64,000 nt of DNA from Polynucleobacter necessarius (GTDB taxonomy: Bacteria; Pseudomonadota; Gammaproteobacteria; Burkholderiales; Burkholderiaceae). This document shows, piece after piece, positions 1-64,000 of the stretch. A program made the position numbers and the translations under genes. Under the pieces are notes generated by a model. It saw only the letters and a program-made list of their open reading frames with translations, searched no databases and had not been told where the DNA came from. The number at the start of each line of letters is the position of its first letter. Within the stretch, counting starts at the first letter, position 1. The stretch is taken from positions 708,457 to 772,456 of the forward strand of contig NZ_LT615227.1 in NCBI RefSeq assembly GCF_900096755.1, written 5' to 3'.

Positions 1-27
1 TAAGCGCATAAGGGGCACGGAGAAATT

Positions 28-570
28 ATGAGCACACGTTTTCAAGAACACTATCAAGCTAAAGTAGTTGCAGATTTGATCGCCAAGTTTGGTTACAAGT
101 CTGTGATGGAAGTTCCACGTATCACTAAGGTAACCCTGAACATGGGCTTAGGCGATGCAGTGAACGACAAGAAAATTATTGAAAATGCAGTTGGTGATTT
201 AACTAAAGTTGCTGGCCAAAAGCCTGTTGTAACTAAAGCTAAAAAAGCGATTGCAGGTTTCAAGATTCGTCAAGGCTACCCAATCGGTGCCATGGTGACA
301 TTGCGTGGCGCACACATGTACGAATTCTTGGATCGTTTCGTTACTGTTGCATTGCCACGCGTACGCGACTTCCGCGGTATCTCTGGTAAGGCATTTGACG
401 GCCGTGGTAACTACAACATCGGTGTTAAAGAACAGATTATTTTCCCTGAAATCGAATACGACAAGATTGATGCCCTCCGTGGTCTCAATATCAGTATTAC
501 GACGACTGCTAAAACCGACGAAGAAGCAAAAGCTTTGTTGGCAGCATTCAAATTCCCTTTCCGCAATTAA
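28..570 (+). CDS. rplE: 50S ribosomal protein L5
   Basis: Ribosomal protein L5 binds 5S rRNA and sits in the central protuberance of the large subunit. The 180-residue product has the family's usual length and its conserved core (LNMGLGDAV near residue 37, then the basic [17 protein letters not shown] stretch and [12 protein letters not shown]). A GGAGA ribosome-binding site precedes the ATG. The window opens with TAA at 1-3, probably the stop of rplX, so this is the middle of the spc operon. rpsN follows after 14 bases. Confidence 0.98.
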
Positions 571-584
571 GAGAAGAGGCTAAC

Positions 585-890
585 GTGGCAAAACTATCCC
601 TGATTGAGCGCGAGAATAAGCGCGCAAAAACTGTAGAGAAGTACGCTGCCAAGCGTGCTGAACTCAAAGCGATCATTGCTGATCAATCACGCAGCGATGA
701 AGAGCGCTATGAAGCTCGCTTGAAACTACAGGCACTTCCACGTAACGCAAGCCCGATTCGTCAAAGAAATCGTTGTTCATTAACCGGTCGCCCACGTGGC
801 ACATTCCGTAAGTTCGGTTTGGCTCGTAGCAAGATTCGTGAAATCGCCTTCCGTGGCGAAATCCCCGGTTTAACCAAGGCCAGCTGGTAA
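585..890 (+). CDS. rpsN: 30S ribosomal protein S14
   Basis: S14 helps assemble the head of the small subunit. The product has 101 residues, the long form. It holds a single cysteine, so it lacks the zinc-binding CxxC pairs and belongs to the zinc-independent (C-minus) class. The start codon is GTG, which gives the conserved N-terminus [15 protein letters not shown]. It lies between rplE and rpsH in the usual spc order. Confidence 0.97.
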
Positions 891-914
891 GCGGCGAAAG
901 AATTAGGAGAACTC

Positions 915-1310
915 ATGAGTATCAGCGATCCAATCGCCGACATGTTGACAAGGATCCGCAATGCGCAAGCAGTGCAGAAACCCGTAGTCTTGATGCCGTC
1001 GTCAAAAGTTAAAGTAGCCATCGCAAAAGTTTTGCAAGATGAAGGCTACATCGAAAGTTTCGAAATCAAAGGTGAAGCAGCTAAGCCAGCGCTCCACATT
1101 GATCTCAAATACTATGCAGGCCGTCCTGTTATCGAGCGTATCGACCGTGTTTCTACACCAAGTCTACGTATCTATAAAGGCCGCCATGACATTCCAGAAG
1201 TAATGAATGGCTTGGGCATTACAATTATTTCAACCCCTCAAGGCGTAATGACAGACCGTAAAGCACGTGCAACAGGCGTGGGCGGCGAAGTTATTTGCTA
1301 CGTAGCTTAA
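915..1310 (+). CDS. rpsH: 30S ribosomal protein S8
   Basis: S8 binds the central domain of 16S rRNA and in E. coli is the translational repressor of the spc operon. The 131-residue sequence begins with the family signature [18 protein letters not shown] and ends with the conserved [11 protein letters not shown], so it is complete. An AGGAGA site stands 6-7 bases before the ATG. I did not identify an S8 target hairpin around rplE, whose upstream region is mostly outside the window. Confidence 0.98.
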
Positions 1311-1320
1311 GGAGCGAAAT

Positions 1321-1854
1321 ATGTCCCGCGTAGGTAAATCACCAATTACAGTTCCTAAGGGCGCTGAAATCGGCATCAACGCTGCAAACATTACTGTTAA
1401 GGGTCCATTGGGCACTTTGACACACAACTTGCATCCTTCTGTTGGTTTGAAACAAGAAGATGGCGTATTGACAGTTGTTTTAAATAACGACTCACCAGAA
1501 GCTGGTGCTCAGTCAGGTACAGCTCGTGCTTTGGTTAACAACATGGTTGTTGGCGTAACTACTGGCTTTGAGCGCAAGCTCAGCTTGGTAGGCGTTGGTT
1601 ACCGTGCTGCTGCTCAAGGCGAAACATTGAAATTGCAGTTGGGTTTCTCACACGACATTATTTACAACCTGCCAAAGGGTGTGAAGGCTGAGACTCCAAC
1701 TCAAACTGAAATCATTATCAAAGGTTCCAACAAGCAACAAGTTGGCCAGGTCGCAGCTGAAGTTCGCGCATACCGTTCACCAGAGCCATACAAAGGCAAG
1801 GGTGTTCGCTACGTGGATGAGATTGTGCATCTGAAAGAAACTAAGAAGAAGTAA
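1321..1854 (+). CDS. rplF: 50S ribosomal protein L6
   Basis: L6 binds 23S rRNA near the factor-binding site. The 177-residue product has the two repeated L6 domains, starts MSRVGKSPI and carries the late motif [11 protein letters not shown] around residue 155. It starts 10 bases after the rpsH stop, with an AAGGAG site inside that gap, which fits tight co-translation in the spc operon. Confidence 0.98.
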
Positions 1855-1867
1855 GCGAGATTAGAAA

Positions 1868-2221
1868 ATGAATAAAGACGAATCCAGACAAAGACGCGCT
1901 AGGCAGACTCGTATTCGCATTGCCGAGGCATTGGCAAATCGCTTAACAGTTATCCGTAGCAATACTCATATTTCTGCCCAGGTTTATAGCCCATGCGGAA
2001 CCAAAGTTGTGGCAGCTGTTTCAACAATGGAAAAAGATTTGCGCCAAGCGATCAAAAACGGCGGCAACGCTGAAGCGGCTAAACAAATCGGCAAGTTAGT
2101 TGCTGAGCGTGCTGTTAAGGCAGGCATTGTTGATGTTGCGTTTGATCGTTCCGGTCATCGTTACCACGGCCGTATTAAGGCCTTAGCTGAAGCTGCGCGT
2201 GAAGCCGGCCTGAAGTTCTAA
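1868..2221 (+). CDS. rplR: 50S ribosomal protein L18
   Basis: L18 is a 5S rRNA-binding protein of the central protuberance. The 117 residues match the family length. The basic N-terminus ([12 protein letters not shown]) and the C-terminal [23 protein letters not shown] motif region are present. It lies between rplF and rpsE as expected. Confidence 0.97.
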
Positions 2222-2239
2222 TAGGGTTTAGGAAAAAAC

Positions 2240-2758
2240 ATGGTAAAAGTGCAAACTAAGATGCAAAACGAAGAGCGTGATGATGGTCTTCGCGAGAAGA
2301 TGATCGCTGTTAATCGTGTAACTAAAGTGGTTAAGGGTGGTCGTATTCTCGGCTTCGCTGCACTCACTGTAGTTGGCGATGGCGATGGCCGCATCGGCAT
2401 GGGTAAAGGCAAGTCAAAAGAAGTTCCAGTTGCCGTTCAAAAAGCAATGGACGAAGCTCGTCGCAAGATGATCAAAGTTACTTTGCGTAAAGGTACTTTG
2501 CAGCACACTGTTACCGGTCAGCATGGCGCGTCACGCGTTTTGATTTCTCCAGCTAAAGACGGTACTGGAATTATTGCCGGCGGCCCAATGCGCGCGATTT
2601 TCGACGTAATGGGCGTAACAAACGTGGTTGCTAAGTCACTTGGCTCTACAAACCCATACAACTTGGTTCGTGCAACGATTGATGGTTTGAGCAAGATGAG
2701 TACTCCTGCTGAGATTGCTGCTAAGCGCGGTAAGTCAGTTGAAGAGATTCTCGGCTAA
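2240..2758 (+). CDS. rpsE: 30S ribosomal protein S5
   Basis: S5 takes part in decoding accuracy and mRNA unwinding at the ribosome entry. The product has 172 residues, with the N-terminal double-stranded-RNA-binding domain ([19 protein letters not shown] near residue 30) and the C-terminal S5 fold containing [12 protein letters not shown]. It is complete, and the ATG follows an AGGAAA site. Confidence 0.98.
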
Positions 2759-2782
2759 GACCAAAAGATTAGGAATCTATAA

Positions 2783-2971
2783 ATGACAACATCTAACTCC
2801 AAAGTCAAACTGCAATTAGTACGCAGCTTGATCGGCACACGCGAAAGCCATCGTGCAACTGTACGTGGCTTAGGCCTTGGTCGTATCAATTCAGTTTCTG
2901 AATTGGAAGACACTCCAGCTGTACGCGGCATGATTAATAAAGTTTCTTATCTAGTTAAAGTCATTGGCTAA
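2783..2971 (+). CDS. rpmD: 50S ribosomal protein L30
   Basis: L30 is a small 23S rRNA-binding protein that is absent from some bacteria. The 62-residue product contains the typical core [26 protein letters not shown] (residues about 9-34) and the ending [13 protein letters not shown]. Its position between rpsE and rplO supports the call. Confidence 0.97.
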
Positions 2972-2998
2972 TGACTAGCAAGTAAATAGGCGAAGAAT

Positions 2999-3439
2999 AT
3001 GCAACTCAATACAATCAAACCAGCAGAAGGCTCCAAGAAAAACCGTCGTCGCGTAGGTCGCGGCATTGGTTCTGGCCTTGGTAAAACTGCAGGTCGTGGT
3101 CACAAAGGTCAAAAATCCCGTTCAGGTGGTTTCCACAAGGTCGGCTTTGAAGGCGGTCAAATGCCTATGTACCGTCGTTTGCCAAAGCGTGGTTTCGTGT
3201 CTTTGACGCGTCGCCATGTTGGTCAAATCACTTTGAATGACTTAGCAAAAATCAACTTGCCAGAAGTAGACTTATTAGTATTGAAGGCACACGGCTTTGC
3301 TGGTGAGCAAATCAATGCAGTAAAGGTAATCAAAACTGGCGAACTTAAAATTGCTGTAACCCTCAAGGGCATCACAGCAACTGCCGGCGCCAAAGCAGCT
3401 ATCGAAGCGGCTGGCGGCAAATTGGTTGAATTGGCTTAA
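2999..3439 (+). CDS. rplO: 50S ribosomal protein L15
   Basis: L15 is a late-assembly protein of the large subunit. The 146-residue product has the glycine- and arginine-rich N-terminal tail ([20 protein letters not shown]) that threads into rRNA, followed by the globular L15 domain. It starts with ATG 27 bases after rpmD, and secY follows 17 bases after its stop. Confidence 0.98.
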
Positions 3440-3456
3440 AAGGTCTTTTTAGAAAA

Positions 3457-4794
3457 ATGGCATTAGCACCTACCAATAACGCAAGCACTTCAACAGCAGG
3501 AGGCAAGTTTGGCGAATTACGTCATCGCTTGATTTTCCTGGTGTTGGCTTTGCTCGTGTTCCGTTTGGGTGCGCATATTCCGGTTCCTGGGATTGATCCA
3601 GACCAATTGGCACAGTTATTTGCTGGGCAAAAAGACGGCATCTTGGGAATGTTCAATCTGTTCTCAGGCGGCGCTTTATCGCGCTTTACAGTGTTTGCCC
3701 TGGGAATCATGCCTTATATCTCTGCATCGATCATCATGCAATTGATGACCATTGTTGTTCCATCTTTAGAGTCTTTGAAAAAAGAAGGTCAAGCTGGTCA
3801 ACGTAAGATTACTCAGTACACCCGTTATGGCACTGTATTTTTGGCAACCTTCCAAGCATTGGGTATCTCTGTTGCTTTGCAGGCTCAACCAGGCTTGGTT
3901 GTAAACCCAGGCTTGATGTTTGAATTGAACACTGTAGTTACTTTGGTAACTGGCACAATGTTCTTAATGTGGCTCGGCGAGCAAATTACTGAGCGCGGCT
4001 TAGGTAACGGCATTTCCATCATCATTTTCGGTGGCATTGTTTCTGGTTTACCAAATGCATTGGCAAGCTTATTAGAGTTGGTGCGTACTGGCTCAATGAA
4101 TATTATTTCTGCGTTGCTGATCGTTGTGATTTGCGTAGCAGTAACGTATTTCGTGGTGTTTGTTGAGCGCGGTCAGCGCCGTATCTTGGTTAACTACGCT
4201 AAGCGTCAAATTGGCAACAAGATTTATGGTGGTCAGTCCTCTTACTTCCCATTGAAGTTAAATATGGCAGGTGTTATCCCCCCAATTTTTGCGTCTTCAA
4301 TCATTTTGTTTCCTGCAACGATTGCTGGCTGGTTTACTTCAGGCGAATCCACAAACATGTTTAGCAGAATCATTAAGGATTTGGCGGCTACTTTGGCACC
4401 AGGTCAGCCTGTTTACACAATTTTGTATGCGGCAGCAATTATTTTCTTCTGTTTCTTCTATACCGCTTTGGTATTTAACAGTCGTGAGACTGCTGAGAAC
4501 TTAAAGAAAAGTAGTGCCTTTGTACCAGGTATTCGTCCTGGCGCTCAAACAGCGCGTTACATCGACAAGATCTTGGTGCGTTTGACTTTGGTTGGTGCAA
4601 TTTATATGGTTCTGGTTTGCTTGTTGCCAGAATTCTTAGTGTTGAAGTACAACGTGCCGTTCTATTTCGGCGGTACTTCATTGTTGATTATTGTTGTTGT
4701 TGCAATGGATTTCATGGCTCAAGTTCAGTCATTCGTAATGCAACAGCAGTATGGCTCTTTGATGAAAAAAGCCAACTTTAAGATGGGCGCTTAA
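3457..4794 (+). CDS. secY: Preprotein translocase subunit SecY
   Basis: SecY forms the membrane channel of the Sec translocon. The 445 residues contain about ten hydrophobic segments. Family landmarks include [13 protein letters not shown] in the first segment, [14 protein letters not shown], and the cytoplasmic loop [18 protein letters not shown] that contacts ribosomes and SecA. It sits between rplO and infA as in most proteobacteria. No lesion is seen. Confidence 0.98.
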
Positions 4795-4798
4795 CTGA

Positions 4799-5017
4799 AT
4801 GTCTAAAGACGATGTAATTCAGATGGCGGGGGAAGTTGTAGAGAATTTGCCGAACGCGATGTTTCGCGTGAAGCTGGAAAACGGACATGTGGTTCTAGGA
4901 CACATTTCTGGAAAGATGCGGATGCATTACATCCGTATTTTGCCGGGAGATAAGGTGATGGTGGAGATGACTCCTTACGACCTGACGCGCGCCAGAATCA
5001 TTTTCCGTGCGAAGTAA
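4799..5017 (+). CDS. infA: Translation initiation factor IF-1
   Basis: IF-1 blocks the ribosomal A site during initiation. The 72-residue OB-fold protein has the conserved stretches [20 protein letters not shown] and [12 protein letters not shown]. It starts four bases after the secY stop, so the two are probably translationally coupled. Burkholderiales often carry a second infA elsewhere; this copy has the operon-linked position. Confidence 0.97.
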
Positions 5018-5051
5018 AGATTAAGTAGTACCTATTTTTAAGAGGTGAGTT

Positions 5052-5168
5052 ATGAAAGTTTTAGCATCCGTTAAGTGTATTTGCAGAAATTGCAAGATCA
5101 TTAAGCGCAAACGCGTTGTGCGCGTGATCTGTTCTTCAGACGCACGTCATAAGCAGCGTCAAGGCTGA
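5052..5168 (+). CDS. rpmJ: 50S ribosomal protein L36
   Basis: This small gene encodes 38 residues, starting [15 protein letters not shown] and ending ARHKQRQG. L36 is a zinc-ribbon protein of the large subunit. The sequence keeps the ligands expected of the zinc-binding (C-plus) form: two cysteines in a CRNC arrangement, a later Cys and a His near the C-terminus. An AGAGGTGAG ribosome-binding site lies just upstream. It ends with TGA, which shows that TGA is a normal stop here. Confidence 0.96.
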
Positions 5169-5192
5169 TCTGGTTAATTAAGAGGAAATCTC

Positions 5193-5558
5193 ATGGCACG
5201 TATCGCTGGGGTAAATATCCCAAATCATCAACATACTGTTATCGGTTTAACAGCAATTTTTGGCATTGGCACAACGCGTGCTCGCAAAATTTGTGAAACC
5301 ACAGGTGTTGCAATCGATAAAAAAGTTAAAGACCTTACTGACGGTGACTTGGAAAGGTTGCGTGATGAAGTAGGTAAATTCATCACTGAAGGCGACCTTC
5401 GTCGTGAAGTAACTATGAACATCAAGCGTTTGATGGACTTAGGTTGCTACCGCGGTGTTCGTCATCGTAAGGGCCTGCCTGTGCGTGGTCAACGTACAAA
5501 GACTAACGCGCGCACCCGTAAGGGCCCACGTAAGTCTGGCGTGCAACTGAAGAAATAA
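5193..5558 (+). CDS. rpsM: 30S ribosomal protein S13
   Basis: S13 contacts the large subunit and P-site tRNA from the head of the small subunit. The 121-residue product starts [14 protein letters not shown] and carries [20 protein letters not shown] near the C-terminus, followed by the basic tail. An AAGAGGAAA ribosome-binding site precedes the ATG. It is the first gene of the alpha-operon set rpsM-rpsK-rpsD-rpoA-rplQ. Confidence 0.98.
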
Positions 5559-5576
5559 TCAAGAAAGTTTATTGAC

Positions 5577-5984
5577 ATGGCAAAACAACAATCCGCTTCC
5601 GCCGCTTCACAGCGCGCTCGTAAGAAGGTTAAAAAGAACGTTGCTGACGGTATTGCACACGTTCACGCTTCTTTTAACAACACCATCATTACGATCACTG
5701 ATCGTCAAGGAAATGCGCTTTCATGGGCAACTTCTGGCGGCCAGGGCTTCAAAGGCTCACGTAAATCAACACCTTTTGCTGCTCAGGTAGCTGCAGAAGT
5801 TGCTGGTAAGACAGCCATTGAATGCGGCATCAAGAATTTGGAAGTTCAGATCAAAGGCCCAGGCCCAGGTCGTGAATCAGCAGTTCGTGCTTTGAACTCA
5901 TTGGGCATCAAGATCACTGAGATTCAGGACGTAACTCCAGTTCCACATAATGGTTGCCGTCCTCCTAAGCGTCGTCGTATCTAA
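5577..5984 (+). CDS. rpsK: 30S ribosomal protein S11
   Basis: S11 lies on the platform of the small subunit near the mRNA exit. The 135-residue product has the signature [20 protein letters not shown] and the C-terminal [13 protein letters not shown]. It is complete and follows rpsM after 18 bases. Confidence 0.98.
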
Positions 5985-6034
5985 GCTAGGAAGTTGGCAG
6001 TACAAGTTTTAGTAGTTTTTTATTAAAGCCCACT

Positions 6035-6058
6035 GTTCGCTTGATTTAAAGGGCGAAC
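6035..6058 (+). promoter_or_regulatory. Hairpin in the rpsK-rpsD spacer
   Basis: The 116-base gap between rpsK and rpsD is much longer than other gaps in this operon. It holds an inverted repeat GTTCGC (6035-6040) and GCGAAC (6053-6058) around a 12-base loop. No U-tract follows, so it is not an obvious terminator. It could be an RNA control or processing site ahead of rpsD (S4, known as a translational regulator in E. coli), but that role is inference only. Confidence 0.3.
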
Positions 6059-6100
6059 TCACCGCCGGTCGTAAGGCTGCGGCAAAGAAAGGAAAGCATC

Positions 6101-6724
6101 GTGGCACGTTACTTAGGGCCTAAGGCCAAATTAGCACGTCGGGAAGGTGCCGACTTATTTTTAAAGAGCGCACGTCGCGCCCTGTCAGACAAGTGCAAGT
6201 TAGATACTAAGCCTGGTCAACATGGCCGTACATCTGGCTCAAGAACATCTGATTACGGTAATCAATTGCGTGAAAAGCAAAAGGTTAAGCGTATCTATGG
6301 CGTATTAGAGCGTCAATTCCGTCGTTACTTCGCAGAAGCTGAGCGTCGTAAGGGCAACACTGGTGAAACATTGCTCCAGTTGCTTGAGTCACGTTTAGAC
6401 AACGTGGTTTATCGCATGGGCTTTGGTTCAACACGCGCAGAAGCACGTCAGTTGGTTTCCCACTGTGCAATTTTGCTCAATGGCAACCCTGTGAATATTC
6501 CATCAATTCAGGTTAAGCCTGGTGATGTAGTTGCTATTCGTGAAAAGGCGAAGAAACAAGCGCGTATTACAGAATCACTCAACTTAGTTGGACAAATGGC
6601 AGCTGTTACTTGGGTTTCAGTTGACGCAGCTAAGCTCGAGGGAACATTTAAGCAAGTGCCTGACCGTGAAGATATTAGCGGTGAAATTAATGAAAGTTTG
6701 ATCGTCGAATTGTATTCACGCTAA
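6101..6724 (+). CDS. rpsD: 30S ribosomal protein S4
   Basis: S4 nucleates assembly of the small subunit and binds the 5' domain of 16S rRNA. The 207 residues include the N-terminal S4 domain and the S4 RNA-binding fold ([19 protein letters not shown] near residue 100). The start is GTG, preceded by AAAGGAAAG, giving [16 protein letters not shown]. It is followed by rpoA after 23 bases. Confidence 0.98.
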
Positions 6725-6747
6725 TTAGGCACTCTCAAGGAAAAAAT

Positions 6748-7728
6748 ATGCAAACAAATTTGCTCAAGCCAAAGATTATTTCTGTTGAAGCGCTTACCGC
6801 CAACCAAGCTAAGGTTGTTATGGAGCCGTTCGAGCGTGGCTATGGCCACACACTCGGAAATGCATTACGTCGCGTACTCTTGTCCTCGATGGTTGGTTAT
6901 GCGCCAACTGAAGTAGCTATTGCTGGTGTTGTTCATGAGTACTCCACATTGGATGGAGTTCAAGAGGACGTAGTAAACCTCTTGTTGAACCTCAAAGGTA
7001 TCGTATTTAAGTTGCAATCACGTGACGAAGTTACTATCAATTTGCGTAAAGAAGGCCCAGGCGTTGTTACTGCAAAAGATATCGATTTGCCACATGATGT
7101 AGAAATCATGAACCCTGATCACGTGATCGCTCACTTGTCAGCTGGTGGCAAGTTGGATATGCAGATCAAGGTTGAAAAAGGCCGTGGTTATGTACCAGGT
7201 AACGTACGTCAGTACAGCGACGAAGCTACTAAGATTATTGGCCGTATCGTGTTGGATGCTTCATTCAGCCCGGTAAGCCGTGTTAGCTATGCTGTTGAGT
7301 CTGCTCGTGTTGAGCAGCGTACCGACCTCGATCGTTTGGTAATGACTATCGAAACTAACGGTGTGTTGTCTCCTGAAGAGGCGATTTGTCAAGCAGCTAG
7401 CATCTTGGTTGATCAATTGGTTGTATTCGCGGCCCTCGAAAGCAGCGAAGTTTCTGGTGATTTAGCACCAAGCCGCTCATCAATGGTTGATCCAATGTTG
7501 ATGCGTCCGGTTGATGATCTCGAGCTCACAGTTCGCTCTGCAAACTGCTTGAAGGCTGAGAACATTTACCACATCGGTGACTTGATTCAACGTACAGAGA
7601 ATGAATTGTTGAAGACGCCTAATCTAGGTCGCAAATCTTTGAATGAAATCAAAGATGTTTTGGCGGCTCGTGGCTTAAGTCTTGGCATGAAACTCGAAAG
7701 CTGGCCTCCAGCTAACCTCGAGAAATAA
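6748..7728 (+). CDS. rpoA: RNA polymerase subunit alpha
   Basis: This subunit is the assembly scaffold of RNA polymerase and a contact point for activators and UP elements. The 326 residues show the N-terminal dimerisation domain ([20 protein letters not shown] near residue 28) and the C-terminal domain with helix-hairpin-helix features ([20 protein letters not shown] near residue 290). It is complete and lies between rpsD and rplQ as usual. Confidence 0.98.
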
Positions 7729-7744
7729 TTAGAAAGGAAGCATC

Positions 7745-8140
7745 ATGCGTCACGGAAACGGCTTACGCAAACTTAACAGAACATCATCACATCGCTTAGC
7801 GATGCTGCGCAACATGCCCAATTCTCTTTTGGAGCACGAAGTTATTAAAACAACTTTGCCAAAAGCTAAAGAATTGCGCATGGTTGTTGAGCCTTTGATT
7901 ACCTTAGGTAAAAAAGATAACTTAGCAAACCGTCGCTTAGCATTCAATCGCACACGCGATCGCGATATCGTGACCAAGCTCTTTACAGAACTCGGCCCAC
8001 GTTATGCAACACGTCCAGGCGGCTACCTTCGCATTTTGAAGTTTGGCTTCCGTCATGGCGACAATGCACCTATGGCATTGGTTGAGTTGGTTGATCGTCC
8101 AGAGGTTGAAGAAACAGCAGCAGTAGCTGAAGGGGCTTAA
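7745..8140 (+). CDS. rplQ: 50S ribosomal protein L17
   Basis: L17 is a large-subunit protein near the exit tunnel. The 131-residue product begins [20 protein letters not shown] and has the [16 protein letters not shown] motif near residue 78. It is the last gene of the operon, and a strong terminator follows directly. Confidence 0.98.
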
Positions 8141-8160
8141 GTCTCGCAGTTACGGTAGAA

Positions 8161-8186
8161 AGCCAGGCTTCGGTCTGGCTTTTTTC
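8161..8186 (+). terminator. Rho-independent terminator after rplQ
   Basis: An 8-bp stem AGCCAGGC / GTCTGGCT (one G-T pair) is closed by a TTCG tetraloop and followed by six T residues. It stands 20 bases after the rplQ stop and ends the long ribosomal transcript before cutA. Confidence 0.93.
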
Positions 8187-8209
8187 ATTTATCGGTTTAT
8201 AAATACAGA

Positions 8210-8557
8210 ATGTCTGAAAACCTCCCAGTCAATCCCAGCAAGCTTTTGGTGGTGCTAACCAGTCTTCCTAATATGGAGGCCGGTAAGGGCTTGGCAAGGT
8301 CCTTGGTAAAGGAGAATTTAGCCGCTTGTGTGCAAATTACTGAAGGAGTTCACTCAATTTATCGTTGGGAGGGCAAGGTTTGCGAAGAATGCGAAGTATT
8401 GCTTTGCGCGAAGACAACTAAAGCAAAGTGGCTTGAGATCTCCACCTTTATTAAAAATGCACATCCATATGATCTTCCCGAGATATTGGCCTTTTCTCCT
8501 GAGCAATATGAAGAGCAGTACGGCAAATGGGTGGAGTCTGAGGTAAATTCAAAGTAA
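8210..8557 (+). CDS. cutA: Divalent-cation tolerance protein CutA
   Basis: CutA is a small trimeric cytoplasmic protein linked genetically to copper tolerance; its molecular role is unclear. The 115 residues contain the family motifs LAACVQI and VHSIYRWEGKV around residues 40-55, and HPYDLPEILAF near residue 85. Its last codon overlaps the dsbD start. CutA next to DsbD is a common pairing in proteobacteria, because the E. coli dsbD locus was first named cutA2. Confidence 0.93.
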   Translation: MSENLPVNPSKLLVVLTSLPNMEAGKGLARSLVKENLAACVQITEGVHSIYRWEGKVCEECEVLLCAKTTKAKWLEISTFIKNAHPYDLPEILAFSPEQYEEQYGKWVESEVNSK

Positions 8558-10227
8558 TGAAATTACATTCTTTCTTGACGAAAATTTTTGCGCTCTTGTT
8601 GTTCATCTCAGCACAAGCATTTGCTGCGCAAGATTTCTTACCTCCAGAAAAAGCCTTTCGAGTAGAGGCTACGTGGCTAGAGAATTCCAATCAAATTGAA
8701 CTGGAATTTTTACCTGCCAAAGGCTATTACATTTATCAAGAGTCTTTGAAGTTTCAAGCCGGTTCACAGGCGGGGAAGCTAGGTAATATAAGACCTTCAC
8801 TTCCGCCGGGCATAGAAAAGTTTGATGATACTTTTCAGAAAAAACTGCAGGTATACAAAGATCCGTTCTTAGTTTTTTTAGAGATCAAGTCGGTGGCTGG
8901 ACAGCCCGTTCATTTGGAGGTCACTCTTCAGGGATGCGCTGAAGCAGGTATTTGCTATCCACCCATGACCCTTAAATTTTTACTTGCTGGACCTGGTGTG
9001 AAAGCAGCACCAATTCCGGATGTATTAGATGGCGCTCCCTCGTCTAGCGTGAAGGCGAATGACCAATTTAGCTTGGCAGATTTATGGCGTGAGCGTGATG
9101 ACGTTAATGCTATCAGCCGCTTTTTAGAAAGCACTTCAACTGCCTATTTATTTCTAGCCTTCTTTGTGTTGGGTCTAGCATTGGCATTTACACCCTGTGT
9201 ACTTCCTATGCTGCCAATTTTGTCGAGCGTTATCTTTGGTACCCAGGGTGGCAAAGCTATCTCTAAGAGTCGTGCAAGCGCCTTAGCGCTCGCGTACGTC
9301 TTAGGTATGGCATTGGTATATGCCTTGGCTGGCGTACTCATGGCAGCCCTAGGGGGCAGCGTACAACGCGCCCTGCAAAGCTCTTTTGCGCTCGCTACTT
9401 TTGCCCTATTGCTATTGGCCCTATCTGGCAGTCTATTTGGCTTGTATGACTTGCGTCTACCCCAATCGTGGCATCAGCATGTTGATAGGTTGGCAGGGCG
9501 CCAAAAGGGCGGCAGCGTATTTGGTGCCTTTGCTTTGGGAGGTATTTCCACCCTGGTAGCTAGCCCCTGTATTACGGCTCCTTTGGCAGGAGTTTTAGCC
9601 TTTATTGCCCAAACCGGTTCTATGAGTTTGGGTGCGGGCTTACTCTTTGTGATGGCGTTAGGGATGGGACTGCCGCTGCTATTTATTTCTGTTGAGGCGC
9701 GCATCTTGATTCCATCTACTGGAATCTGGATGGTGTGGTTACAGCGCACTTTGGGTGTATTGCTGGTTGCAACAGCAGCTTGGATTGCGTCACCATTGCT
9801 GCAAACGAATGATGTTGCGGGAGGCGCAAAAACAGTCAACGGTCAAAGCATTCATCAGGTTGGGGAATTGGCTTTTGTGGTGATTCAGTCGCCGGCACAG
9901 CTTGATGCTCAATTGAGCAAAGCAAAAGAAGAAAAGAAATTAGTACTCCTCGATTTTTATGCGGACTGGTGTATCAGTTGCAAAGAGATGGAAGTGAATA
10001 CTTTTGCAAATCCAGAGGTTAGCAAGGAGCTAAAGCAGTTTCTTTTATTGCAGGCAGATGTAACTGCAAATAGCCCTGAGAACCAAGCATTACTTAAGCG
10101 CTTTGGTTTATTCGGCCCACCGGGTATTTTGATCTTTAATCAAAATTCGGAAGAGCAAAAAGAGGTACGCGTGATTGGTTATATGCCGCCACAGCGCTTT
10201 ATTGAGCGCTTAAGAAATAGATTGAAA

Positions 10228-10233
<6 letters not shown>
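8557..10233 (+). CDS. dsbD: Thiol:disulfide interchange protein DsbD
   Basis: DsbD carries electrons from cytoplasmic thioredoxin across the inner membrane to periplasmic DsbC-type partners and the cytochrome c maturation path. The 558 residues start with a signal peptide (about 1-23). The N-terminal periplasmic domain has cysteines at 127 and 133. A block of hydrophobic segments holds FTPCVLPMLP (Cys 214) and ASPCITAPLAG (Cys 338), and the C-terminal thioredoxin domain has WCISCK (Cys 472 and 475). All six redox cysteines are present. It overlaps cutA by one base. Confidence 0.96.
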
Positions 10234-11914
<1,681 letters not shown>

Positions 11915-12028
11915 GTCCAGAAGCTATTGTAAAATCACGCAAAATCATGAAATATCTCATGGTGTTGGGTAAAAGGTTGTAAATGCAGGGCCCAAACACT
12001 TTTAGGAATTTTTGCCAAGGTAAACATA

Positions 12029-12754
12029 ATGCGTCAAACCTCTCAAATCTCCAAATTAACTAGCTTGCGTGCTGGTTTTGCGGCTTTCTCTATTTTCGCT
12101 CTGATCGGTGTTTCAGGTGCAGTTTTTGCTGCCGATGCTGCTCCGATGGCTCCTGCTGCAGAAGCCAAGACTGCAGTGCCAGGCAAGCCAAAGGTTGATC
12201 CGGCTGCTGGTGAGGCGCTCTACTCTAATGGCGATGCATCACGTGGCGTTACTGCCTGCCTTACTTGCCATGGCCCAAAGGGTCAAAGTGCAACGGGTAC
12301 TTGGCCTAAGTTATCTGCTCAGCATGCGGCTTACACGACCAAGCAATTGAAAAATTTCAAAGATGGCACTCGTGCAAATCCTGTGATGATGGGTATGGCA
12401 GCAACTTTGACAGAGCAAGACATGCAGAACATTTCAGCATTCTTGGCTAAGCAACCAATCTCACAAGGCGTTGCTCAAAATAAAGCGTCGATTGAATTGG
12501 GTCAAAGCATCTACCGTGGCGGTATTGCTGCTAAAGGCGTTCCAGCTTGTGCTGCATGCCATAGTCCAACTGGCGCTGGCATTCCTGCTCAGTACCCACT
12601 CTTAGGTGGTCAATGGGCTGAGTACACAAACACACAATTGCTTGCGTTCCGTGAAGGCGTTCGTAAAAATAGCAGCCAAATGACTACTATCGCTACCAAG
12701 CTTTCCGATCAAGAAATGAAAGCAGTTTCTGATTACATCGCTGGTTTACATTAA
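12029..12754 (+). CDS. Di-haem cytochrome c4
   Basis: This is a periplasmic electron carrier with two cytochrome c domains. The 241 residues begin with a signal peptide (cleavage near AVFA, residue 34) and an Ala/Pro-rich linker. They contain two haem-binding motifs, CLTCH at 77-81 and CAACH at 174-178, each with a downstream methionine region as ligand candidate. Cytochromes c4 pass electrons from the bc1 complex, encoded here at 48740-51562, to terminal oxidases. It stands alone, divergent from engB, with its own terminator. Confidence 0.92.
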   Translation: MRQTSQISKLTSLRAGFAAFSIFALIGVSGAVFAADAAPMAPAAEAKTAVPGKPKVDPAAGEALYSNGDASRGVTACLTCHGPKGQSATGTWPKLSAQHAAYTTKQLKNFKDGTRANPVMMGMAATLTEQDMQNISAFLAKQPISQGVAQNKASIELGQSIYRGGIAAKGVPACAACHSPTGAGIPAQYPLLGGQWAEYTNTQLLAFREGVRKNSSQMTTIATKLSDQEMKAVSDYIAGLH

Positions 12755-12774
12755 TTAGCGCAAGACTTGAAAAA

Positions 12775-12803
12775 CAAAACCCCGCTGAGTTAGCGGGGTT
12801 TTG
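12775..12803 (+). terminator. Rho-independent terminator after cytochrome c4
   Basis: A 12-bp perfect stem (CAAAACCCCGCT / AGCGGGGTTTTG) has the 5-base loop GAGTT and is flanked by A- and T-runs, so it can act in both directions. It separates the cytochrome gene from convergent lysA. Confidence 0.93.
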
Positions 12804-12820
12804 TTGCTCATGATTTGCTG

Positions 12821-14119
12821 TTAATTCGGCAGCACCGTTTCACTTGCAAATAAGTCGGCTGTTTTTTCGCGGGCACGAATGACGTAGGCATGCTTTCCAT
12901 CAACCATAATTTCTGCAGGTTTAGGGCGCGTGTTGTAGTTTGAGGCCATTACAAAACTATAAGCACCAGCGGATAAGATTGCGAGTAGATCGCCTTCTTC
13001 CACAGCAAGCTGGCGATCTCTTCCCAGCCAGTCACCAGATTCGCAAACAGGACCAACAACATCATAATTTGCACTCTTTGCTGGTTTAGCTTGAACGGGA
13101 ACAATGCCGTGATGGGCCTCATAAAGCGCGGGGCGCATTAACTCAGTCATTGCTGCGTCAACGATGCAAAAGTTTTTCTCAACGCCTGGTTTTAGGTATT
13201 CCACGGTAGTTAGTAATACACCAGCATTACCTACTAGTGATCTGCCGGGTTCAAGAACAACATCGAGATGACCAAAGCCGCGCTCGGTCACATGGTTCAA
13301 TAGCGTGTTTGTGAACTCAGTAATATCCGGCGGAGTTTCATCGCTGTAAGAGATTCCAAGGCCACCACCCAGATCTAAGTGATGGATCACGATGCCTTCG
13401 CGTTTGAGATGTTCCACTAGATCCAACACTTTATCTAAGGCATCTAAATAGGGTGCGGTGGTTGTGATTTGAGAGCCAATATGACAATCGATACCAACAA
13501 CATCAATTTGAGAAAGTTGCGAAGCCTCGCGATAGGTCCTTAAAACTTCGTGATAGACAATACCAAACTTATTACCCTTTAATCCGGTAGAAATATAAGG
13601 ATGTGTTTGTGCATCGACATCTGGATTCACGCGTAAGGAAATCGGTGCGCGGCAGTTCATTGCAGTTGCCACGCGATTAATCTGGTGAAGCTCGGCAATT
13701 GACTCCACGTTAATGCATTTGACGCCGGCTTTTAGTGCGGCCGCAATTTCTGAGGCAGATTTTCCAACGCCAGCAAACACCAGGCTTTTTGGGTCGGCGC
13801 CAATTGTTAATGCGCGGGCTAGTTCACCACCGCTGACTAGATCAAATCCTGCGCCAAGTTTTTTAAAGCAATCAATTACCGCTAAATTGCTATTGGCTTT
13901 CATGGCGTAATGCACTCGGGCGCGACGTTTTCCTTTGGCATCCACACAGGCCTTATCGTAGGCTTGATAAGCTTCAGTCAGAGCCTTCTTGCTATAGATA
14001 TATAGCGGTGTACCAAATTCTTTTGCCAAATCTGCCAATGGAATTTCTTCGGCATACCAGCTGCCATCACGCTCTGTAAATCCAGATAACTTGGGGAGTG
14101 GAATTGCTTTAATTGTCAT
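12821..14119 (-). CDS. lysA: Diaminopimelate decarboxylase
   Basis: LysA performs the last step of lysine synthesis, decarboxylating meso-diaminopimelate with pyridoxal phosphate. The 432 residues contain the PLP-lysine motif HYAMKANSNLAV (about residue 70), HIGSQI, the EPGRSLVGNAG segment and the substrate-cysteine motif CESGDWLG. Its ATG overlaps the lptM stop (ATGA), so it is coupled to that small lipoprotein gene. Confidence 0.97.
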   Translation of the reverse strand: MTIKAIPLPKLSGFTERDGSWYAEEIPLADLAKEFGTPLYIYSKKALTEAYQAYDKACVDAKGKRRARVHYAMKANSNLAVIDCFKKLGAGFDLVSGGELARALTIGADPKSLVFAGVGKSASEIAAALKAGVKCINVESIAELHQINRVATAMNCRAPISLRVNPDVDAQTHPYISTGLKGNKFGIVYHEVLRTYREASQLSQIDVVGIDCHIGSQITTTAPYLDALDKVLDLVEHLKREGIVIHHLDLGGGLGISYSDETPPDITEFTNTLLNHVTERGFGHLDVVLEPGRSLVGNAGVLLTTVEYLKPGVEKNFCIVDAAMTELMRPALYEAHHGIVPVQAKPAKSANYDVVGPVCESGDWLGRDRQLAVEEGDLLAILSAGAYSFVMASNYNTRPKPAEIMVDGKHAYVIRAREKTADLFASETVLPN

Positions 14120-14310
14120 TGCTTAGTCGATGTCGAGTTGCTTGGGGTGGCAGGGGTTTGAGGTGGGTAAAGCTTGCCCTTAGGTTCAGGCTCTGTAGGA
14201 GCGGGTGGAACTGGTGGCACATTTGGCAAATATAGCTGACCCCTAACCCCACATCCAGCAAGGGCTATTAGAAGGCTAATACCGAGGGCTCTATTAAGAA
14301 TCGCTATCAT
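14116..14310 (-). CDS. lptM: Small lipoprotein LptM (YifL-like)
   Basis: The 64-residue product has a lipoprotein signal with the lipobox LAGC (Cys 20), followed by GVRGQLYLP and a proline-rich tail. This matches the short LptM/YifL family, which in E. coli helps mature the LptD/LptE outer-membrane LPS translocon. Proximity to lysA (or dapF) is typical. The gene diverges from cyaY. Confidence 0.82.
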   Translation of the reverse strand: MIAILNRALGISLLIALAGCGVRGQLYLPNVPPVPPAPTEPEPKGKLYPPQTPATPSNSTSTKQ

Positions 14311-14357
14311 GAATGTCTCTAAAACGAATGATTGAATATAGCATGCAGGACTCGACT

Positions 14358-14741
14358 ATGAATCCAAATAATTCAGGCGTAGAAGCCATTGATGACAAGC
14401 AGTTTTATCAGCTGGGAAGCAATTTATTGCACTCTATTGAGGTGGCATTAGAGGCTGCTGATGATGCGCTGGATCTTGATCTGGACGTAGAGCGCCAAGG
14501 CGGCAATGTTATCAATATTCGCTTTAGAGATAAAAGTGTCATCGTGGTGAACACTCAGCCCCCTTTGCATGAAATCTGGGTGGCTGCCAAATCAGGTGGC
14601 TATCACTATCGCTGGGCTGGAACGAACGCGCAGCCCTTGTGGCTTGATACCAAGACTGGGAAAGAACTTTTAAGCGACCTAACTGAGTTTGCGAGTGCGC
14701 AAGCAGGTCAGGCAGTCAAGATTGGGCTTATAAAAGGTTAG
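14358..14741 (+). CDS. cyaY: Iron-sulfur cluster assembly protein CyaY (frataxin)
   Basis: CyaY is the bacterial frataxin that binds iron and tunes IscS in Fe-S cluster assembly. I chose the ATG at 14358 because AGGA lies 7 bases upstream; the reading frame stays open back to 14313. The 127-residue product has an acidic helix (about residues 33-45), the beta-sheet core with NIRFRDKSVIVVN, and PPLHEIWVAAKSGGYHY. Confidence 0.93.
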   Translation: MNPNNSGVEAIDDKQFYQLGSNLLHSIEVALEAADDALDLDLDVERQGGNVINIRFRDKSVIVVNTQPPLHEIWVAAKSGGYHYRWAGTNAQPLWLDTKTGKELLSDLTEFASAQAGQAVKIGLIKG

Positions 14742-14748
14742 TAATAAA

Positions 14749-15831
14749 TTAAGCAGCACCTGTGGCGCTTAAGGTTTCAATGACCTGGGCATCGGGCGCA
14801 CTTTTAATTTGAGCTTTGCCAATCTTTTCGAGCACTACGTAACGAATCTGACCACCCTCAGTTTTTTTGTCGACCTGCATTAGCTCCATATATCTAGCGG
14901 TACCAAATTTTGGCGGAACAATCGGCAAGTTCATTGACTGAATAATGTTAGTAAGTCTTGCTACATCATTGGCACTAATCAGATTTAAGCGATGGGATAG
15001 ATTGGCACCCATCACCATTCCACAGCCAACAGCTTCGCCATGCAACCATTCGCCGTATCCCATGCCAGCTTCAATCGCATGACCAAAGGTATGACCAAAG
15101 TTTAGGGTTGCACGAATGCCGCCCTCTCTTTCATCGGCGGAAACTACAGCAGACTTAATTTCACAAGAGCGTAATACTGCATGACCCATAGCCTCGGTGT
15201 CACATGCTAATAAAGCTTTTGCGTTTGACTCAATCCAATCTAAAAATTGCGCATCAGCAATGGCGCCATGTTTGATTACTTCAGCTAGACCGGCAGACAA
15301 CTCTCTTGGAGGCAGCGTTTTCAAAGTATTGAGGTCGGCAATAACAGCGGCGGGCTGATGAAAGGCGCCAATCATATTTTTTCCAAGGGGGTGATTGATG
15401 CCTGTTTTACCGCCAACAGAAGAGTCAACCTGCGCCAGCAATGTGGTGGGAACCTGAATGAAGCGAACGCCGCGCATAAAGCTCGCTGCAGCAAATCCTG
15501 TCATATCTCCAATGACGCCACCACCCAATGCCACTAACATCGTTTGGCGATCGGCGCCAAATTTTAGGAGGTCATCAAAAATCAACTGGAGATTTTTCCA
15601 GTCCTTATATGCTTCCCCGTCAGGAAGAATGATGGTTCTAATCGACTTGCCAAAGCTCTCCAAAGTTTTGCTTAAGCGCTGCGCGTAAGGCGGGGCTACG
15701 GTTGTGTTTGTAACAATATAGATCGAGGTGGCTTTTTCACAAGCGGAGAATAGACTGGGTTGATCAATGAGATCGGTGCCTATGTATATAGGATAGCTAC
15801 GATTGCCGAGATCAACTTCTAGTGTTTTCAT
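14749..15831 (-). CDS. aroB: 3-Dehydroquinate synthase
   Basis: AroB makes 3-dehydroquinate from DAHP in the shikimate pathway, using NAD and a metal. With the ATG at 15831 (another ATG is immediately upstream at 15834) it has 361 residues, the usual size. Motifs include [16 protein letters not shown], the metal-ligand segment [10 protein letters not shown] and [18 protein letters not shown]-initiated extension to 15864 would overlap aroK and is less likely. aroK lies directly upstream. Confidence 0.95.
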
Positions 15832-15847
15832 CATAGTGCCAATGTAT

Positions 15848-16372
15848 TTAAGCGGATAGTTCAAATTGCATGATTAAAGTGTTGACCAGCTGGTTGACAC
15901 TCGGTTTGCCGGTTTCAATCACATGATCTGCAATTTCTCGATAGAGTGGATCGCGGATAGCGTACAAATTTTCAAGTATTTTTTTTGCATCACCATTCTT
16001 TAAAAGAGGGCGTCCCTCACCACCTTTGGTGCGATGCCAAAGTTCGATGGGGTTTGCATGTAAATAAATAACAGTGCCGCGCTCTTTTAATGCCGCGCGA
16101 TTTTCGGGTAGCAAAACCGCGCCACCACCGGTTGCTAAAACAATATCTTGTTCGCTAGTAACTTCTCGAATGGCTTGTGCCTCGCGTTTGCGAAAACCAT
16201 CCTCACCTTCCATTTCAAAGATGACTGGAATTTTGACGCCACAGCGTTCTTCAATGACATGATCGGCATCTAAAAAGCGACGACCTAGTTTCTTTGCCAA
16301 TACTTTTCCGATGGTCGACTTCCCGGCACCCATAAGGCCAATTAGAAAGATGTTGTTTGTCGAAGAGTTCAC
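15848..16372 (-). CDS. aroK: Shikimate kinase
   Basis: AroK phosphorylates shikimate. The 174-residue product has a Walker A motif GLMGAGKST (residues 12-20), the shikimate-binding [11 protein letters not shown] segment and the [12 protein letters not shown] motif. Order pilQ-aroK-aroB on one strand is the classic proteobacterial arrangement, and it survives here although the pil genes have decayed. Confidence 0.96.
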
Positions 16373-16384
16373 CCCTCGATTTTA

Positions 16385-17460
16385 TTAGGGTTTGTCGAGA
16401 ACGGTAGGGGTTAAGAAGACAAGCAGCTCAGTTTTGTCTCGTAACTTAGATTCATGACGAAATAAGTGCCCAATTAGAGGAATATCACCCAGTAGGGGGA
16501 CTTTGACCTCATCCTCTCGTTCGGTTGTCTGAAAAATGCCTCCGATGATCGCTGTTCCGCCGTTTTCAACCGTTATTTCTGAGCTCAGACTTTTGGTGTC
16601 TATGGCATAACCCTGCTCGGTTTTCATACCGATAGTGTCTTTATTGATGCCAACAAGCAATGAAATTTTTCCGTCGGGATGGATCTTGGGAATTACCTCT
16701 AAACGAAGATTTGCCTTTCTAAATTGCAACTTACTGCCATTTTGGGAGGTGGTTTGATAGGGAAGCTCCGTACCTTGTTCGATAGTGGCCTTGACCTGAT
16801 CTCCGGTCATGATTCTGGGATTGGAAAGAATCTTTCCTTGACCATCCGATTCGAGGGCAGATAACTCCACTTGCAAGAGGCGGCTGGCGTTTTTTGAAAC
16901 CAGTGTTGCTGCCACCGTTGCTGGATTAAATCCATTGAGACCCGTACCGCCCAATTCAAAACCCCCGGAGATTTTTTGATCCGGATTACCTTCGATTGAA
17001 TTAGCTTGATACCCAAGCTTTACCCCTAGCTCACGGGCAAAGCGTTCATCTGCCTCAACAATACGGGCCTCAATCAGGATCTGCCGTGGACTATGAATAT
17101 GATCGCCGCCAAAGGGAAGGGCGGCATCTTCGCGACGATATTTTTGAAATGCCAAAATTTCTGTATGTGGCCCAATTCAGTAAATGTCACCGTTTCGCAC
17201 AATTCGCAAACCTTTGCTTCCCAGTATCGAATGCACTGCGGTTTGCCATGGCGTATGGACAAGGTCTATCGTAATCTTGCCTTTGATGGAATCACTCAGC
17301 AGAAAATTTGTAAAAGCTCAACCAAATCGATATCGACAAATTGCAAGCTGATTGGTGTGTGCAAGAAGTTTTGCGAGGGAGTATTCCCTTGGGCGGGGCA
17401 TGTTAAAAAAATGAGAACAAGCAGCACATTCCCCAAATATTTTTTTAATCTTTCTCGCAT
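16385..17460 (-). pseudogene. pilQ: Broken pilQ-type secretin
   Basis: This is a remnant of the outer-membrane secretin of type IV pili. Reading from ATG at 17460 gives a signal-like N-terminus and the start of the short secretin STN domain (ISLQFVDIDLVELLQ), then a stop at 17296-17298. The same domain resumes in another frame (FLLSDSIKGKITIDLV, then LGSKGLRIVRNGDIY), which fits a small out-of-frame deletion near 17308. An in-frame TGA at 17177-17179 replaces a residue that is usually tryptophan (IY-stop-IGP). The remaining 256 codons encode the secretin domain, ending ELLVFLTPTVLDKP. About 358 codons in all, without AMIN domains, which is short for PilQ. TGA is a normal stop in this genome, so recoding is unlikely. 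Confidence 0.87.
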
Positions 17461-17478
17461 GTTTTTTTGGATTCAAGT

Positions 17479-18173
17479 TCATTCACTCTTAGATGATGTG
17501 AGCGTGAGAGATTTCCCCTGGGGGTGCGTCAGGGTGACAGCATCTTTTTGAATACGACTAAGTCGCCAATCTCCTAAAACGGATGCCCCCATTTCGAATG
17601 TGGACCTGCCCTTGCCGGTATGGAAATAAGCGCGCTGGGAGTTACCCATTTGTAGGCTCCCCAAATATCGCCAACGGCGTATTTCAGCCTCATGGGAGAT
17701 GGGTAGAGGCTTGTAGATAGCCTTGTTTTCTGCCTTCTTTTCTTTAAAAGAGTGAATACTCACTTCCAATAAGTCTATTTCTTTATATATATGTCATCCC
17801 GGCCATCCTGTAGCTCGTTGCGCAAAACAGCTATTTCTTTTTGAAGCTCAGTTAGTTGGTTTTGGGCGCTTTCAATCTGTGTTTGAGAGTTTGATTTCAA
17901 TGATTCATAAGCGCCAAACAACATCAATCCGAGGGAGGCTAGACATGCAAACCCAGCGACTAATCCGCCTATCTTTTTGAGTTGAGGTGTTAAGTGAAGA
18001 CCTTGGAGAGCGTCCAATTTTGGCTGGTTTGTATGTATGCCCAAGGTCTCTGAATAATTATTTTTGGCGGTCTTGGGCTTGCGGATTCCATGGGGGTCTG
18101 GGATTGCAGGATCGTCACCAAGATCACTCAAAATCTCATCAAATGCATGGTTGGGAATATGGCGTGATGGCAT
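17479..18173 (-). pseudogene. Broken PilO/PilP-like pilus assembly gene
   Basis: Two reading frames fit end to end. The first (132 codons from ATG at 18173) has a charged N-terminus, one membrane segment (about residues 68-90) and a coiled coil ending at a stop at 17775. The second, without an ATG, continues the helix (IYKEIDLLEV) and then shows a PilP/GspC-like beta domain (RRWRYLGSLQMGN, later VLGDWRLSRIQKDAVTL). They join if two bases are removed from the TATATATAT tract at 17784-17792. I infer one former gene of about 230 codons, a PilN/PilO-like membrane part fused to a PilP-like part, broken by dinucleotide slippage. The position just before pilQ supports a pilus role. No pilM is present. 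Confidence 0.66.
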
Positions 18174-18276
18174 GCCTACATTTTCAAAGTGAGGGCGTTC
18201 AATATCTATAGGCCTAACTTGAATGGCTCGTCAGAATATGACTTGAAAAAAGACAAAAACAAGGGTTTTGGAGCTT

Positions 18277-18313
18277 TTAGGTAAATTGTCCAAGCACCCT
18301 ATAATTTGGACAT
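18277..18313 (+). promoter_or_regulatory. Candidate mrcA promoter with very short leader
   Basis: A perfect TATAAT lies at 18300-18305, only 8 bases before the mrcA ATG at 18314. A weak TTAGGT at 18277-18282 gives a 17-base spacer. If used, transcription would begin at or next to the start codon and mrcA would be leaderless. No purine-rich ribosome-binding site precedes the ATG, which agrees. The 140-base interval 18174-18313 holds no gene. Confidence 0.45.
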
Positions 18314-20650
18314 ATGGCGCTACCCCCAAAAGACAAGCCGACGCTCAATCAGAGACCAACCCGTCCAATCGACAGACGTCCTCGGCAACCACGAGTTGAT
18401 GGCGGCATACCTCGCAAGTCCTCCAGTAATCCACTTGTTAAGGCATTGCTCATTATTGGTGTGGTTTTTGCTTTGGTGGTTACCCTCCTGATGGGGTACG
18501 CGTTTTTGGTTGCAAAACCAAACTTGCCAAAAATCTCTGCATTAACGGATTACAACCCGAAAATACCTTTGCGTATTTATACGGCCGACAAAGTGTTGAT
18601 TGGCGAATTTGGTGAAGAGCGTCGCAAAGTGATTCCGCTCAATGAAATTCCTCAAAATATGCGCAATGCAGTTTTAGCTATTGAGGATGATCGCTTTTAC
18701 TCCCATGGTGGCGTTGATTATGTTGGCATTCTGCGTGCTGCTGTTACGAATTTACGAGGTCACCTCTCACAGGGCGCCTCAACAATCACTATGCAGGTGG
18801 CCCGCAATTTTTTCTTGAGTAATGAGAAGACCTTTAGTCGAAAAATTTATGAGGTGTTGCTCGCGTGGGAAATCGAATCGCAACTCACTAAGGACAAAAT
18901 TCTGGAAATCTACATGAACCAGATTTTCTTGGGGCAGAGGGCGTATGGTTTTTCCAGTGCAGCACAAATTTACTTCGGCAAAGATTTAAAAGACATTACG
19001 ATCGCTGAGTCGGCAATGTTGGCTGGATTGCCTAAGGCGCCTTCAGCATATAACCCCGTAACAAATTTTCGTCGCGCCAAGATTCGTCAAGAATATATTC
19101 TGCAGCGTATGCGTGATCTGGGATACATCTCCTCAGACGAATATCAAAATGCCATGATTGAAGAGCTGCGTATCTGTGGCCTTGGCAATGAGTTTGCGGT
19201 ACGTGCAGATTTCCCTGCTGAAATGGTTCGCCAACTTCTCTTTACGCAATACGGCGAGGCAATTTACTCGCAGGGAATTGATGTCTACACTACTATTCTG
19301 AAGGCAGATCAAGATGCTGCATATAAAGCAGTACGTCGCGGTATTTTTGAATACGATTTACGTCATGCTTATCGTGGCCCAGAAGGGTTTATTGATCTTC
19401 CGGAGGACCCCGTAAAACGTCAGCGCGCAATTGACGAGGCTTTGTTGGCCTACCCCCAGTTAGATGATTTGCAGTCTGGTGTAGTGCTTGATGTAAAGCC
19501 TAAAGAAATGCAAGTCATGATTGCTACCGGAGATACCATCACCCTCAAAGGCGAAGGCATGAAGTTAGCGGCAGCCTCCTTAACGGATAGCGCTCAACCG
19601 AAGAAGCGTTTGCGTCCAGGTGCTGTTGTTAGGTTGCTTTCTGATGCAGGTGTTTGGAAGCTTGCGCAGTTGCCACAAGTAGAGGCCGCCTTCGTTTCCA
19701 TGAATGCGGAAACGGGCGCGATTCTGTCTTTGGTTGGTGGCTTTGATTTCCGTCGTAATCAATTTAATCACGTGACTCAGGCGCTGCGTCAGCCAGGCTC
19801 ATCCTTTAAGCCCTTCATATACGCCGCCGCAATTGAAAAAGGTTTTGCACCCAGCACGATGGTGAATGATGCGCCTTTATCTATTGACAGCATGGAGACA
19901 GGTAGCCAGGCATGGGAGCCAAAGAACTACGATGGTAAATACGACGGCATGATGCGATTACGCACTGCCTTAGCAAAGTCTAAGAACTTAGTTTCCGTAA
20001 GAATTGTCCGGGCGATTGGCCCATCCTATGCTCAAGAATATATTCAGCGCTTTGGATTCGAGCCAGAGAAACACCCACCCTATTTGACAATGGCTTTGGG
20101 CGCTGGCTCAGTAACGCCTTTGCAAATGGCATCAGCTTATAGCATGTTTGCAAATGGCGGTTATCGTGTTGATCCTTTCTTAATCGATAAGATGATTGAC
20201 TCCAAAGGCACGGTTTTGTTTGAGGCTAAACCGACGCATGCGCGACAAGATGCACCAAGGGTATTGGATGCTAGAACTGCATTTGTAATGGATAGCATGC
20301 TGCAGGAGGTTACAAAGTCCGGTACGGCTGCAAGTGCACGAGGCAAATTAGGGCGCAATGATATTGCCGGAAAAACCGGAACAACCAACGAGTCTCATGA
20401 CGCATGGTTTGCAGGCTACAACCCCAAGGTGGTTGCGATTGCCTGGATTGGTTTTGATAAGCCCGCTAGCTTAGGTGATCGAGAAACAGGTGGCGGCTTA
20501 GCACTACCAATGTGGATTTCTTATATGTCAGTTGCCCTCAAAGATTCACCACAAGAGGCACGCGAAGTACCTGAGGGCGTAACCCAATTTGATGGTGATT
20601 GGTTTATTCCAGAGTTCTCGCGCAATAGCGGTCCACGCGAACTGCAGTAG
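18314..20650 (+). CDS. mrcA: Penicillin-binding protein 1A (bifunctional peptidoglycan synthase)
   Basis: This is a class A penicillin-binding protein that polymerises glycan strands and cross-links peptides on the periplasmic face. The 778 residues have a basic N-terminus, one membrane anchor (about 42-66) and the GT51 glycosyltransferase domain with AIEDDRFYSHGGVDY and EIYMNQIFLGQRAYGF. The transpeptidase follows, with the SxxK serine in PGSSFKPF (about residue 496), SKN in AKSKNLVSVR and KTGTT (about residue 687). It diverges from the pil remnant, as ponA/mrcA does in other Burkholderiales. Intact. Confidence 0.96.
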   Translation: MALPPKDKPTLNQRPTRPIDRRPRQPRVDGGIPRKSSSNPLVKALLIIGVVFALVVTLLMGYAFLVAKPNLPKISALTDYNPKIPLRIYTADKVLIGEFGEERRKVIPLNEIPQNMRNAVLAIEDDRFYSHGGVDYVGILRAAVTNLRGHLSQGASTITMQVARNFFLSNEKTFSRKIYEVLLAWEIESQLTKDKILEIYMNQIFLGQRAYGFSSAAQIYFGKDLKDITIAESAMLAGLPKAPSAYNPVTNFRRAKIRQEYILQRMRDLGYISSDEYQNAMIEELRICGLGNEFAVRADFPAEMVRQLLFTQYGEAIYSQGIDVYTTILKADQDAAYKAVRRGIFEYDLRHAYRGPEGFIDLPEDPVKRQRAIDEALLAYPQLDDLQSGVVLDVKPKEMQVMIATGDTITLKGEGMKLAAASLTDSAQPKKRLRPGAVVRLLSDAGVWKLAQLPQVEAAFVSMNAETGAILSLVGGFDFRRNQFNHVTQALRQPGSSFKPFIYAAAIEKGFAPSTMVNDAPLSIDSMETGSQAWEPKNYDGKYDGMMRLRTALAKSKNLVSVRIVRAIGPSYAQEYIQRFGFEPEKHPPYLTMALGAGSVTPLQMASAYSMFANGGYRVDPFLIDKMIDSKGTVLFEAKPTHARQDAPRVLDARTAFVMDSMLQEVTKSGTAASARGKLGRNDIAGKTGTTNESHDAWFAGYNPKVVAIAWIGFDKPASLGDRETGGGLALPMWISYMSVALKDSPQEAREVPEGVTQFDGDWFIPEFSRNSGPRELQ

Positions 20651-20662
20651 TGCATCTCTAAA

Positions 20663-21368
20663 ATGGCTCGGCAAGCGCGCACTGTAATACCTGGCCAAGC
20701 AATGCATGTCATGGTGCGTGGAAATAATCGAGAGATACTTTTCTTTGGTGATGAGGATCGTCGCATTTATTTAGAGTGGTTGCGCGATGCGGCAAAACAA
20801 TTTGCATGTGCAGTACATGCATTTGCTCCGATGCCAAATCATGTGCATTTACTGATGACGCCGCAAAATGAAGATTCGCTTGCCAAGACTATGCAGTCTT
20901 TGGGGCGTCGTTATGCGCAATGCTTCAAACCAGCTGCACCATCGCTCTGGGACTATTTGGGAGGGGCGCTATTGCTCGTCCTTGATTGACCCAGAATATT
21001 TCTTACGTTGCCAGCGGTACATCGAGCTAAATCCAGTGAGGTCTGGTTTTGAATCAAGCCCCCAGGATTCTGGATGGACAAGCTTTTCGAGTCATATTGG
21101 CGGAAACCTTGAGCCATGGCTTGTAGATCACCAGTATTTTTGGAAATTGGGTAATACGCCATTTGAGAGGCAAATGGCATGGGCTAGCTTTGTAAAAGAG
21201 GGCGCCCCCCACTGGGAAGATAAGCAGATTACAGAATCCTTGATTCGTTCTAAGCCTTGGGTGAGTGATATTTACGCTAACAAGCTATTTAAAGACAACC
21301 CAGAACTTGCTCAGATCCGTCATCGTGGGCGTCCAAAGAGAATTACCTCTTTAAATTCAATAACTTAA
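20663..21368 (+). pseudogene. Frameshifted REP-associated tyrosine transposase (RAYT)
   Basis: The product belongs to the Y1/IS200-like transposase family often found as single-copy RAYT genes. The first frame has RTVIPGQAMHVMVRGNNRE at the N-terminus and the HUH metal motif in PMPNHVHLLM. It then runs off frame at about residue 88. The other frame continues with RSGTIWEGRYCSSLID, IELNPVRSG and a basic C-terminus. Removing one A from the AAA at 20927-20929 restores a single 234-residue product. It stands 12 bases after mrcA. Probably inactive. Confidence 0.85.
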
Positions 21369-21416
21369 GAAATTTCTTGCTATCTTTCCCTTGTTTTTAA
21401 AGGGATTGAATTTATT

Positions 21417-21478
21417 GACTCTGTCCCCATATATGTAATTCATGTTGGTGCGACATCAAATTAAATGGGACAGACTCA
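21417..21478. repeat. Imperfect inverted repeat next to the RAYT gene
   Basis: GACTCTGTCCC at 21417-21427 and GGGACAGACTC at 21467-21477 form an inverted repeat with one mismatch and a 39-base spacer. GGGACAGA-type repeats are familiar beside RAYT-type transposases, so this may be a REP/BIME-like element. A smaller hairpin, TCCCTT/AAGGGA, lies at 21387-21405. The gap 21369-21564 before gltB shows nothing else. Confidence 0.55.
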
Positions 21479-21564
21479 TTTTATTTCTATTGCATCAGCA
21501 TGGGTATTCACCTATATTTGATCCTCCAAAAGTAATCAGGCCTTTGTCGCCCCTCGGAAACACT

Positions 21565-24500
21565 ATGACTACACAATTGAATTCAGATCTTCGTCCAATC
21601 GCTCAAGGTCTATATGACCCACAAAATGAGCATGATGCCTGCGGCGTAGGATTCGTAGCGCACATTAAAGGCAAGAAATCTCATGAGATCGTTTCTCAGG
21701 GTTTGCAGATTCTTGAGAACTTAGATCACCGGGGAGCGGTTGGTGCCGATCCTTTGATGGGTGATGGCGCCGGCATTTTGATTCAGATTCCCGATATCTT
21801 GTATCGCGAAGAAATGGCCAAGCAAGGTGTGAAATTGCCACCTTTGGGCGAGTATGGCGTTGGCATGATTTTCTTGCCTAAAGAGCACGCTTCTCGTTTG
21901 GCTTGCGAACAAGAATTAGAGTGCACTGTTCGCTTAGAGGGTCAGGTTGTTTTGGGTTGGAGAGATGTTCCGGTTGATGTGAAATTGCCAATGTCTCCAA
22001 CAGTGCAAATGACAGAGCCATTCATTCGTCAAATTTTTATTGGCCGCGGGGGCGCGACATCATGACAACCGATGCGCTTGAGCGTAAGTTGTATGTGATT
22101 CGTAAAACAGCAAGTCACGCTATTCAAGATTTACATCTGAAGCACGGTAAAGAATATTTTGTTGCTTCAATGTCCGCCAGAACCATTGTTTATAAGGGTT
22201 TGCTGTTGGCTAACCAGGTCGGTGCTTACTACCAGGATTTGCAAGATAAGCGCACTGTATCCGCGCTTGCTTTGGTTCATCAACGCTTCTCTACAAATAC
22301 TTTCCCTGCATGGGAATTGGCGCATCCATATCGCATGATTGCGCACAACGGTGAGATCAATACCGTTAAAGGCAACGTAAATTGGGTGAATGCACGTGAA
22401 GGCGCAATTAGCTCTCCAGTACTTGGTGATGACCTCCAAAAATTGTGGCCACTGATTTATCCAGGACAGTCTGACACTGCATGTTTTGATAACTGTTTAG
22501 AGTTGTTGGTAATGTCTGGTTATCCATTGGCTCAAGCCATGATGATGATTCCTGAGGCATGGGAACAGCATGCGTTGATGGACGACAATCGTCGCGCCTC
22601 TTCTATGAATATCACGCAGCGATGATGGAGCCATGGGATGGCCCTGCTGCAATGGCATTTACCGATGGTCGTCAAATCGGCGCAACTTTGGATCGTAATG
22701 GCTTGCGTCCAGCACGCTACTACGTAACCGATGATGATTTAGTCATCATGGGTTCTGAGGCAGGCGTATTGCCAATTCCAGAAAGCAAGATTGTTCAAAA
22801 GCGGCGCCTGCAACCAGGCAAGATGTTCATGATTGACATGGAACAAGGCCGCATCATTGATGACGTTGAGCTCAAGAACGCCGTTTCTAAAGCGAAGCCA
22901 TATAAGAGTTGGATTGATGCCGTTCGTGTGAAGTTGGATGAGGTTGACGCAAGCAAGGCTGACTTGGTTGATGAGAAAACTACTATTCGTCCAGCCGCAA
23001 AATTGCTAGATCGCCAACAGGCATTCGGCTACACCCAAGAAGATATCAAGTACCTCATGGCTCCAATGGCCATGAATGGCGAAGAGGCAATTGGTTCAAT
23101 GGGTAACGATAGCCCATTGGCAGTTCTCTCTAATAAGAACAAGCCGCTTTATAACTACTTCAAGCAATTGTTTGCGCAAGTTACTAATCCTCCGATTGAT
23201 CCGATTCGCGAGAACATGGTGATGTCATTGGTGTCGTTTATCGGACCAAAGCCGAACTTGTTAGATACAAACAACATTAATCCACCAATGCGCTTGAAAG
23301 TTAGTCAGCCAATTTTGGACTTTGATGACATCACCAAGATTCGTCACATTGGCCACTACACCAATGGTAAGTTCCGCTCATATGAATTGGATATCTGCTA
23401 CCCGGCTTCATGGGGTAAGGCTGGTATCGAAGCGCGTTTGGCATCTTTGTGTGCTGAAGCGGCTGATGCAGTTCGCTCTGGCTACAACATCTTGATCGTG
23501 AGCGATCGCCAGGTTGATGAGAAGCATGTAGCAATTCCTGCGTTGTTAGCTACTTCTGCAATTCATCAGCATTTGGTGCAAAAAGGCTTGCGTACTAGCG
23601 TTGGTCTAGTGGTTGAGACAGGTAGCGCTCGCGAGACTCATCACTTTGCCCTCTTGGCTGGTTATGGTGCAGAAGCTGTTCACCCGTACCTCGCAATGGA
23701 AACTTTGGCTGAAATGGCCAAAGGCTTGTCTGGAGATTTGTCTGCTGAAAAAGCAGTGAAGAATTTTGTAAAAGCAGTTGGTAAGGGCTTGCAAAAAGTA
23801 ATGTCCAAAATGGGCATCTCTACTTACATGTCTTACACTGGCTCACAAATTTTTGAAGCCATTGGTTTAAACCGCGACATCATCGATCAGTATTTCAAAG
23901 GCACCCCATCAAACGTTGGTGGTATCGGTGTATTTGAAGTTGCTGAAGAAGCCTTGCGTATGCACACTGCTGCGTTTGGCGATGATCCGGTCTTAACTAA
24001 TATGCTGGACGCTGGCGGGTGAGTACGCTTTCCGTATTCGTGGCGAGAACCATATGTGGACTCCTGACACAATTGCGAAGCTGCAGCATTCCACCCGCAT
24101 TGGTGCTGAAAAGGGCTATCAGACTTATAAAGAGTACGCGAACATCATCAATGATCAAACCAAGCGTCAAATGACTTTGCGTGGTTTGTTTGAATTCAAG
24201 ATTGATCCAGCAAAAGCCATTCCATTGGATGAGGTTGAGTCTGCAAAAGAAATCGTTAAGCGTTTTGCAACGGGCGCGATGTCTTTAGGCTCTATCTCTA
24301 CTGAAGCGCACGCTACTTTAGCGGTGGCAATGAACCGTATTGGCGGTAAGTCCAATACCGGTGAAGGTGGCGAGGATCCAAATCGTTACGTAAACGAACT
24401 CAAGGGCATTCCAATTAAGAAGGGCAAGACTTTAGCCAGCATCTTGGGTAGTGATGTTGTTGAAGCCAACATCCCGTTGCTCGATGGCGATTCATTGCGT

Positions 24501-25294
24501 TCCAAGATCAAGCAAGTGGCTTCTGGCCGCTTTGGTGTGACAACGGAATATTTGCGCTCAGCCGATCAGATTCAGATCAAGATGGCACTGCGGGTCAGAG
24601 TTTTGCGGCATTCCTTGCGCGAGGCATCACTTTGGATTTAGTGGGCGATGGTAACGACTATGTTGGCAAAGGCCTCTCTGGTGGACGCGTCATTGTGCGT
24701 GCTCCGCATGAGTTCCGTGGCGATACTACTAAGAACATTATTGTTGGTAATACCGTTCTCTACGGCGCAATCGCTGGTGAAGCATTCTTTAACGGTGTGG
24801 CTGGCGAGCGTTTTGCAGTGCGTAACTCTGGTGCTACTACTGTTGTTGAAGGTACTGGCGATCACGGTTGTGAATACATGACCGGCGGTACGGTTGTTGT
24901 ATTGGGTGCTACAGGCAGAAACTTCGCGGCAGGTATGAGCGGTGGTATTGCTTATGTTTATGACGAAGATGGTTTATTCGCTAAGCGTTGCAATACCAGC
25001 ATGGCAACCTTAGAAAAAGTATTGCCATCTGCAGAGCAAATCGCTAAGGTTCCTCAATCACAGTGGCATGCCCCTGTTGATGTGAAGGACGGTGGTGAGC
25101 GCTTAACCGATGAGCAAATTCTGAAGACTTTGATTGAGCGTCATTTCCGTCATATAGGCTCAGAGCGTGCAAAAGCACTCTTGGTTGATTGGGAAAACGC
25201 CTGTGGCCGTTTTGTGAAGGTGCTTCCTACTGAGTACAAGCGCGCTCTTGGTGAGCTGTGGGAAAAAGCTCAGAACAAAACAGTTGCAGCTTAA
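21565..25294 (+). pseudogene. gltB: Glutamate synthase large subunit, broken in at least four places
   Basis: GltB normally hydrolyses glutamine at an N-terminal cysteine and passes ammonia to 2-oxoglutarate at an FMN/3Fe-4S centre. The start at 21565 leads to the catalytic-cysteine segment EHDACGVGF. Frameshifts lie near 22048-22055, at 22599-22602 (a duplicated TC before TTCTATGAA) and at 24017-24019 (an extra G in GGGT). At 24584-24590 the frame jumps from IKMA to [14 protein letters not shown], skipping roughly 300-350 residues that hold much of the FMN barrel and the iron-sulfur cysteines. The C-terminal beta-helix ([10 protein letters not shown] onward) is retained. The four bases GGCA at the junction could have served both ends of the deletion. 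Neighbouring gltD is intact. Confidence 0.94.
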
Positions 25295-25344
25295 GTCGCT
25301 TAACAACCTAGACAGATATTAAGAAAAGATACTAAGGATTAGAT

Positions 25345-26808
25345 ATGGGTAAGGTCACTGGATTCATGGAGTTTGAGCGCGTTGATGAAACATACGAAGC
25401 GCCGGTTAAACGTCTCCACCATTACAAAGAGTTTGTAGCGGCACTAACTGATGAAGAGGCAAAAGTTCAGGGTGCACGTTGTATGGACTGCGGCATTCCG
25501 TTTTGTAATAACGGCTGCCCAGTCAACAACATCATTCCTGAATTTAACGACTTGGTATTTCATAACGACTGGAAGAATGCATTAGATGTATTGCAATCTA
25601 CCAATAACTTCCCTGAATTTACTGGACGTATTTGCCCTGCGCCATGCGAAGCAGCTTGCACCTTAGGCATTAATCGCGCCCCCGTTGGCATTAAGTCAAT
25701 TGAGCACGCCATTATTGATAAGGGCTGGGAGAACGGTTGGGTTAAACCACAACCATCTAAGACTAAGACTGGCAAAAAAGTGGCTGTTGTTGGTGGTGGC
25801 CCAGCAGGCATGCCAGCTGCACAGCAATTGGCGCGCGTTGGTCATGACGTTACCGTATTTGAGAAAAATGATCGTGTTGGTGGATTGCTGCGTTATGGCA
25901 TTCCTGATTTCAAAATGGAAAAGTGGTTAATTGACCGTCGCGTTGAGCAGATGCAAGCTGAAGGCGTGAAGTTTGAGACAGGCGTATTTGTTGGCAAAGA
26001 AGCAATTGGTGCGGAAGTAAAAAATTATTCCACTAAAACAGTTTCGCCTGAGCAGTTGATGAAAGACTTTGATGCAGTGCTCATTACTGGTGGTGCAGAG
26101 CAGCCACGTGATTTGCCTGTGCCTGGCCGTGAATTGGCTGGAGTGCATTACGCATTGGAATTTTTGATTCCACAGAACAAAGAAAATGCAGGCGACTTTA
26201 AGAATGAAATTCGTGCAACTGATAAGCACGTAGTCGTTATTGGTGGTGGAGATACGGGCTCTGATTGCGTAGGAACTTCAAATCGTCATGGTGCCACGAA
26301 GATCACTCAGTTTGAGTTGCTGCCACAGCCACCAGAAGTTGAGAACAAGCCTTTGGTATGGCCATATTGGCCAACTAAGTTGCGCACATCCTCTTTTCAC
26401 GAAGAAGGTTGTGATCGTGACTGGTCAGTTGGCACTAAGCGTTTTGAAGGTAAAAACGGCAAAGTTGAAAAGCTGATTGGTGTTCGCTTGGAATGGAAAG
26501 ACGGCAAGATGGCAGAAGTGCCAAACTCCGAATTTGAGATCAAGGCAGATTTGGTACTTTTAGCGATGGGCTTTGTGTCCCCAGTGCAGCAAGTGTTGAA
26601 TGCATTTGGTGTTGAAAAGGACGCACGCGGTAATGCTAAAGCCACTGTAGATGGTCAAAATGCCTATCAAACTAATGTTCCTAAGGTATTTGCAGCAGGT
26701 GATATGCGTCGTGGGCAGTCTTTGGTGGTTTGGGCGATTCGCGAAGGACGTCAATGCGCTCAAGCAGTGGATGAGTATTTAATGGGATCATCTGTTTTGC
26801 CCCGATAA
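25345..26808 (+). CDS. gltD: Glutamate synthase small subunit
   Basis: GltD is the FAD/NADPH-oxidising subunit that feeds electrons to GltB. The 487 residues have the N-terminal cysteine cluster [16 protein letters not shown] and [13 protein letters not shown], an FAD-binding loop [19 protein letters not shown], an NAD(P)-binding loop [11 protein letters not shown] and the C-terminal [16 protein letters not shown]. No lesion is visible. With gltB destroyed the subunit has no catalytic partner here, so it may be a gene on its way out, or serve another reductase role. Confidence 0.95.
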
Positions 26809-26818
26809 TATCGAGGAT

Positions 26819-27673
26819 ATGAACAGTGACCAGTTAAACCCTTTGGATGTAAGCAAGCAAGCTACGGGTGAAGTTGTCGTTTTGATCAAGGACGTCAACT
26901 TCTCTTACGCTCCAGGCGAGCGTCAAATTCTATCTGGTCTGAATATGGAGTTTCGTCGCGGCCAAGTAGTTGCCGTAATGGGCGGCTCTGGTTGCGGTAA
27001 GACAACTATTTTGCGTCTCATTGGCGGTCAATTTACCGCGCAATCTGGACAAGTTTTATTTGAAGGCAAAGACATTGGCAAGATGAGCGGCGACCAGTTA
27101 ATGGCCGCGCGTCGTCGTATGGGAATGCTTTTTCAGTTCGGCGCTTTATTTACAGACTTAAGTGTTTTTGAAAATGTCGCGTTTCCATTGCGTGAACACA
27201 CTGATTTAAGTGAAGAATTATTGCGCTCCTTGGTGCTCATGAAATTAAATGCAGTAGGTTTGCGCGGTGCGCGCGATTTAATGCCTTCACAAATTTCTGG
27301 CGGCATGGCAAGACGTGTTGCGCTTGCTAGAGCGATTGCTTTAGATCCACCACTCATCATGTATGACGAGCCGTTTGCAGGTTTAGATCCTATTTCTCTT
27401 GGCATTACGGCGCGCTTGATCCGTGATCTTAATAACGCCCTGGGAGCCACGAGTTTATTGGTTACACACGATGTTGAAGAGACCTTTGAAATCGCAGATT
27501 ATGTTTACTTTATTGCAAACGGACAGATTGGCGCACAAGGCACTCCAGAAGAGCTCAGTCGATCAACAGATCCTTTTGTAAGACAGTTTTTGGATGCGTC
27601 ACCTGATGGTCCAGTGCCTTTCCACTATCCAGGAAAAAGTTTGGCAGAAGATTTTGGAGTGAGATCCGAATGA
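26819..27673 (+). CDS. mlaF: Phospholipid ABC transporter ATP-binding protein MlaF
   Basis: MlaF is the ATPase of the MlaFEDB complex, which moves phospholipids between inner and outer membranes. The 284 residues contain Walker A GGSGCGKTT, the signature SGGMARRVALAR, Walker B LIMYDEPFAGLDP and the switch histidine in LLVTHDVEE. It overlaps mlaE by four bases (ATGA) at the head of the mla set. Confidence 0.96.
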   Translation: MNSDQLNPLDVSKQATGEVVVLIKDVNFSYAPGERQILSGLNMEFRRGQVVAVMGGSGCGKTTILRLIGGQFTAQSGQVLFEGKDIGKMSGDQLMAARRRMGMLFQFGALFTDLSVFENVAFPLREHTDLSEELLRSLVLMKLNAVGLRGARDLMPSQISGGMARRVALARAIALDPPLIMYDEPFAGLDPISLGITARLIRDLNNALGATSLLVTHDVEETFEIADYVYFIANGQIGAQGTPEELSRSTDPFVRQFLDASPDGPVPFHYPGKSLAEDFGVRSE

Positions 27674-28467
27674 TCATCCTTCAAAAACTTCTTAATCTCT
27701 TTGGCGATCTCGGATTTTTCATTCGTCGCAATTTAACGAGTCTTGGTCTCGCTGCCAGAATGTTCACGGCGGTAATTTTGCGCTCTGGATTTTTGCTCAA
27801 GAGACCGCGACTAGTGGTTGATCAGATTCTGTTTGTGGGCAATCACTCGTTTGTGATCATTGCAGTATCTGGCTTATTCGTTGGCTTTGTATTGGGTCTG
27901 CAGGGTTACTACACCTTAAATCGATATGGCTCAGAACAGGCTCTAGGATTATTGGTGGCTTTATCTCTCACTCGTGAATTGGGTCCAGTAATCACTGCCT
28001 TATTGTTTGCTGGTAGAGCTGGCACCTCACTGACCGCAGAAATCGGCCTGATGAAGGCTGGCGAACAGCTGAGTGCAATGGAGATGATGGCTGTGGATCC
28101 TTTGGGGCGCGTGATTGCTCCGCGATTATGGGCTGGCATTATTTCAATGCCTATTTTGGCTACGATTTTTACTGCGGTTGGCGTTATAGGCGGCTACTTT
28201 GTGGGCGTTCCTCTGATTGGCGTGGATTCAGGGGCATTCTGGTCTCAAATGCAGGGTGGAGTTGACCTCTTTTCGGATATTGGAAATGGCTTAATTAAAA
28301 GCATGGTCTTTGGTGTGGCCGTGACTTTTATTGCGCTTTATCAAGGCTATGAAGCCAAACCAACGCCAGAAGGCGTTTCGCAGGCCACCACACGTACCGT
28401 GGTGATCTCTTCATTATCGGTTTTAGCATTGGACTTCTTGCTGACCGCAATGATGTTCTCAAATTAG
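27670..28467 (+). CDS. mlaE: Phospholipid ABC transporter permease MlaE
   Basis: MlaE is the inner-membrane permease of the Mla lipid transporter. The 265-residue protein has five or more hydrophobic segments and the family hallmarks LTRELGPVITALLFAGRAG and EIGLMKAGEQLSAMEMM. It begins within the end of mlaF and is followed by mlaD after 21 bases. Confidence 0.96.
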   Translation: MIILQKLLNLFGDLGFFIRRNLTSLGLAARMFTAVILRSGFLLKRPRLVVDQILFVGNHSFVIIAVSGLFVGFVLGLQGYYTLNRYGSEQALGLLVALSLTRELGPVITALLFAGRAGTSLTAEIGLMKAGEQLSAMEMMAVDPLGRVIAPRLWAGIISMPILATIFTAVGVIGGYFVGVPLIGVDSGAFWSQMQGGVDLFSDIGNGLIKSMVFGVAVTFIALYQGYEAKPTPEGVSQATTRTVVISSLSVLALDFLLTAMMFSN

Positions 28468-28488
28468 AAAGAATAAACTGGGGCTCTT

Positions 28489-28971
28489 ATGAGAAAAAGT
28501 GCAATTGATATTTGGGTGGGCATCTTTGTTGCCATAGGTCTATTGGCCGCATTATTTTTGGCGCTCAAGGTTGGCAATATGAATGCAGTCTCATTTGCGC
28601 CAACATACAAAATCTCTGCTCGTTTTGACAATATTGGCGGACTAAAGCCGCGCGCTCCCGTGAAAAGTGCCGGCGTAGTAGTAGGAAGAATTGCCAACAT
28701 TTCTTTTGATGACAAGACTTATCAAGCCACTGTAGTGATGACCATTGAAGAGGCATACAAATTTCCAAAGGATTCTTCGGCCAAGATTTTGACCTCGGGT
28801 TTATTGGGCGAGCAATATATCGGTCTTGAGGCTGGTGGGTCAGACGATATGTTGACCGGCGGCGAAAAGATTGCACAAACTCAATCAGCAATTGTTTTGG
28901 AAAATTTGATTAGTCAATTTCTCTATAACAAGGCAGCTGATAGCGGCCAAGACAAGGGCGTAACAAAGTGA
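28489..28971 (+). CDS. mlaD: Phospholipid-binding MCE protein MlaD
   Basis: MlaD is a membrane-anchored hexameric MCE-domain protein that forms the lipid channel on the periplasmic side. The 160 residues show one N-terminal membrane segment (about 8-26) and the MCE motif FDNIGGLKPRAPVKSAGVVVG, then SGLLGEQYIGLEAGG. The length is normal for the family. Confidence 0.95.
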   Translation: MRKSAIDIWVGIFVAIGLLAALFLALKVGNMNAVSFAPTYKISARFDNIGGLKPRAPVKSAGVVVGRIANISFDDKTYQATVVMTIEEAYKFPKDSSAKILTSGLLGEQYIGLEAGGSDDMLTGGEKIAQTQSAIVLENLISQFLYNKAADSGQDKGVTK

Positions 28972-29720
28972 TGCAGGAAGTTTTGCGTAAAGCCAAGCAA
29001 GCTTTTTTGTTTGGCTTTGCCGCTTTATTGCTTGGATGTGCCTCAATTCCTGCGGGTGTAGAACCCTCTCCTCAGGACCCTTGGGAGCCATTTAATCGCT
29101 CGGTCTTTGAATTTAACGAGGACTTAGATGCTTATGTGCTTAAGCCAGTAGTTGCGGGCTATCGTTTTGTGTTGCCAGAATTTATGCGCGAAGGGGTTTA
29201 TAACTTCTTTAGCAATTACAACGATATTTACACCACCCTCTATAACTTATTGCAAGGTAAGCCTGGCTATGCCTTTAATGATTTTATGAGGGTAGTTGTT
29301 AATACAACGATGGGTTTAGGCGGGCTTCTCGATATAGCAACATCTGGCGGTCTTGAGAAACATAAAGAAGATTGGGGCCAAACCTTGGGTGTTTGGGGTG
29401 TGCCTGCTGGTCCATACGTAGTGTTGCCTTTCTTTGGTCCAAGCAACGTACGAGATACTTTTGGAACGGTTGCAGATTTAGAGTCTGACTATCTCTTCCG
29501 CTTGCTCCCAGATGTTGCCTTGCGAAACAGTTTGACAGGTTTGCGAGTTGTTAATGCTCGAAATACGTATTACGAGGCCGGAGATTTGTTGGATGGCGCT
29601 GCAATTGATAAATACAGTTTTATGCGTGATGCCTATATTCAAAGACGTGCCTATCAAATCAATGAGGGCAGGGATGATGAAGAGCCACAAATGCCTGTAT
29701 ACGAAAATCCGTACGAATAA
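28971..29720 (+). CDS. mlaA: Outer-membrane lipoprotein MlaA (VacJ)
   Basis: MlaA extracts misplaced phospholipids from the outer leaflet and hands them to MlaC. The product (249 residues from ATG at 28971; a GTG three bases earlier is possible) has a lipobox ending LLGC and the conserved DPWEPFNRSVFEFNE segment. Later motifs are GGLLDIAT, EDWGQTLGVWGV and GPYVVLPFFGPS. Its start overlaps the mlaD stop. Inclusion of mlaA in the mlaFED cluster is usual in Burkholderiales. Confidence 0.95.
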   Translation: MQEVLRKAKQAFLFGFAALLLGCASIPAGVEPSPQDPWEPFNRSVFEFNEDLDAYVLKPVVAGYRFVLPEFMREGVYNFFSNYNDIYTTLYNLLQGKPGYAFNDFMRVVVNTTMGLGGLLDIATSGGLEKHKEDWGQTLGVWGVPAGPYVVLPFFGPSNVRDTFGTVADLESDYLFRLLPDVALRNSLTGLRVVNARNTYYEAGDLLDGAAIDKYSFMRDAYIQRRAYQINEGRDDEEPQMPVYENPYE

Positions 29721-29801
29721 GTAATGTAGTCGATAGGGCTAAAATTAGCCCTAATCCAGTTTAGATAATGGCAGTAAATAAAGAGGGCAGGACAAGGGAT
29801 T

Positions 29802-30443
29802 ATGAAAAGCCATAAAAGAATTTCTCAATACTTGGTTGCAAGTTTGCTTCTGGTCTCGGGTTCTATTTTTGCGCAAACCCCTGATCAATCAACACCTCCT
29901 GATGCCCTCATTAAGATGGTCGTCACCGATGTCATGGACACAGTCAAATCTGACCCAGATATTCAAAAAGGAAGCATTCCTAAGATTGTGGATTTGGTTG
30001 AGAAGAAAATTGTTCCTTATACCGATATGCGTCGTACGACTGAAATGGCGATGGGACCCAATTGGAAAAAAGCGACACCAGAACAGCAGGCCCAGCTCTC
30101 AATGGAGTTTAAGAATTTATTGATTCGTACATACTCAGGTGCCTTGAGTCAATTGCGTGATCAAACCGTTCAATTTAAGCCTTTGCGCGCTGCTCCCGAT
30201 GACAAGGAGGTTGTTGTCAAGACGGTTGTGATGGGTCGTGGAGATCCGGTTCCTCTCGATTACCGTTTGGAAAAGACTGCAAGCGGCTGGAAGGTCTATG
30301 ACATGAATATCATGGGCGTTTGGTTGGTAGAGGCTTATCGCAATCAGTTCTCCAATCAAATTAGTCAAAATGGCATTGAGGGCTTGGTGAAATTTTTACA
30401 AGACCGCAATAAACAATTAGCTGCTGCTAAGCCATCCAACTAA
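29802..30443 (+). CDS. mlaC: Periplasmic phospholipid shuttle MlaC
   Basis: MlaC carries phospholipids across the periplasm between MlaA and MlaD. The 213 residues begin with a signal peptide (about 1-24, cleavage near FAQ). The Tol-Tol-Ttg2 domain follows, with VPYTDMRRTTEMAMG-like and WKVYDMNIMGVWLVEAYRNQF segments (about residues 70 and 165). In relatives mlaB follows; here only 18 bases separate MlaC from a decayed ABC permease. Confidence 0.95.
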   Translation: MKSHKRISQYLVASLLLVSGSIFAQTPDQSTPPDALIKMVVTDVMDTVKSDPDIQKGSIPKIVDLVEKKIVPYTDMRRTTEMAMGPNWKKATPEQQAQLSMEFKNLLIRTYSGALSQLRDQTVQFKPLRAAPDDKEVVVKTVVMGRGDPVPLDYRLEKTASGWKVYDMNIMGVWLVEAYRNQFSNQISQNGIEGLVKFLQDRNKQLAAAKPSN

Positions 30444-30461
30444 TCGAAAAGCCCATACATC

Positions 30462-31263
30462 ATGCGGCGCCTTGTGAAACAGGGATTAAATAGACCTCCT
30501 CTTGAGTATGGCAGCGGTTTTCCGACGCTTTTACATAAAGAGATAAAGCGTTTTTATAAAGTTGCGTTCCAAACGGTTGCTGCACCAGTCTTAACGGCAG
30601 TGTTGTATCTCATGATCTTTGGCCACGTGCTCGAAGGTAGAGAAGTTTATGGTCGCCTGAGTTATACGGCCTTCTTGATACCGGGTTTAGTCATGATGAG
30701 CGTTTTGCAAAATGCCTTTGCAAATACTTCCTCATCGCTGATTCAGTCAAAAGTAACCGGTAACCTCGTATTTGTCTTGCTTGCCCCCTTAAGTCACCTT
30801 GAGTTTTATGCAGCTTATATTTTGGCGGCAGTTTTCAGAGGGGTTGTGGTTGGTTTGGGCGTCTTCTTAATTACCGCATGGTACGGTCTTGCCCTCTTTA
30901 GAATACCCATTATGGATTCTGGCGTTTGCTTTTTTAGGCGCTGCCATACTAGGCAGCCTGGGTTTGATCGCAGGTATTTGGGCTGATAAATATGATCAGC
31001 TTGCCGCTTTTCAGAACTTCATCATCATGCCTGCCACGATGTTGTCGGGTGTGTTTTATTCAATACACTCTTTGCCACCTGCATAGCAAGTTGTTTCCCA
31101 TTTCAATCCATTTTTCTACATGATTGATGGATTTCGCTATGGCTTCTTTGGGGTTTCAGATATCTCCCCTTGGAATAGTTTGGCGATTGTTGCTTGTTTC
31201 TTTGTGGTGGTATCGGCGATCGCGTTAAGACTGCTACAAAAAGGCTATAAGCTTAGACATTAA
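30462..31263 (+). pseudogene. Broken ABC-2 type transport permease (YadH-like)
   Basis: The gene resembles the ABC-2 permease that normally pairs with a YadG-like ATPase between mlaB and bolA in Burkholderiales. The first frame encodes KEIKRFYKVAFQTVAAPVL and several membrane segments up to ALFRIP. A frameshift at about 30896-30906 moves the rest (YPLWILAFAFLGAA, LGLIAGIWADKYDQ) into the next frame. A TAG at 31084-31086 then interrupts where LPPxWQ is expected, and the C-terminus (SHFNPFFYMIDGFRYGFF) continues to 31263. Both mlaB and the ATPase gene are missing upstream. Confidence 0.9.
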
Positions 31264-31281
31264 GTGATTTCAGGAGAGAAC

Positions 31282-31530
31282 ATGTTACCCACCCCGGAAC
31301 AAATTGAAGGCTACATCAAGCAAGGTATTCAATGTACCCATATTCAGGTGGAAGGTGACGGCCAGCATTTCTTTGCAACCATCGTGAGCCCTGAGTTTGA
31401 GGGAAAGCGTTTAGTTCAATGCCATCAATTGGTATATGGCGCAATGGGCGATCGTATGAAAGCTGAAGTGCATGCTCTATCTATTAAGGCATTTACGCCC
31501 GAAGAATTTGCACAAAATTCTGCCGTATAA
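31282..31530 (+). CDS. BolA family protein (IbaG-like)
   Basis: BolA-type proteins pair with monothiol glutaredoxins and take part in Fe-S trafficking. The 82-residue product from ATG at 31282 (AGGAG 5 bases upstream) has VEGDGQHFFATIVSPEFEG and RLVQCHQLVYGAMGDRM, the IbaG pattern with an H/C metal-ligand area. It lies before murA as in many proteobacteria. Its likely partner grxD is broken in this window (58004-58317). Confidence 0.9.
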   Translation: MLPTPEQIEGYIKQGIQCTHIQVEGDGQHFFATIVSPEFEGKRLVQCHQLVYGAMGDRMKAEVHALSIKAFTPEEFAQNSAV

Positions 31531-31572
31531 ACATATTAGTTATTAATTACCTGTTTTTTCTGGAAGTGTTTC

Positions 31573-32847
31573 ATGGATAAATTACGAATGGTTGGCGGAA
31601 CTCCACTCAAGGGTGAGGTACTTATCGCTGGCGCAAAAAATGCAGTATTACCTATTCTCTGCGCTTGCCTTTTAACTGATCAACCGGTTGTATTACGCAA
31701 CGTTCCAGATTTGCAAGATGTGCGCACCATGCTCAAGATTTTGCAAGAGATTGGCGTATCAGTCAGCTTTCCAGATGCTGGTGATCGCAGCCACGTCGTT
31801 TTAAGTGCAGCAGTAATTAAAAGCGCAGAAGCAACTTATGAAATGGTTAAGACCATGCGCGCCTCTATCCTGGCTCTTGGACCACTCTTGGCCAGAATGC
31901 ATTCTGCTAAGGTTTCCTTGCCGGGTGGTTGCGCAATTGGCGCGCGTCCAGTCGACCAGCATATTAAAGGTCTAAAGGCGATGGGTGCTGTGATCAAAAT
32001 AAAGAGCGGATATATTCAGGCGGAGACTAAGTCGGAAAATAATCGACTTAAGGGCGCATCAATTTTGACCGACATGATTACAGTGACCGGCACAGAAAAT
32101 TTATTAATGGCTGCTACATTGGCATCCGGAACAACCATTTTGGAGAATGCTGCACGCGAGCCCGAGGTGGGTGATTTGGCTGAGTTGCTAGTGAAGATGG
32201 GCGCCAGAATTACTGGAATTGGTAGCGATCGCCTTGTTATTGAGGGCGTTGAAAAGTTGCATGGTGCAGAGCACTCGGTAATTCCTGATCGTGTTGAAGC
32301 GGGCACCTTCTTGTGTGCAGTTGCTGCTATTGGTGGTGAGATCGTAGTACAGCGCTGTCGCCCCGATACATTGGATGCAGTCATTGTGAAGTTGAAAGAA
32401 GCTGGTCTAAATATGGAGGTTGGCCCAGACTGGATCAAAGCTTCAATGCAAGGACGCCCAAAGGCTGTAAGTTTTCGCACTTCCGAATATCCCGCCTTTC
32501 CAACCGATATGCAGGCCCAATTAATGACGGTCAATGCTGTTGCGAGTGGAAGCTCAACGATTACCGAGACGATTTTTGAGAACCGATTTATGCACGTTCA
32601 AGAATTAAATCGCCTAGGTGCTGATATTACAATTGAAGGTAATACCGCTATTGCCCAGGGGGTAGAAAAGCTTTCTGGCGCGATTGTGATGGCTACCGAT
32701 CTTCGTGCTTCTGCTAGCCTGGTGATTGCAGGTCTGGCAGCCCAAGGCGAAACCCAGGTCGACCGGATCTACCATTTAGATCGGGGTTATGACCGCATGG
32801 AGCAGAAATTAACACTCTTGGGCGCCAACATTGAGCGCGTGAAGTAA
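31573..32847 (+). CDS. murA: UDP-N-acetylglucosamine 1-carboxyvinyltransferase
   Basis: MurA transfers enolpyruvate from PEP to UDP-GlcNAc, the first committed step of peptidoglycan synthesis and the fosfomycin target. The 424 residues have the N-terminal [11 protein letters not shown] and the catalytic cysteine at residue 120 in [13 protein letters not shown]. The C-terminal [13 protein letters not shown] is also present. Intact and of normal length. Confidence 0.97.
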
Positions 32848-32867
32848 GCCTGAGAGATAATTAGGTC

Positions 32868-33494
32868 ATGAAATTGACTTTAGCCCTCTCCAAAGGGCGC
32901 ATCTTCGAAGAGACCGCAGAGATCCTATCCAAGGTTGGCATCGTGCCGCTGGAGGATCCTGAGAAGTCACGCAAGCTTATTATTGAGACTACCAATCCTG
33001 ATGTTCGTTTGATCATTGTGCGCGCTTCAGATGTACCCACATACGTTCAGTTTGGCGGTGCAGATTTCGGTGTTGCTGGTTTAGACGTGTTGATGGAAAA
33101 AGGTACGGATGGTTTGTATGTACCTTACGACTTAAACATTGCAAAGTGCCGCATGTCAGTCGCTGTGCGCGAAGGTTTTGATTACGCTGGCGCAGTTAAG
33201 CAAGGATCTCGTCTTAAGGTTGCCACTAAGTATGTCAATTGTGCGCGTGAACACTTTGCCAATAAAGGTGTGCACATCGACACTATTCAGCTCTACGGTT
33301 CCATGGAGCTTGCGCCTTTGGTTGGCTTGGCCGATGCTATCGTGGATTTAGTTTCCACTGGCAATACGCTTAAAGCGAATGGCTTAGTTGAGGTAGAGCC
33401 GATTGCTGACATCAGTGCACGTTTAGTTGTTAATCAAGCCTCTTACAAGCGTAAGCGTGATCAGCTGCAACCTATTTTTGAGTTGCTGAAGTAA
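32868..33494 (+). CDS. hisG: ATP phosphoribosyltransferase, short form
   Basis: HisG starts histidine synthesis by joining ATP and PRPP. The 208-residue product is the short form, which lacks the C-terminal regulatory domain and needs the partner HisZ; no hisZ lies in this window. Motifs include [11 protein letters not shown] at the N-terminus and the PRPP-loop region [18 protein letters not shown] near residue 158. First of the his cluster. Confidence 0.96.
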
Positions 33495-33522
33495 CTAGCA
33501 ACCATATAGAAGTTTTCAATCC

Positions 33523-34845
33523 ATGTCTTCACCGACCAACATTAATCGTTTAAACAGCAAGGATGCTGGCTTTAGAGAGACTTTGCTATCCAGTCTTTCT
33601 TTGCCCATGGCTGATGACGAAGCTATAGATGCTGCAGTAGTCAAAATTTTGGCAGCGGTGAAAGCAAAGGGTGATGAGGCGGTATTAGGCTTTACAAAGC
33701 AATTTGATCGCTTAGATGTTGCAACGGTTTCTGACTTAGAAGTTTCCCGTAAAGATTTAGAGCAGGCCTATAAATCTTTATCTGCTGATCAAAAAAATGC
33801 ACTTGATGTTGCCGCGCAAAGAGTACGCGCTTATCACGAGAGGCAAAAAATCGAAGCGGGATGTCACTCTTGGGAATATGAAGAGGCGGACGGTACCCGC
33901 TTAGGTCAAAAAGTAACGCCACTAGACCGTGTGGGCATTTATGTTCCTGGCGGTAAGGCTGCTTACCCATCGTCTGTATTAATGAATGCTATTCCCGCAA
34001 AGGTGGCGGGTGTTGCCGAGGTCATCATGGTTGTGCCTACCCCAGATGGTGCGCGCAATCCATTGGTTCTGGCAGCCGCTTATATTGCAGGCGTTGATCG
34101 CGTCTTTACGATTGGCGGTGCCCAGGCAGTGGGTGCCCTAGCGTATGGCACCGATGCGATACCTGCAGTAGACAAAATTGTTGGACCCGGCAATGCTTAT
34201 GTGGCAGCCGCTAAGCGCAGAGTGTTTGGAGCTGTGGGCATTGATATGATCGCCGGCCCCTCAGAAATATTGGTGCTTTGTGATGGCTCTAGCAATCCAG
34301 ATTGGATTGCCATGGACTTGTTTTCTCAAGCCGAGCACGACGAGCAAGCCCAATCGATTTTGCTTTGCCCGGACGCGGCCTTTATTGAGCAAGTTCAAGA
34401 AAGCATTAATAGATTGCTTCCAGAAATGCCGCGAGCCAAAGTCATTGAGGCATCGTTAAGTAATCGTGCTTTATTGATTCAAGTAAAAGATATGCAAGAA
34501 GCCTGCGAGATTGCGAATGCGATTGCAGCGGAGCATTTAGAAATTTGCGCACTTGATCCACGTAAGTGGGCGGATCAAATTCGTCATGCTGGCGCGATCT
34601 TTATGGGTAACTACACCAGTGAGTCACTCGGTGATTATTGCGCCGGACCAAATCATGTATTGCCCACTGCGCGCACTGCGCGCTTCTCTTCGCCATTAGG
34701 TGTTTATGACTTCATCAAGCGTTCAAGCATGATTGAAGTTAGCGAGGCGGGAGCTCAAACATTAGGGGCGGTGGCGAGTACGCTGGCTCACGGCGAAGGT
34801 CTGCAGGCCCATGCGCGTGCAGCCGAGATGCGTCTTAAAAAATAA
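33523..34845 (+). CDS. hisD: Histidinol dehydrogenase
   Basis: HisD oxidises histidinol to histidine in two NAD-dependent steps with a zinc ion. The 440 residues contain [31 protein letters not shown], and the zinc and base motif [34 protein letters not shown] is near residue 365. It is followed by hisC on the opposite strand after 23 bases. Confidence 0.97.
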
Positions 34846-34868
34846 TTCGAAATAAATTCGCAGTTAAC

Positions 34869-35936
34869 TTAAGCGAGAATTTCTTTTAAAGCGGCGACGA
34901 GTTCGCCGCTTTGTTCATCTGTGCCTATCGTAATGCGCAAGAACTCATCTATGCGTGAAGACTTGAAGTGACGCACGATGATGCCTCGATCGCGCAACGC
35001 TTGATATAGCTTGGCTCCAGCATGTTTTGGATGACGAGTAAAAATAAAGTTTGCCGTAGATGGTAGCGTCTCAAAACCCAAAGTATTCAACTCATCCACC
35101 AATGTTGTGCGGGTTTGAATAACCTTTTTGGAGGTTTGCTCAAGATGTGTCTGATCCTCTATGGCAGCTATTGCACCTGCTTGCGCTAATCGACCGAGTG
35201 GATAGGAATTAAAACTATTTTTTACGCGCTCTAGACCTTCAATTAAAGCCGGATGACCAACGGCAAAGCCAACGCGCAGACCTGCTAGGGCTCTCGATTT
35301 TGAAAGGGTGTGCACTACTAGAAGATTTTCGGGGCAAGCATCTCCTCGCAAAAGCGGGATGCAAGATTGCGTGCCATAGTCGACATATGCTTCATCGATA
35401 ACCAATACTGACTCTGTGTTGCTTGCAAGCAGTGTCTCAATGTCTGAGCGAGGAATAGATCTTCCTGTTGGTGCATTTGGATTCGGGAAAATAATTCCAC
35501 CATTAGGCACTTTGTACTGAGATGTGTTGATCTCAAAGTGCTCGCCTAGCGGCACGGTTTTGTACTCAATACCGAATAGCTTGCAGTAAACCGGATAAAA
35601 GCTATAAGTGATGTCTGGAAAATGAACGGGTTTGCTTTGCTTAAGGAGGCCGGCAAAAACATGGGCCAACACATCATCTGAGCCGTTGCCTAAAAAAACC
35701 TGATTTGGGTTCAGGCCATGCAACTTTGCGATTGCCTGTTTAAGGGCGGCACCTTCTGGATCTGGGTAAAGGCGCAAATCATCGTTATTTTGCGTCTCAA
35801 TTGCGGCAAGTGCCCTAGGCGATGGTCCGTAGGGGCTTTCATTTGTGTTGAGCTTTACCAGCCGCTGCATTTGCGGCTGCTCCCCAGGAACATAAGGGGT
35901 TAGGGTTTGAACAACGGGGCTCCAAAAACGGCTCAT
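34869..35936 (-). CDS. hisC: Histidinol-phosphate aminotransferase
   Basis: HisC makes histidinol phosphate with pyridoxal phosphate. From ATG at 35936 the product has 355 residues, starting [40 protein letters not shown] and the PLP-lysine segment [16 protein letters not shown] are present. A TTG start six codons earlier is possible; neither start has a clear ribosome-binding site. The gene runs against the rest of the his cluster, between hisD and hisB, so it needs its own promoter. The 121 bases up to hisB (35937-36057) should hold both the hisC promoter and the hisB signals. Confidence 0.94.
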
Positions 35937-36057
35937 GAGGGTACTTTGGGTCAAAAATCACATGGAAAGTGCTGCAACATCAACATTTATATTGCTTCTA
36001 GGAATGAATGATATTATGAGGCTTCAATCAACACTTCGCCTCGCGGCGCAATGAAGC

Positions 36058-36645
36058 ATGCGGCAGGCCAACGTTACCCGAAACACTTCGGAAACCAAAA
36101 TTCAGATTTCCATCAATTTAGATGGTACCGGTAAGGCTGAGCTAGCCTCCGGCGTTCCTTTCCTGGATCACATGTTGGATCAGATTGCCCGTCACGGCAT
36201 GATTGATCTCAAGGTGGTCGCACAGGGTGATACCCATATTGATGATCACCACACCGTTGAGGATGTTGGCATTACTTTGGGCCAGGCATTTGCCAAGGCT
36301 GTGGGTGATAAAGCTGGCATTACTCGTTATGGCTACTCTTATGTGCCCCTGGATGAAACTTTGTCTCGCGTTGTGGTCGACTTTTCTGGTCGCCCAGGGC
36401 TTGAGTTCAATGTTCCATTTACTCGTGCTCGCGTAGGCGATTTTGATGTTGATCTCAGCATTGAATTCTTCCGTGGATTTGTGAACCACGCGGGTATTAC
36501 ATTGCATATTGATAATTTGCGTGGCATTAATGCGCATCACCAGATTGAGACTGTATTTAAGGCCTTTGGCCGTGCATTACGCATGGCTTTGACCCTTGAT
36601 CCACGGGCATCTGGATCTATTCCCTCAACTAAAGGAAGTCTGTAA
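36058..36645 (+). CDS. hisB: Imidazoleglycerol-phosphate dehydratase
   Basis: HisB here is the monofunctional dehydratase (195 residues), without the phosphatase domain of the E. coli fusion. The manganese-binding motifs are DHHTVEDVG and INAHHQIE, and [19 protein letters not shown] stands near residue 33. Start [13 protein letters not shown]. It restarts the plus-strand his run after inverted hisC. Confidence 0.96.
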
Positions 36646-36696
36646 TTTAAACCTCTTTTAGTTGCTCAGCAGACAACGGTGGATATCAGGTAAATT

Positions 36697-37359
36697 TTGG
36701 CGCAAACCATTGCGATCGTTGATTACGGAATGGGTAACCTTCGTTCCGTCTACCAAGCATTTCATCATGTTGCACCTGGTGATAATGTATTGATTGCCCA
36801 TAAGCCAGAGGAAATTCGTTCAGCAGACCGCGTTGTTTTGCCTGGTCAGGGGGCGATGCCAGATTGCATGAAGCATCTTGAGGAATCTGGTTTATTAGAA
36901 GCCCTACTAGAGGCATCCCAAAGCAAACCCCTGTTAGGCGTATGCGTTGGCGAGCAAATGTTGTTTGATCAAAGCGCTGAAGTCCGCACAAATGGATCTG
37001 ATCAATGGACGCCTTGTTTAGGATTGATTCCCGGGGAAGTGCGTCGATTTGAATTGGCAGGCAAAAAACAGGCCGATGGTTCCGCTTATAAAGTACCGCA
37101 TATGGGTTGGAATCAAGTTTGGCAAGACCGTAAGCACCCTCTTTGGGTAGGTATTCCGGATTTAACTAGGTTTTACTTTGTGCATAGCTACTATGTTGTG
37201 CCGCAGCGCAATGAAGACACTGCGGGCTCTACAGAGTACGAGGATTGGTTTACATCTGCAGTGGCAAGGGATAATATTTTTGCTACACAATTTCATCCAG
37301 AAAAAAGTGCAGAATACGGATTAAAGCTTTATCAAAATTTTGTTTCCTGGCAACCTTAA
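36697..37359 (+). CDS. hisH: Imidazole glycerol phosphate synthase, glutaminase subunit
   Basis: HisH releases ammonia from glutamine for HisF. The 220 residues carry the nucleophile Cys 83 in GVCVGEQML, the HSYYV segment and the His-Glu pair of QFHPEKS. The start codon is TTG at 36697, chosen because AGG lies 6 bases upstream and the N-terminus [17 protein letters not shown] is then the family's. Followed by hisA and hisF. Confidence 0.95.
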
Positions 37360-37377
37360 AATTTTTAACCTATTGTT

Positions 37378-38157
37378 ATGCTGCTGATTCCTGCAATTGA
37401 TCTTAAAGACGGCCACTGTGTTCGACTCGAACAGGGCGATATGGATAAGGCCTCAGTTTTTTCTGAAGATCCGGGTGCAATGGCTGCGCATTGGATTGGT
37501 AAGAGTGCGCGACGTCTACATCTCGTAGACTTGAATGGCGCATTTGCCGGCAAGCTAAAAAACGAGTCAGCAATTAAATCCATTCTTAAAGCGGTTGGAA
37601 ATGAGATCCCAGTTCAATTGGGTGGTGGTATTCGTGATCTTGAAACCATTGAGCGTTTATTGGATGACGGAATCAGTACCGTCATTATTGGTACAGCAGC
37701 TGTAAAAAATCCTGGCTTTGTGCAAGATGCTTGCGCTGCCTTTCCGGGCCATGTAATGGTTGGTTTGGATGCAAGGGATGGTAAAGTCGCCACTGATGGC
37801 TGGAGCAAGATTACAGGGCATGAAGTGGTTGATCTTGCCAAGAAATTTGAGGACTGGGGCGTTGAGGCCATCATCTATACCGACATTGGTCGGGACGGCA
37901 TGCTCAAGGGCGTAAACGTTGAGGCTACGATGAAGCTAGCGCAAGCCATTCGAATTCCAGTAATTGCCAGTGGCGGACTTTCAAATAATCAAGACATCGA
38001 AGCCTTATGCAAGGCTGAGGAAGAGGGTGTAATGGGTGTAATGGGTGTAATGGGTGTAATAGCCGGACGCTCCATTTATTCAGGTGACCTCGATCTCGCG
38101 GCCGCGCAAAAATATGCTGACGAGCTAACGCTTAAGTACGCAAAGAAAACTATCTAG
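37378..38157 (+). CDS. hisA: ProFAR isomerase (phosphoribosylformimino-AICAR ribotide isomerase)
   Basis: HisA is a TIM-barrel isomerase. The 259 residues start [21 protein letters not shown] and have the catalytic aspartates at the N-terminus (Asp 8) and near residue 130 (VGLDARDG). Shortly before the second phosphate-binding loop the triplet Gly-Val-Met is repeated three times, ahead of GVIAGRSIY. This makes the protein some 6-9 residues longer than usual. The stop overlaps the hisF start by one base. Confidence 0.94.
38026..38061 (+). repeat. Tandem 9-base repeat inside hisA
   Basis: The unit GGTGTAATG occurs three times exactly (38026-38052), followed by a one-mismatch copy GGTGTAATA (38053-38061). 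It encodes [12 protein letters not shown]. Relatives, as I recall them, have one or two such units at this place, so the array looks like a recent in-frame slippage expansion. Confidence 0.9.
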
Positions 38158-38915
38158 TGTTAACCAAAAGAATTATTCCCTGTTTAGATGTCACCGCAGG
38201 GCGCGTGGTTAAGGGTGTAAATTTTGTTGGGTTGCGTGATGCAGGTGAACCAGTAGAAATCGCCAAACGTTATGACACTCAGGGTGCAGACGAACTCACT
38301 TTTTTAGATATCACTGCGACCTCTGACGGACGTGATCTGATTTTGTACATCATTGAGGATGTGGCATCGCAAGTATTTATCCCGTTGACAGTTGGTGGTG
38401 GTGTGCGTGCAGTGGCTGATGTGCGGCGCCTGCTTAATGCTGGCGCAGATAAGGTCAGCATGAATTCTTCCGCAGTGGCTAATCCAGATCTGGTTTCTGA
38501 TGCTGCTGCTTATTACGGATCACAGTGCATCGTTGTGGCGATTGATGCCAAGCAAACAGAGGCTGGCAATTGGGAAGTATTTACACATGGCGGTAGAACT
38601 GCCACAGGTATGGATGTAGTGCAGTGGGCTACAGAAGTTGCAAAGCGTGGTGCCGGCGAAATCCTGTTAACTAGTATGAATCGAGATGGCAGTAAAGATG
38701 GTTTCGATTTGGCGTTGACTGCTGCTGTTAGTGATGCGGTGTCAGTCCCGGTAATTGCCTCTGGTGGAGTTGGCAATCTTCAGCACTTAGTAGATGGCAT
38801 TACAAAGGGCCATGCGGATGCAGTACTCGCTGCCAGCATTTTTCACTATGGTGAATACACGGTGGGTCAGGCAAAAGAATATATGGCGGCCCAGGGAATC
38901 CCGGTCCGTATTTAA
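38157..38915 (+). CDS. hisF: Imidazole glycerol phosphate synthase, cyclase subunit
   Basis: HisF forms the imidazole ring using ammonia from HisH. The 252-residue TIM barrel starts [20 protein letters not shown] from a GTG codon that shares its first base with the hisA stop (TAGTG), so translation is coupled. Asp 11 and the second catalytic Asp in VVAIDAK are present. Confidence 0.96.
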
Positions 38916-38974
38916 GTTGCACTAAACTTTGGCAAGATTTCCAAAGTTCTTAGGATTCCCTGTAAAGCTCAGAT

Positions 38975-39382
38975 ATGAGTCAAAGCACATTTCAACCAAT
39001 TGAATCTATTCAACCGGGCCAGTGGCTAGATGCTGTTGCTTGGAATGAGCAAGGTTTGGTTCCTGTAATTGCCCAGGAAGTTGGCACTAAGGACATCTTG
39101 ATGATGGCCTGGATGAATCGCGATGCGTTATTAGCTACCTTGCGATTAGGTGAAGCAGTTTATTGGACGCGCTCCAGACAAAAACTTTGGCATAAGGGCG
39201 AAGAGTCTGGCCACACTCAAAAAGTTAAAGAAATTCGCCTGGATTGTGATGGGGATGCGATTTTGCTCTTGGTTGAGCAAAAAGATGGCATTGCTTGTCA
39301 TACAGGTGAGCACAGCTGCTTCTTTTTGCAATGGGATTCTGCTAAATCAGCCTGGGTTGATGAGTCGACATCCAAGAAGTGA
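38975..39382 (+). CDS. hisI: Phosphoribosyl-AMP cyclohydrolase
   Basis: HisI opens the purine ring of PR-AMP. The 135 residues contain [20 protein letters not shown], the [18 protein letters not shown] segment and the metal site formed by [10 protein letters not shown] and [10 protein letters not shown]. It is separate from hisE, as usual in beta-proteobacteria. Confidence 0.96.
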
Positions 39383-39413
39383 ATCTTCCGGACAAACAAC
39401 ATAAAATACTTCA

Positions 39414-39815
39414 ATGACTAGCGCTGCAAATAAACCCTCTGCTTTAGATTCTGGATTGGCCCATTTAGCCGACGTGATAGATCAACGTCGAGATGCCTTC
39501 AAGGCGGGTCAAGCAGATCCCAAAACTTCGTACACAGCTTTACTCTTTTCTAAGGGTGATGACGGTATCTTGAAAAAGATTGGCGAAGAAGCAACTGAAG
39601 CGGTGATGGTGGCTAAAGATGCGCGCAATTCTAATTTGGCACCAGAGCAGCAAAAGTTCTTGGTCGGCGAAATGGCAGACTTGTGGTTCCATTGCTTAAT
39701 CACACTCTCGCAATTTAACCTACGACCTGAAGATGTTATTAGTGAGCTTGATCGTCGATTGGGTACCTCAGGGATTGAAGAGAAGGCGGCCAGAAAGGCT
39801 GCTGACAAGGAATAA
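39414..39815 (+). CDS. hisE: Phosphoribosyl-ATP pyrophosphatase
   Basis: HisE hydrolyses PR-ATP to PR-AMP. The 133-residue product has the MazG-like helical core with [16 protein letters not shown] and [14 protein letters not shown]. The stop overlaps the start of the HIT gene (TAATG). Last of the his genes. Confidence 0.95.
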
Positions 39816-40174
39816 TGATGTCGCACGATCCCAATTGCTTGTTTTGTAAGATTTCTCAAGGATTGATTCCGTCCCAGAAGGTCTATGAGGATGAAGAAAT
39901 TTTTGCGTTCAAAGACATCAACCCTGCTGCGCCAGTGCATTTCTTGATGATTCCTAAAAAACATATCCCCATGTTAGAGTCCACGGAAAGCATTGATGCC
40001 CCATTGCTGGGTAGAATGATGGAATTAGCGCCCCATCTTGCCAAAGAGCAAGGCTGCCGACCTGGGAAGGATGGTGGCTTTCGATTGATGGTAAATAATG
40101 GGGCTGATGGTGGGCAGGAGGTTTATCACTTGCACCTGCATGTGATGGGCGGTCCGCGTCCCTGGAAAAAATAA
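39815..40174 (+). CDS. HIT-family nucleotide-binding hydrolase (HinT-like)
   Basis: This histidine-triad protein probably hydrolyses adenosine phosphoramidates. The 119 residues have [14 protein letters not shown] at the N-terminus and the triad HLHLHVMGG at the C-terminus, preceded by [13 protein letters not shown] second ATG lies one codon in. Position between hisE and tatA is conserved in Burkholderiales. Confidence 0.95.
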
Positions 40175-40190
40175 TCCAAGGAGATTAAAG

Positions 40191-40418
40191 ATGGGTTCAT
40201 TTAGCATTTGGCATTGGTTAATTGTTTTGGTCATCGTGATGTCGGTATTTGGTACCAAGAAATTGCGCAACATCGGCCAAGATTTAGGCGGAGCCGTTAA
40301 GGGCTTTAAAGACGGCATGAAAACTGCTGAAGAGCCTAAAGAGCAGATTCAGCAAGGCGCTACATCCACCGAAAAAACAGTTGATGTGCAAGCCAAAGAC
40401 GTTAATGTTAATAAGTAA
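40191..40418 (+). CDS. tatA: Sec-independent translocase subunit TatA
   Basis: TatA forms the pore of the twin-arginine export system. The 75 residues have the N-terminal membrane helix ([15 protein letters not shown]), the [21 protein letters not shown] amphipathic region and a short polar tail. An AAGGAG site precedes the ATG. Confidence 0.95.
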
Positions 40419-40469
40419 TCATTGATAGCGCAGATCGAAATTCATGCGGTTCTTAGTTAGCTTATTAAG

Positions 40470-40946
40470 ATGATTGATCTTGGAGTTTCAAAGCTTGCGC
40501 TGATTGCTGTAGTTGCCTTGGTCGTAGTTGGGCCAGAGCGTTTGCCTAAAGTGGCTCGTATGGCTGGTAATTTATTTGGCCGTGCCCAACGCTATATGGC
40601 AGATGTCAAAGCCGAGGTGAGTCGCCAGATGGAGGTCGAGGAATTTAAAAAATTCCGGGAAGAAAGCGCCACCACTCTTAAAGAAGTTGAGAATAGCATT
40701 CATTCGACCGTACAAGAGGCTAGCTCAAACCTGAGTGATCAGGCCGATATATTCGAAACCAGTTTTGAAAAACCTCTGCTTGACGAAAGAGAAGTGCTGC
40801 GCAAGACCATGCGGCAAGGACGTAGTAGCTGGGGCGTTAAGCGTGCAGCTAGACCTATGTGGTTTAAGCGTTCCTCCGGACTACGAACGCGTGTGCAGTC
40901 TGGCGCCGCAAGAATGAAGCGCCTTCATCACGCTGCCGGTAAATAA
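40470..40946 (+). CDS. tatB: Sec-independent translocase subunit TatB
   Basis: TatB works with TatC as the receptor for twin-arginine signal peptides. The 158 residues start MIDLGVSKLALIAVVALVVVGPERLPKVARMAG-type (membrane helix and PERLP hinge), then a charged helix and a basic C-terminal tail. It lies between tatA and tatC. Confidence 0.94.
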   Translation: MIDLGVSKLALIAVVALVVVGPERLPKVARMAGNLFGRAQRYMADVKAEVSRQMEVEEFKKFREESATTLKEVENSIHSTVQEASSNLSDQADIFETSFEKPLLDEREVLRKTMRQGRSSWGVKRAARPMWFKRSSGLRTRVQSGAARMKRLHHAAGK

Positions 40947-40960
40947 AAAATAATCTTCGT

Positions 40961-41740
40961 ATGACACAAAATAATTCCACCGAAGATTCTGGCTTACAAG
41001 AAACTTTTCTATCGCACTTATTTGAATTGCGCGATCGCGTCATCAAGGCAGTCTTAGCAATTATTGTTGTCTTCGTATGCTTGGTGTATTGGGCGCCAGA
41101 TATTTTCCATATATTTGCACAGCCTTTATTGCAGGCTTTGCCTGCTGGCGGCAAAATGATTGTGACTGATGTAACTGGCTCGTTCTTTGTGCCCATGAAA
41201 GTCACGATGCTAGTGGCTTTCTTAATTGCGTTGCCTGTAGTGATGTATCAGCTTTGGGCCTTCATTGCGCCTGGACTCTATTTGCATGAGCGTAAATTAA
41301 TTTTGCCTTTGGTAATTAGTAGCTACAGCCTATTCATTATTGGTATGGCATTCGCATACTTCTTGGTATTTCCAACCGTATTTAATTTCATGGCATCTTA
41401 TAACGCTCCATTAGGCGCAGAAATGTCTACCGACATTGATAACTACCTAAGCTTTGCGATGACTACGTTCCTGGCATTTGGTATTACGTTTGAGGTGCCG
41501 GTAGTGGTCGTGGTTTTAGTGCGCATGGGCATGGTGCCTTTGGCTAAGCTAAAAGAGATTCGGCCTTATGTGATTGTTGGTGCATTTGTGATCTCAGCAA
41601 TTGTGACGCCCCCTGATGTGCTTTCTCAGTTGCTTCTCGCGGTTCCAATGACTTTGCTCTACGAGCTCGGTTTATTAATTGCTCGTTTTTATGTGCCAAA
41701 GCCTTCTGAAGGCAGCGCCGAAGACGGTGGTGACGCTTAA
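40961..41740 (+). CDS. tatC: Sec-independent translocase subunit TatC
   Basis: TatC is the six-helix core of the Tat receptor. The 259 residues show FLSHLFELRDRVIKA near the N-terminus, the FAYFLVFPTVFNF segment and PPDVLSQLLLAVPMTLLYE. Its stop abuts the stop of the convergent Sel1-repeat gene with no spacer and no terminator. The Rieske protein PetA (48740) is a plausible Tat substrate here. Confidence 0.96.
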   Translation: MTQNNSTEDSGLQETFLSHLFELRDRVIKAVLAIIVVFVCLVYWAPDIFHIFAQPLLQALPAGGKMIVTDVTGSFFVPMKVTMLVAFLIALPVVMYQLWAFIAPGLYLHERKLILPLVISSYSLFIIGMAFAYFLVFPTVFNFMASYNAPLGAEMSTDIDNYLSFAMTTFLAFGITFEVPVVVVVLVRMGMVPLAKLKEIRPYVIVGAFVISAIVTPPDVLSQLLLAVPMTLLYELGLLIARFYVPKPSEGSAEDGGDA

Positions 41741-43204
41741 TTAAGCGGGCTGTACTTCTGAAAGGTTTTTTGAGAAGGTGTTGGCCAGCCAACTTGTAAC
41801 CCGATCAAAGCGATAGCGCCTTTGACGTAAATTACCTTTAATATCTAATTCTGAGCCCACAAAAGCTTTGCCTGCTGCCAATAGAGCTCGACGCTGCTGA
41901 ATGGTTTCTATCTGAATTAATCTCGGCAAAATTTTTGGCAATTCCCAGCGAATATCGACCACTACGCAATGTTCATGCTGTAGCTGACCTACCTCGCAAA
42001 GTAATAACTCTGCTTTGGTGAAGTTAAATTGGTTGGCAATAACAATACGATGGCATAACAATAACCAATCTTCATCTAGCTTATGTTCTGCATGATGATT
42101 AATAGCTTGTTCGGCAAATTGCGCGAGTTCTAGCCATTCATTCGATTTGGGATCTGGACAGCTCCCCAAAATTTTTCCGAGCAATTCTTTTGCTTCGGGG
42201 ATGCCTTGTTGGTGCGCTTGCCAAACCCAATAGGATGCTTGTAGGCCGCGCACTTTTTCATCGCTCTTTTCGCGCTTTCGCCAAAGGTTAGCTCCTTTTC
42301 GGAGTTGCGCCTGCGGGTGCCCTAAGTCAGCAGCGCGATCAAAGCAGCGATCACTCTCTGTTGCGTTGTATCCGGAGAATTGAGGGCGGCGATAGATTTT
42401 ACCTAATGCATACCAAGCATCGCGATCGCCATCTTTTGCGGCAAGCTCCAGCCAGTGCGCCGCTTTTTTAAGTGAGGCGTTTGGTTTTCCTTCTGCAGCA
42501 GATTCGTTGCTATCTAGCTGAGCAAGGCGCAAACCCAATGTGAGTTTTGCAATAGTTAATCCAAGTTCAGCCGCTTGAGTTAGAGCATCTTCATTTCCAT
42601 CCTCAAGCCAAACACCCCATAGCGAGGTGAGGGCTTCATTCTTTGGCTGTAATTTAATAAGCAACTCTTTTGCATTTGATGCAAAAGCGGAGTCACTCCC
42701 CGCCAATTCTTGTAAATACTGCTTCACAATTTTTTGTAGCCCAATTAAATCTAAATGGCTCATTTTTTCCAGAGAGGTTGTTTCTTTTCGCGTTTTGATC
42801 CAATCGACCAGGCTAGATTGAATCTCTTGATTTAGCGGGTTGATCAAAAGATTTGCCAGCTGCCATTTGGCAGCTTGTTGGGATTGGACGTCGCCATTTC
42901 CTTCTGCCAGCCTCCAAAAAGTGTCCCAGCCAAAACTGAATGCAGGGGAGCCAAAAGTATCAGCAAGGGGGATATTGGCTATTTGGGATAAAACATTCAA
43001 AACTGATTCACCCTCTGAGCTTTGGCCTTCAGGCTTTTGATTTGCAATGGAAAAATAAGATTTTTCTAGCCAAATCAAGGCATTAGAGGGTTGGATGGGG
43101 GTTTTAAACGCCCCAGTGAGGTAAGCCTGTGCTAATTTTTGTTGCGCTAATACATCGCCCAAGCGGGCTGAACTGAGTATTTTTAAGAATTCGCGACTTG
43201 CCAT
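41741..43204 (-). CDS. Sel1-like repeat protein of unknown role
   Basis: From ATG at 43204 the product has 487 residues without signal peptide or membrane segment. Helical Sel1/TPR-type repeats are visible, for example LGDVLAQQKLAQAYLTG (about residues 12-28), AAHWLELAAKDGDRDAWYAL and FDRAADLGHPQAQLRKGANL. Such repeats mediate protein contacts; the function is not known. A TTG extension of nine codons is possible but lacks support. It faces tatC and diverges from the porin. Confidence 0.85.
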   Translation of the reverse strand: MASREFLKILSSARLGDVLAQQKLAQAYLTGAFKTPIQPSNALIWLEKSYFSIANQKPEGQSSEGESVLNVLSQIANIPLADTFGSPAFSFGWDTFWRLAEGNGDVQSQQAAKWQLANLLINPLNQEIQSSLVDWIKTRKETTSLEKMSHLDLIGLQKIVKQYLQELAGSDSAFASNAKELLIKLQPKNEALTSLWGVWLEDGNEDALTQAAELGLTIAKLTLGLRLAQLDSNESAAEGKPNASLKKAAHWLELAAKDGDRDAWYALGKIYRRPQFSGYNATESDRCFDRAADLGHPQAQLRKGANLWRKREKSDEKVRGLQASYWVWQAHQQGIPEAKELLGKILGSCPDPKSNEWLELAQFAEQAINHHAEHKLDEDWLLLCHRIVIANQFNFTKAELLLCEVGQLQHEHCVVVDIRWELPKILPRLIQIETIQQRRALLAAGKAFVGSELDIKGNLRQRRYRFDRVTSWLANTFSKNLSEVQPA

Positions 43205-43293
43205 ATGACAATTTTGGCATTCCAAGGGCAAAAAAGGTGGAAATCAGGGCTCTTGTTGCCGAGATACAACGAAGGAAGCCAAAAAACTACCTT

Positions 43294-43320
43294 TTGACAA
43301 GCAAAAAGAGCTCCTAAATA
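43294..43320 (+). promoter_or_regulatory. Possible porin promoter
   Basis: TTGACA at 43294-43299 is a perfect -35 match. TAAATA at 43315-43320 could be the -10, but the spacer is only 15 bases. The leader to the porin ATG would be about 90 bases. Nothing else stands out in 43205-43415. Confidence 0.3.
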
Positions 43321-43415
43321 CCCTTACCCCCAGTCTAGCTGGGCAAAAGAAGCAAAATTCATAGGTCCCAGTTTTATTTGGGCATTACTTTTATTAATTT
43401 TTGGAGATTTAAAGA

Positions 43416-44642
43416 ATGAAAAAATCGCTATTAGCAGTTGCAGCTATCGGTGCATTTGCGTCTGCTGCTCAAGCTCAGTCAAGCGTTACTGTATACGGCC
43501 TCTTGGACGTTGGTTACATCGGTAACAACTCAAAAGCAACAGCCGCTAACGTGCAATCTGCACAAACTGGTAGCTCTTTCAGCCAATCAGCTGAATCAAC
43601 AAGCCGTTTAGGTTTCAAAGGTACTGAAGATTTGGGCGGCGGTATGTCTGCATTCTTCACTGTTGAAACAGGTTTGACACCATCACAAGTTAACGCTTCA
43701 CCATGGAATAACCGTCAAGCATTTGCTGGCGTTAAAAAGAATGGTATCGGCCAATTCGCTATCGGTACTCAGTACACTCCAGTTCACGCTGCTGTTTCAG
43801 CAACTGATCCTGGCGAAGCAAACAACATGGTTGGTAACGTAATTTACGCAACTAACACTGCTGGTATTGGTAACACAACACAAGCAACTACTGTTGCAAC
43901 ATCTACCAACGGTGGTACTGATGCTTACACAGTTCGTACAGCAAACACATTGAAAGTTCAAAGCGACAACTTCGCTGGTTTCGTAGGTACAGCAATCTAC
44001 ACAATGAACAATCAAAACAACAACCAAACTGGTAACTACAATACCTCTACAGGTAGCGCAGCTGGTGGTGTTAACAACAACAGCGGTTGGGGTCTTGGCG
44101 TTAACTACACATGGCAAAAATTATTGGTAACTGCAAACTACCAGTCATTCAAGTCTGTTAACCCATACACATTGACTACTACAGCTTCAGGCTCTTCAGT
44201 TGCTACAACTCCAGCGCCTTCTTTGTATAGCACTGTTGGCGGTTCAAACATTCAAGATAACCAAGCTTACATCGCTGCAACATATGACTTCGGCATCTTG
44301 AAGGCATGCGCTCAGTGGGTTAACCGTAAAGCAACATCTACAATCAACTCTAGCTACTACGCTAGCCGTAGCGCACAGCAGATTGGTGTACGTAGCTACA
44401 TCACTCCAGCTATCGAAGCTTGGGCAAGCGTTGGTAACGGTCGTATCGACACACTCGGTACAAACTCACCAACAGCTAACTTCACAGCGTATCAGTTAGG
44501 TTCTAACTACTACCTCAGCAAGCGTACAAACTTGTATGCTATCTACGGTTCAGCACAAACTTCAAGCGTAAACGTTCAAGGTAGCGGTAACACAGCTGCT
44601 AGCAACAACAACTACGCTTTAGGCTTGCGTCACACTTTCTAA
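43416..44642 (+). CDS. Gram-negative general porin (OmpC/Omp32-like)
   Basis: This is a trimeric outer-membrane beta-barrel porin of the beta-proteobacterial class. The 408 residues start with a signal peptide (1-20, ending AQA), then the typical first strand SSVTVYGLLDVGY. They include TSRLGFKGTEDLGGGMSAFF and end with the C-terminal phenylalanine (YALGLRHTF) recognised by the BAM machine. Asn/Thr/Ser-rich loops occupy residues 135-210. Good GGAG site upstream and a strong terminator downstream suggest high single-gene expression. Confidence 0.95.
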   Translation: MKKSLLAVAAIGAFASAAQAQSSVTVYGLLDVGYIGNNSKATAANVQSAQTGSSFSQSAESTSRLGFKGTEDLGGGMSAFFTVETGLTPSQVNASPWNNRQAFAGVKKNGIGQFAIGTQYTPVHAAVSATDPGEANNMVGNVIYATNTAGIGNTTQATTVATSTNGGTDAYTVRTANTLKVQSDNFAGFVGTAIYTMNNQNNNQTGNYNTSTGSAAGGVNNNSGWGLGVNYTWQKLLVTANYQSFKSVNPYTLTTTASGSSVATTPAPSLYSTVGGSNIQDNQAYIAATYDFGILKACAQWVNRKATSTINSSYYASRSAQQIGVRSYITPAIEAWASVGNGRIDTLGTNSPTANFTAYQLGSNYYLSKRTNLYAIYGSAQTSSVNVQGSGNTAASNNNYALGLRHTF

Positions 44643-44690
44643 TTTAAAGCTAGCGTAAGCTAGTAACGAATTAGATTAGTAGCAAATTAA

Positions 44691-44716
44691 CCCACTGTGG
44701 CAACACAGTGGGTTTT
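44691..44716 (+). terminator. Rho-independent terminator after the porin
   Basis: A perfect 9-bp stem CCCACTGTG / CACAGTGGG with the tetraloop GCAA is followed by TTTT. It stands about 50 bases after the porin stop. Confidence 0.92.
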
Positions 44717-44753
44717 ACGCGGAGTGTCCAATAAATAATTCAATTGGGATGTC

Positions 44754-46890
44754 TCAGTTATGGAGTGGGTGCAGCTTGTTGAGAATCGCAAACTTCCATT
44801 GGTGTTGTATAGCTTGTGACGATTTAATTTATACAGTTCTGCAATATCGTTTTTGCAGCTTGAGTCTGTGGCAATTTTGATTGCTTGCCCTATGTAATCT
44901 TCTTTATTTTTCGCCATCAACTGCTCTAGCCCCATTTGTTCGAGCAGGCCGCTAGGCAAGTTGGCCGCGCATAAATTGACCTTTTTCCGTAACGATGGGT
45001 AGGCCACACTCTACCGCTTGGATTGCAGTGTTAAACCCAGAGAACCCTAGGGTAGCTAGAAAAACATTAGCCAATTTCATGAGCCCATGAAATTGGCTTG
45101 CTGAGAGCAGCGGAATAAAAACTACCTGATGATCAAAATGGAGATTTGCATCTGAAAACTGCTTGGATAAGCGTGTTTTTTAAGACCTCCATTGGACTGT
45201 CTGGGAACTTGAAAAATACAAATTGGGCATTTGGTAGTTGGCGTGCAATCTCAACCAAGACCCAGTCATTTTCTGGGTTGTATTTGTAGGGGGTACCAGG
45301 GCACAACAGTATTGGACGATCAGCATGAATGCCCAGAGACGCCAAGTCTGGAGTGACAGATTCGGCCGGATAAGGTTGGTAGTGGCACCCTAAATTGGGT
45401 AGGCTGATTAATTGCTCGCTGTAATAATTTTGCGAAAGCGGATCTTCAAATCGCTCGGCAGATAAGTAGTAGTCAATGCTTGGCAAGCCAGAGGTTTCAG
45501 GGTGGCCCCAGGCCGCAATTTGTACCTTTGCGATGCGTAGGCTTGCAAGTTGGCAGGTGAGCCGATCCATGCCAATTTCAGGGTAAATAAGGCAGTCCAG
45601 CCCCTTGTCTTGAATCGCATTCGCCCACTGTGTAATGCCGAATTTACCTTGAGTAAAGCTTGCGGCTAATAATTTGGCGGCTTGCGTTTCCTCGTCCGAT
45701 TTTTCACCAAGATGAAAGAGGTGAAGCTCGAATATGTTCCGGTCTAGGTGGCTTACCCAGCCTTTAATAATTGCGTCCCATACTGAATGTCGATGCAGAT
45801 ACCCGCTCACAATGCCTATTTTTGATTTTCTGAGTTGCAATACGTGGCGCGGGTGCAGAAATAGTAGATTGCATACCCTTCATTAACTCAATGCAAATAG
45901 AGCCGTAGCGAGAAAGAAGGCGCTTGTTATTGGTATTTTGGTAGGCGAGAAAAAATGGCTGGTGGCTGCCAACAATATGATGGCTATCTTTAATGTGAGC
46001 TTTTACAAAACTCTCAAGGCTGGCCAGCATCGTCTCAAAGGTTTTTCTAGATTCTTGCAACTCCTGTTTGTTGGAGTAGATCTTGGGAATTCTTGAAAGA
46101 GTCATCGCATAGCGCGCCTCTAAACAGTTGGGATCAATTTTTAGCGCGGCTTCATAGTAGCGCAGTGATTGGCTTGCACTATTGAGTTCATCATAGTTGT
46201 CGCCATTATTGATGTAGGCTTCTAGATAATTGGGTTCAAGTTCAATGGCTTTATCAAAGTATTTAATGGCACCCTGAAAATCTTTTATATTTTGAAATAG
46301 AGTTCCGTAATTGAAATACGCATCTGCGTAATTAGCTTGAATAGCCAGCGCTTGTTGGTAGCTTTTTAAAGCCTCAGGGTATTGGCCAAGCTCTTGCAAG
46401 GCATTCCCGCGATTATTCAATGCCTCAGCATATTGAGGGGCAAGAGAAATCGCTTTATCGTAATTTACGACGGCCTTGGAGAAGTCTCTTAACTCTTGGA
46501 ATGTATTTGCAGTATTGAAGTAGGCTTCTGCATACTGCGGAGCAATTTTTGCGCTTGTTTGGAAATCTGCAAGCGCCGACTGAAACTCACCCAATTGATA
46601 TTGGACTAAGCCACGATTTAAATAAACATGCTCATTTTTCGGATTAATGGCAATTGCTTGATTAAATAGCTTGATAGCTTCAGGACATTCGCCCGTTTGC
46701 GCTTTTAAGACCCCTAAAAACTGCAATGCTTCAAAAAGCTGCGGATTTAACCTCAGTGCTTCGCGATATTGAATTTCAGCAGTTGGCAGATTGCCTGCCT
46801 GGTGTGACTGGAGTCCGTTCTGAAAAAAATACTAGATTGGGATAGGGCTTCTGGTGACAATCCCATTTGAGTAATTTTTTTATTTGACAT
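44754..46890 (-). pseudogene. TPR/GT41 (O-GlcNAc-transferase-like) protein wrecked by five frameshifts
   Basis: The gene read from ATG at 46890. Successive frames encode an N-terminus (MSNKKITQMGLSPEALSQ), at least six TPR repeats (for example AEAYFNTANTFQELRDFSKA and ADAYFNYGTLFQNIKDFQGA) and the GT41 domain (KIGIVSGYLHRHSVWDAI, ILLCPGTPYKYNPEND). The end carries SGLLEQMGLEQL and LNKLHPLHN before a TGA at 44754. Frames change at 46823-46829 (T run of 7 where 8 are needed), about 45845, about 45165 (extra C), about 44964 (GGCC for GGC) and about 44784. Such proteins glycosylate proteins such as flagellin or adhesins. This copy cannot make a full product. Confidence 0.92.
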
Positions 46891-46988
46891 TAGTTGCTCA
46901 AGATGAGGCTTTAGTAAGGCTGTTCAGTAGGTTGGACATTGCCATCTTTGGATGACGTATTAATGGCGACTGAAATGTATGATAGCCG

Positions 46989-48167
46989 TTAATTCATGGT
47001 CTTTGGCTTTGGTCGTTTGCCAGTTTGCACTTTCAGACTCAACTCTTTTCCTTTGCGCAAGACTTTTAAGTTGGCTTCATTACCAGGTTCAATTTGCGCA
47101 ATTTGATTGAGAAGCTGCCTTACATCTTTGCAGCTATCTCCATTGACCGCTATCAGCACGTCACCGGGCACTACGCCACCCCTAGCTGCTGGCCCACCCT
47201 CAAGAACGCCTGATAGAAGTACTCCAACGGTATTGGTTGGCAGTCCAAGCGACTCCAAGAGTTCCTTGTTCAGATTCTGTGGCTCCACACCAATCCACCC
47301 CCTGGTGACGCTGCCATTACTAAGAATGGATTCCATCACTTGTTTGGCGAGATTGATCGGTATCGCAAACCCAATACCCATTGAGCCGCCATTGTTGGAA
47401 TAAATTGCCGTATTGATGCCGATGAGATTGCCTCTGGTGTCAACTAATGCGCCACCCGAATTTCCGGGATTAATAGCGGCATCAGTTTGAATAAAGTTTT
47501 CAAATGTGTTGATACCGACATGGTCGCGTCCCAGCGCAGAAATAATTCCTGAAGTAACTGTCTGGCCAACTCCAAAGGGATTTCCGATAGCAAGAACGAC
47601 ATCGCCAACATGAGCAGAGTCAATTTTTCCAAGAGTAATGGGCGGAGGTAATTGCTTGGCATCAATCTTTAGTACTGCGATATCAGTCTCAGGATCGCTG
47701 CCAATAATTTTTGCTTTAAATTTTCTACCGTCTGCAAGTGCCACATCAATTTCGTCAGCATCACTAATTACATGATGGTTGGTAAGAATGATTCCCTCGG
47801 GGCTGACTAAAACCCCTGAGCCCAGGCTGGAGCTGGGTTCGAAGTCTGGTGGTTGGTCGCCAAAAAAGAATTTAAATAAAGGGTCCGCAGAATTTCCACC
47901 ATTACCTTTTCGGGTCTTAGGTTTTGCTGATACCTTACTTGTAAAAATATTGACAACTGCAGGCATCGATTTTTTGACTGCATCATGATAAGAGCCTGGG
48001 TTGGTTACGGCACTGTCGTAAGAACCCTCTTTCAGAGTAACGCCCTGTACCATTGAGCTCATTTGAGCGTCGGTTAGCCAACTTGGCTTTAGTGTGGCAA
48101 TAATAAAGAATGCAGCTAAGAAAATGGTTACCACTTGTGCAAACAGTAACCATAGTCTATTAAACAT
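46989..48167 (-). CDS. HtrA-family periplasmic serine protease (DegQ/DegS-like)
   Basis: The 392-residue protein has one N-terminal membrane anchor or uncleaved signal (about 5-25), a trypsin-like domain and one PDZ domain (about 290-385). The catalytic triad is His 132 (LTNHHVIS), Asp 162 (ETDIAVLKI) and Ser 237 (INPGNSGGAL). A single PDZ and an anchor resemble DegS, while its use in Burkholderiales is usually called DegQ or MucD-like. Likely envelope protein quality control. Confidence 0.92.
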   Translation of the reverse strand: MFNRLWLLFAQVVTIFLAAFFIIATLKPSWLTDAQMSSMVQGVTLKEGSYDSAVTNPGSYHDAVKKSMPAVVNIFTSKVSAKPKTRKGNGGNSADPLFKFFFGDQPPDFEPSSSLGSGVLVSPEGIILTNHHVISDADEIDVALADGRKFKAKIIGSDPETDIAVLKIDAKQLPPPITLGKIDSAHVGDVVLAIGNPFGVGQTVTSGIISALGRDHVGINTFENFIQTDAAINPGNSGGALVDTRGNLIGINTAIYSNNGGSMGIGFAIPINLAKQVMESILSNGSVTRGWIGVEPQNLNKELLESLGLPTNTVGVLLSGVLEGGPAARGGVVPGDVLIAVNGDSCKDVRQLLNQIAQIEPGNEANLKVLRKGKELSLKVQTGKRPKPKTMN

Positions 48168-48190
48168 TGTGTAGCGATTAAAGATAAAAA

Positions 48191-48613
48191 TTATTTCTTG
48201 AGGCTATCGCGAATTTCTCTTAACAACACAATATCTTCTGGTGTTGGTGGAGCGGGCGGCGCATCGAGAAGTCTGACTTTATTAACGACCTTGACCATTT
48301 GAAAAATAACAAATGCCAGCAGAATGAAATTAATTGAAATGGTGATGAAATTGCCATAAGCAAAAATGGGCACGCCCGCTTTTTTGAGGGCGTCAAACGT
48401 TCTAGGCACTCCTTCTGGAACATGGCCCAGGACCACAAATAGGTTTGTAAAGTCGATATGACCCTCTAAAAGGGTCGAAATTACGGGCATGACGATGTCA
48501 TTGACCAGGGAATCCACGATTTTTCCAAAAGCGCCGCCAATAATGACGCCGACTGCCAAATCGATCACATTGCCCTTGACTGCAAAGTCCCGAAACTCCT
48601 TTAAAACGCTCAT
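48191..48613 (-). CDS. mscL: Large-conductance mechanosensitive channel
   Basis: MscL opens on membrane stretch to release solutes during osmotic downshock. From ATG at 48613 (GGAAG seven bases upstream) the product has 140 residues, with [24 protein letters not shown] in the first membrane helix, a second helix ([19 protein letters not shown]) and a charged C-terminal helix. A 13-codon extension upstream is unsupported. Confidence 0.95.
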
Positions 48614-48739
48614 AAAGGCTTCCTTTTTTGATTTGATCCTGATTAACCCCATAACTTTCTTGCTTACCCCACTTTTTACCTTAAAATCCTACCTTTAAGC
48701 AATTTCCACCCATAAATACCCTTTTTAGGAATTTTGTAA

Positions 48740-49342
48740 ATGAGTGACAAGCCCTGTATGGACAAGGATCGCCGCAACTGGCTGATCGCCACTTCGGCAG
48801 TAGGTGGCATTGGTGCGGCCGCAGCCCTTTACCCTTTTGTAGACAGCTTTGAGCCATCTGAGCGCGCTAAGGCCGCTGGAGCAGCTGTTGAAATCGATAT
48901 CGCGGGCATGCAGCCTGATGAGATGAGAATGGTTGAATGGCGCGGTAAGCCTGTATGGGTGGTACGTCGTACCCCTGAGCAGGTAGCCGAGCTGTCTAAG
49001 ATTGATGGCGAATTGGCTGACCCAGACTCTTTGCGTGATCCAGCGCAATTTACGCCTCCTTACGCCCAGAACCAGTGGCGCTCAATTAAGCCTGAGTACC
49101 TTGTAGTGGTTGGTATTTGCACCCATTTGGGCTGCTCTCCAACCCCAAAATTTGAATCAGGCGCTCAACCGTCTCTGCCAAACACTTGGCCGGGCGGCTT
49201 CCTCTGTCCATGCCATGGCTCCACATTTGATATGGCAGGCCGTGTATTTAAGAACAAACCAGCCCCAGATAACCTTGAAGTGCCGCCACATATGTATTTG
49301 AGCGACACCAAGATTCTGATCGGCGACGATAAGAAGGCCTAA
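48740..49342 (+). CDS. petA: Ubiquinol-cytochrome c reductase, Rieske iron-sulfur subunit
   Basis: PetA is the 2Fe-2S Rieske protein of the bc1 complex. The 200 residues have an N-terminal DRRNWLIATSA segment (twin-arginine-like DRR), one membrane helix and the cluster motifs CTHLGCSP and CPCHGSTFD. First of petABC. The 126-base gap before it, divergent from mscL, should hold both promoters. Confidence 0.97.
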   Translation: MSDKPCMDKDRRNWLIATSAVGGIGAAAALYPFVDSFEPSERAKAAGAAVEIDIAGMQPDEMRMVEWRGKPVWVVRRTPEQVAELSKIDGELADPDSLRDPAQFTPPYAQNQWRSIKPEYLVVVGICTHLGCSPTPKFESGAQPSLPNTWPGGFLCPCHGSTFDMAGRVFKNKPAPDNLEVPPHMYLSDTKILIGDDKKA

Positions 49343-49353
49343 GGAAGAAATAA

Positions 49354-50754
49354 ATGGCATTTCATGAAAAAGAAGTCCCAGCAAACGCTCCTGTTGCGCA
49401 GAAGGTGTTGGCTTGGGTTGACTCCCGTTTCCCCCTCACATCCTCGATTAAAGCCCATTTAACCGAGTATTACGCTCCTAAAAACCTCAACTTTTGGTAC
49501 TTTTTTGGTTCCTTAGCAATTGTGGTTTTGGCTTTGCAAATCATTACCGGTATTTTCTTGGTAATGAACTACAAGCCTGATGCTGCCAAGGCTTTCGAGT
49601 CTGTTGAGTACATCATGCGCGAAGTTCCATGGGGCTGGATGATTCGTTATCTCCATTCCACAGGCGCCTCCATGTTCTTCGTGGTGGTCTATTTGCACAT
49701 GTTCCGTGGTTTGATCTACGGTTCTTATCGCAAGCCACGTGAGTTGATTTGGATCTTCGGTTGCGCAATTTTCTTGTGCTTAATGGGCGAGGCTTTCTTC
49801 GGTTACTTGCTTCCGTGGGGTCAAATGTCCTACTGGGGCGCTCAAGTAATCGTGAACTTGTTCTCTGCAATTCCATTCATTGGTCCAGACCTCTCTTTAT
49901 GGTTGCGTGGTGACTATGTTGTTGGCGATGCCACCCTCAATCGCTTTTTTGCATTCCACGTCATCGCAATTCCATTGGTATTGATTGGTTTAGTTGCTGC
50001 TCACATCATTGCTTTGCATCAGGTTGGCTCAAACAATCCTGATGGCGTTGAAATTAAAGAGAATTTGGATGCGAATGGCCATCCTGTGGACGGTATTCCA
50101 TTCCACCCTTACTACACTGTCCATGACGTGTTTGGTTTGGGTGTGTTCTTGATGATTTTTGCTTGCATCGTATTCTTTGCACCAGAGATGGGTGGCTACT
50201 TCCTTGAAGCCAATAACTTCATCCCTGCAAATCCATTGCAAACCCCTCCGCACATTGCACCGGTTTGGTATTTCACTCCGTTCTACTCAATGTTGCGCGC
50301 AACAACTACTAACTTTTTGTTGCCTTTGTGGATATTCTTGGCAGTCATTCTTGGGATGTTTGCTCTCAGATCTGACGACAAAAAAGTAAAAGGCGCATGC
50401 GCAGCAATTGCTCTTGTATTGGCTGCTGGCTTCTACTTGTTTGATGCTAAGTTCTGGGGTGTAGTGATCATGGGTGGTTCAGTTGTGATCATGTTCTTCT
50501 TGCCTTGGCTCGATAAGTCACCGGTGAAATCAATTCGCTATCGTCCACAGTTCCATAAATACATTTATGGCGTGTTCGTTGTGAGCTTCATTATCTTGGG
50601 TTATTTAGGTATTGAGCCACCATCACCAGTGTTTGAAAAGATTTCTCAGGTATGCACTATTTATTATCTGGGCTTCTTCTTGGCAATGCCGTTCTGGAGC
50701 ACGCTTGGTACATTCAAGCCGGTTCCAACACGCGTTACTTTTAAGCCCCATTAA
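49354..50754 (+). CDS. petB: Ubiquinol-cytochrome c reductase, cytochrome b subunit
   Basis: PetB holds the two b haems and the quinol and quinone sites of complex III. The 466 residues contain the haem-histidine helices RYLHSTGASMFFVVVYLHMF and FHVIAIPLVLIGLVAAHI. The Qo-site tetrapeptide reads PVWY (in IAPVWYFTPFYSML) instead of PEWY, which I recall from other beta and gamma proteobacteria, so it is not taken as damage. petA is 11 bases upstream. Confidence 0.97.
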   Translation: MAFHEKEVPANAPVAQKVLAWVDSRFPLTSSIKAHLTEYYAPKNLNFWYFFGSLAIVVLALQIITGIFLVMNYKPDAAKAFESVEYIMREVPWGWMIRYLHSTGASMFFVVVYLHMFRGLIYGSYRKPRELIWIFGCAIFLCLMGEAFFGYLLPWGQMSYWGAQVIVNLFSAIPFIGPDLSLWLRGDYVVGDATLNRFFAFHVIAIPLVLIGLVAAHIIALHQVGSNNPDGVEIKENLDANGHPVDGIPFHPYYTVHDVFGLGVFLMIFACIVFFAPEMGGYFLEANNFIPANPLQTPPHIAPVWYFTPFYSMLRATTTNFLLPLWIFLAVILGMFALRSDDKKVKGACAAIALVLAAGFYLFDAKFWGVVIMGGSVVIMFFLPWLDKSPVKSIRYRPQFHKYIYGVFVVSFIILGYLGIEPPSPVFEKISQVCTIYYLGFFLAMPFWSTLGTFKPVPTRVTFKPH

Positions 50755-50785
50755 TTCAGACACCAAAGAGAAACTAGGAACTAGC

Positions 50786-51562
50786 ATGAAACGAATAATT
50801 CTGCAAACTTTGATGGGCGTCTGCCAAGCTACGGTTTTGGTTGCTGCCCTTGGCTTTGGTGTTGCTGCCAATGCAAATGAAGGCGGCTTTCCATTGGATA
50901 AAGTGCCTGACCGTGTAAGCAGCAATGCTTCATTGCAAAACGGCGCCAAGATATTTGTGAACTATTGCTTGAACTGCCATGCAGCTTCTAGCATGCGTTA
51001 CAACCGCTTGCGCGATATCGGTTTGACCGATCAGCAGATTAAAGACAATCTCATTTTGAACGACGCTAAAGTCGGCGATTTGATGACCACCTCCATGACA
51101 CCAAAAGAAGGCAAGGCGTTCTTTGGTAAAAACCCACCAGATTTATCTGTTGAGGCTCGTGCTCTTGGCACTGATTGGCTCTACACCTACTTCCGCACTT
51201 TCTATAAAGACGACACTACGCAAACAGGTTGGAATAACTTGGTTTACCCAAGCGTGGGTATGCCGCATGTCCTTTGGCAGTTGCAGGGTGAGCGTGCTGC
51301 GAAGTTTGAAGAGCATAAAGATCCGCATGACGAAGGCAGAATGGAAAAGGTTTTCGTTGGCTTTGAGCAGTTAACTCCAGGCACAATGAAGCCGCAAGAG
51401 TACGACGACAACATCGCCGACTTGGTTGCATTTATGTCATGGATGGCTGAGCCAGTGCAGTTGGAGCGCAAGCGTCTTGGCGTGATCGTGCTCCTATTCC
51501 TGGCAATCTTCACCATCTTGGCATGGCGTCTGAATAAAGCCTATTGGAAAGATATTCACTAA
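50786..51562 (+). CDS. petC: Ubiquinol-cytochrome c reductase, cytochrome c1 subunit
   Basis: PetC passes electrons from the Rieske centre to soluble cytochrome c. From ATG at 50786 (AGGA upstream) it has 258 residues, with a signal peptide (about 1-30), the haem motif CLNCHAASSMRYNRL, the ligand region around PSVGMPHVLW and a C-terminal membrane anchor. The frame is open further upstream inside petB but that part is not coding. Confidence 0.96.
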   Translation: MKRIILQTLMGVCQATVLVAALGFGVAANANEGGFPLDKVPDRVSSNASLQNGAKIFVNYCLNCHAASSMRYNRLRDIGLTDQQIKDNLILNDAKVGDLMTTSMTPKEGKAFFGKNPPDLSVEARALGTDWLYTYFRTFYKDDTTQTGWNNLVYPSVGMPHVLWQLQGERAAKFEEHKDPHDEGRMEKVFVGFEQLTPGTMKPQEYDDNIADLVAFMSWMAEPVQLERKRLGVIVLLFLAIFTILAWRLNKAYWKDIH

Positions 51563-51573
51563 TTCGATTTAGT

Positions 51574-51593
51574 GGGCCCTGCAGCTAGGGCCC
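51574..51593 (+). other. GC-rich hairpin between petC and sspA
   Basis: A perfect 7-bp stem GGGCCCT / AGGGCCC with the loop GCAGCT lies 11 bases after petC. No T-run follows on either strand, so it is not a standard intrinsic terminator. It could shield the 3' end of the pet mRNA or be a weakened terminator. Confidence 0.6.
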
Positions 51594-51661
51594 ATAAGTG
51601 AAGAGATTTAACACTGTTGTGCGTTTGTTGTATTGAAGTAGAAATTTAAGGAAATAAATTT

Positions 51662-52273
51662 ATGATGGTGTTGTACTCGGGTACTAACTGCCCATTCTCG
51701 CAACGCTGCCGTCTTGTGCTTTTTGAAAAAGGCATGGACTTTGAAATCCGTGACGTGGACTTGTTTAACAAGCCTGAAGATATTTCGGTAATGAATCCTT
51801 ATGGCCAGGTTCCTATCTTGGTTGAGCGTGATTTAATTTTGTATGAGTCAAACATCATCAATGAATATATCGATGAGCGTTTCCCTCACCCACAACTAAT
51901 GCCGCCTGATCCAGTAGCTCGTGCACGTGCGCGTCTCTTCCTCTTTAATTTTGAGAAAGAGTTATTTGTACACGTTGCCGCTTTGGAAAATGAAAAAGGT
52001 AAGGCTGCCGAGAAAGTTCATGAGAAAGCGCGTTTGGCTATTCGCGATCGTCTCACTCAGTTGGCCCCTATATTTGTTAAAAACAAATACATGTTGGGCA
52101 ATGAGTTCTCTATGCTGGACGTAGCAATTGCGCCATTGTTGTGGCGTCTTGAGCACTACGGCATCGATCTTTCTCGAAATGCTGCAGCTTTGTTGAAGTA
52201 CGCTGAGCGTATTTTCAGTAGACCCGCTTATATCGAGGCATTAACGCCTTCTGAAAAGGTAATGCGCCGCTAA
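51662..52273 (+). CDS. sspA: Stringent starvation protein A
   Basis: SspA is a glutathione-transferase-fold protein that binds RNA polymerase and modulates stress and stationary-phase transcription. The 203 residues include LYSGTNCPFSQRCRLVLFEKG, NPYGQVPILVERDLILYES and the C-terminal helical domain. petABC-sspA-sspB is a conserved order in beta and gamma proteobacteria. An AAGGAAA site precedes the ATG. Confidence 0.95.
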   Translation: MMVLYSGTNCPFSQRCRLVLFEKGMDFEIRDVDLFNKPEDISVMNPYGQVPILVERDLILYESNIINEYIDERFPHPQLMPPDPVARARARLFLFNFEKELFVHVAALENEKGKAAEKVHEKARLAIRDRLTQLAPIFVKNKYMLGNEFSMLDVAIAPLLWRLEHYGIDLSRNAAALLKYAERIFSRPAYIEALTPSEKVMRR

Positions 52274-52303
52274 GCTTCAACTTGCGGTTCATTACAGGTC
52301 AGT

Positions 52304-52711
52304 ATGTCTGACGTTCCAAGCAATAAACCCTACCTAATCCGTGCCCTACATCAGTGGTGCACGGATTTTGGTTTTACGCCTTTCATAGCCGTTTTTGTGG
52401 ACTCAAGGGTTGAAGTGCCCATGGAGTTTGTAAAGAACGACGAGATAGTCTTAAACCTTTCCCTTGAGGCATGCCATCAGCTGCAGCTTGAAAATGATTG
52501 GATAAGCTTTCAGGCTAGATTTGGGGGGATCCCAAGGAAGATCATGGTGCCAGTCAGTCATGTTCTCGCAATCTATGCTCGGGAGAATGGCCAAGGAATG
52601 TCTTTCCCATTTGACCCTGCTCAGGCTCGCGATTTACATGTGGCCGATTCATCCGATCAAGCCCCAGAAAAGCCGAAAACTAGCAGACCTTCCTTGACGA
52701 TTGTGAAATAG
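52304..52711 (+). CDS. sspB: ClpXP adaptor SspB
   Basis: SspB delivers ssrA-tagged proteins to ClpXP. The 135 residues have the N-terminal KPYLIRALHQWCTDFGFTPF segment, the substrate-binding core with IVLNLS and ISFQARFGG, and a flexible tail ending RPSLTIVK, which resembles the ClpX-docking LRVVK-type peptide. It follows sspA. Confidence 0.94.
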   Translation: MSDVPSNKPYLIRALHQWCTDFGFTPFIAVFVDSRVEVPMEFVKNDEIVLNLSLEACHQLQLENDWISFQARFGGIPRKIMVPVSHVLAIYARENGQGMSFPFDPAQARDLHVADSSDQAPEKPKTSRPSLTIVK

Positions 52712-52728
52712 GCTAAAATATCACCGTT

Positions 52729-52804
52729 GCCCCTTTAGCTCATCTGGTAGAGCAACTGATTTGTAATCAGTAGGTGGTCTGTTCGAGTCGGACAAGGGGC
52801 ACCA
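52729..52804 (+). tRNA. tRNA-Thr (anticodon UGU), CCA encoded
   Basis: The cloverleaf is complete: acceptor GCCCCTT / AAGGGGC, D arm GCTC...GAGC, anticodon arm ACTGA-TTTGTAA-TCAGT with anticodon TGT, and T arm GTCTG-TTCGAGT-CGGAC. The discriminator A at 52801 and CCA at 52802-52804 complete it. TGT pairs with ACA threonine codons. Confidence 0.97.
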
Positions 52805-52814
52805 AATACTTTAT

Positions 52815-52841
52815 AAATGCCTCACTTATGTGGGGCATTTT
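52815..52841 (+). terminator. Probable terminator after tRNA-Thr
   Basis: An 11-bp stem AAATGCCTCAC / GTGGGGCATTT (one G-T pair) with loop TTAT ends in TTTT. It lies 10 bases after the tRNA. The U-run is short, so termination strength is uncertain. Confidence 0.75.
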
Positions 52842-52902
52842 GCTATGAGGCAGTTGATGATTGGCAGCCTTTTATTTCATTGTCGATTAAGCTGAGGAAA
52901 GC

Positions 52903-53580
52903 ATGTCTAGAGGAATAATTTCAATTTACTGGGGTGATGAAGCCAAGCCTCCCATAGAGCGTTTAAAGGCTTCGGTAAAAAAATTTCATCCTAATTTGCC
53001 GCATGAAATTATTAAGGTTGAAGCTCCGAGTGGTGACCCTAGTAGCCTTAATCAAAAAGCAGCAATACTTGAGCTCTCACCATTTGAAGAAACGCTTTTT
53101 CTAGATTTGGATACAGTAGTTCTTGGCAATTTAGATTTTGGTTTTGAAAAGGCCAAACAATTTGGAATGGCTATCGCTATTTGTGAGGCACCTTGGGGCA
53201 AGCGCTATCCAAAAATATTTTCTGGTGACGAGATCGAGTACAACACTGGAGTAATATTTTTTACCAAAAAAGCAAAAGTGGTTTTTGATAAATGGAAAGA
53301 GTTGGCGAAAACAATTGACTCTTCAATTCTCGGCATATCCGAAGACGGTATCTATACGATGCCTGCCAACGATCAAGGTTCATTTGCATTGGCAATCGAA
53401 GAGACTGGATTTAACCCCTTTATTCTTCCGTTGAATTGGAATTTCCGCCCAATGTGGCAGAGGAGTTTCTTTGGCCCAATTAAGATTTGGCATGACTATG
53501 CTGATCCACCTCCGTTCTTTGGTGAATTGAATACTTACTACGCCAATCCAGAATCAATTATTCAGTACCACCAGGGATAA
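52903..53580 (+). CDS. Putative nucleotide-sugar glycosyltransferase (GT8-like fold)
   Basis: The 225-residue protein resembles nucleotide-diphospho-sugar transferases. A DxD-type metal motif stands in LFLDLDTVVLGNLDFG (about residues 66-81). NTGVIFFTKK (about 117) and the C-terminal IKIWHDYADPPP region suit a retaining glycosyltransferase of GT8 type. No signal or membrane segment is seen. It forms a pair with the next gene 10 bases away. Substrate unknown; cell-surface glycan work is likely. Confidence 0.75.
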   Translation: MSRGIISIYWGDEAKPPIERLKASVKKFHPNLPHEIIKVEAPSGDPSSLNQKAAILELSPFEETLFLDLDTVVLGNLDFGFEKAKQFGMAIAICEAPWGKRYPKIFSGDEIEYNTGVIFFTKKAKVVFDKWKELAKTIDSSILGISEDGIYTMPANDQGSFALAIEETGFNPFILPLNWNFRPMWQRSFFGPIKIWHDYADPPPFFGELNTYYANPESIIQYHQG

Positions 53581-53590
53581 GCCTTAATTT

Positions 53591-54490
53591 ATGAATGAAT
53601 TACAGATCATCAGCACGTCAGATTCTTTAAATGGTGCCCTAGAGACTTGGTTTATTCAAAATACGCTTTTCGGTGGCGCGCCCTATAGCCTCGGTATTAA
53701 TCCAGCATTATTGGGTGCTTCGCCAGTCGTGTATCTAGAGCTGAATCAAATCAATGTCGATCTTATTCGCCACATTAAATCTTTAGGCAATAAAGCGGTG
53801 CTCTATCACATGGGTGGTGAGCGATTGGATAAAGATATTTCTGCTTATCCAGAGTGTGACTTAGTCATTCGTAATTATTACTTCCCCGGCATCATCAATT
53901 CCTCCAATCTTGGTGGAAAAGTCATTTGGGCGCCAAATGGCTTTAGAACTGGTGTTGCCCACGCACGCGATCAAAGCGCATTGAAGAAGGCTTCACAGCG
54001 TCAGAGCTTATCTGCATTTTTGGGCTGGATTAATAATGCTGCTTCTTACAACAATGAGCGTGCTAGTTTTGCAGGTCCCGCCGCAGCCTGCGGGGAAAAT
54101 TTATATGTAATGCCTTCCAATGGATTTGCTGGTGGCTATAACGTAGGTTTGTACTCAGCCATCATGGAAGACAGTATTTTTGCTCCGTGCCCATCGGGAA
54201 ATAATCCTGAAACTATCCGCCTGTATGACGCACTGGAACTCGGGCGCATTCCGATTTCACTCTCTCATGAGTTCTTGCTTGCGGAAGAAGCTTTGGCTTT
54301 GATTGGCCCAGTACCGTTTCCGATTCTCAATTCATGGTCAGAGCTACCTGATTTCTTGGAGAAGATGAAAGCTAGAGTCCTGAACAATCCAAATGAGATA
54401 TTGGATCTGCAAGAGCGATGCATTCATTGGTGGGCTGATTTCAAATTAGCCATGCAAAAAAAGATTGCCAGCCGCATAGCTAGCCTATAA
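53591..54490 (+). CDS. Putative exostosin-like glycosyltransferase
   Basis: The 299 residues lack a signal peptide. The C-terminal half has FAPCPSGNNPETIRLYDALE and LGRIPISLSHEFLL, the pattern of the exostosin (GT47) and related domain in which the enzyme recognises a nucleotide sugar. The N-terminal half is not recognised. It probably acts with the GT8-like enzyme directly upstream on a surface polysaccharide or glycoprotein. Confidence 0.68.
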   Translation: MNELQIISTSDSLNGALETWFIQNTLFGGAPYSLGINPALLGASPVVYLELNQINVDLIRHIKSLGNKAVLYHMGGERLDKDISAYPECDLVIRNYYFPGIINSSNLGGKVIWAPNGFRTGVAHARDQSALKKASQRQSLSAFLGWINNAASYNNERASFAGPAAACGENLYVMPSNGFAGGYNVGLYSAIMEDSIFAPCPSGNNPETIRLYDALELGRIPISLSHEFLLAEEALALIGPVPFPILNSWSELPDFLEKMKARVLNNPNEILDLQERCIHWWADFKLAMQKKIASRIASL

Positions 54491-54492
54491 AT

Positions 54493-55860
54493 CTATTCAG
54501 TCAGAATGGATTTACGCGTCTCTGGCAAAAAGATATAAGCCATTATTGCAGCGCTCAATAGGAAAATAACGGGGTACCAAAGGCCGGTGAGATTATTTCC
54601 TGACACTTGATTAATCCAAGTAACCGCCAAAGGAAGTAGTCCCCCCACCCAGCCTGCTGCCAGGTTATGGGGCAATGTAGCTGCACTGTTTCTATTTTTT
54701 GCGGGAAATAGTTCTGCAAGCAATGCAGTCTGGTCTGAGGACCAACCACCAAGGCTAGCGCTAAAGCTAGCGTCGTTAGCACAAGGCATAAGCCTAAAAG
54801 AGAGGCGGAGTTACTTGTCTCTAAATATGCCACCCCTAGGTTCTCTAAAAGCTTAAATGCTGGAATGATAAAAATGGCCCCAAGCGTAACGCCACATATC
54901 ACTACCGGTTTACGTCCAATCTTGTCCGAAAGCCAGCCTGAAAAGATGGTCAATGGAAAGAGTATTAGGGTGGAGCCAATGCTGAGTTGATCGACCAGTT
55001 CTGCAGGGAGCTTAATCGCAGTCTTTAAGAAGATGGCTACATACACTTGAACACAGAAAAACAAAATAGCACCGCTAGATGAAATGCAAAAGAAGAGCAA
55101 AAACATTCTTTTGCGAATCTCTGGGTCCTTAAAATTATTTGTCAGTTGCGATTTTGTTTTTGCGCCCTTATTCAACATCCCTAGAAAAACAGGCGTTTCT
55201 TCAAGTGACTTGCGTATCCAAAAGCCAATACCCAGCAGCAATATCGAAAGCCAAAATGGCACGCGCCAACCCCATGACTGAAATTCCTCGGGGGAAGGGT
55301 AATTGGAAGGGTAATTTCTAAGCAGTGCAATTTGTAAGGTGGAAAAGAGTATTCCCAGGGGCCCCATGAGTTGCAAGAAGCTTGTTTTAAAGCCTCTATG
55401 CTTATTTCCTGCATGCTCCGTTAGATAGACTGCGCTACCGCCAATTTCACCTCCGGCAGATAGGCCCTGCAAAAGTCGTAAGCTAACTAAAAGAATGGGA
55501 GCCCAGATGCCAATATGGGAATAGGTTGGCAGAAAGCCTACACTCACCGTCGCAAAGCCCATTATGGCGATGGTAATCATGAATACCGGTTTACGGCCTA
55601 TGCGATTGCCTATAGAGCCGAAAAGGGCGGACCCGATGGGGGGCGGGCACTACCATTCCAACGCCAAAGGTCGCCAGGCTCGCTAAAAGCCCGGCATTAG
55701 GGTCGCTGGAGGGAAAAAATAAGGGCCCAAATACAACCGCTAGGGTGGCGAAGGTTAGGAGGTCATACCACTCTAAAAATGTGCCAAAACAGGCTGCAAG
55801 GGCCACTTTCCGGTAGGAGTGCGAATCCCCATTTTTCTCTAAGTAACTGATTTTATTCAA
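54493..55860 (-). pseudogene. Broken MHS-type major facilitator transporter
   Basis: The gene encoded a metabolite:H+ symporter of the MHS group within the major facilitator superfamily. The first frame (from 55860) holds ACFGTFLEWYDLLTFATLA, typical of ProP/KgtP relatives, then shifts at the G6 run 55638-55643. The second frame starts IGNRIGRKPVF-like and continues with LRLLQGLSAGGEIGGSAVYL and WLSDKIGRKPVVI. A second shift near 54750 moves the last part (GGWSSDQTALLAELFP, LPETRKS) to the third frame. Substrate cannot be told from the sequence. Confidence 0.9.
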
Positions 55861-56029
55861 TTTATATCTTTAATAGTATTTATTTGTTGCATAGCAGCAA
55901 AAATTCCTTGCTTTGTCATATTTGCTCAGTTACAGTTTCATGGTGCAGTGCAATATTTAAGGTATCTACATCCTCCTTAATTAGCACTTAATTGACTAGT
56001 TGTACCACTTAATATTTCTGGAGAAATAC

Positions 56030-56614
56030 ATGAACCAAGAACAAATCACCACTAAATTGTCCCAAATTAACAGCGAAGGCCTTGAGGCTTCATTTTCTCT
56101 AAGCGAAGCCGCTTTGGTAAATGCTCAAAAATTGGCTGAATTGAACTATGCAGCATCCAAAGACGCTTTGGTAAATGCGCAAGACGGTTTTCAACAAGTT
56201 TTGACAGCAAAAGACCCAAAGCAAGTTACTGAACTTTTAAATGCTGAGACATTGCAAGCTGCAGGTAATCAAGCCGCTGCCTACCAAAAGAAAGTAAGCA
56301 AAGTATTGCGTGATAGCAATAAAGAATTTGCAAACGTAGTTGATGCAAGCATCGACCAGTTGCAAGATGGTTTCCAAGACTGGATTAATACTGTTGCTTC
56401 AAATGCACCTGCTGGTTCCGAGACTTTCATCTCTTCTTTCAAGACTGTATACGGAAGTGCGTTGCAAGGTTTTGAGCAGTTCCGCGCTGCTAGCAAAGAA
56501 GCGTTTGCAACTGCTGAGAAAACTGCTGATCAGGCACTCGAAACAGTACAAGGTCAAATTGCTCAAGTTAAGAAAGCTGCTACACCTGCATCACGTAGCC
56601 GCAAAGCTGCTTAA
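56030..56614 (+). CDS. Phasin family protein
   Basis: Phasins coat polyhydroxyalkanoate granules. From ATG at 56030 (GGAG upstream) the product has 194 residues, almost all helical and rich in Ala, Gln and Lys. Features are SLSEAALVNAQKLAELNYAA near the N-terminus, a long coiled-coil-like middle and the basic Ala-rich end TPASRSRKAA. The Phasin_2 pattern of Burkholderiales fits. The 169 bases before it (55861-56029) hold no gene. It stands alone with a terminator. Confidence 0.9.
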   Translation: MNQEQITTKLSQINSEGLEASFSLSEAALVNAQKLAELNYAASKDALVNAQDGFQQVLTAKDPKQVTELLNAETLQAAGNQAAAYQKKVSKVLRDSNKEFANVVDASIDQLQDGFQDWINTVASNAPAGSETFISSFKTVYGSALQGFEQFRAASKEAFATAEKTADQALETVQGQIAQVKKAATPASRSRKAA

Positions 56615-56645
56615 TTAGAGAATTTACTAAAGCATTACGTTTTAA

Positions 56646-56678
56646 AAAACCCACCTAGTGTGAGCTAGGCGGGTTTTT
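56646..56678 (+). terminator. Rho-independent terminator after the phasin
   Basis: The arms AAAACCC-A-CCTAG and CTAGG-C-GGGTTTT pair except for one A-C mismatch around the loop TGTGAG, and a T-run follows. It can act in both directions, between the phasin gene and convergent rmuC. Confidence 0.88.
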
Positions 56679-56717
56679 GTTTGTCTTGACTAAAGAAAAT
56701 ATTATTTATTTTGGGCG

Positions 56718-57992
56718 CTACTCAAAGTCTGAAGATGATTCGAGTAGCGCCGCCGCTATATTCTTACTGGGCTTAACGCCTAGTTCGCGAACTTTTTCGG
56801 CGGAGCGTATGAGATTGCCTTTGCCAGTCTTTAATTTATTGAATGCGTCGTGATAACTTGTCTGCGCCTGGTCTAGTCGTTGGCCAAGCTTCTCAAGATC
56901 ATCTACAAATCCAACAAATTTGTCGTAAAGATTGCCGCATTGTTTCGCAATCTCAAGGGCATTGCGATTTTGATGATCCTGTCTCCACAAATGGGCAACA
57001 GTGCGCAAAGTAGCCATCAAGGTGCTGGGGCAAACCAGCACAATATTTTTTGCTAAAGCTTCTTGGTAAAGATTGGGCGCAGTCTTTAGTGCCAATAAGA
57101 ATGCTGGCTCAATTGGTACAAACATTAAAACAAAGTCTACTGAGCCAACGCCATACAGGGCGCTATAGTTCTTGCCAGATAAGCCTTGAATATGTTGGCG
57201 CAGCGACTGGATATGGGCTGCCAACTCTTGTTCTGCTTTAGCTGGATCTGTGGCTTCAGCGTGCCTTGCATAGGCCGTAATAGATACCTTGCTATCGACA
57301 ACCAGACTTCTACCTTCAGGCAGCTTGATAACAACGTCAGGTTGTAAGCGTGAGCCATCTGTTTGCGTATGGCTATCTTGCACAAGATATTCTTCGCCTT
57401 TGCGTAGACCCGAAGATTCCAAGATGGATTCCAGAACTAGCTCCCCCCAATTACCCTGAACTTTAGAGTCACCTTTTAGGGCTTGAGTTAAGGAACGGGT
57501 CTCGTCTGACATGCGCAGATTGAGATTGGCGAGTCGTTCAATTTCACTTTTGAGTGCATGGCGCTCACGTGCTTCATTGCCATAGGAGTTGCTTACCTGC
57601 TCTTTAAATTCAGTGAGCTTGGTTTGTAGTGGCTTTAATAAAGCATCCAAGCTAGCTGCATTCTGTTCGGTGAAGCGTTTGGATTTGTCTTCCAAAATCT
57701 CGTTGGCCAAGTTTTTAAACTGGTTTGTGAGCGCTTCCTTTGCTTCATTGAGCGATTCAATTCGACCGAGGCCTTGTTTTCGTTCTGAGTCGAGCTCTGC
57801 TTCAAGGCGAATCGCATTTTGAAGTGCCTTGTCGCGTTCGGCGCGCATGCTTGCCGTCAGAGAGGCAACCGCTTGTACTTGTTGTTCTACGCGAGTCAGT
57901 GCTGAATGTAAATTGAGCGCATAAACCAAAAGGCCTGCACACAAACCTAAGGGCAGGCCAAACAGTAGAAGAGAGCTAAGATCGAAGGTCAC
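56718..57992 (-). CDS. rmuC: DNA recombination protein RmuC
   Basis: RmuC is a putative nuclease-fold protein that limits inversion between short inverted repeats. The 424 residues start with a membrane segment (about 8-26) followed by a long coiled coil (about 30-150). The RmuC domain contains VQGNWGELVLESILESSGLRKG, LPEGRSLVVDSKVSI and VDFVLMFVPIEPAF. Intact. Confidence 0.94.
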   Translation of the reverse strand: MTFDLSSLLLFGLPLGLCAGLLVYALNLHSALTRVEQQVQAVASLTASMRAERDKALQNAIRLEAELDSERKQGLGRIESLNEAKEALTNQFKNLANEILEDKSKRFTEQNAASLDALLKPLQTKLTEFKEQVSNSYGNEARERHALKSEIERLANLNLRMSDETRSLTQALKGDSKVQGNWGELVLESILESSGLRKGEEYLVQDSHTQTDGSRLQPDVVIKLPEGRSLVVDSKVSITAYARHAEATDPAKAEQELAAHIQSLRQHIQGLSGKNYSALYGVGSVDFVLMFVPIEPAFLLALKTAPNLYQEALAKNIVLVCPSTLMATLRTVAHLWRQDHQNRNALEIAKQCGNLYDKFVGFVDDLEKLGQRLDQAQTSYHDAFNKLKTGKGNLIRSAEKVRELGVKPSKNIAAALLESSSDFE

Positions 57993-58003
57993 AGCGAAAG
58001 AGC

Positions 58004-58317
58004 TTAGGCCTGAACCAATTTTTGTAGCTCACCAGATTGATACATCTCAGTCATGATGTCTGAGCCACCAATAAATTCACCATTAATGTAAAGCTGTGGA
58101 ATAGTCGGCCAATTGGCATATTCTTTAATTCCTTGGTGGATTCCGGCATCTTCCAAAACATTCACGGTGTGTAGATTTTCGACTCCACTAGCGCGCAAAA
58201 TATTTACAGCATTGCCAGAGAAAGCCGTATTGTGGAAACTGTGCTGTGCCCTTCCTTCATAAACAACATCACTGGATGGCTGGTAACGATTTCTTTAATT
58301 TGAGCTTGTGTGTCCAT
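58004..58317 (-). pseudogene. grxD: Monothiol glutaredoxin (GrxD) with two frameshifts and no active-site Cys
   Basis: GrxD is a CGFS-type glutaredoxin that carries 2Fe-2S clusters with BolA-type partners. The frame from ATG at 58317 reads TQAQIKEIVTSHPVMLFMK. A tandem AAGG duplication (58250-58257) then shifts it, and an extra T in TTT at 58221-58223 shifts it again. Between them the active site reads Q-Y-G-F-S, with TAC at 58227-58229 in place of a cysteine codon. The rest (SGVENLHTVNVLED, WPTIPQLYINGEFIGGSDIM) is in the third frame and ends normally. The product cannot be functional. Confidence 0.93.
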
Positions 58318-58406
58318 AAATTCTTTCTAGTAAGGCAGCCTTTACGCAAAGGCAGTTTGAAAACAGGGATTATTTGATTTTAAGACTTTATGCGAAATAG
58401 GGTTAT

Positions 58407-59258
58407 TTATAAGCCTATTTTTCTGCCTGAAGCCACTCGAGTGTGCCCAGCCAAATCCTGGTGGGTTTGAATATCCGCAAGTCCGGCAGCTTTCATAATG
58501 GCAACAACAGCTTCGGATTGATCAAAGCCGTGCTCGACGGCAATTAAGCCATTGGAATTTAGACGCGTGGCTGCTCCGGCAATAATGACTTCAAGGCAAG
58601 TCAGACCACTGGCATGATCGGTAAGTGCTGATATTGGTTCAAAGCGTAAGTCGCCCTGAGTGAGGCGCTCATCCTGAGAGGCGATATAGGGCGGATTACT
58701 CAAGATGACGTCAAAGCGCTCATCAGGTTGCAAAGCTGAGTACCAGTTGCCTTGAGCAAATTGGACGCGTGATGCAATGTTTAGAAGTTCGGCATTTTTT
58801 TTGGCAACCTCTAAAGCCTCTGGCGATTGATCTGTTGCGGTGACTGCTAGATGAGGAGCTTCATGTGCAATTGCTAAAGCAATAGCACCAGAACCAGTAC
58901 CAAGATCAAGAACTTTAGCTGCCTCCCCCAAGCCCTCAACTTCACGCAATCCGATTTCAACTAGTAATTCTGTTTCTGGGCGCGGTATCAAAACACCAGG
59001 CGCCACATAAAGCTCAATGTTATGAAACCCTCTTTTCCCCACGAGGTATGCGATTGGTTCGCCATTCATTCGCCTGGACTCTAAGTTTTTCCATTGCGTG
59101 AGGGCTTGGGGGTTCAATGCCATCTCATTGCGAGAAAGTAATGCTGAGCGAGGGAGCTGGTAGTGCTGCTCGAGGACATGAGCCATCAGGATTCGTGCAT
59201 CGCTAGGTGGAAGCAGGGAGGCGCTCAATAGCGAGCGCAGGCTAAATTCAGCACTCAT
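58407..59258 (-). CDS. prmC: Release-factor glutamine methyltransferase
   Basis: PrmC methylates the glutamine of the GGQ motif in release factors 1 and 2. The 283 residues have an N-terminal helical domain, the SAM-binding motif DLGTGSGAIALA (about residue 117) and the catalytic NPPY in ILSNPPYIASQ (about residue 188). It follows prfA, its substrate gene, on the same strand with 8 bases between. Confidence 0.95.
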   Translation of the reverse strand: MSAEFSLRSLLSASLLPPSDARILMAHVLEQHYQLPRSALLSRNEMALNPQALTQWKNLESRRMNGEPIAYLVGKRGFHNIELYVAPGVLIPRPETELLVEIGLREVEGLGEAAKVLDLGTGSGAIALAIAHEAPHLAVTATDQSPEALEVAKKNAELLNIASRVQFAQGNWYSALQPDERFDVILSNPPYIASQDERLTQGDLRFEPISALTDHASGLTCLEVIIAGAATRLNSNGLIAVEHGFDQSEAVVAIMKAAGLADIQTHQDLAGHTRVASGRKIGL

Positions 59259-59266
59259 AAAGTGTT

Positions 59267-60346
59267 TTAGTTATCGCCTAGTGCGGCAAGCAATTCAGCT
59301 TGATGTTCGGATGCAAGTGCGTTACAAAGATCATCGATATCGCCATCCATCATGGCATCAATCTTATAGAGCGTCAGATTAATACGATGGTCAGTAATGC
59401 GCCCTTGAGGGAAGTTATACGTGCGAATGCGATCACTACGATCGCCGGAGCCAATTAAAGATTTCCTAGTTTGTGCCTCAAGCTGGTGTTTCTCGCGTTC
59501 GCGGGCATCCATGATGCGCGATACCAAAACCTTCATAGCTTGTTCGCGGTTGCGGTGTTGGCTGCGATCATCTTGGCACTCAACTACCGTGCCTGTTGGC
59601 AAGTGCGTAATACGTACTGCAGAGTCAGTTTTGTTAATGTGCTGTCCACCGGCACCTGAGGCTCGGAAGGTATCAATTCGCAATTCAGCAGGATTAATCT
59701 TGACGGCTTCTAATTCATCCGCTTCTGGCATGACGGCAACTGTGCACGCTGATGTGTGAATACGCCCTTGTGTTTCGGTCTGTGGAACACGTTGGACGCG
59801 ATGGCCGCCAGATTCAAATTTGAGTCGCGAGTAAACAGATTGGCCTACTAGGCGTAAGACAACCTCTTTATATCCACCTAAATCTGATTCAGCGGCGCTG
59901 ACCACTTCGACCTTCCAGCCCTGTCGTTCAGCAAAGCGGGTGTACATATGTAGGAGATCGCCAGCGAAAAGGGCGCTTTCATCACCGCCTGTGCCTGCCC
60001 GTATTTCTAGAAAGACGTTGCGTTCGTCGTTCTCATCTTTTGGGAGTAATAGCTTTTGCAGGACCTCTTCAAGCTCTTCCATGGTGGCAAGCGCTTGTTT
60101 TTGTTCTTCGTCTGCAAAGTCCTTCATTTCGGGGTCTTTGCGCATCTCTTCTGCAGCTTGAGCATCCGCTTCCGCTTGCTTATAAAGGCCGAACTGTTCA
60201 ACTACGGCCGCGATATCAGAATGTTCGCGCGTGAGCTTCCGATAGGCATCCATATCTTTGGTTGCTTCTTCGGAAGTTAAAAGGGAATTGAGTTCGGCTA
60301 AGCGCGTGTCTAGGTGGTCTAGCTTAGCCCGCATGCTGGGCTTCAT
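59267..60346 (-). CDS. prfA: Peptide chain release factor 1
   Basis: RF1 reads UAA and UAG stops. The 359-residue product contains the anticodon-like region [14 protein letters not shown] (PxT form P-Q-T) and the catalytic GGQ in [16 protein letters not shown]. The ATG comes directly after the hemA TAG, so the genes are coupled. hemA-prfA-prmC is a classic order. Confidence 0.97.
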
Positions 60347-61663
60347 CTAATGGTCTTCTGGCTTGGAGTGTGAGGCAAATAGATTTGGTAGCAGCTTAAT
60401 AAGAGCGTCGCGCTCTGCGCCATTGGAGTGTTGTAGTGCATGCAAAGAGCCATGCAAGAATTTATTGGTAAGACCTTGCGCCATTGCATTAAGGACTTCT
60501 TGAGGGTCGTCGCCACGCATTAAGCGTTTCATAGCACGCTCTAATTCAAGTTGACGTAAACGTTCGCCTTGCTGCTGAATATCTTGAATCAGAGGCACTG
60601 TTTTGCGGCCCTGCATCCAATGCATAAAATTTCCAACCCGATCTTCAATGATCGCTTCAGCTTGACTTGCTGCTGCTTGACGTAAGTTGGCACCAGGCTG
60701 AATCATGACACCTAAATCATCGACGGTATAAAGATAGATATCTTCGAGCCTTGAGATCTCAGGTTCAAAGTCACGCGGCACTGCTAAGTCGATCATCACC
60801 ATTGGTTTATGGCGACGCTGCTTGAGCGCACTCTCAACCATACCAAGACCAATAATTGGTAGGGAAGAAGCCGTACTTGACACGATGATGTCGAATTCAT
60901 GAAGACGCTCTGGAAGCTCTGAGAGCTTGAAAGATTCTGCCTGTACATCTTGTTCGGAAATGGAGTCAGCCAATTCTTGGCCGCGTTCGATAGTGCGGTT
61001 AGCAATTGCTACGCTCTTAGGCTTGCGCGACACAAAATGTGTTGCGCATAAAGTAATCATGTCACCAGCGCCGATAAATAAAACGCGTTGCTCAGAAATT
61101 TTTTCAAAGATGCGCTCTGATAGGCGTACCGATGCGGCTGCCATTGAAATAGAGTGTGCGCCGATCTCTGTAGAGCCGCGAACTTCCTTAGCTACGGAAA
61201 ATGTTTTTTGAAAAAGATGATTTAAGTAGGTACCCAGTACGCCAGCATTATTTGCAGTACGAACAGCATCTTTCATCTGCCCCAGGATTTGGGTTTCACC
61301 AATCACCATTGAATCTAATCCGCAAGCAACTCTAAACGCATGTCGTACAGCGTCCGATTGGGGTAGCGAATAAATATGAGGCTGAAGGCTGCTGGGCGCA
61401 AGTTGTTGGGTTTTAGCCAGCCAGTCGAAAGTGGCTTCGTGCAAATGTCCTGCGGCACTATCGTCATTGGCTGCGCAATAGACTTCAGTACGGTTGCAAG
61501 TAGACAAAATAGTTGCTTCTGGCAGCCCGGCCTGATTCGCGCCAACTAAATGTTGGCGTAGGTCGTGCAACGCTTCTTGAAGAAATTCAGGGTCAAAGGC
61601 GACCTTTTCCCGAATGGCGACCGGCGCTGTGCGATGATTGATGCCGAGTGTCAACAACTTCAT
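60347..61663 (-). CDS. hemA: Glutamyl-tRNA reductase
   Basis: HemA reduces glutamyl-tRNA to glutamate-1-semialdehyde, the first step of haem synthesis by the C5 route. From ATG at 61663 the product has 438 residues, starting [30 protein letters not shown] (nucleophile Cys), [13 protein letters not shown] and the NADP fold with [12 protein letters not shown] follow. Earlier codons in frame lack family similarity. The pathway continues with hemB in this window. Confidence 0.96.
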
Positions 61664-61710
61664 AATGGTGATTATAGATTTGATGGCAGCATGCATTATT
61701 GGGGATAAGA

Positions 61711-61965
61711 ATGGGGTTTTTAGCTTTTCTGGTGATTGGGGCTATATCCGGGGCATCGGCTTGGATGTTTTATCCTGGCCGCTCCAGTGGCTCTGGGCTT
61801 GGAAAGTTCTTGCTAGCTATGCTGGCGGGCTTTATTTTTGCCGCTGCAGGCGCTTATTTTGGGCAGTACATGGGCTTTTTCGAGTCTGGACAAATGTTGG
61901 AGTGGCTGAGCGCCATATTTGCCTCCTGCCTGGCAAGTTGTGTTTATAGCGCTTTAGCTAAATAA
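61711..61965 (+). CDS. Small membrane protein, GlsB/YeaQ/YmgE-like
   Basis: The 84-residue product is mostly hydrophobic, with three membrane segments (about 3-20, 28-50 and 60-80) and the Gly-rich loop [20 protein letters not shown] typical of the transglycosylase-associated YeaQ family. The ATG at 61711 is preceded by GGGG. The function of the family is unknown. Its end overlaps the convergent ung stop by 12 bases. Confidence 0.72.
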
Positions 61966-62703
61966 GTCTGTTTGCGTCTGGCCGACCCACTGAATGGGTG
62001 TGCGGGCATGAGCTATTAACCATTGATTTGTTTTGGAGAAGTGTCCGCAACTCATTTTTCCGCCGGGCTCTAAAAAAGGCTTATCCGTCTTATAGACTCC
62101 AAGCCCCGATGGGTGGGATGATTGCAAGATCAGCTGATTAGCTTCAGATTGAATGAGAGGCAATTTTGACTGGGCATGTCCTCCCCACAACATCCAAACC
62201 AAATGTAAATTTTTTTGTGCAAGAGCAGCTATTAGTTTGTCGATCAAACTTCTCCATCCCAAGCTTGTGTGACTTCCAGCCTCACCTAGTTTTACGCTCA
62301 GGGCGGTATTAAGAAGTAGTACACCTTGTTTCGCCCAGTGATGTAAATCACCATTGGGCAAATAACCAAAACCCTCAAGAGCAAGCGCTTTACTGATGTT
62401 TCGAAGTGAGCTTGGAAATTCTCGTGAGTTTGTTGGGATGTTTTCTGGAATTGAAAAAGCCAATCCTTGAGCTAGACCGGGCGAATGATATGGGTCCTGC
62501 CCGAGAACGACGACGTTAACTGAATCAACGGGGGTCAGCTTTAGTGCTTTAAAAAAATTCTCTGGTTCAGGTCGAACCTCTTGAGACTTTAGGACAAGAT
62601 GTAAATTTTCTTCTAGCCTTTTCCAGTCCGAAGATTCGAAGTAGTCGCCTAATAAGACTTCTTGCCAATCTCGAGGAATATCTTCCTTGGAAAAAGAATG
62701 CAT
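61954..62703 (-). CDS. ung: Uracil-DNA glycosylase
   Basis: Ung removes uracil from DNA. The 249 residues contain the water-activating GQDPYHSPGLAQGLAFS (about residues 73-89), LLLNTALSVKLGEAGSH and the DNA-intercalation loop SSHPSGLGVYK. This loop has HPSGLG where many relatives have HPSPLS. The gene looks intact. It follows the M61 peptidase gene by 10 bases. Confidence 0.94.
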   Translation of the reverse strand: MHSFSKEDIPRDWQEVLLGDYFESSDWKRLEENLHLVLKSQEVRPEPENFFKALKLTPVDSVNVVVLGQDPYHSPGLAQGLAFSIPENIPTNSREFPSSLRNISKALALEGFGYLPNGDLHHWAKQGVLLLNTALSVKLGEAGSHTSLGWRSLIDKLIAALAQKNLHLVWMLWGGHAQSKLPLIQSEANQLILQSSHPSGLGVYKTDKPFLEPGGKMSCGHFSKTNQWLIAHARTPIQWVGQTQTDLFS

Positions 62704-62713
62704 CTGCTTGCTA

Positions 62714-64000
62714 TCAGGAGCGCGGAGTTAAATCGTATTGCATCGGAACCTGTGAGGCTTGTAATATCAAGATGCGCTCATGTTCCATGTCATCTCGATA
62801 AAAGGAGATCTCTAGGCTCTGATTCTCGGGTAGGCTTCCAAGAACCTTATCCCAGCGTGCAGCTGTAATGCGTTGCCCATTGAAGCTTGCCAGCAAATCT
62901 CCTGCCGTAAGGCCCGCTGCTTGAGCGGCCCCGCCATCTAAGACGTGAGTCACCTTAAGCCAACCACTCACTTCGGCGTGACGCAACCCAAGTTGAAGCT
63001 TGATCTTTTCGAGTTTTGTATGAGTCTTAGTGGCTACCGAGACCACTTTAGAGTTAAGCCATTTCTGCAGCGGAATATCTTCGGTGCCAAAGATATAGCG
63101 CGTCTTTATCTCTTGCCAAATCTTGTTGAATCCATTGCCCAATAATTGATGTATTAATGTATCCAATCCATCTTCGGGAATTCCATCCATTGTTTGGCCA
63201 TGCGTCTTCCAAATTAAGCGCATCAAGTCATCGAGAGATTTCTGATTTTTCGAGAAAGCGCGGATTTGTAGATCAAGACCAAGCGCAAGTAATGCGCCTT
63301 TGCCGTAATAGCTCACCACTGCATTAGGGGTATTTTCATCGGCCTGGTAATACTTGGTCCAGGCATCAAATGAGCTGTCTGCCAAACTCTGCTTTTGTCG
63401 TCCGGGGCCCCGTAAAACGCCATTCCAGTTGTCGGCAACTAATTTTAGGTAGGTCTTAAGATCTATGCGCTTGCTGCGAAAGAGTTGAAGATCGTCGTAA
63501 TAGCTGGTGAAGCCCTCAAACAACCAAAGTAAACGGGTGTGATTGCGTTGCGTTAGATCATATGGTTGAAATGCTTTTGGTTGAATGCGCTTTACTAGCC
63601 AAGCATGAAAATATTCATGACTGCATAAGCCTAAAAATTCACGATAGGCATTCTCCTCAAATAGAGCGCCTGCCTGTGGAATTTGATCACGACGACACAG
63701 TAGTGCAGTGCTATTGCGATGTTCTAGTCCACCATATCCATTGAGGACTGCATTGACCAAGAACAGGTAATTGGAGAAGGGTGCTTTTTTAGTTTTGGGT
63801 TCAAAAAGATTGATTGTGGAAGCGCAGATGGCCTGCAGGTCATTTTCTAAACGTGCTTTATCTATGGGGTGAATGCACCCCTGTATTGCCATAGAGTGGG
63901 GTGTGCCATTGGAGATCCAGCGGGCAATTTGAAATTCACCTATGGCAACAGGATGATCCAATAAGTCGTCGTAATTCTGCGCAAGATAAAAACCAAAACC
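62714..64000 (-). CDS. M61-family peptidase with PDZ domain, 5' end outside the window
   Basis: The frame is open to the window edge, so the N-terminal part lies beyond 64000. The visible 428 codons have the zinc motif HEYFHAW, the downstream glutamate region LFEGFTSYYDD and NAVLNGYGGLEHRNS. The C-terminal PDZ domain carries LDGGAAQAAGLTAGDLLASFNG. This is the glycyl-aminopeptidase-like M61 family. No lesion is seen. Confidence 0.88.
   Translation of the reverse strand, partial: GFGFYLAQNYDDLLDHPVAIGEFQIARWISNGTPHSMAIQGCIHPIDKARLENDLQAICASTINLFEPKTKKAPFSNYLFLVNAVLNGYGGLEHRNSTALLCRRDQIPQAGALFEENAYREFLGLCSHEYFHAWLVKRIQPKAFQPYDLTQRNHTRLLWLFEGFTSYYDDLQLFRSKRIDLKTYLKLVADNWNGVLRGPGRQKQSLADSSFDAWTKYYQADENTPNAVVSYYGKGALLALGLDLQIRAFSKNQKSLDDLMRLIWKTHGQTMDGIPEDGLDTLIHQLLGNGFNKIWQEIKTRYIFGTEDIPLQKWLNSKVVSVATKTHTKLEKIKLQLGLRHAEVSGWLKVTHVLDGGAAQAAGLTAGDLLASFNGQRITAARWDKVLGSLPENQSLEISFYRDDMEHERILILQASQVPMQYDLTPRS

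Follow-up and report, generated by a model that had tools for sequence, protein, structure and literature searches.

Boscaro reportedly worked in 2013 and 2017 on obligate endosymbionts of Euplotes, among them Polynucleobacter necessarius. A genome of 1.56 Mb with about 18% pseudogenization is given for P. necessarius in the accessible text of PMC5632650, and symbiont genomes of 1.7-1.8 Mb with distinct origins in that of PMC11253213. Loss of ammonia assimilation is described for Blochmannia vafer in the available part of PMC3017870. De novo duplications of 2-4 and in some cases 5 nt, without a prior repeat, are described in the accessible text of PMC11477040 for yeast and for tumours of humans, where they stem from trapped topoisomerase II (signature ID17). 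We analyzed a stretch of 64,000 nucleotides (the window) from a genome of 1.71 Mb, most likely of Polynucleobacter, with an estimated completeness of 99.98%, which is clearly smaller than the genomes of its closest relatives G002, G004, G007, and G013 (2.0-2.3 Mb). A first-pass annotation, made from the letters of the window, had listed eight disrupted genes among intact core genes and had proposed a locus-by-locus comparison with relatives. This comparison was performed with the syntenic regions of 10 genomes of the same genus (including G013, G002, and G017). Seven of the eight genes proved to be broken, whereas the eighth, a TPR/GT41 gene, has no syntenic relative and only looks split. The features of the window are as follows.

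28..8137, plus strand: block of genes for ribosomal proteins, SecY, and RpoA; intact contrast, with open reading frames of full length in each of the 11 sequences
16388..17451, minus strand: pilQ (type IV pilus/type II secretin) pseudogene; 25-bp deletion near 17308 and in-frame stop; intact relative with PF00263 (Secretin)
17482..18188, minus strand: pseudogene of the gene upstream of pilQ; 2-bp insertion near 17794 and stops
20663..21365, plus strand: RAYT-like Y1 transposase pseudogene; 1-bp insertion near 20927; intact relative with PF01797
21445..25291, plus strand: gltB (glutamate synthase large subunit) pseudogene; insertions of 2, 2, and 1 bp near 22048, 22598, and 24017; 1,018-bp deletion at 24582
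25345..26808, plus strand: gltD (glutamate synthase small subunit); open; 97% identical to G013 and G002
30441..30473, plus strand: deletion site; lost are a gene with a STAS domain (MlaB-like, STAS_2) and one for an ABC ATPase (ABC_tran)
30474..31260, plus strand: ABC-2 permease pseudogene; 1-bp insertion near 30883; intact relative with PF01061
44687..46726, minus strand: TPR/GT41-like glycosyltransferase gene, probably split; TPR domains at 45767-46726, weak GT41 match at 45136-45840; overlapping frames
54511..55827, minus strand: MHS-family (metabolite:H+ symporter) transporter pseudogene; 4-bp insertion near 55648, 5-bp insertion near 54737, and in-frame 12-bp duplication
58007..58317, minus strand: grxD (glutaredoxin) pseudogene; 4-bp duplication near 58258 and 1-bp insertion near 58223; intact relative with PF00462

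The seven broken genes contain 12 frameshifting indels, 10 insertions and 2 deletions. Eleven of them are private, with all 10 relatives matching the reference, and for the remaining one, in the gene upstream of pilQ, 9 of 10 relatives do so. As had been claimed, several genes are hit in more than one place: gltB, the MHS transporter gene, grxD, pilQ, and the gene upstream of pilQ each carry multiple lesions. Since the lesions include deletions of 1,018 and 25 bp and duplications of 4, 5, and 12 bp, the breaks in these seven genes are confirmed as real and are very unlikely to be sequencing errors.

The break in the gene upstream of pilQ was confirmed, but its earlier label as a pilus gene reflects only its position, because the intact relative matched no Pfam family. 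The RAYT gene is present at the same locus in all 10 relatives, shortened at its end in G017. Genes for an ABC ATPase (252 aa) and a 91-aa STAS protein lie just upstream of the permease gene in 10 of 10 relatives and are missing here. The best NCBIfam match of the MHS transporter, TIGR00883, is below its cut-off; the name grxD stems from the earlier sequence reading. The GT41 match of the eighth gene is weak (E 7e-4, below the curated cut-off), and a counterpart was not found in the gene sets of G013 and G002. As the TPR repeats are located in one frame and the weak GT41 match in the next, overlapping frame, this gene is likely split.

Core genes, in agreement with the first-pass annotation, showed no frame break: rpoA, aroB, hisD, hisA, petA (Rieske), prfA, and hemA are open. 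Within the block at 28-8137, rpoA was named in this analysis and the other names are those of the earlier reading. Seventy conserved genes of the window were part of the clean gene set, and 58 were scored as intact (wrongly including grxD), 6 as broken, and 6 as absent; four of the absent genes are accessory, being present in three of nine other genomes.

To 464 kb, corresponding to 27% of the 1.71-Mb chromosome, the same scoring was applied with 356 conserved genes. In this range, 276 genes were intact, 51 broken (about 14%), 5 partial, and 24 absent, and decay was present throughout. From the set, we had dropped nine "absent" genes whose position is upstream of the window, and another seven that G002 does not have intact either (4 broken and 3 absent, scored identically here). 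Two calls of broken genes were rejected: in dnaB, an intein-sized insert of the G004 gene is simply missing, and uppP was a start-site overcall. After hand correction, about 50 broken genes remained. Fourteen of 42 frameshifted genes carry 2-5 frameshifting events each. The broken genes (55.5 kb) contain 66 private frameshifting indels and the 276 intact-scored genes (247 kb) contain 15, a split that is partly circular; of the 15, grxD, misfiled as intact, accounts for two, and two pairs sum to 3 bp. The dN/dS analysis that had been suggested for the remnants gave lineage-specific values of 0.099 for broken or partial genes and 0.058 for intact genes; for G002, the corresponding values of both sets were 0.051 and 0.043 (z 5.4). 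This indicates relaxed selection and young decay. The age of the decay corresponds to about 3% of the branch, whose length is 0.158 substitutions per site versus 0.191 for G002, a relative with intact genes. Many symbionts have long branches, unlike the genome studied here, and this counts against the host reading given below, as does the high estimated completeness. Within the 27% of the chromosome covered, the notion of an eroding genome, with real, recent, and selective gene decay, is thus well supported.

The gltB remnants are still 96-98% identical to G013. Glutamate dehydrogenase (PF00208, PF05088) was not found in any of five genomes searched, including that of the window; therefore, the break in gltB probably ends the assimilation of ammonium into glutamate. 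We rejected the view that this loss is unique, since gltB is also split in G058 and G060. Its disruption here and in these two other single-contig genomes suggests that lineages have repeatedly come to depend on external glutamate. The intact gltD next to its dead partner fits a young decay, but another use of the protein would fit, too.

Erosion was also evident in G017 (1.55 Mb), for which 68 of the 356 genes were broken, 15 partial, and 31 absent. Leaving out the 24 genes absent in the window genome, 42 losses were common to both, 14 occurred only in the window genome and 51 only in G017, and 225 genes survive in the two genomes (odds ratio 13.2, p 6e-16); 26 genes are broken in both. pilQ, its neighbour, the MHS transporter gene, and the biotin genes bioF, bioA, and bioB are broken in G017 as here, the MHS and biotin genes also in the likewise eroding G076, whereas gltB, grxD, and xseA are intact in G017. 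Joint inheritance of the decay is disfavoured, and independent decay favoured, because the two lineages are not sisters in the tree (100% support) and because pilQ, its neighbour, and the MHS gene are broken at different sites. Nineteen indels were common only to these two genomes, ten of them frameshifting by size: four in genes intact in both, five in genes that are broken in the two genomes alike (one is broken in G002, too), and one in a gene broken only here. A small part of the decay may therefore be common to both.

Taken together, we consider it very probable that this is a recently host-restricted bacterium, most likely a Polynucleobacter and most likely living inside a protist and shedding genes that the host makes unnecessary. 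This reading rests on the small genome, the about 14% of broken genes, the broken gltB in a genome without a detected glutamate dehydrogenase, and the broken biotin genes. The earlier interpretation is thus partly supported: a host-restricted bacterium is the best explanation, with Euplotes as a candidate host. With a genome clearly smaller than those of the closest relatives, a high pseudogene share, and loss of biosyntheses that a host can supply (gltB, bioF/bioA/bioB), it fits the known pattern of host-restricted Polynucleobacter. Selection on these genes would have ceased with the host supplying glutamate, biotin, and further products, frameshifts would become fixed in a small population, and the absence of MutS, and of MutL in the five genomes tested, could be the source of slippage errors.

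As an alternative, adaptive streamlining in an oligotroph that lives freely, with no host, is improbable. Small genomes with intact genes do occur in the genus, and G016 has the same size (1.71 Mb), but there only 2 of the 356 genes are broken, with 4 partial and 97 absent, versus 51 broken here, a comparison that is imperfect as the G016 stretch is perhaps not the same range. Moreover, streamlining should remove genes cleanly instead of leaving fresh remnants with multiple hits, and should spare gltB, the only glutamate route found. It is still less probable that the strain is a mutator, or adapted to culture, and that its genes broke while it was grown on rich medium in the laboratory. The decay is young and mutS was not found in the window genome, but the same holds true for mutS in 158 of the other 185 genomes of the genus, i.e., 159 of 186 with drafts included (present in 27), and G004 and G002, which also have no mutS match, keep these genes intact. 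The 14 genes with 2-5 events and the 1-kb deletion in gltB also argue against it, as does the age of the decay: with a branch length of 0.158 substitutions per site, about 3% would far exceed laboratory time. It is scarcely credible that the genome is an ordinary, non-decaying one with errors of sequencing or assembly: several lesions are 1-2 bp insertions such as noisy long reads can produce, but the large deletions and exact duplications are not base-calling errors, private frameshifts are concentrated in the broken genes (with the partly circular split given above), and the overlap of losses with G017 provides a non-circular test.

Small frameshifting indels comprised 37 insertions and 17 deletions in the window genome compared to 20 and 74, respectively, in G017, and this insertion-favouring spectrum is possibly new. 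A second possibly new trait concerns the longer insertions: among 13 insertions of 4-5 bp, nine were exact tandem duplications at the aligned place (strict test) and all 13 within a few bases, 11 of them without an extra periodic base. Of 13 2-bp insertions, 11 were tandem, and eight of these look like slippage as they extend a repeat. Short tandem repeats were also considered genome-wide as independent proof of the duplications, but this approach was discarded, the background being too high for a signal. The 4-5 bp duplications resemble damage from trapped topoisomerase II. Exonuclease VII clears trapped gyrase, and its gene xseA is split only in the window genome among nine genomes, being single and full length in the other eight. 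The split xseA itself carries a 5-bp duplication, so that the duplication process may precede its loss. A role of xseA is made less likely because the excess of 4-5 bp insertions was not significant versus G076 alone (p 0.08) and G076, with a full-length xseA, has two 4-bp duplications. We regard it as unlikely, though conceivable, that a bacterial counterpart of the topoisomerase-II signature operates here, in which breaks from trapped gyrase, with their short overhangs, would be filled in and resealed to exact 4-5 bp duplications when mismatch repair and xseA are missing; the count of nine by the strict test slightly lowers its probability. Our literature search found no paper on a bacterial case. 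If true, insertion-type damage would be the main driver of erosion in place of the small deletions that are usual, and the first repair gene to be lost would determine how a young symbiont decays. According to the accessible text of PMC5644125, mutS and mutL are missing in all 20 PnecC genomes, and the absence of mutS here fits this statement.

Short exact duplications may be a trait in common with signature ID17 (available part of PMC11477040), but the process behind ID17 requires end joining, and Ku (PF02735) was not found in five of five genomes, including that of the window. If the duplication-rich spectrum tracks xseA status in more lineages, it would link loss of one repair gene to the mode of decay; such indels are not mentioned for the symbionts in the accessible parts of PMC5632650 and PMC11253213. 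The glutamine enzyme missing in B. vafer is reportedly the synthetase, whereas in the window genome glutamate synthase is broken. Like the host-dependent B. vafer (available part of PMC3017870), the bacterium studied here would depend on a host and has probably lost a step of nitrogen assimilation. The genome also resembles those of the Polynucleobacter symbionts of Euplotes, which are small (1.56 to 1.7-1.8 Mb), rich in pseudogenes, and of independent origins (accessible text of PMC5632650 and PMC11253213), and it may be one of those already deposited. It represents decay at a very early stage, for which close relatives with intact genes and cousins that decay separately are at hand, and this allows one to ask in which genes, and through which mutations, decay begins.

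We compared the window (contig 1, positions 708457-772456 of the single 1,705,691-bp contig of G000, the genome under study) with syntenic 80-kb regions from 10 genomes of the same genus. The genus is probably Polynucleobacter, as the first-pass annotation proposed; genome sizes and the distribution of mutS are consistent with this. We looked in the window for conserved reading frames from the close relatives G013 and G002, and in all 10 relatives for those from G013; broken genes were aligned as DNA. In G000, pilQ, its neighbour, the RAYT gene, gltB, an ABC-2 permease gene, an MHS transporter gene and grxD were broken. Across these seven genes, 10 insertions and 2 deletions shift the frame; all 10 relatives agreed on the reference state at 11 of these 12 indels and nine of 10 at the twelfth. 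The first-pass annotation had listed eight broken genes, several with more than one break. Alignment with the relatives bore out seven of them, and multiple breaks were evident in gltB, which carried four, including a 1,018-bp deletion, and whose remnants were 96-98% identical to G013. The eighth, a TPR/GT41 gene, is only likely to be split: the TPR repeats detected with Pfam occupied one frame, a weak GT41 match fell in the following one, and no counterpart was found in the gene sets searched (G013 and G002). Not among these eight were an MlaB-like STAS-domain gene and an ABC ATPase gene adjoining the mla cluster, which were deleted in G000 (30440-31260), with mlaE, mlaD, mlaA and mlaC intact; judged from gene content, this deletion may leave the Mla lipid transport complex incomplete. 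The window also encodes a protein with a C-terminal RXYLT1 domain, which is named after a eukaryotic enzyme (53591-54487; two close relatives with 80-81% identity in a scan of genome contigs).

The analysis was extended by 400 kb of adjacent chromosome and the matching parts of G004, G002, G017 and G016; G000 was collinear with G004. Conservation in both G004 and G002 gave 372 genes; after removal of nine that precede the window and seven whose G002 copy was not scored as intact, 356 were left. Of these, 276 were intact in G000, 51 broken, 5 partial and 24 absent. The separately branching relative G017 (1.55 Mb) had 242 intact, 68 broken, 15 partial and 31 absent, and G016 (1.71 Mb), assuming coverage of the same range, 253, 2, 4 and 97, respectively. 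At least one private frameshifting indel was present in 42 of the 51 broken G000 genes, the remainder having stops or other breaks. Two genes were rejected as broken: uppP was a start overcall, and in dnaB (stretches L077:19212 to L078:648) G000 merely lacks an intein-sized insert carried by G004 and, by length, also by G002. Conversely, grxD was broken on inspection by hand although scored otherwise. With a corrected total of about 50 of 356 conserved genes in the window and the next 400 kb, the earlier description of genes broken amid intact ones was correct and even understated the extent. In a further eroding genome, G076 (1.66 Mb), 17 of 82 genes over about 100 kb were broken; of the same genes, 10 were broken and 6 absent in G000.

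The breaks are very unlikely to be sequencing errors, which the first-pass annotation had already dismissed: long deletions and exact duplications of 4, 5 and 12 bp are not products of base calling and, more tellingly, most of the genes hit were also lost in another lineage. In a tree of 40 genes (30,564 columns), G000 grouped with G002, G004, G007 and G013, and G017 with G014, both with 100% support. Among the 332 genes not absent in G000, 42 were lost in both G000 and G017, 14 in G000 only and 51 in G017 only, and both genomes retained 225 (odds ratio 13.2, p 6e-16). Nineteen indels, 10 of them frameshifting by size, were common to G000 and G017 only. On this sequence evidence, the decay of G000 and G017 was probably separate and parallel for the most part. 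pilQ was in several pieces in G017 and G058 as well and, judged by match number and strength only, probably also in G059, G061 and G076.

The decay is young. For 54 genes that are broken or partial, dN/dS counted on the G000 lineage alone was 0.099, versus 0.058 for the 276 intact ones, compared to 0.051 and 0.043 for the same two sets on the G002 lineage. The contrast between lineages (z 5.4) corresponds to a lack of constraint over about 3% of the branch; a count on fewer sites pointed in the same direction (0.060 versus 0.030). The G000 branch is not long (0.158 versus 0.191 for G002). Of the proposed eroding, host-restricted bacterium, the selective and young decay is well supported, and restriction to a putative host is the best interpretation.

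Matches to gltB occurred in at least 185 of 186 genus genomes. Among 34 further genomes, picked as not among the gltB matches listed, the gene was in pieces in the single-contig genomes G058 and G060; the others were drafts or had it whole. G060 kept a full-length pilQ match and therefore may represent an even earlier phase of decay. No glutamate dehydrogenase (PF00208, PF05088) was found in G000, G017, G004, G002 or G076, whereas PF00208 was detected in all 14 control genomes and PF05088 in one. Loss of gltB would thus probably leave the cell unable to make glutamate from ammonium, barring replacement by an unknown enzyme. For 40 of the 60 genes that were broken or partial in the uncleaned set, the intact relative from G004 was run against NCBIfam, and 27 of the 40 had matches at 1e-20. 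The curated cut-off was exceeded by bioA, bioB, a TolC-family channel, xseA, yjgA, moaA, mobA and msrQ, as well as uppP and dnaB, neither of which is broken. Below it, showing likeness only, were bioF (only just), a PilB/GspE-like ATPase, a choline-dehydrogenase-like enzyme, parts of a branched-chain amino-acid transporter and others. One pathway, represented by bioF, bioA and bioB (stretch L064:13926-17577), was broken in three genomes, G000, G017 and G076.

Within the clean 356-gene set, broken genes carried 66 private frameshifting indels in G000 (42 genes) and 109 in G017 (56 genes). Up to 8 bp, G000 had 37 insertions versus 17 deletions (p 0.009 against equality) and G017 20 versus 74 (Fisher p 2e-8 between the genomes); G076 had 14 insertions and 13 deletions. 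Thirteen insertions in G000 were 4 or 5 bp long. Nine of them were exact tandem duplications where the alignment placed them, and all 13 were when a shift by a few bases was allowed. Ordinary slippage is a poor explanation for them, since in 11 cases no existing repeat is lengthened. Exact 4-5 bp duplications made up 9 of 54 small indels in G000 versus 3 of 121 in G017 and G076 (strict, p 0.0015), or 13 of 54 with shifting (p 2e-5); against G076 alone, insertions of this size were 13 of 54 versus 2 of 27 (p 0.08). Age may account for part of the contrast between G017 and G000, as the breaks in G017 are possibly older and blurred. Post hoc, a G followed all seven listed 4-bp duplications on the coding strand, but not the eight 5-bp ones.

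As to a possible cause, MutS was not found in G000 and was present in 27 of 186 genus genomes, and no MutL passed the cut-off in five genomes searched; according to PMC5644125, all 20 PnecC genomes lack both. Missing mismatch repair would raise the supply of slippage errors; the absence is common to intact relatives too. The gene that sets G000 apart is xseA, encoding the exonuclease VII large subunit, which was split in G000 (stretch L071:9438-10642, G000:C1:921,894-923,098); each of eight further genomes examined, of which five are eroding or suspected of it, had one full-length copy. ExoVII removes trapped gyrase (PMC12004951). Topoisomerase II that has become trapped gives rise to duplications, 2-4 and occasionally 5 nt long in yeast and 2-4 nt in tumours (PMC11477040). 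Hypothetically, the split xseA might leave gyrase trapped and so give rise to the 4-5 bp duplications. Against this link, xseA itself carries a 5-bp duplication, and G076 has two such duplications despite a full-length xseA. A narrow literature query found nothing on gyrase and such duplications. Furthermore, the topoisomerase II process, as described in PMC11477040, needs end joining, and a search for Ku in G000 found none. Genome decay of this kind is already known, and what merits further attention is its duplication-rich spectrum.
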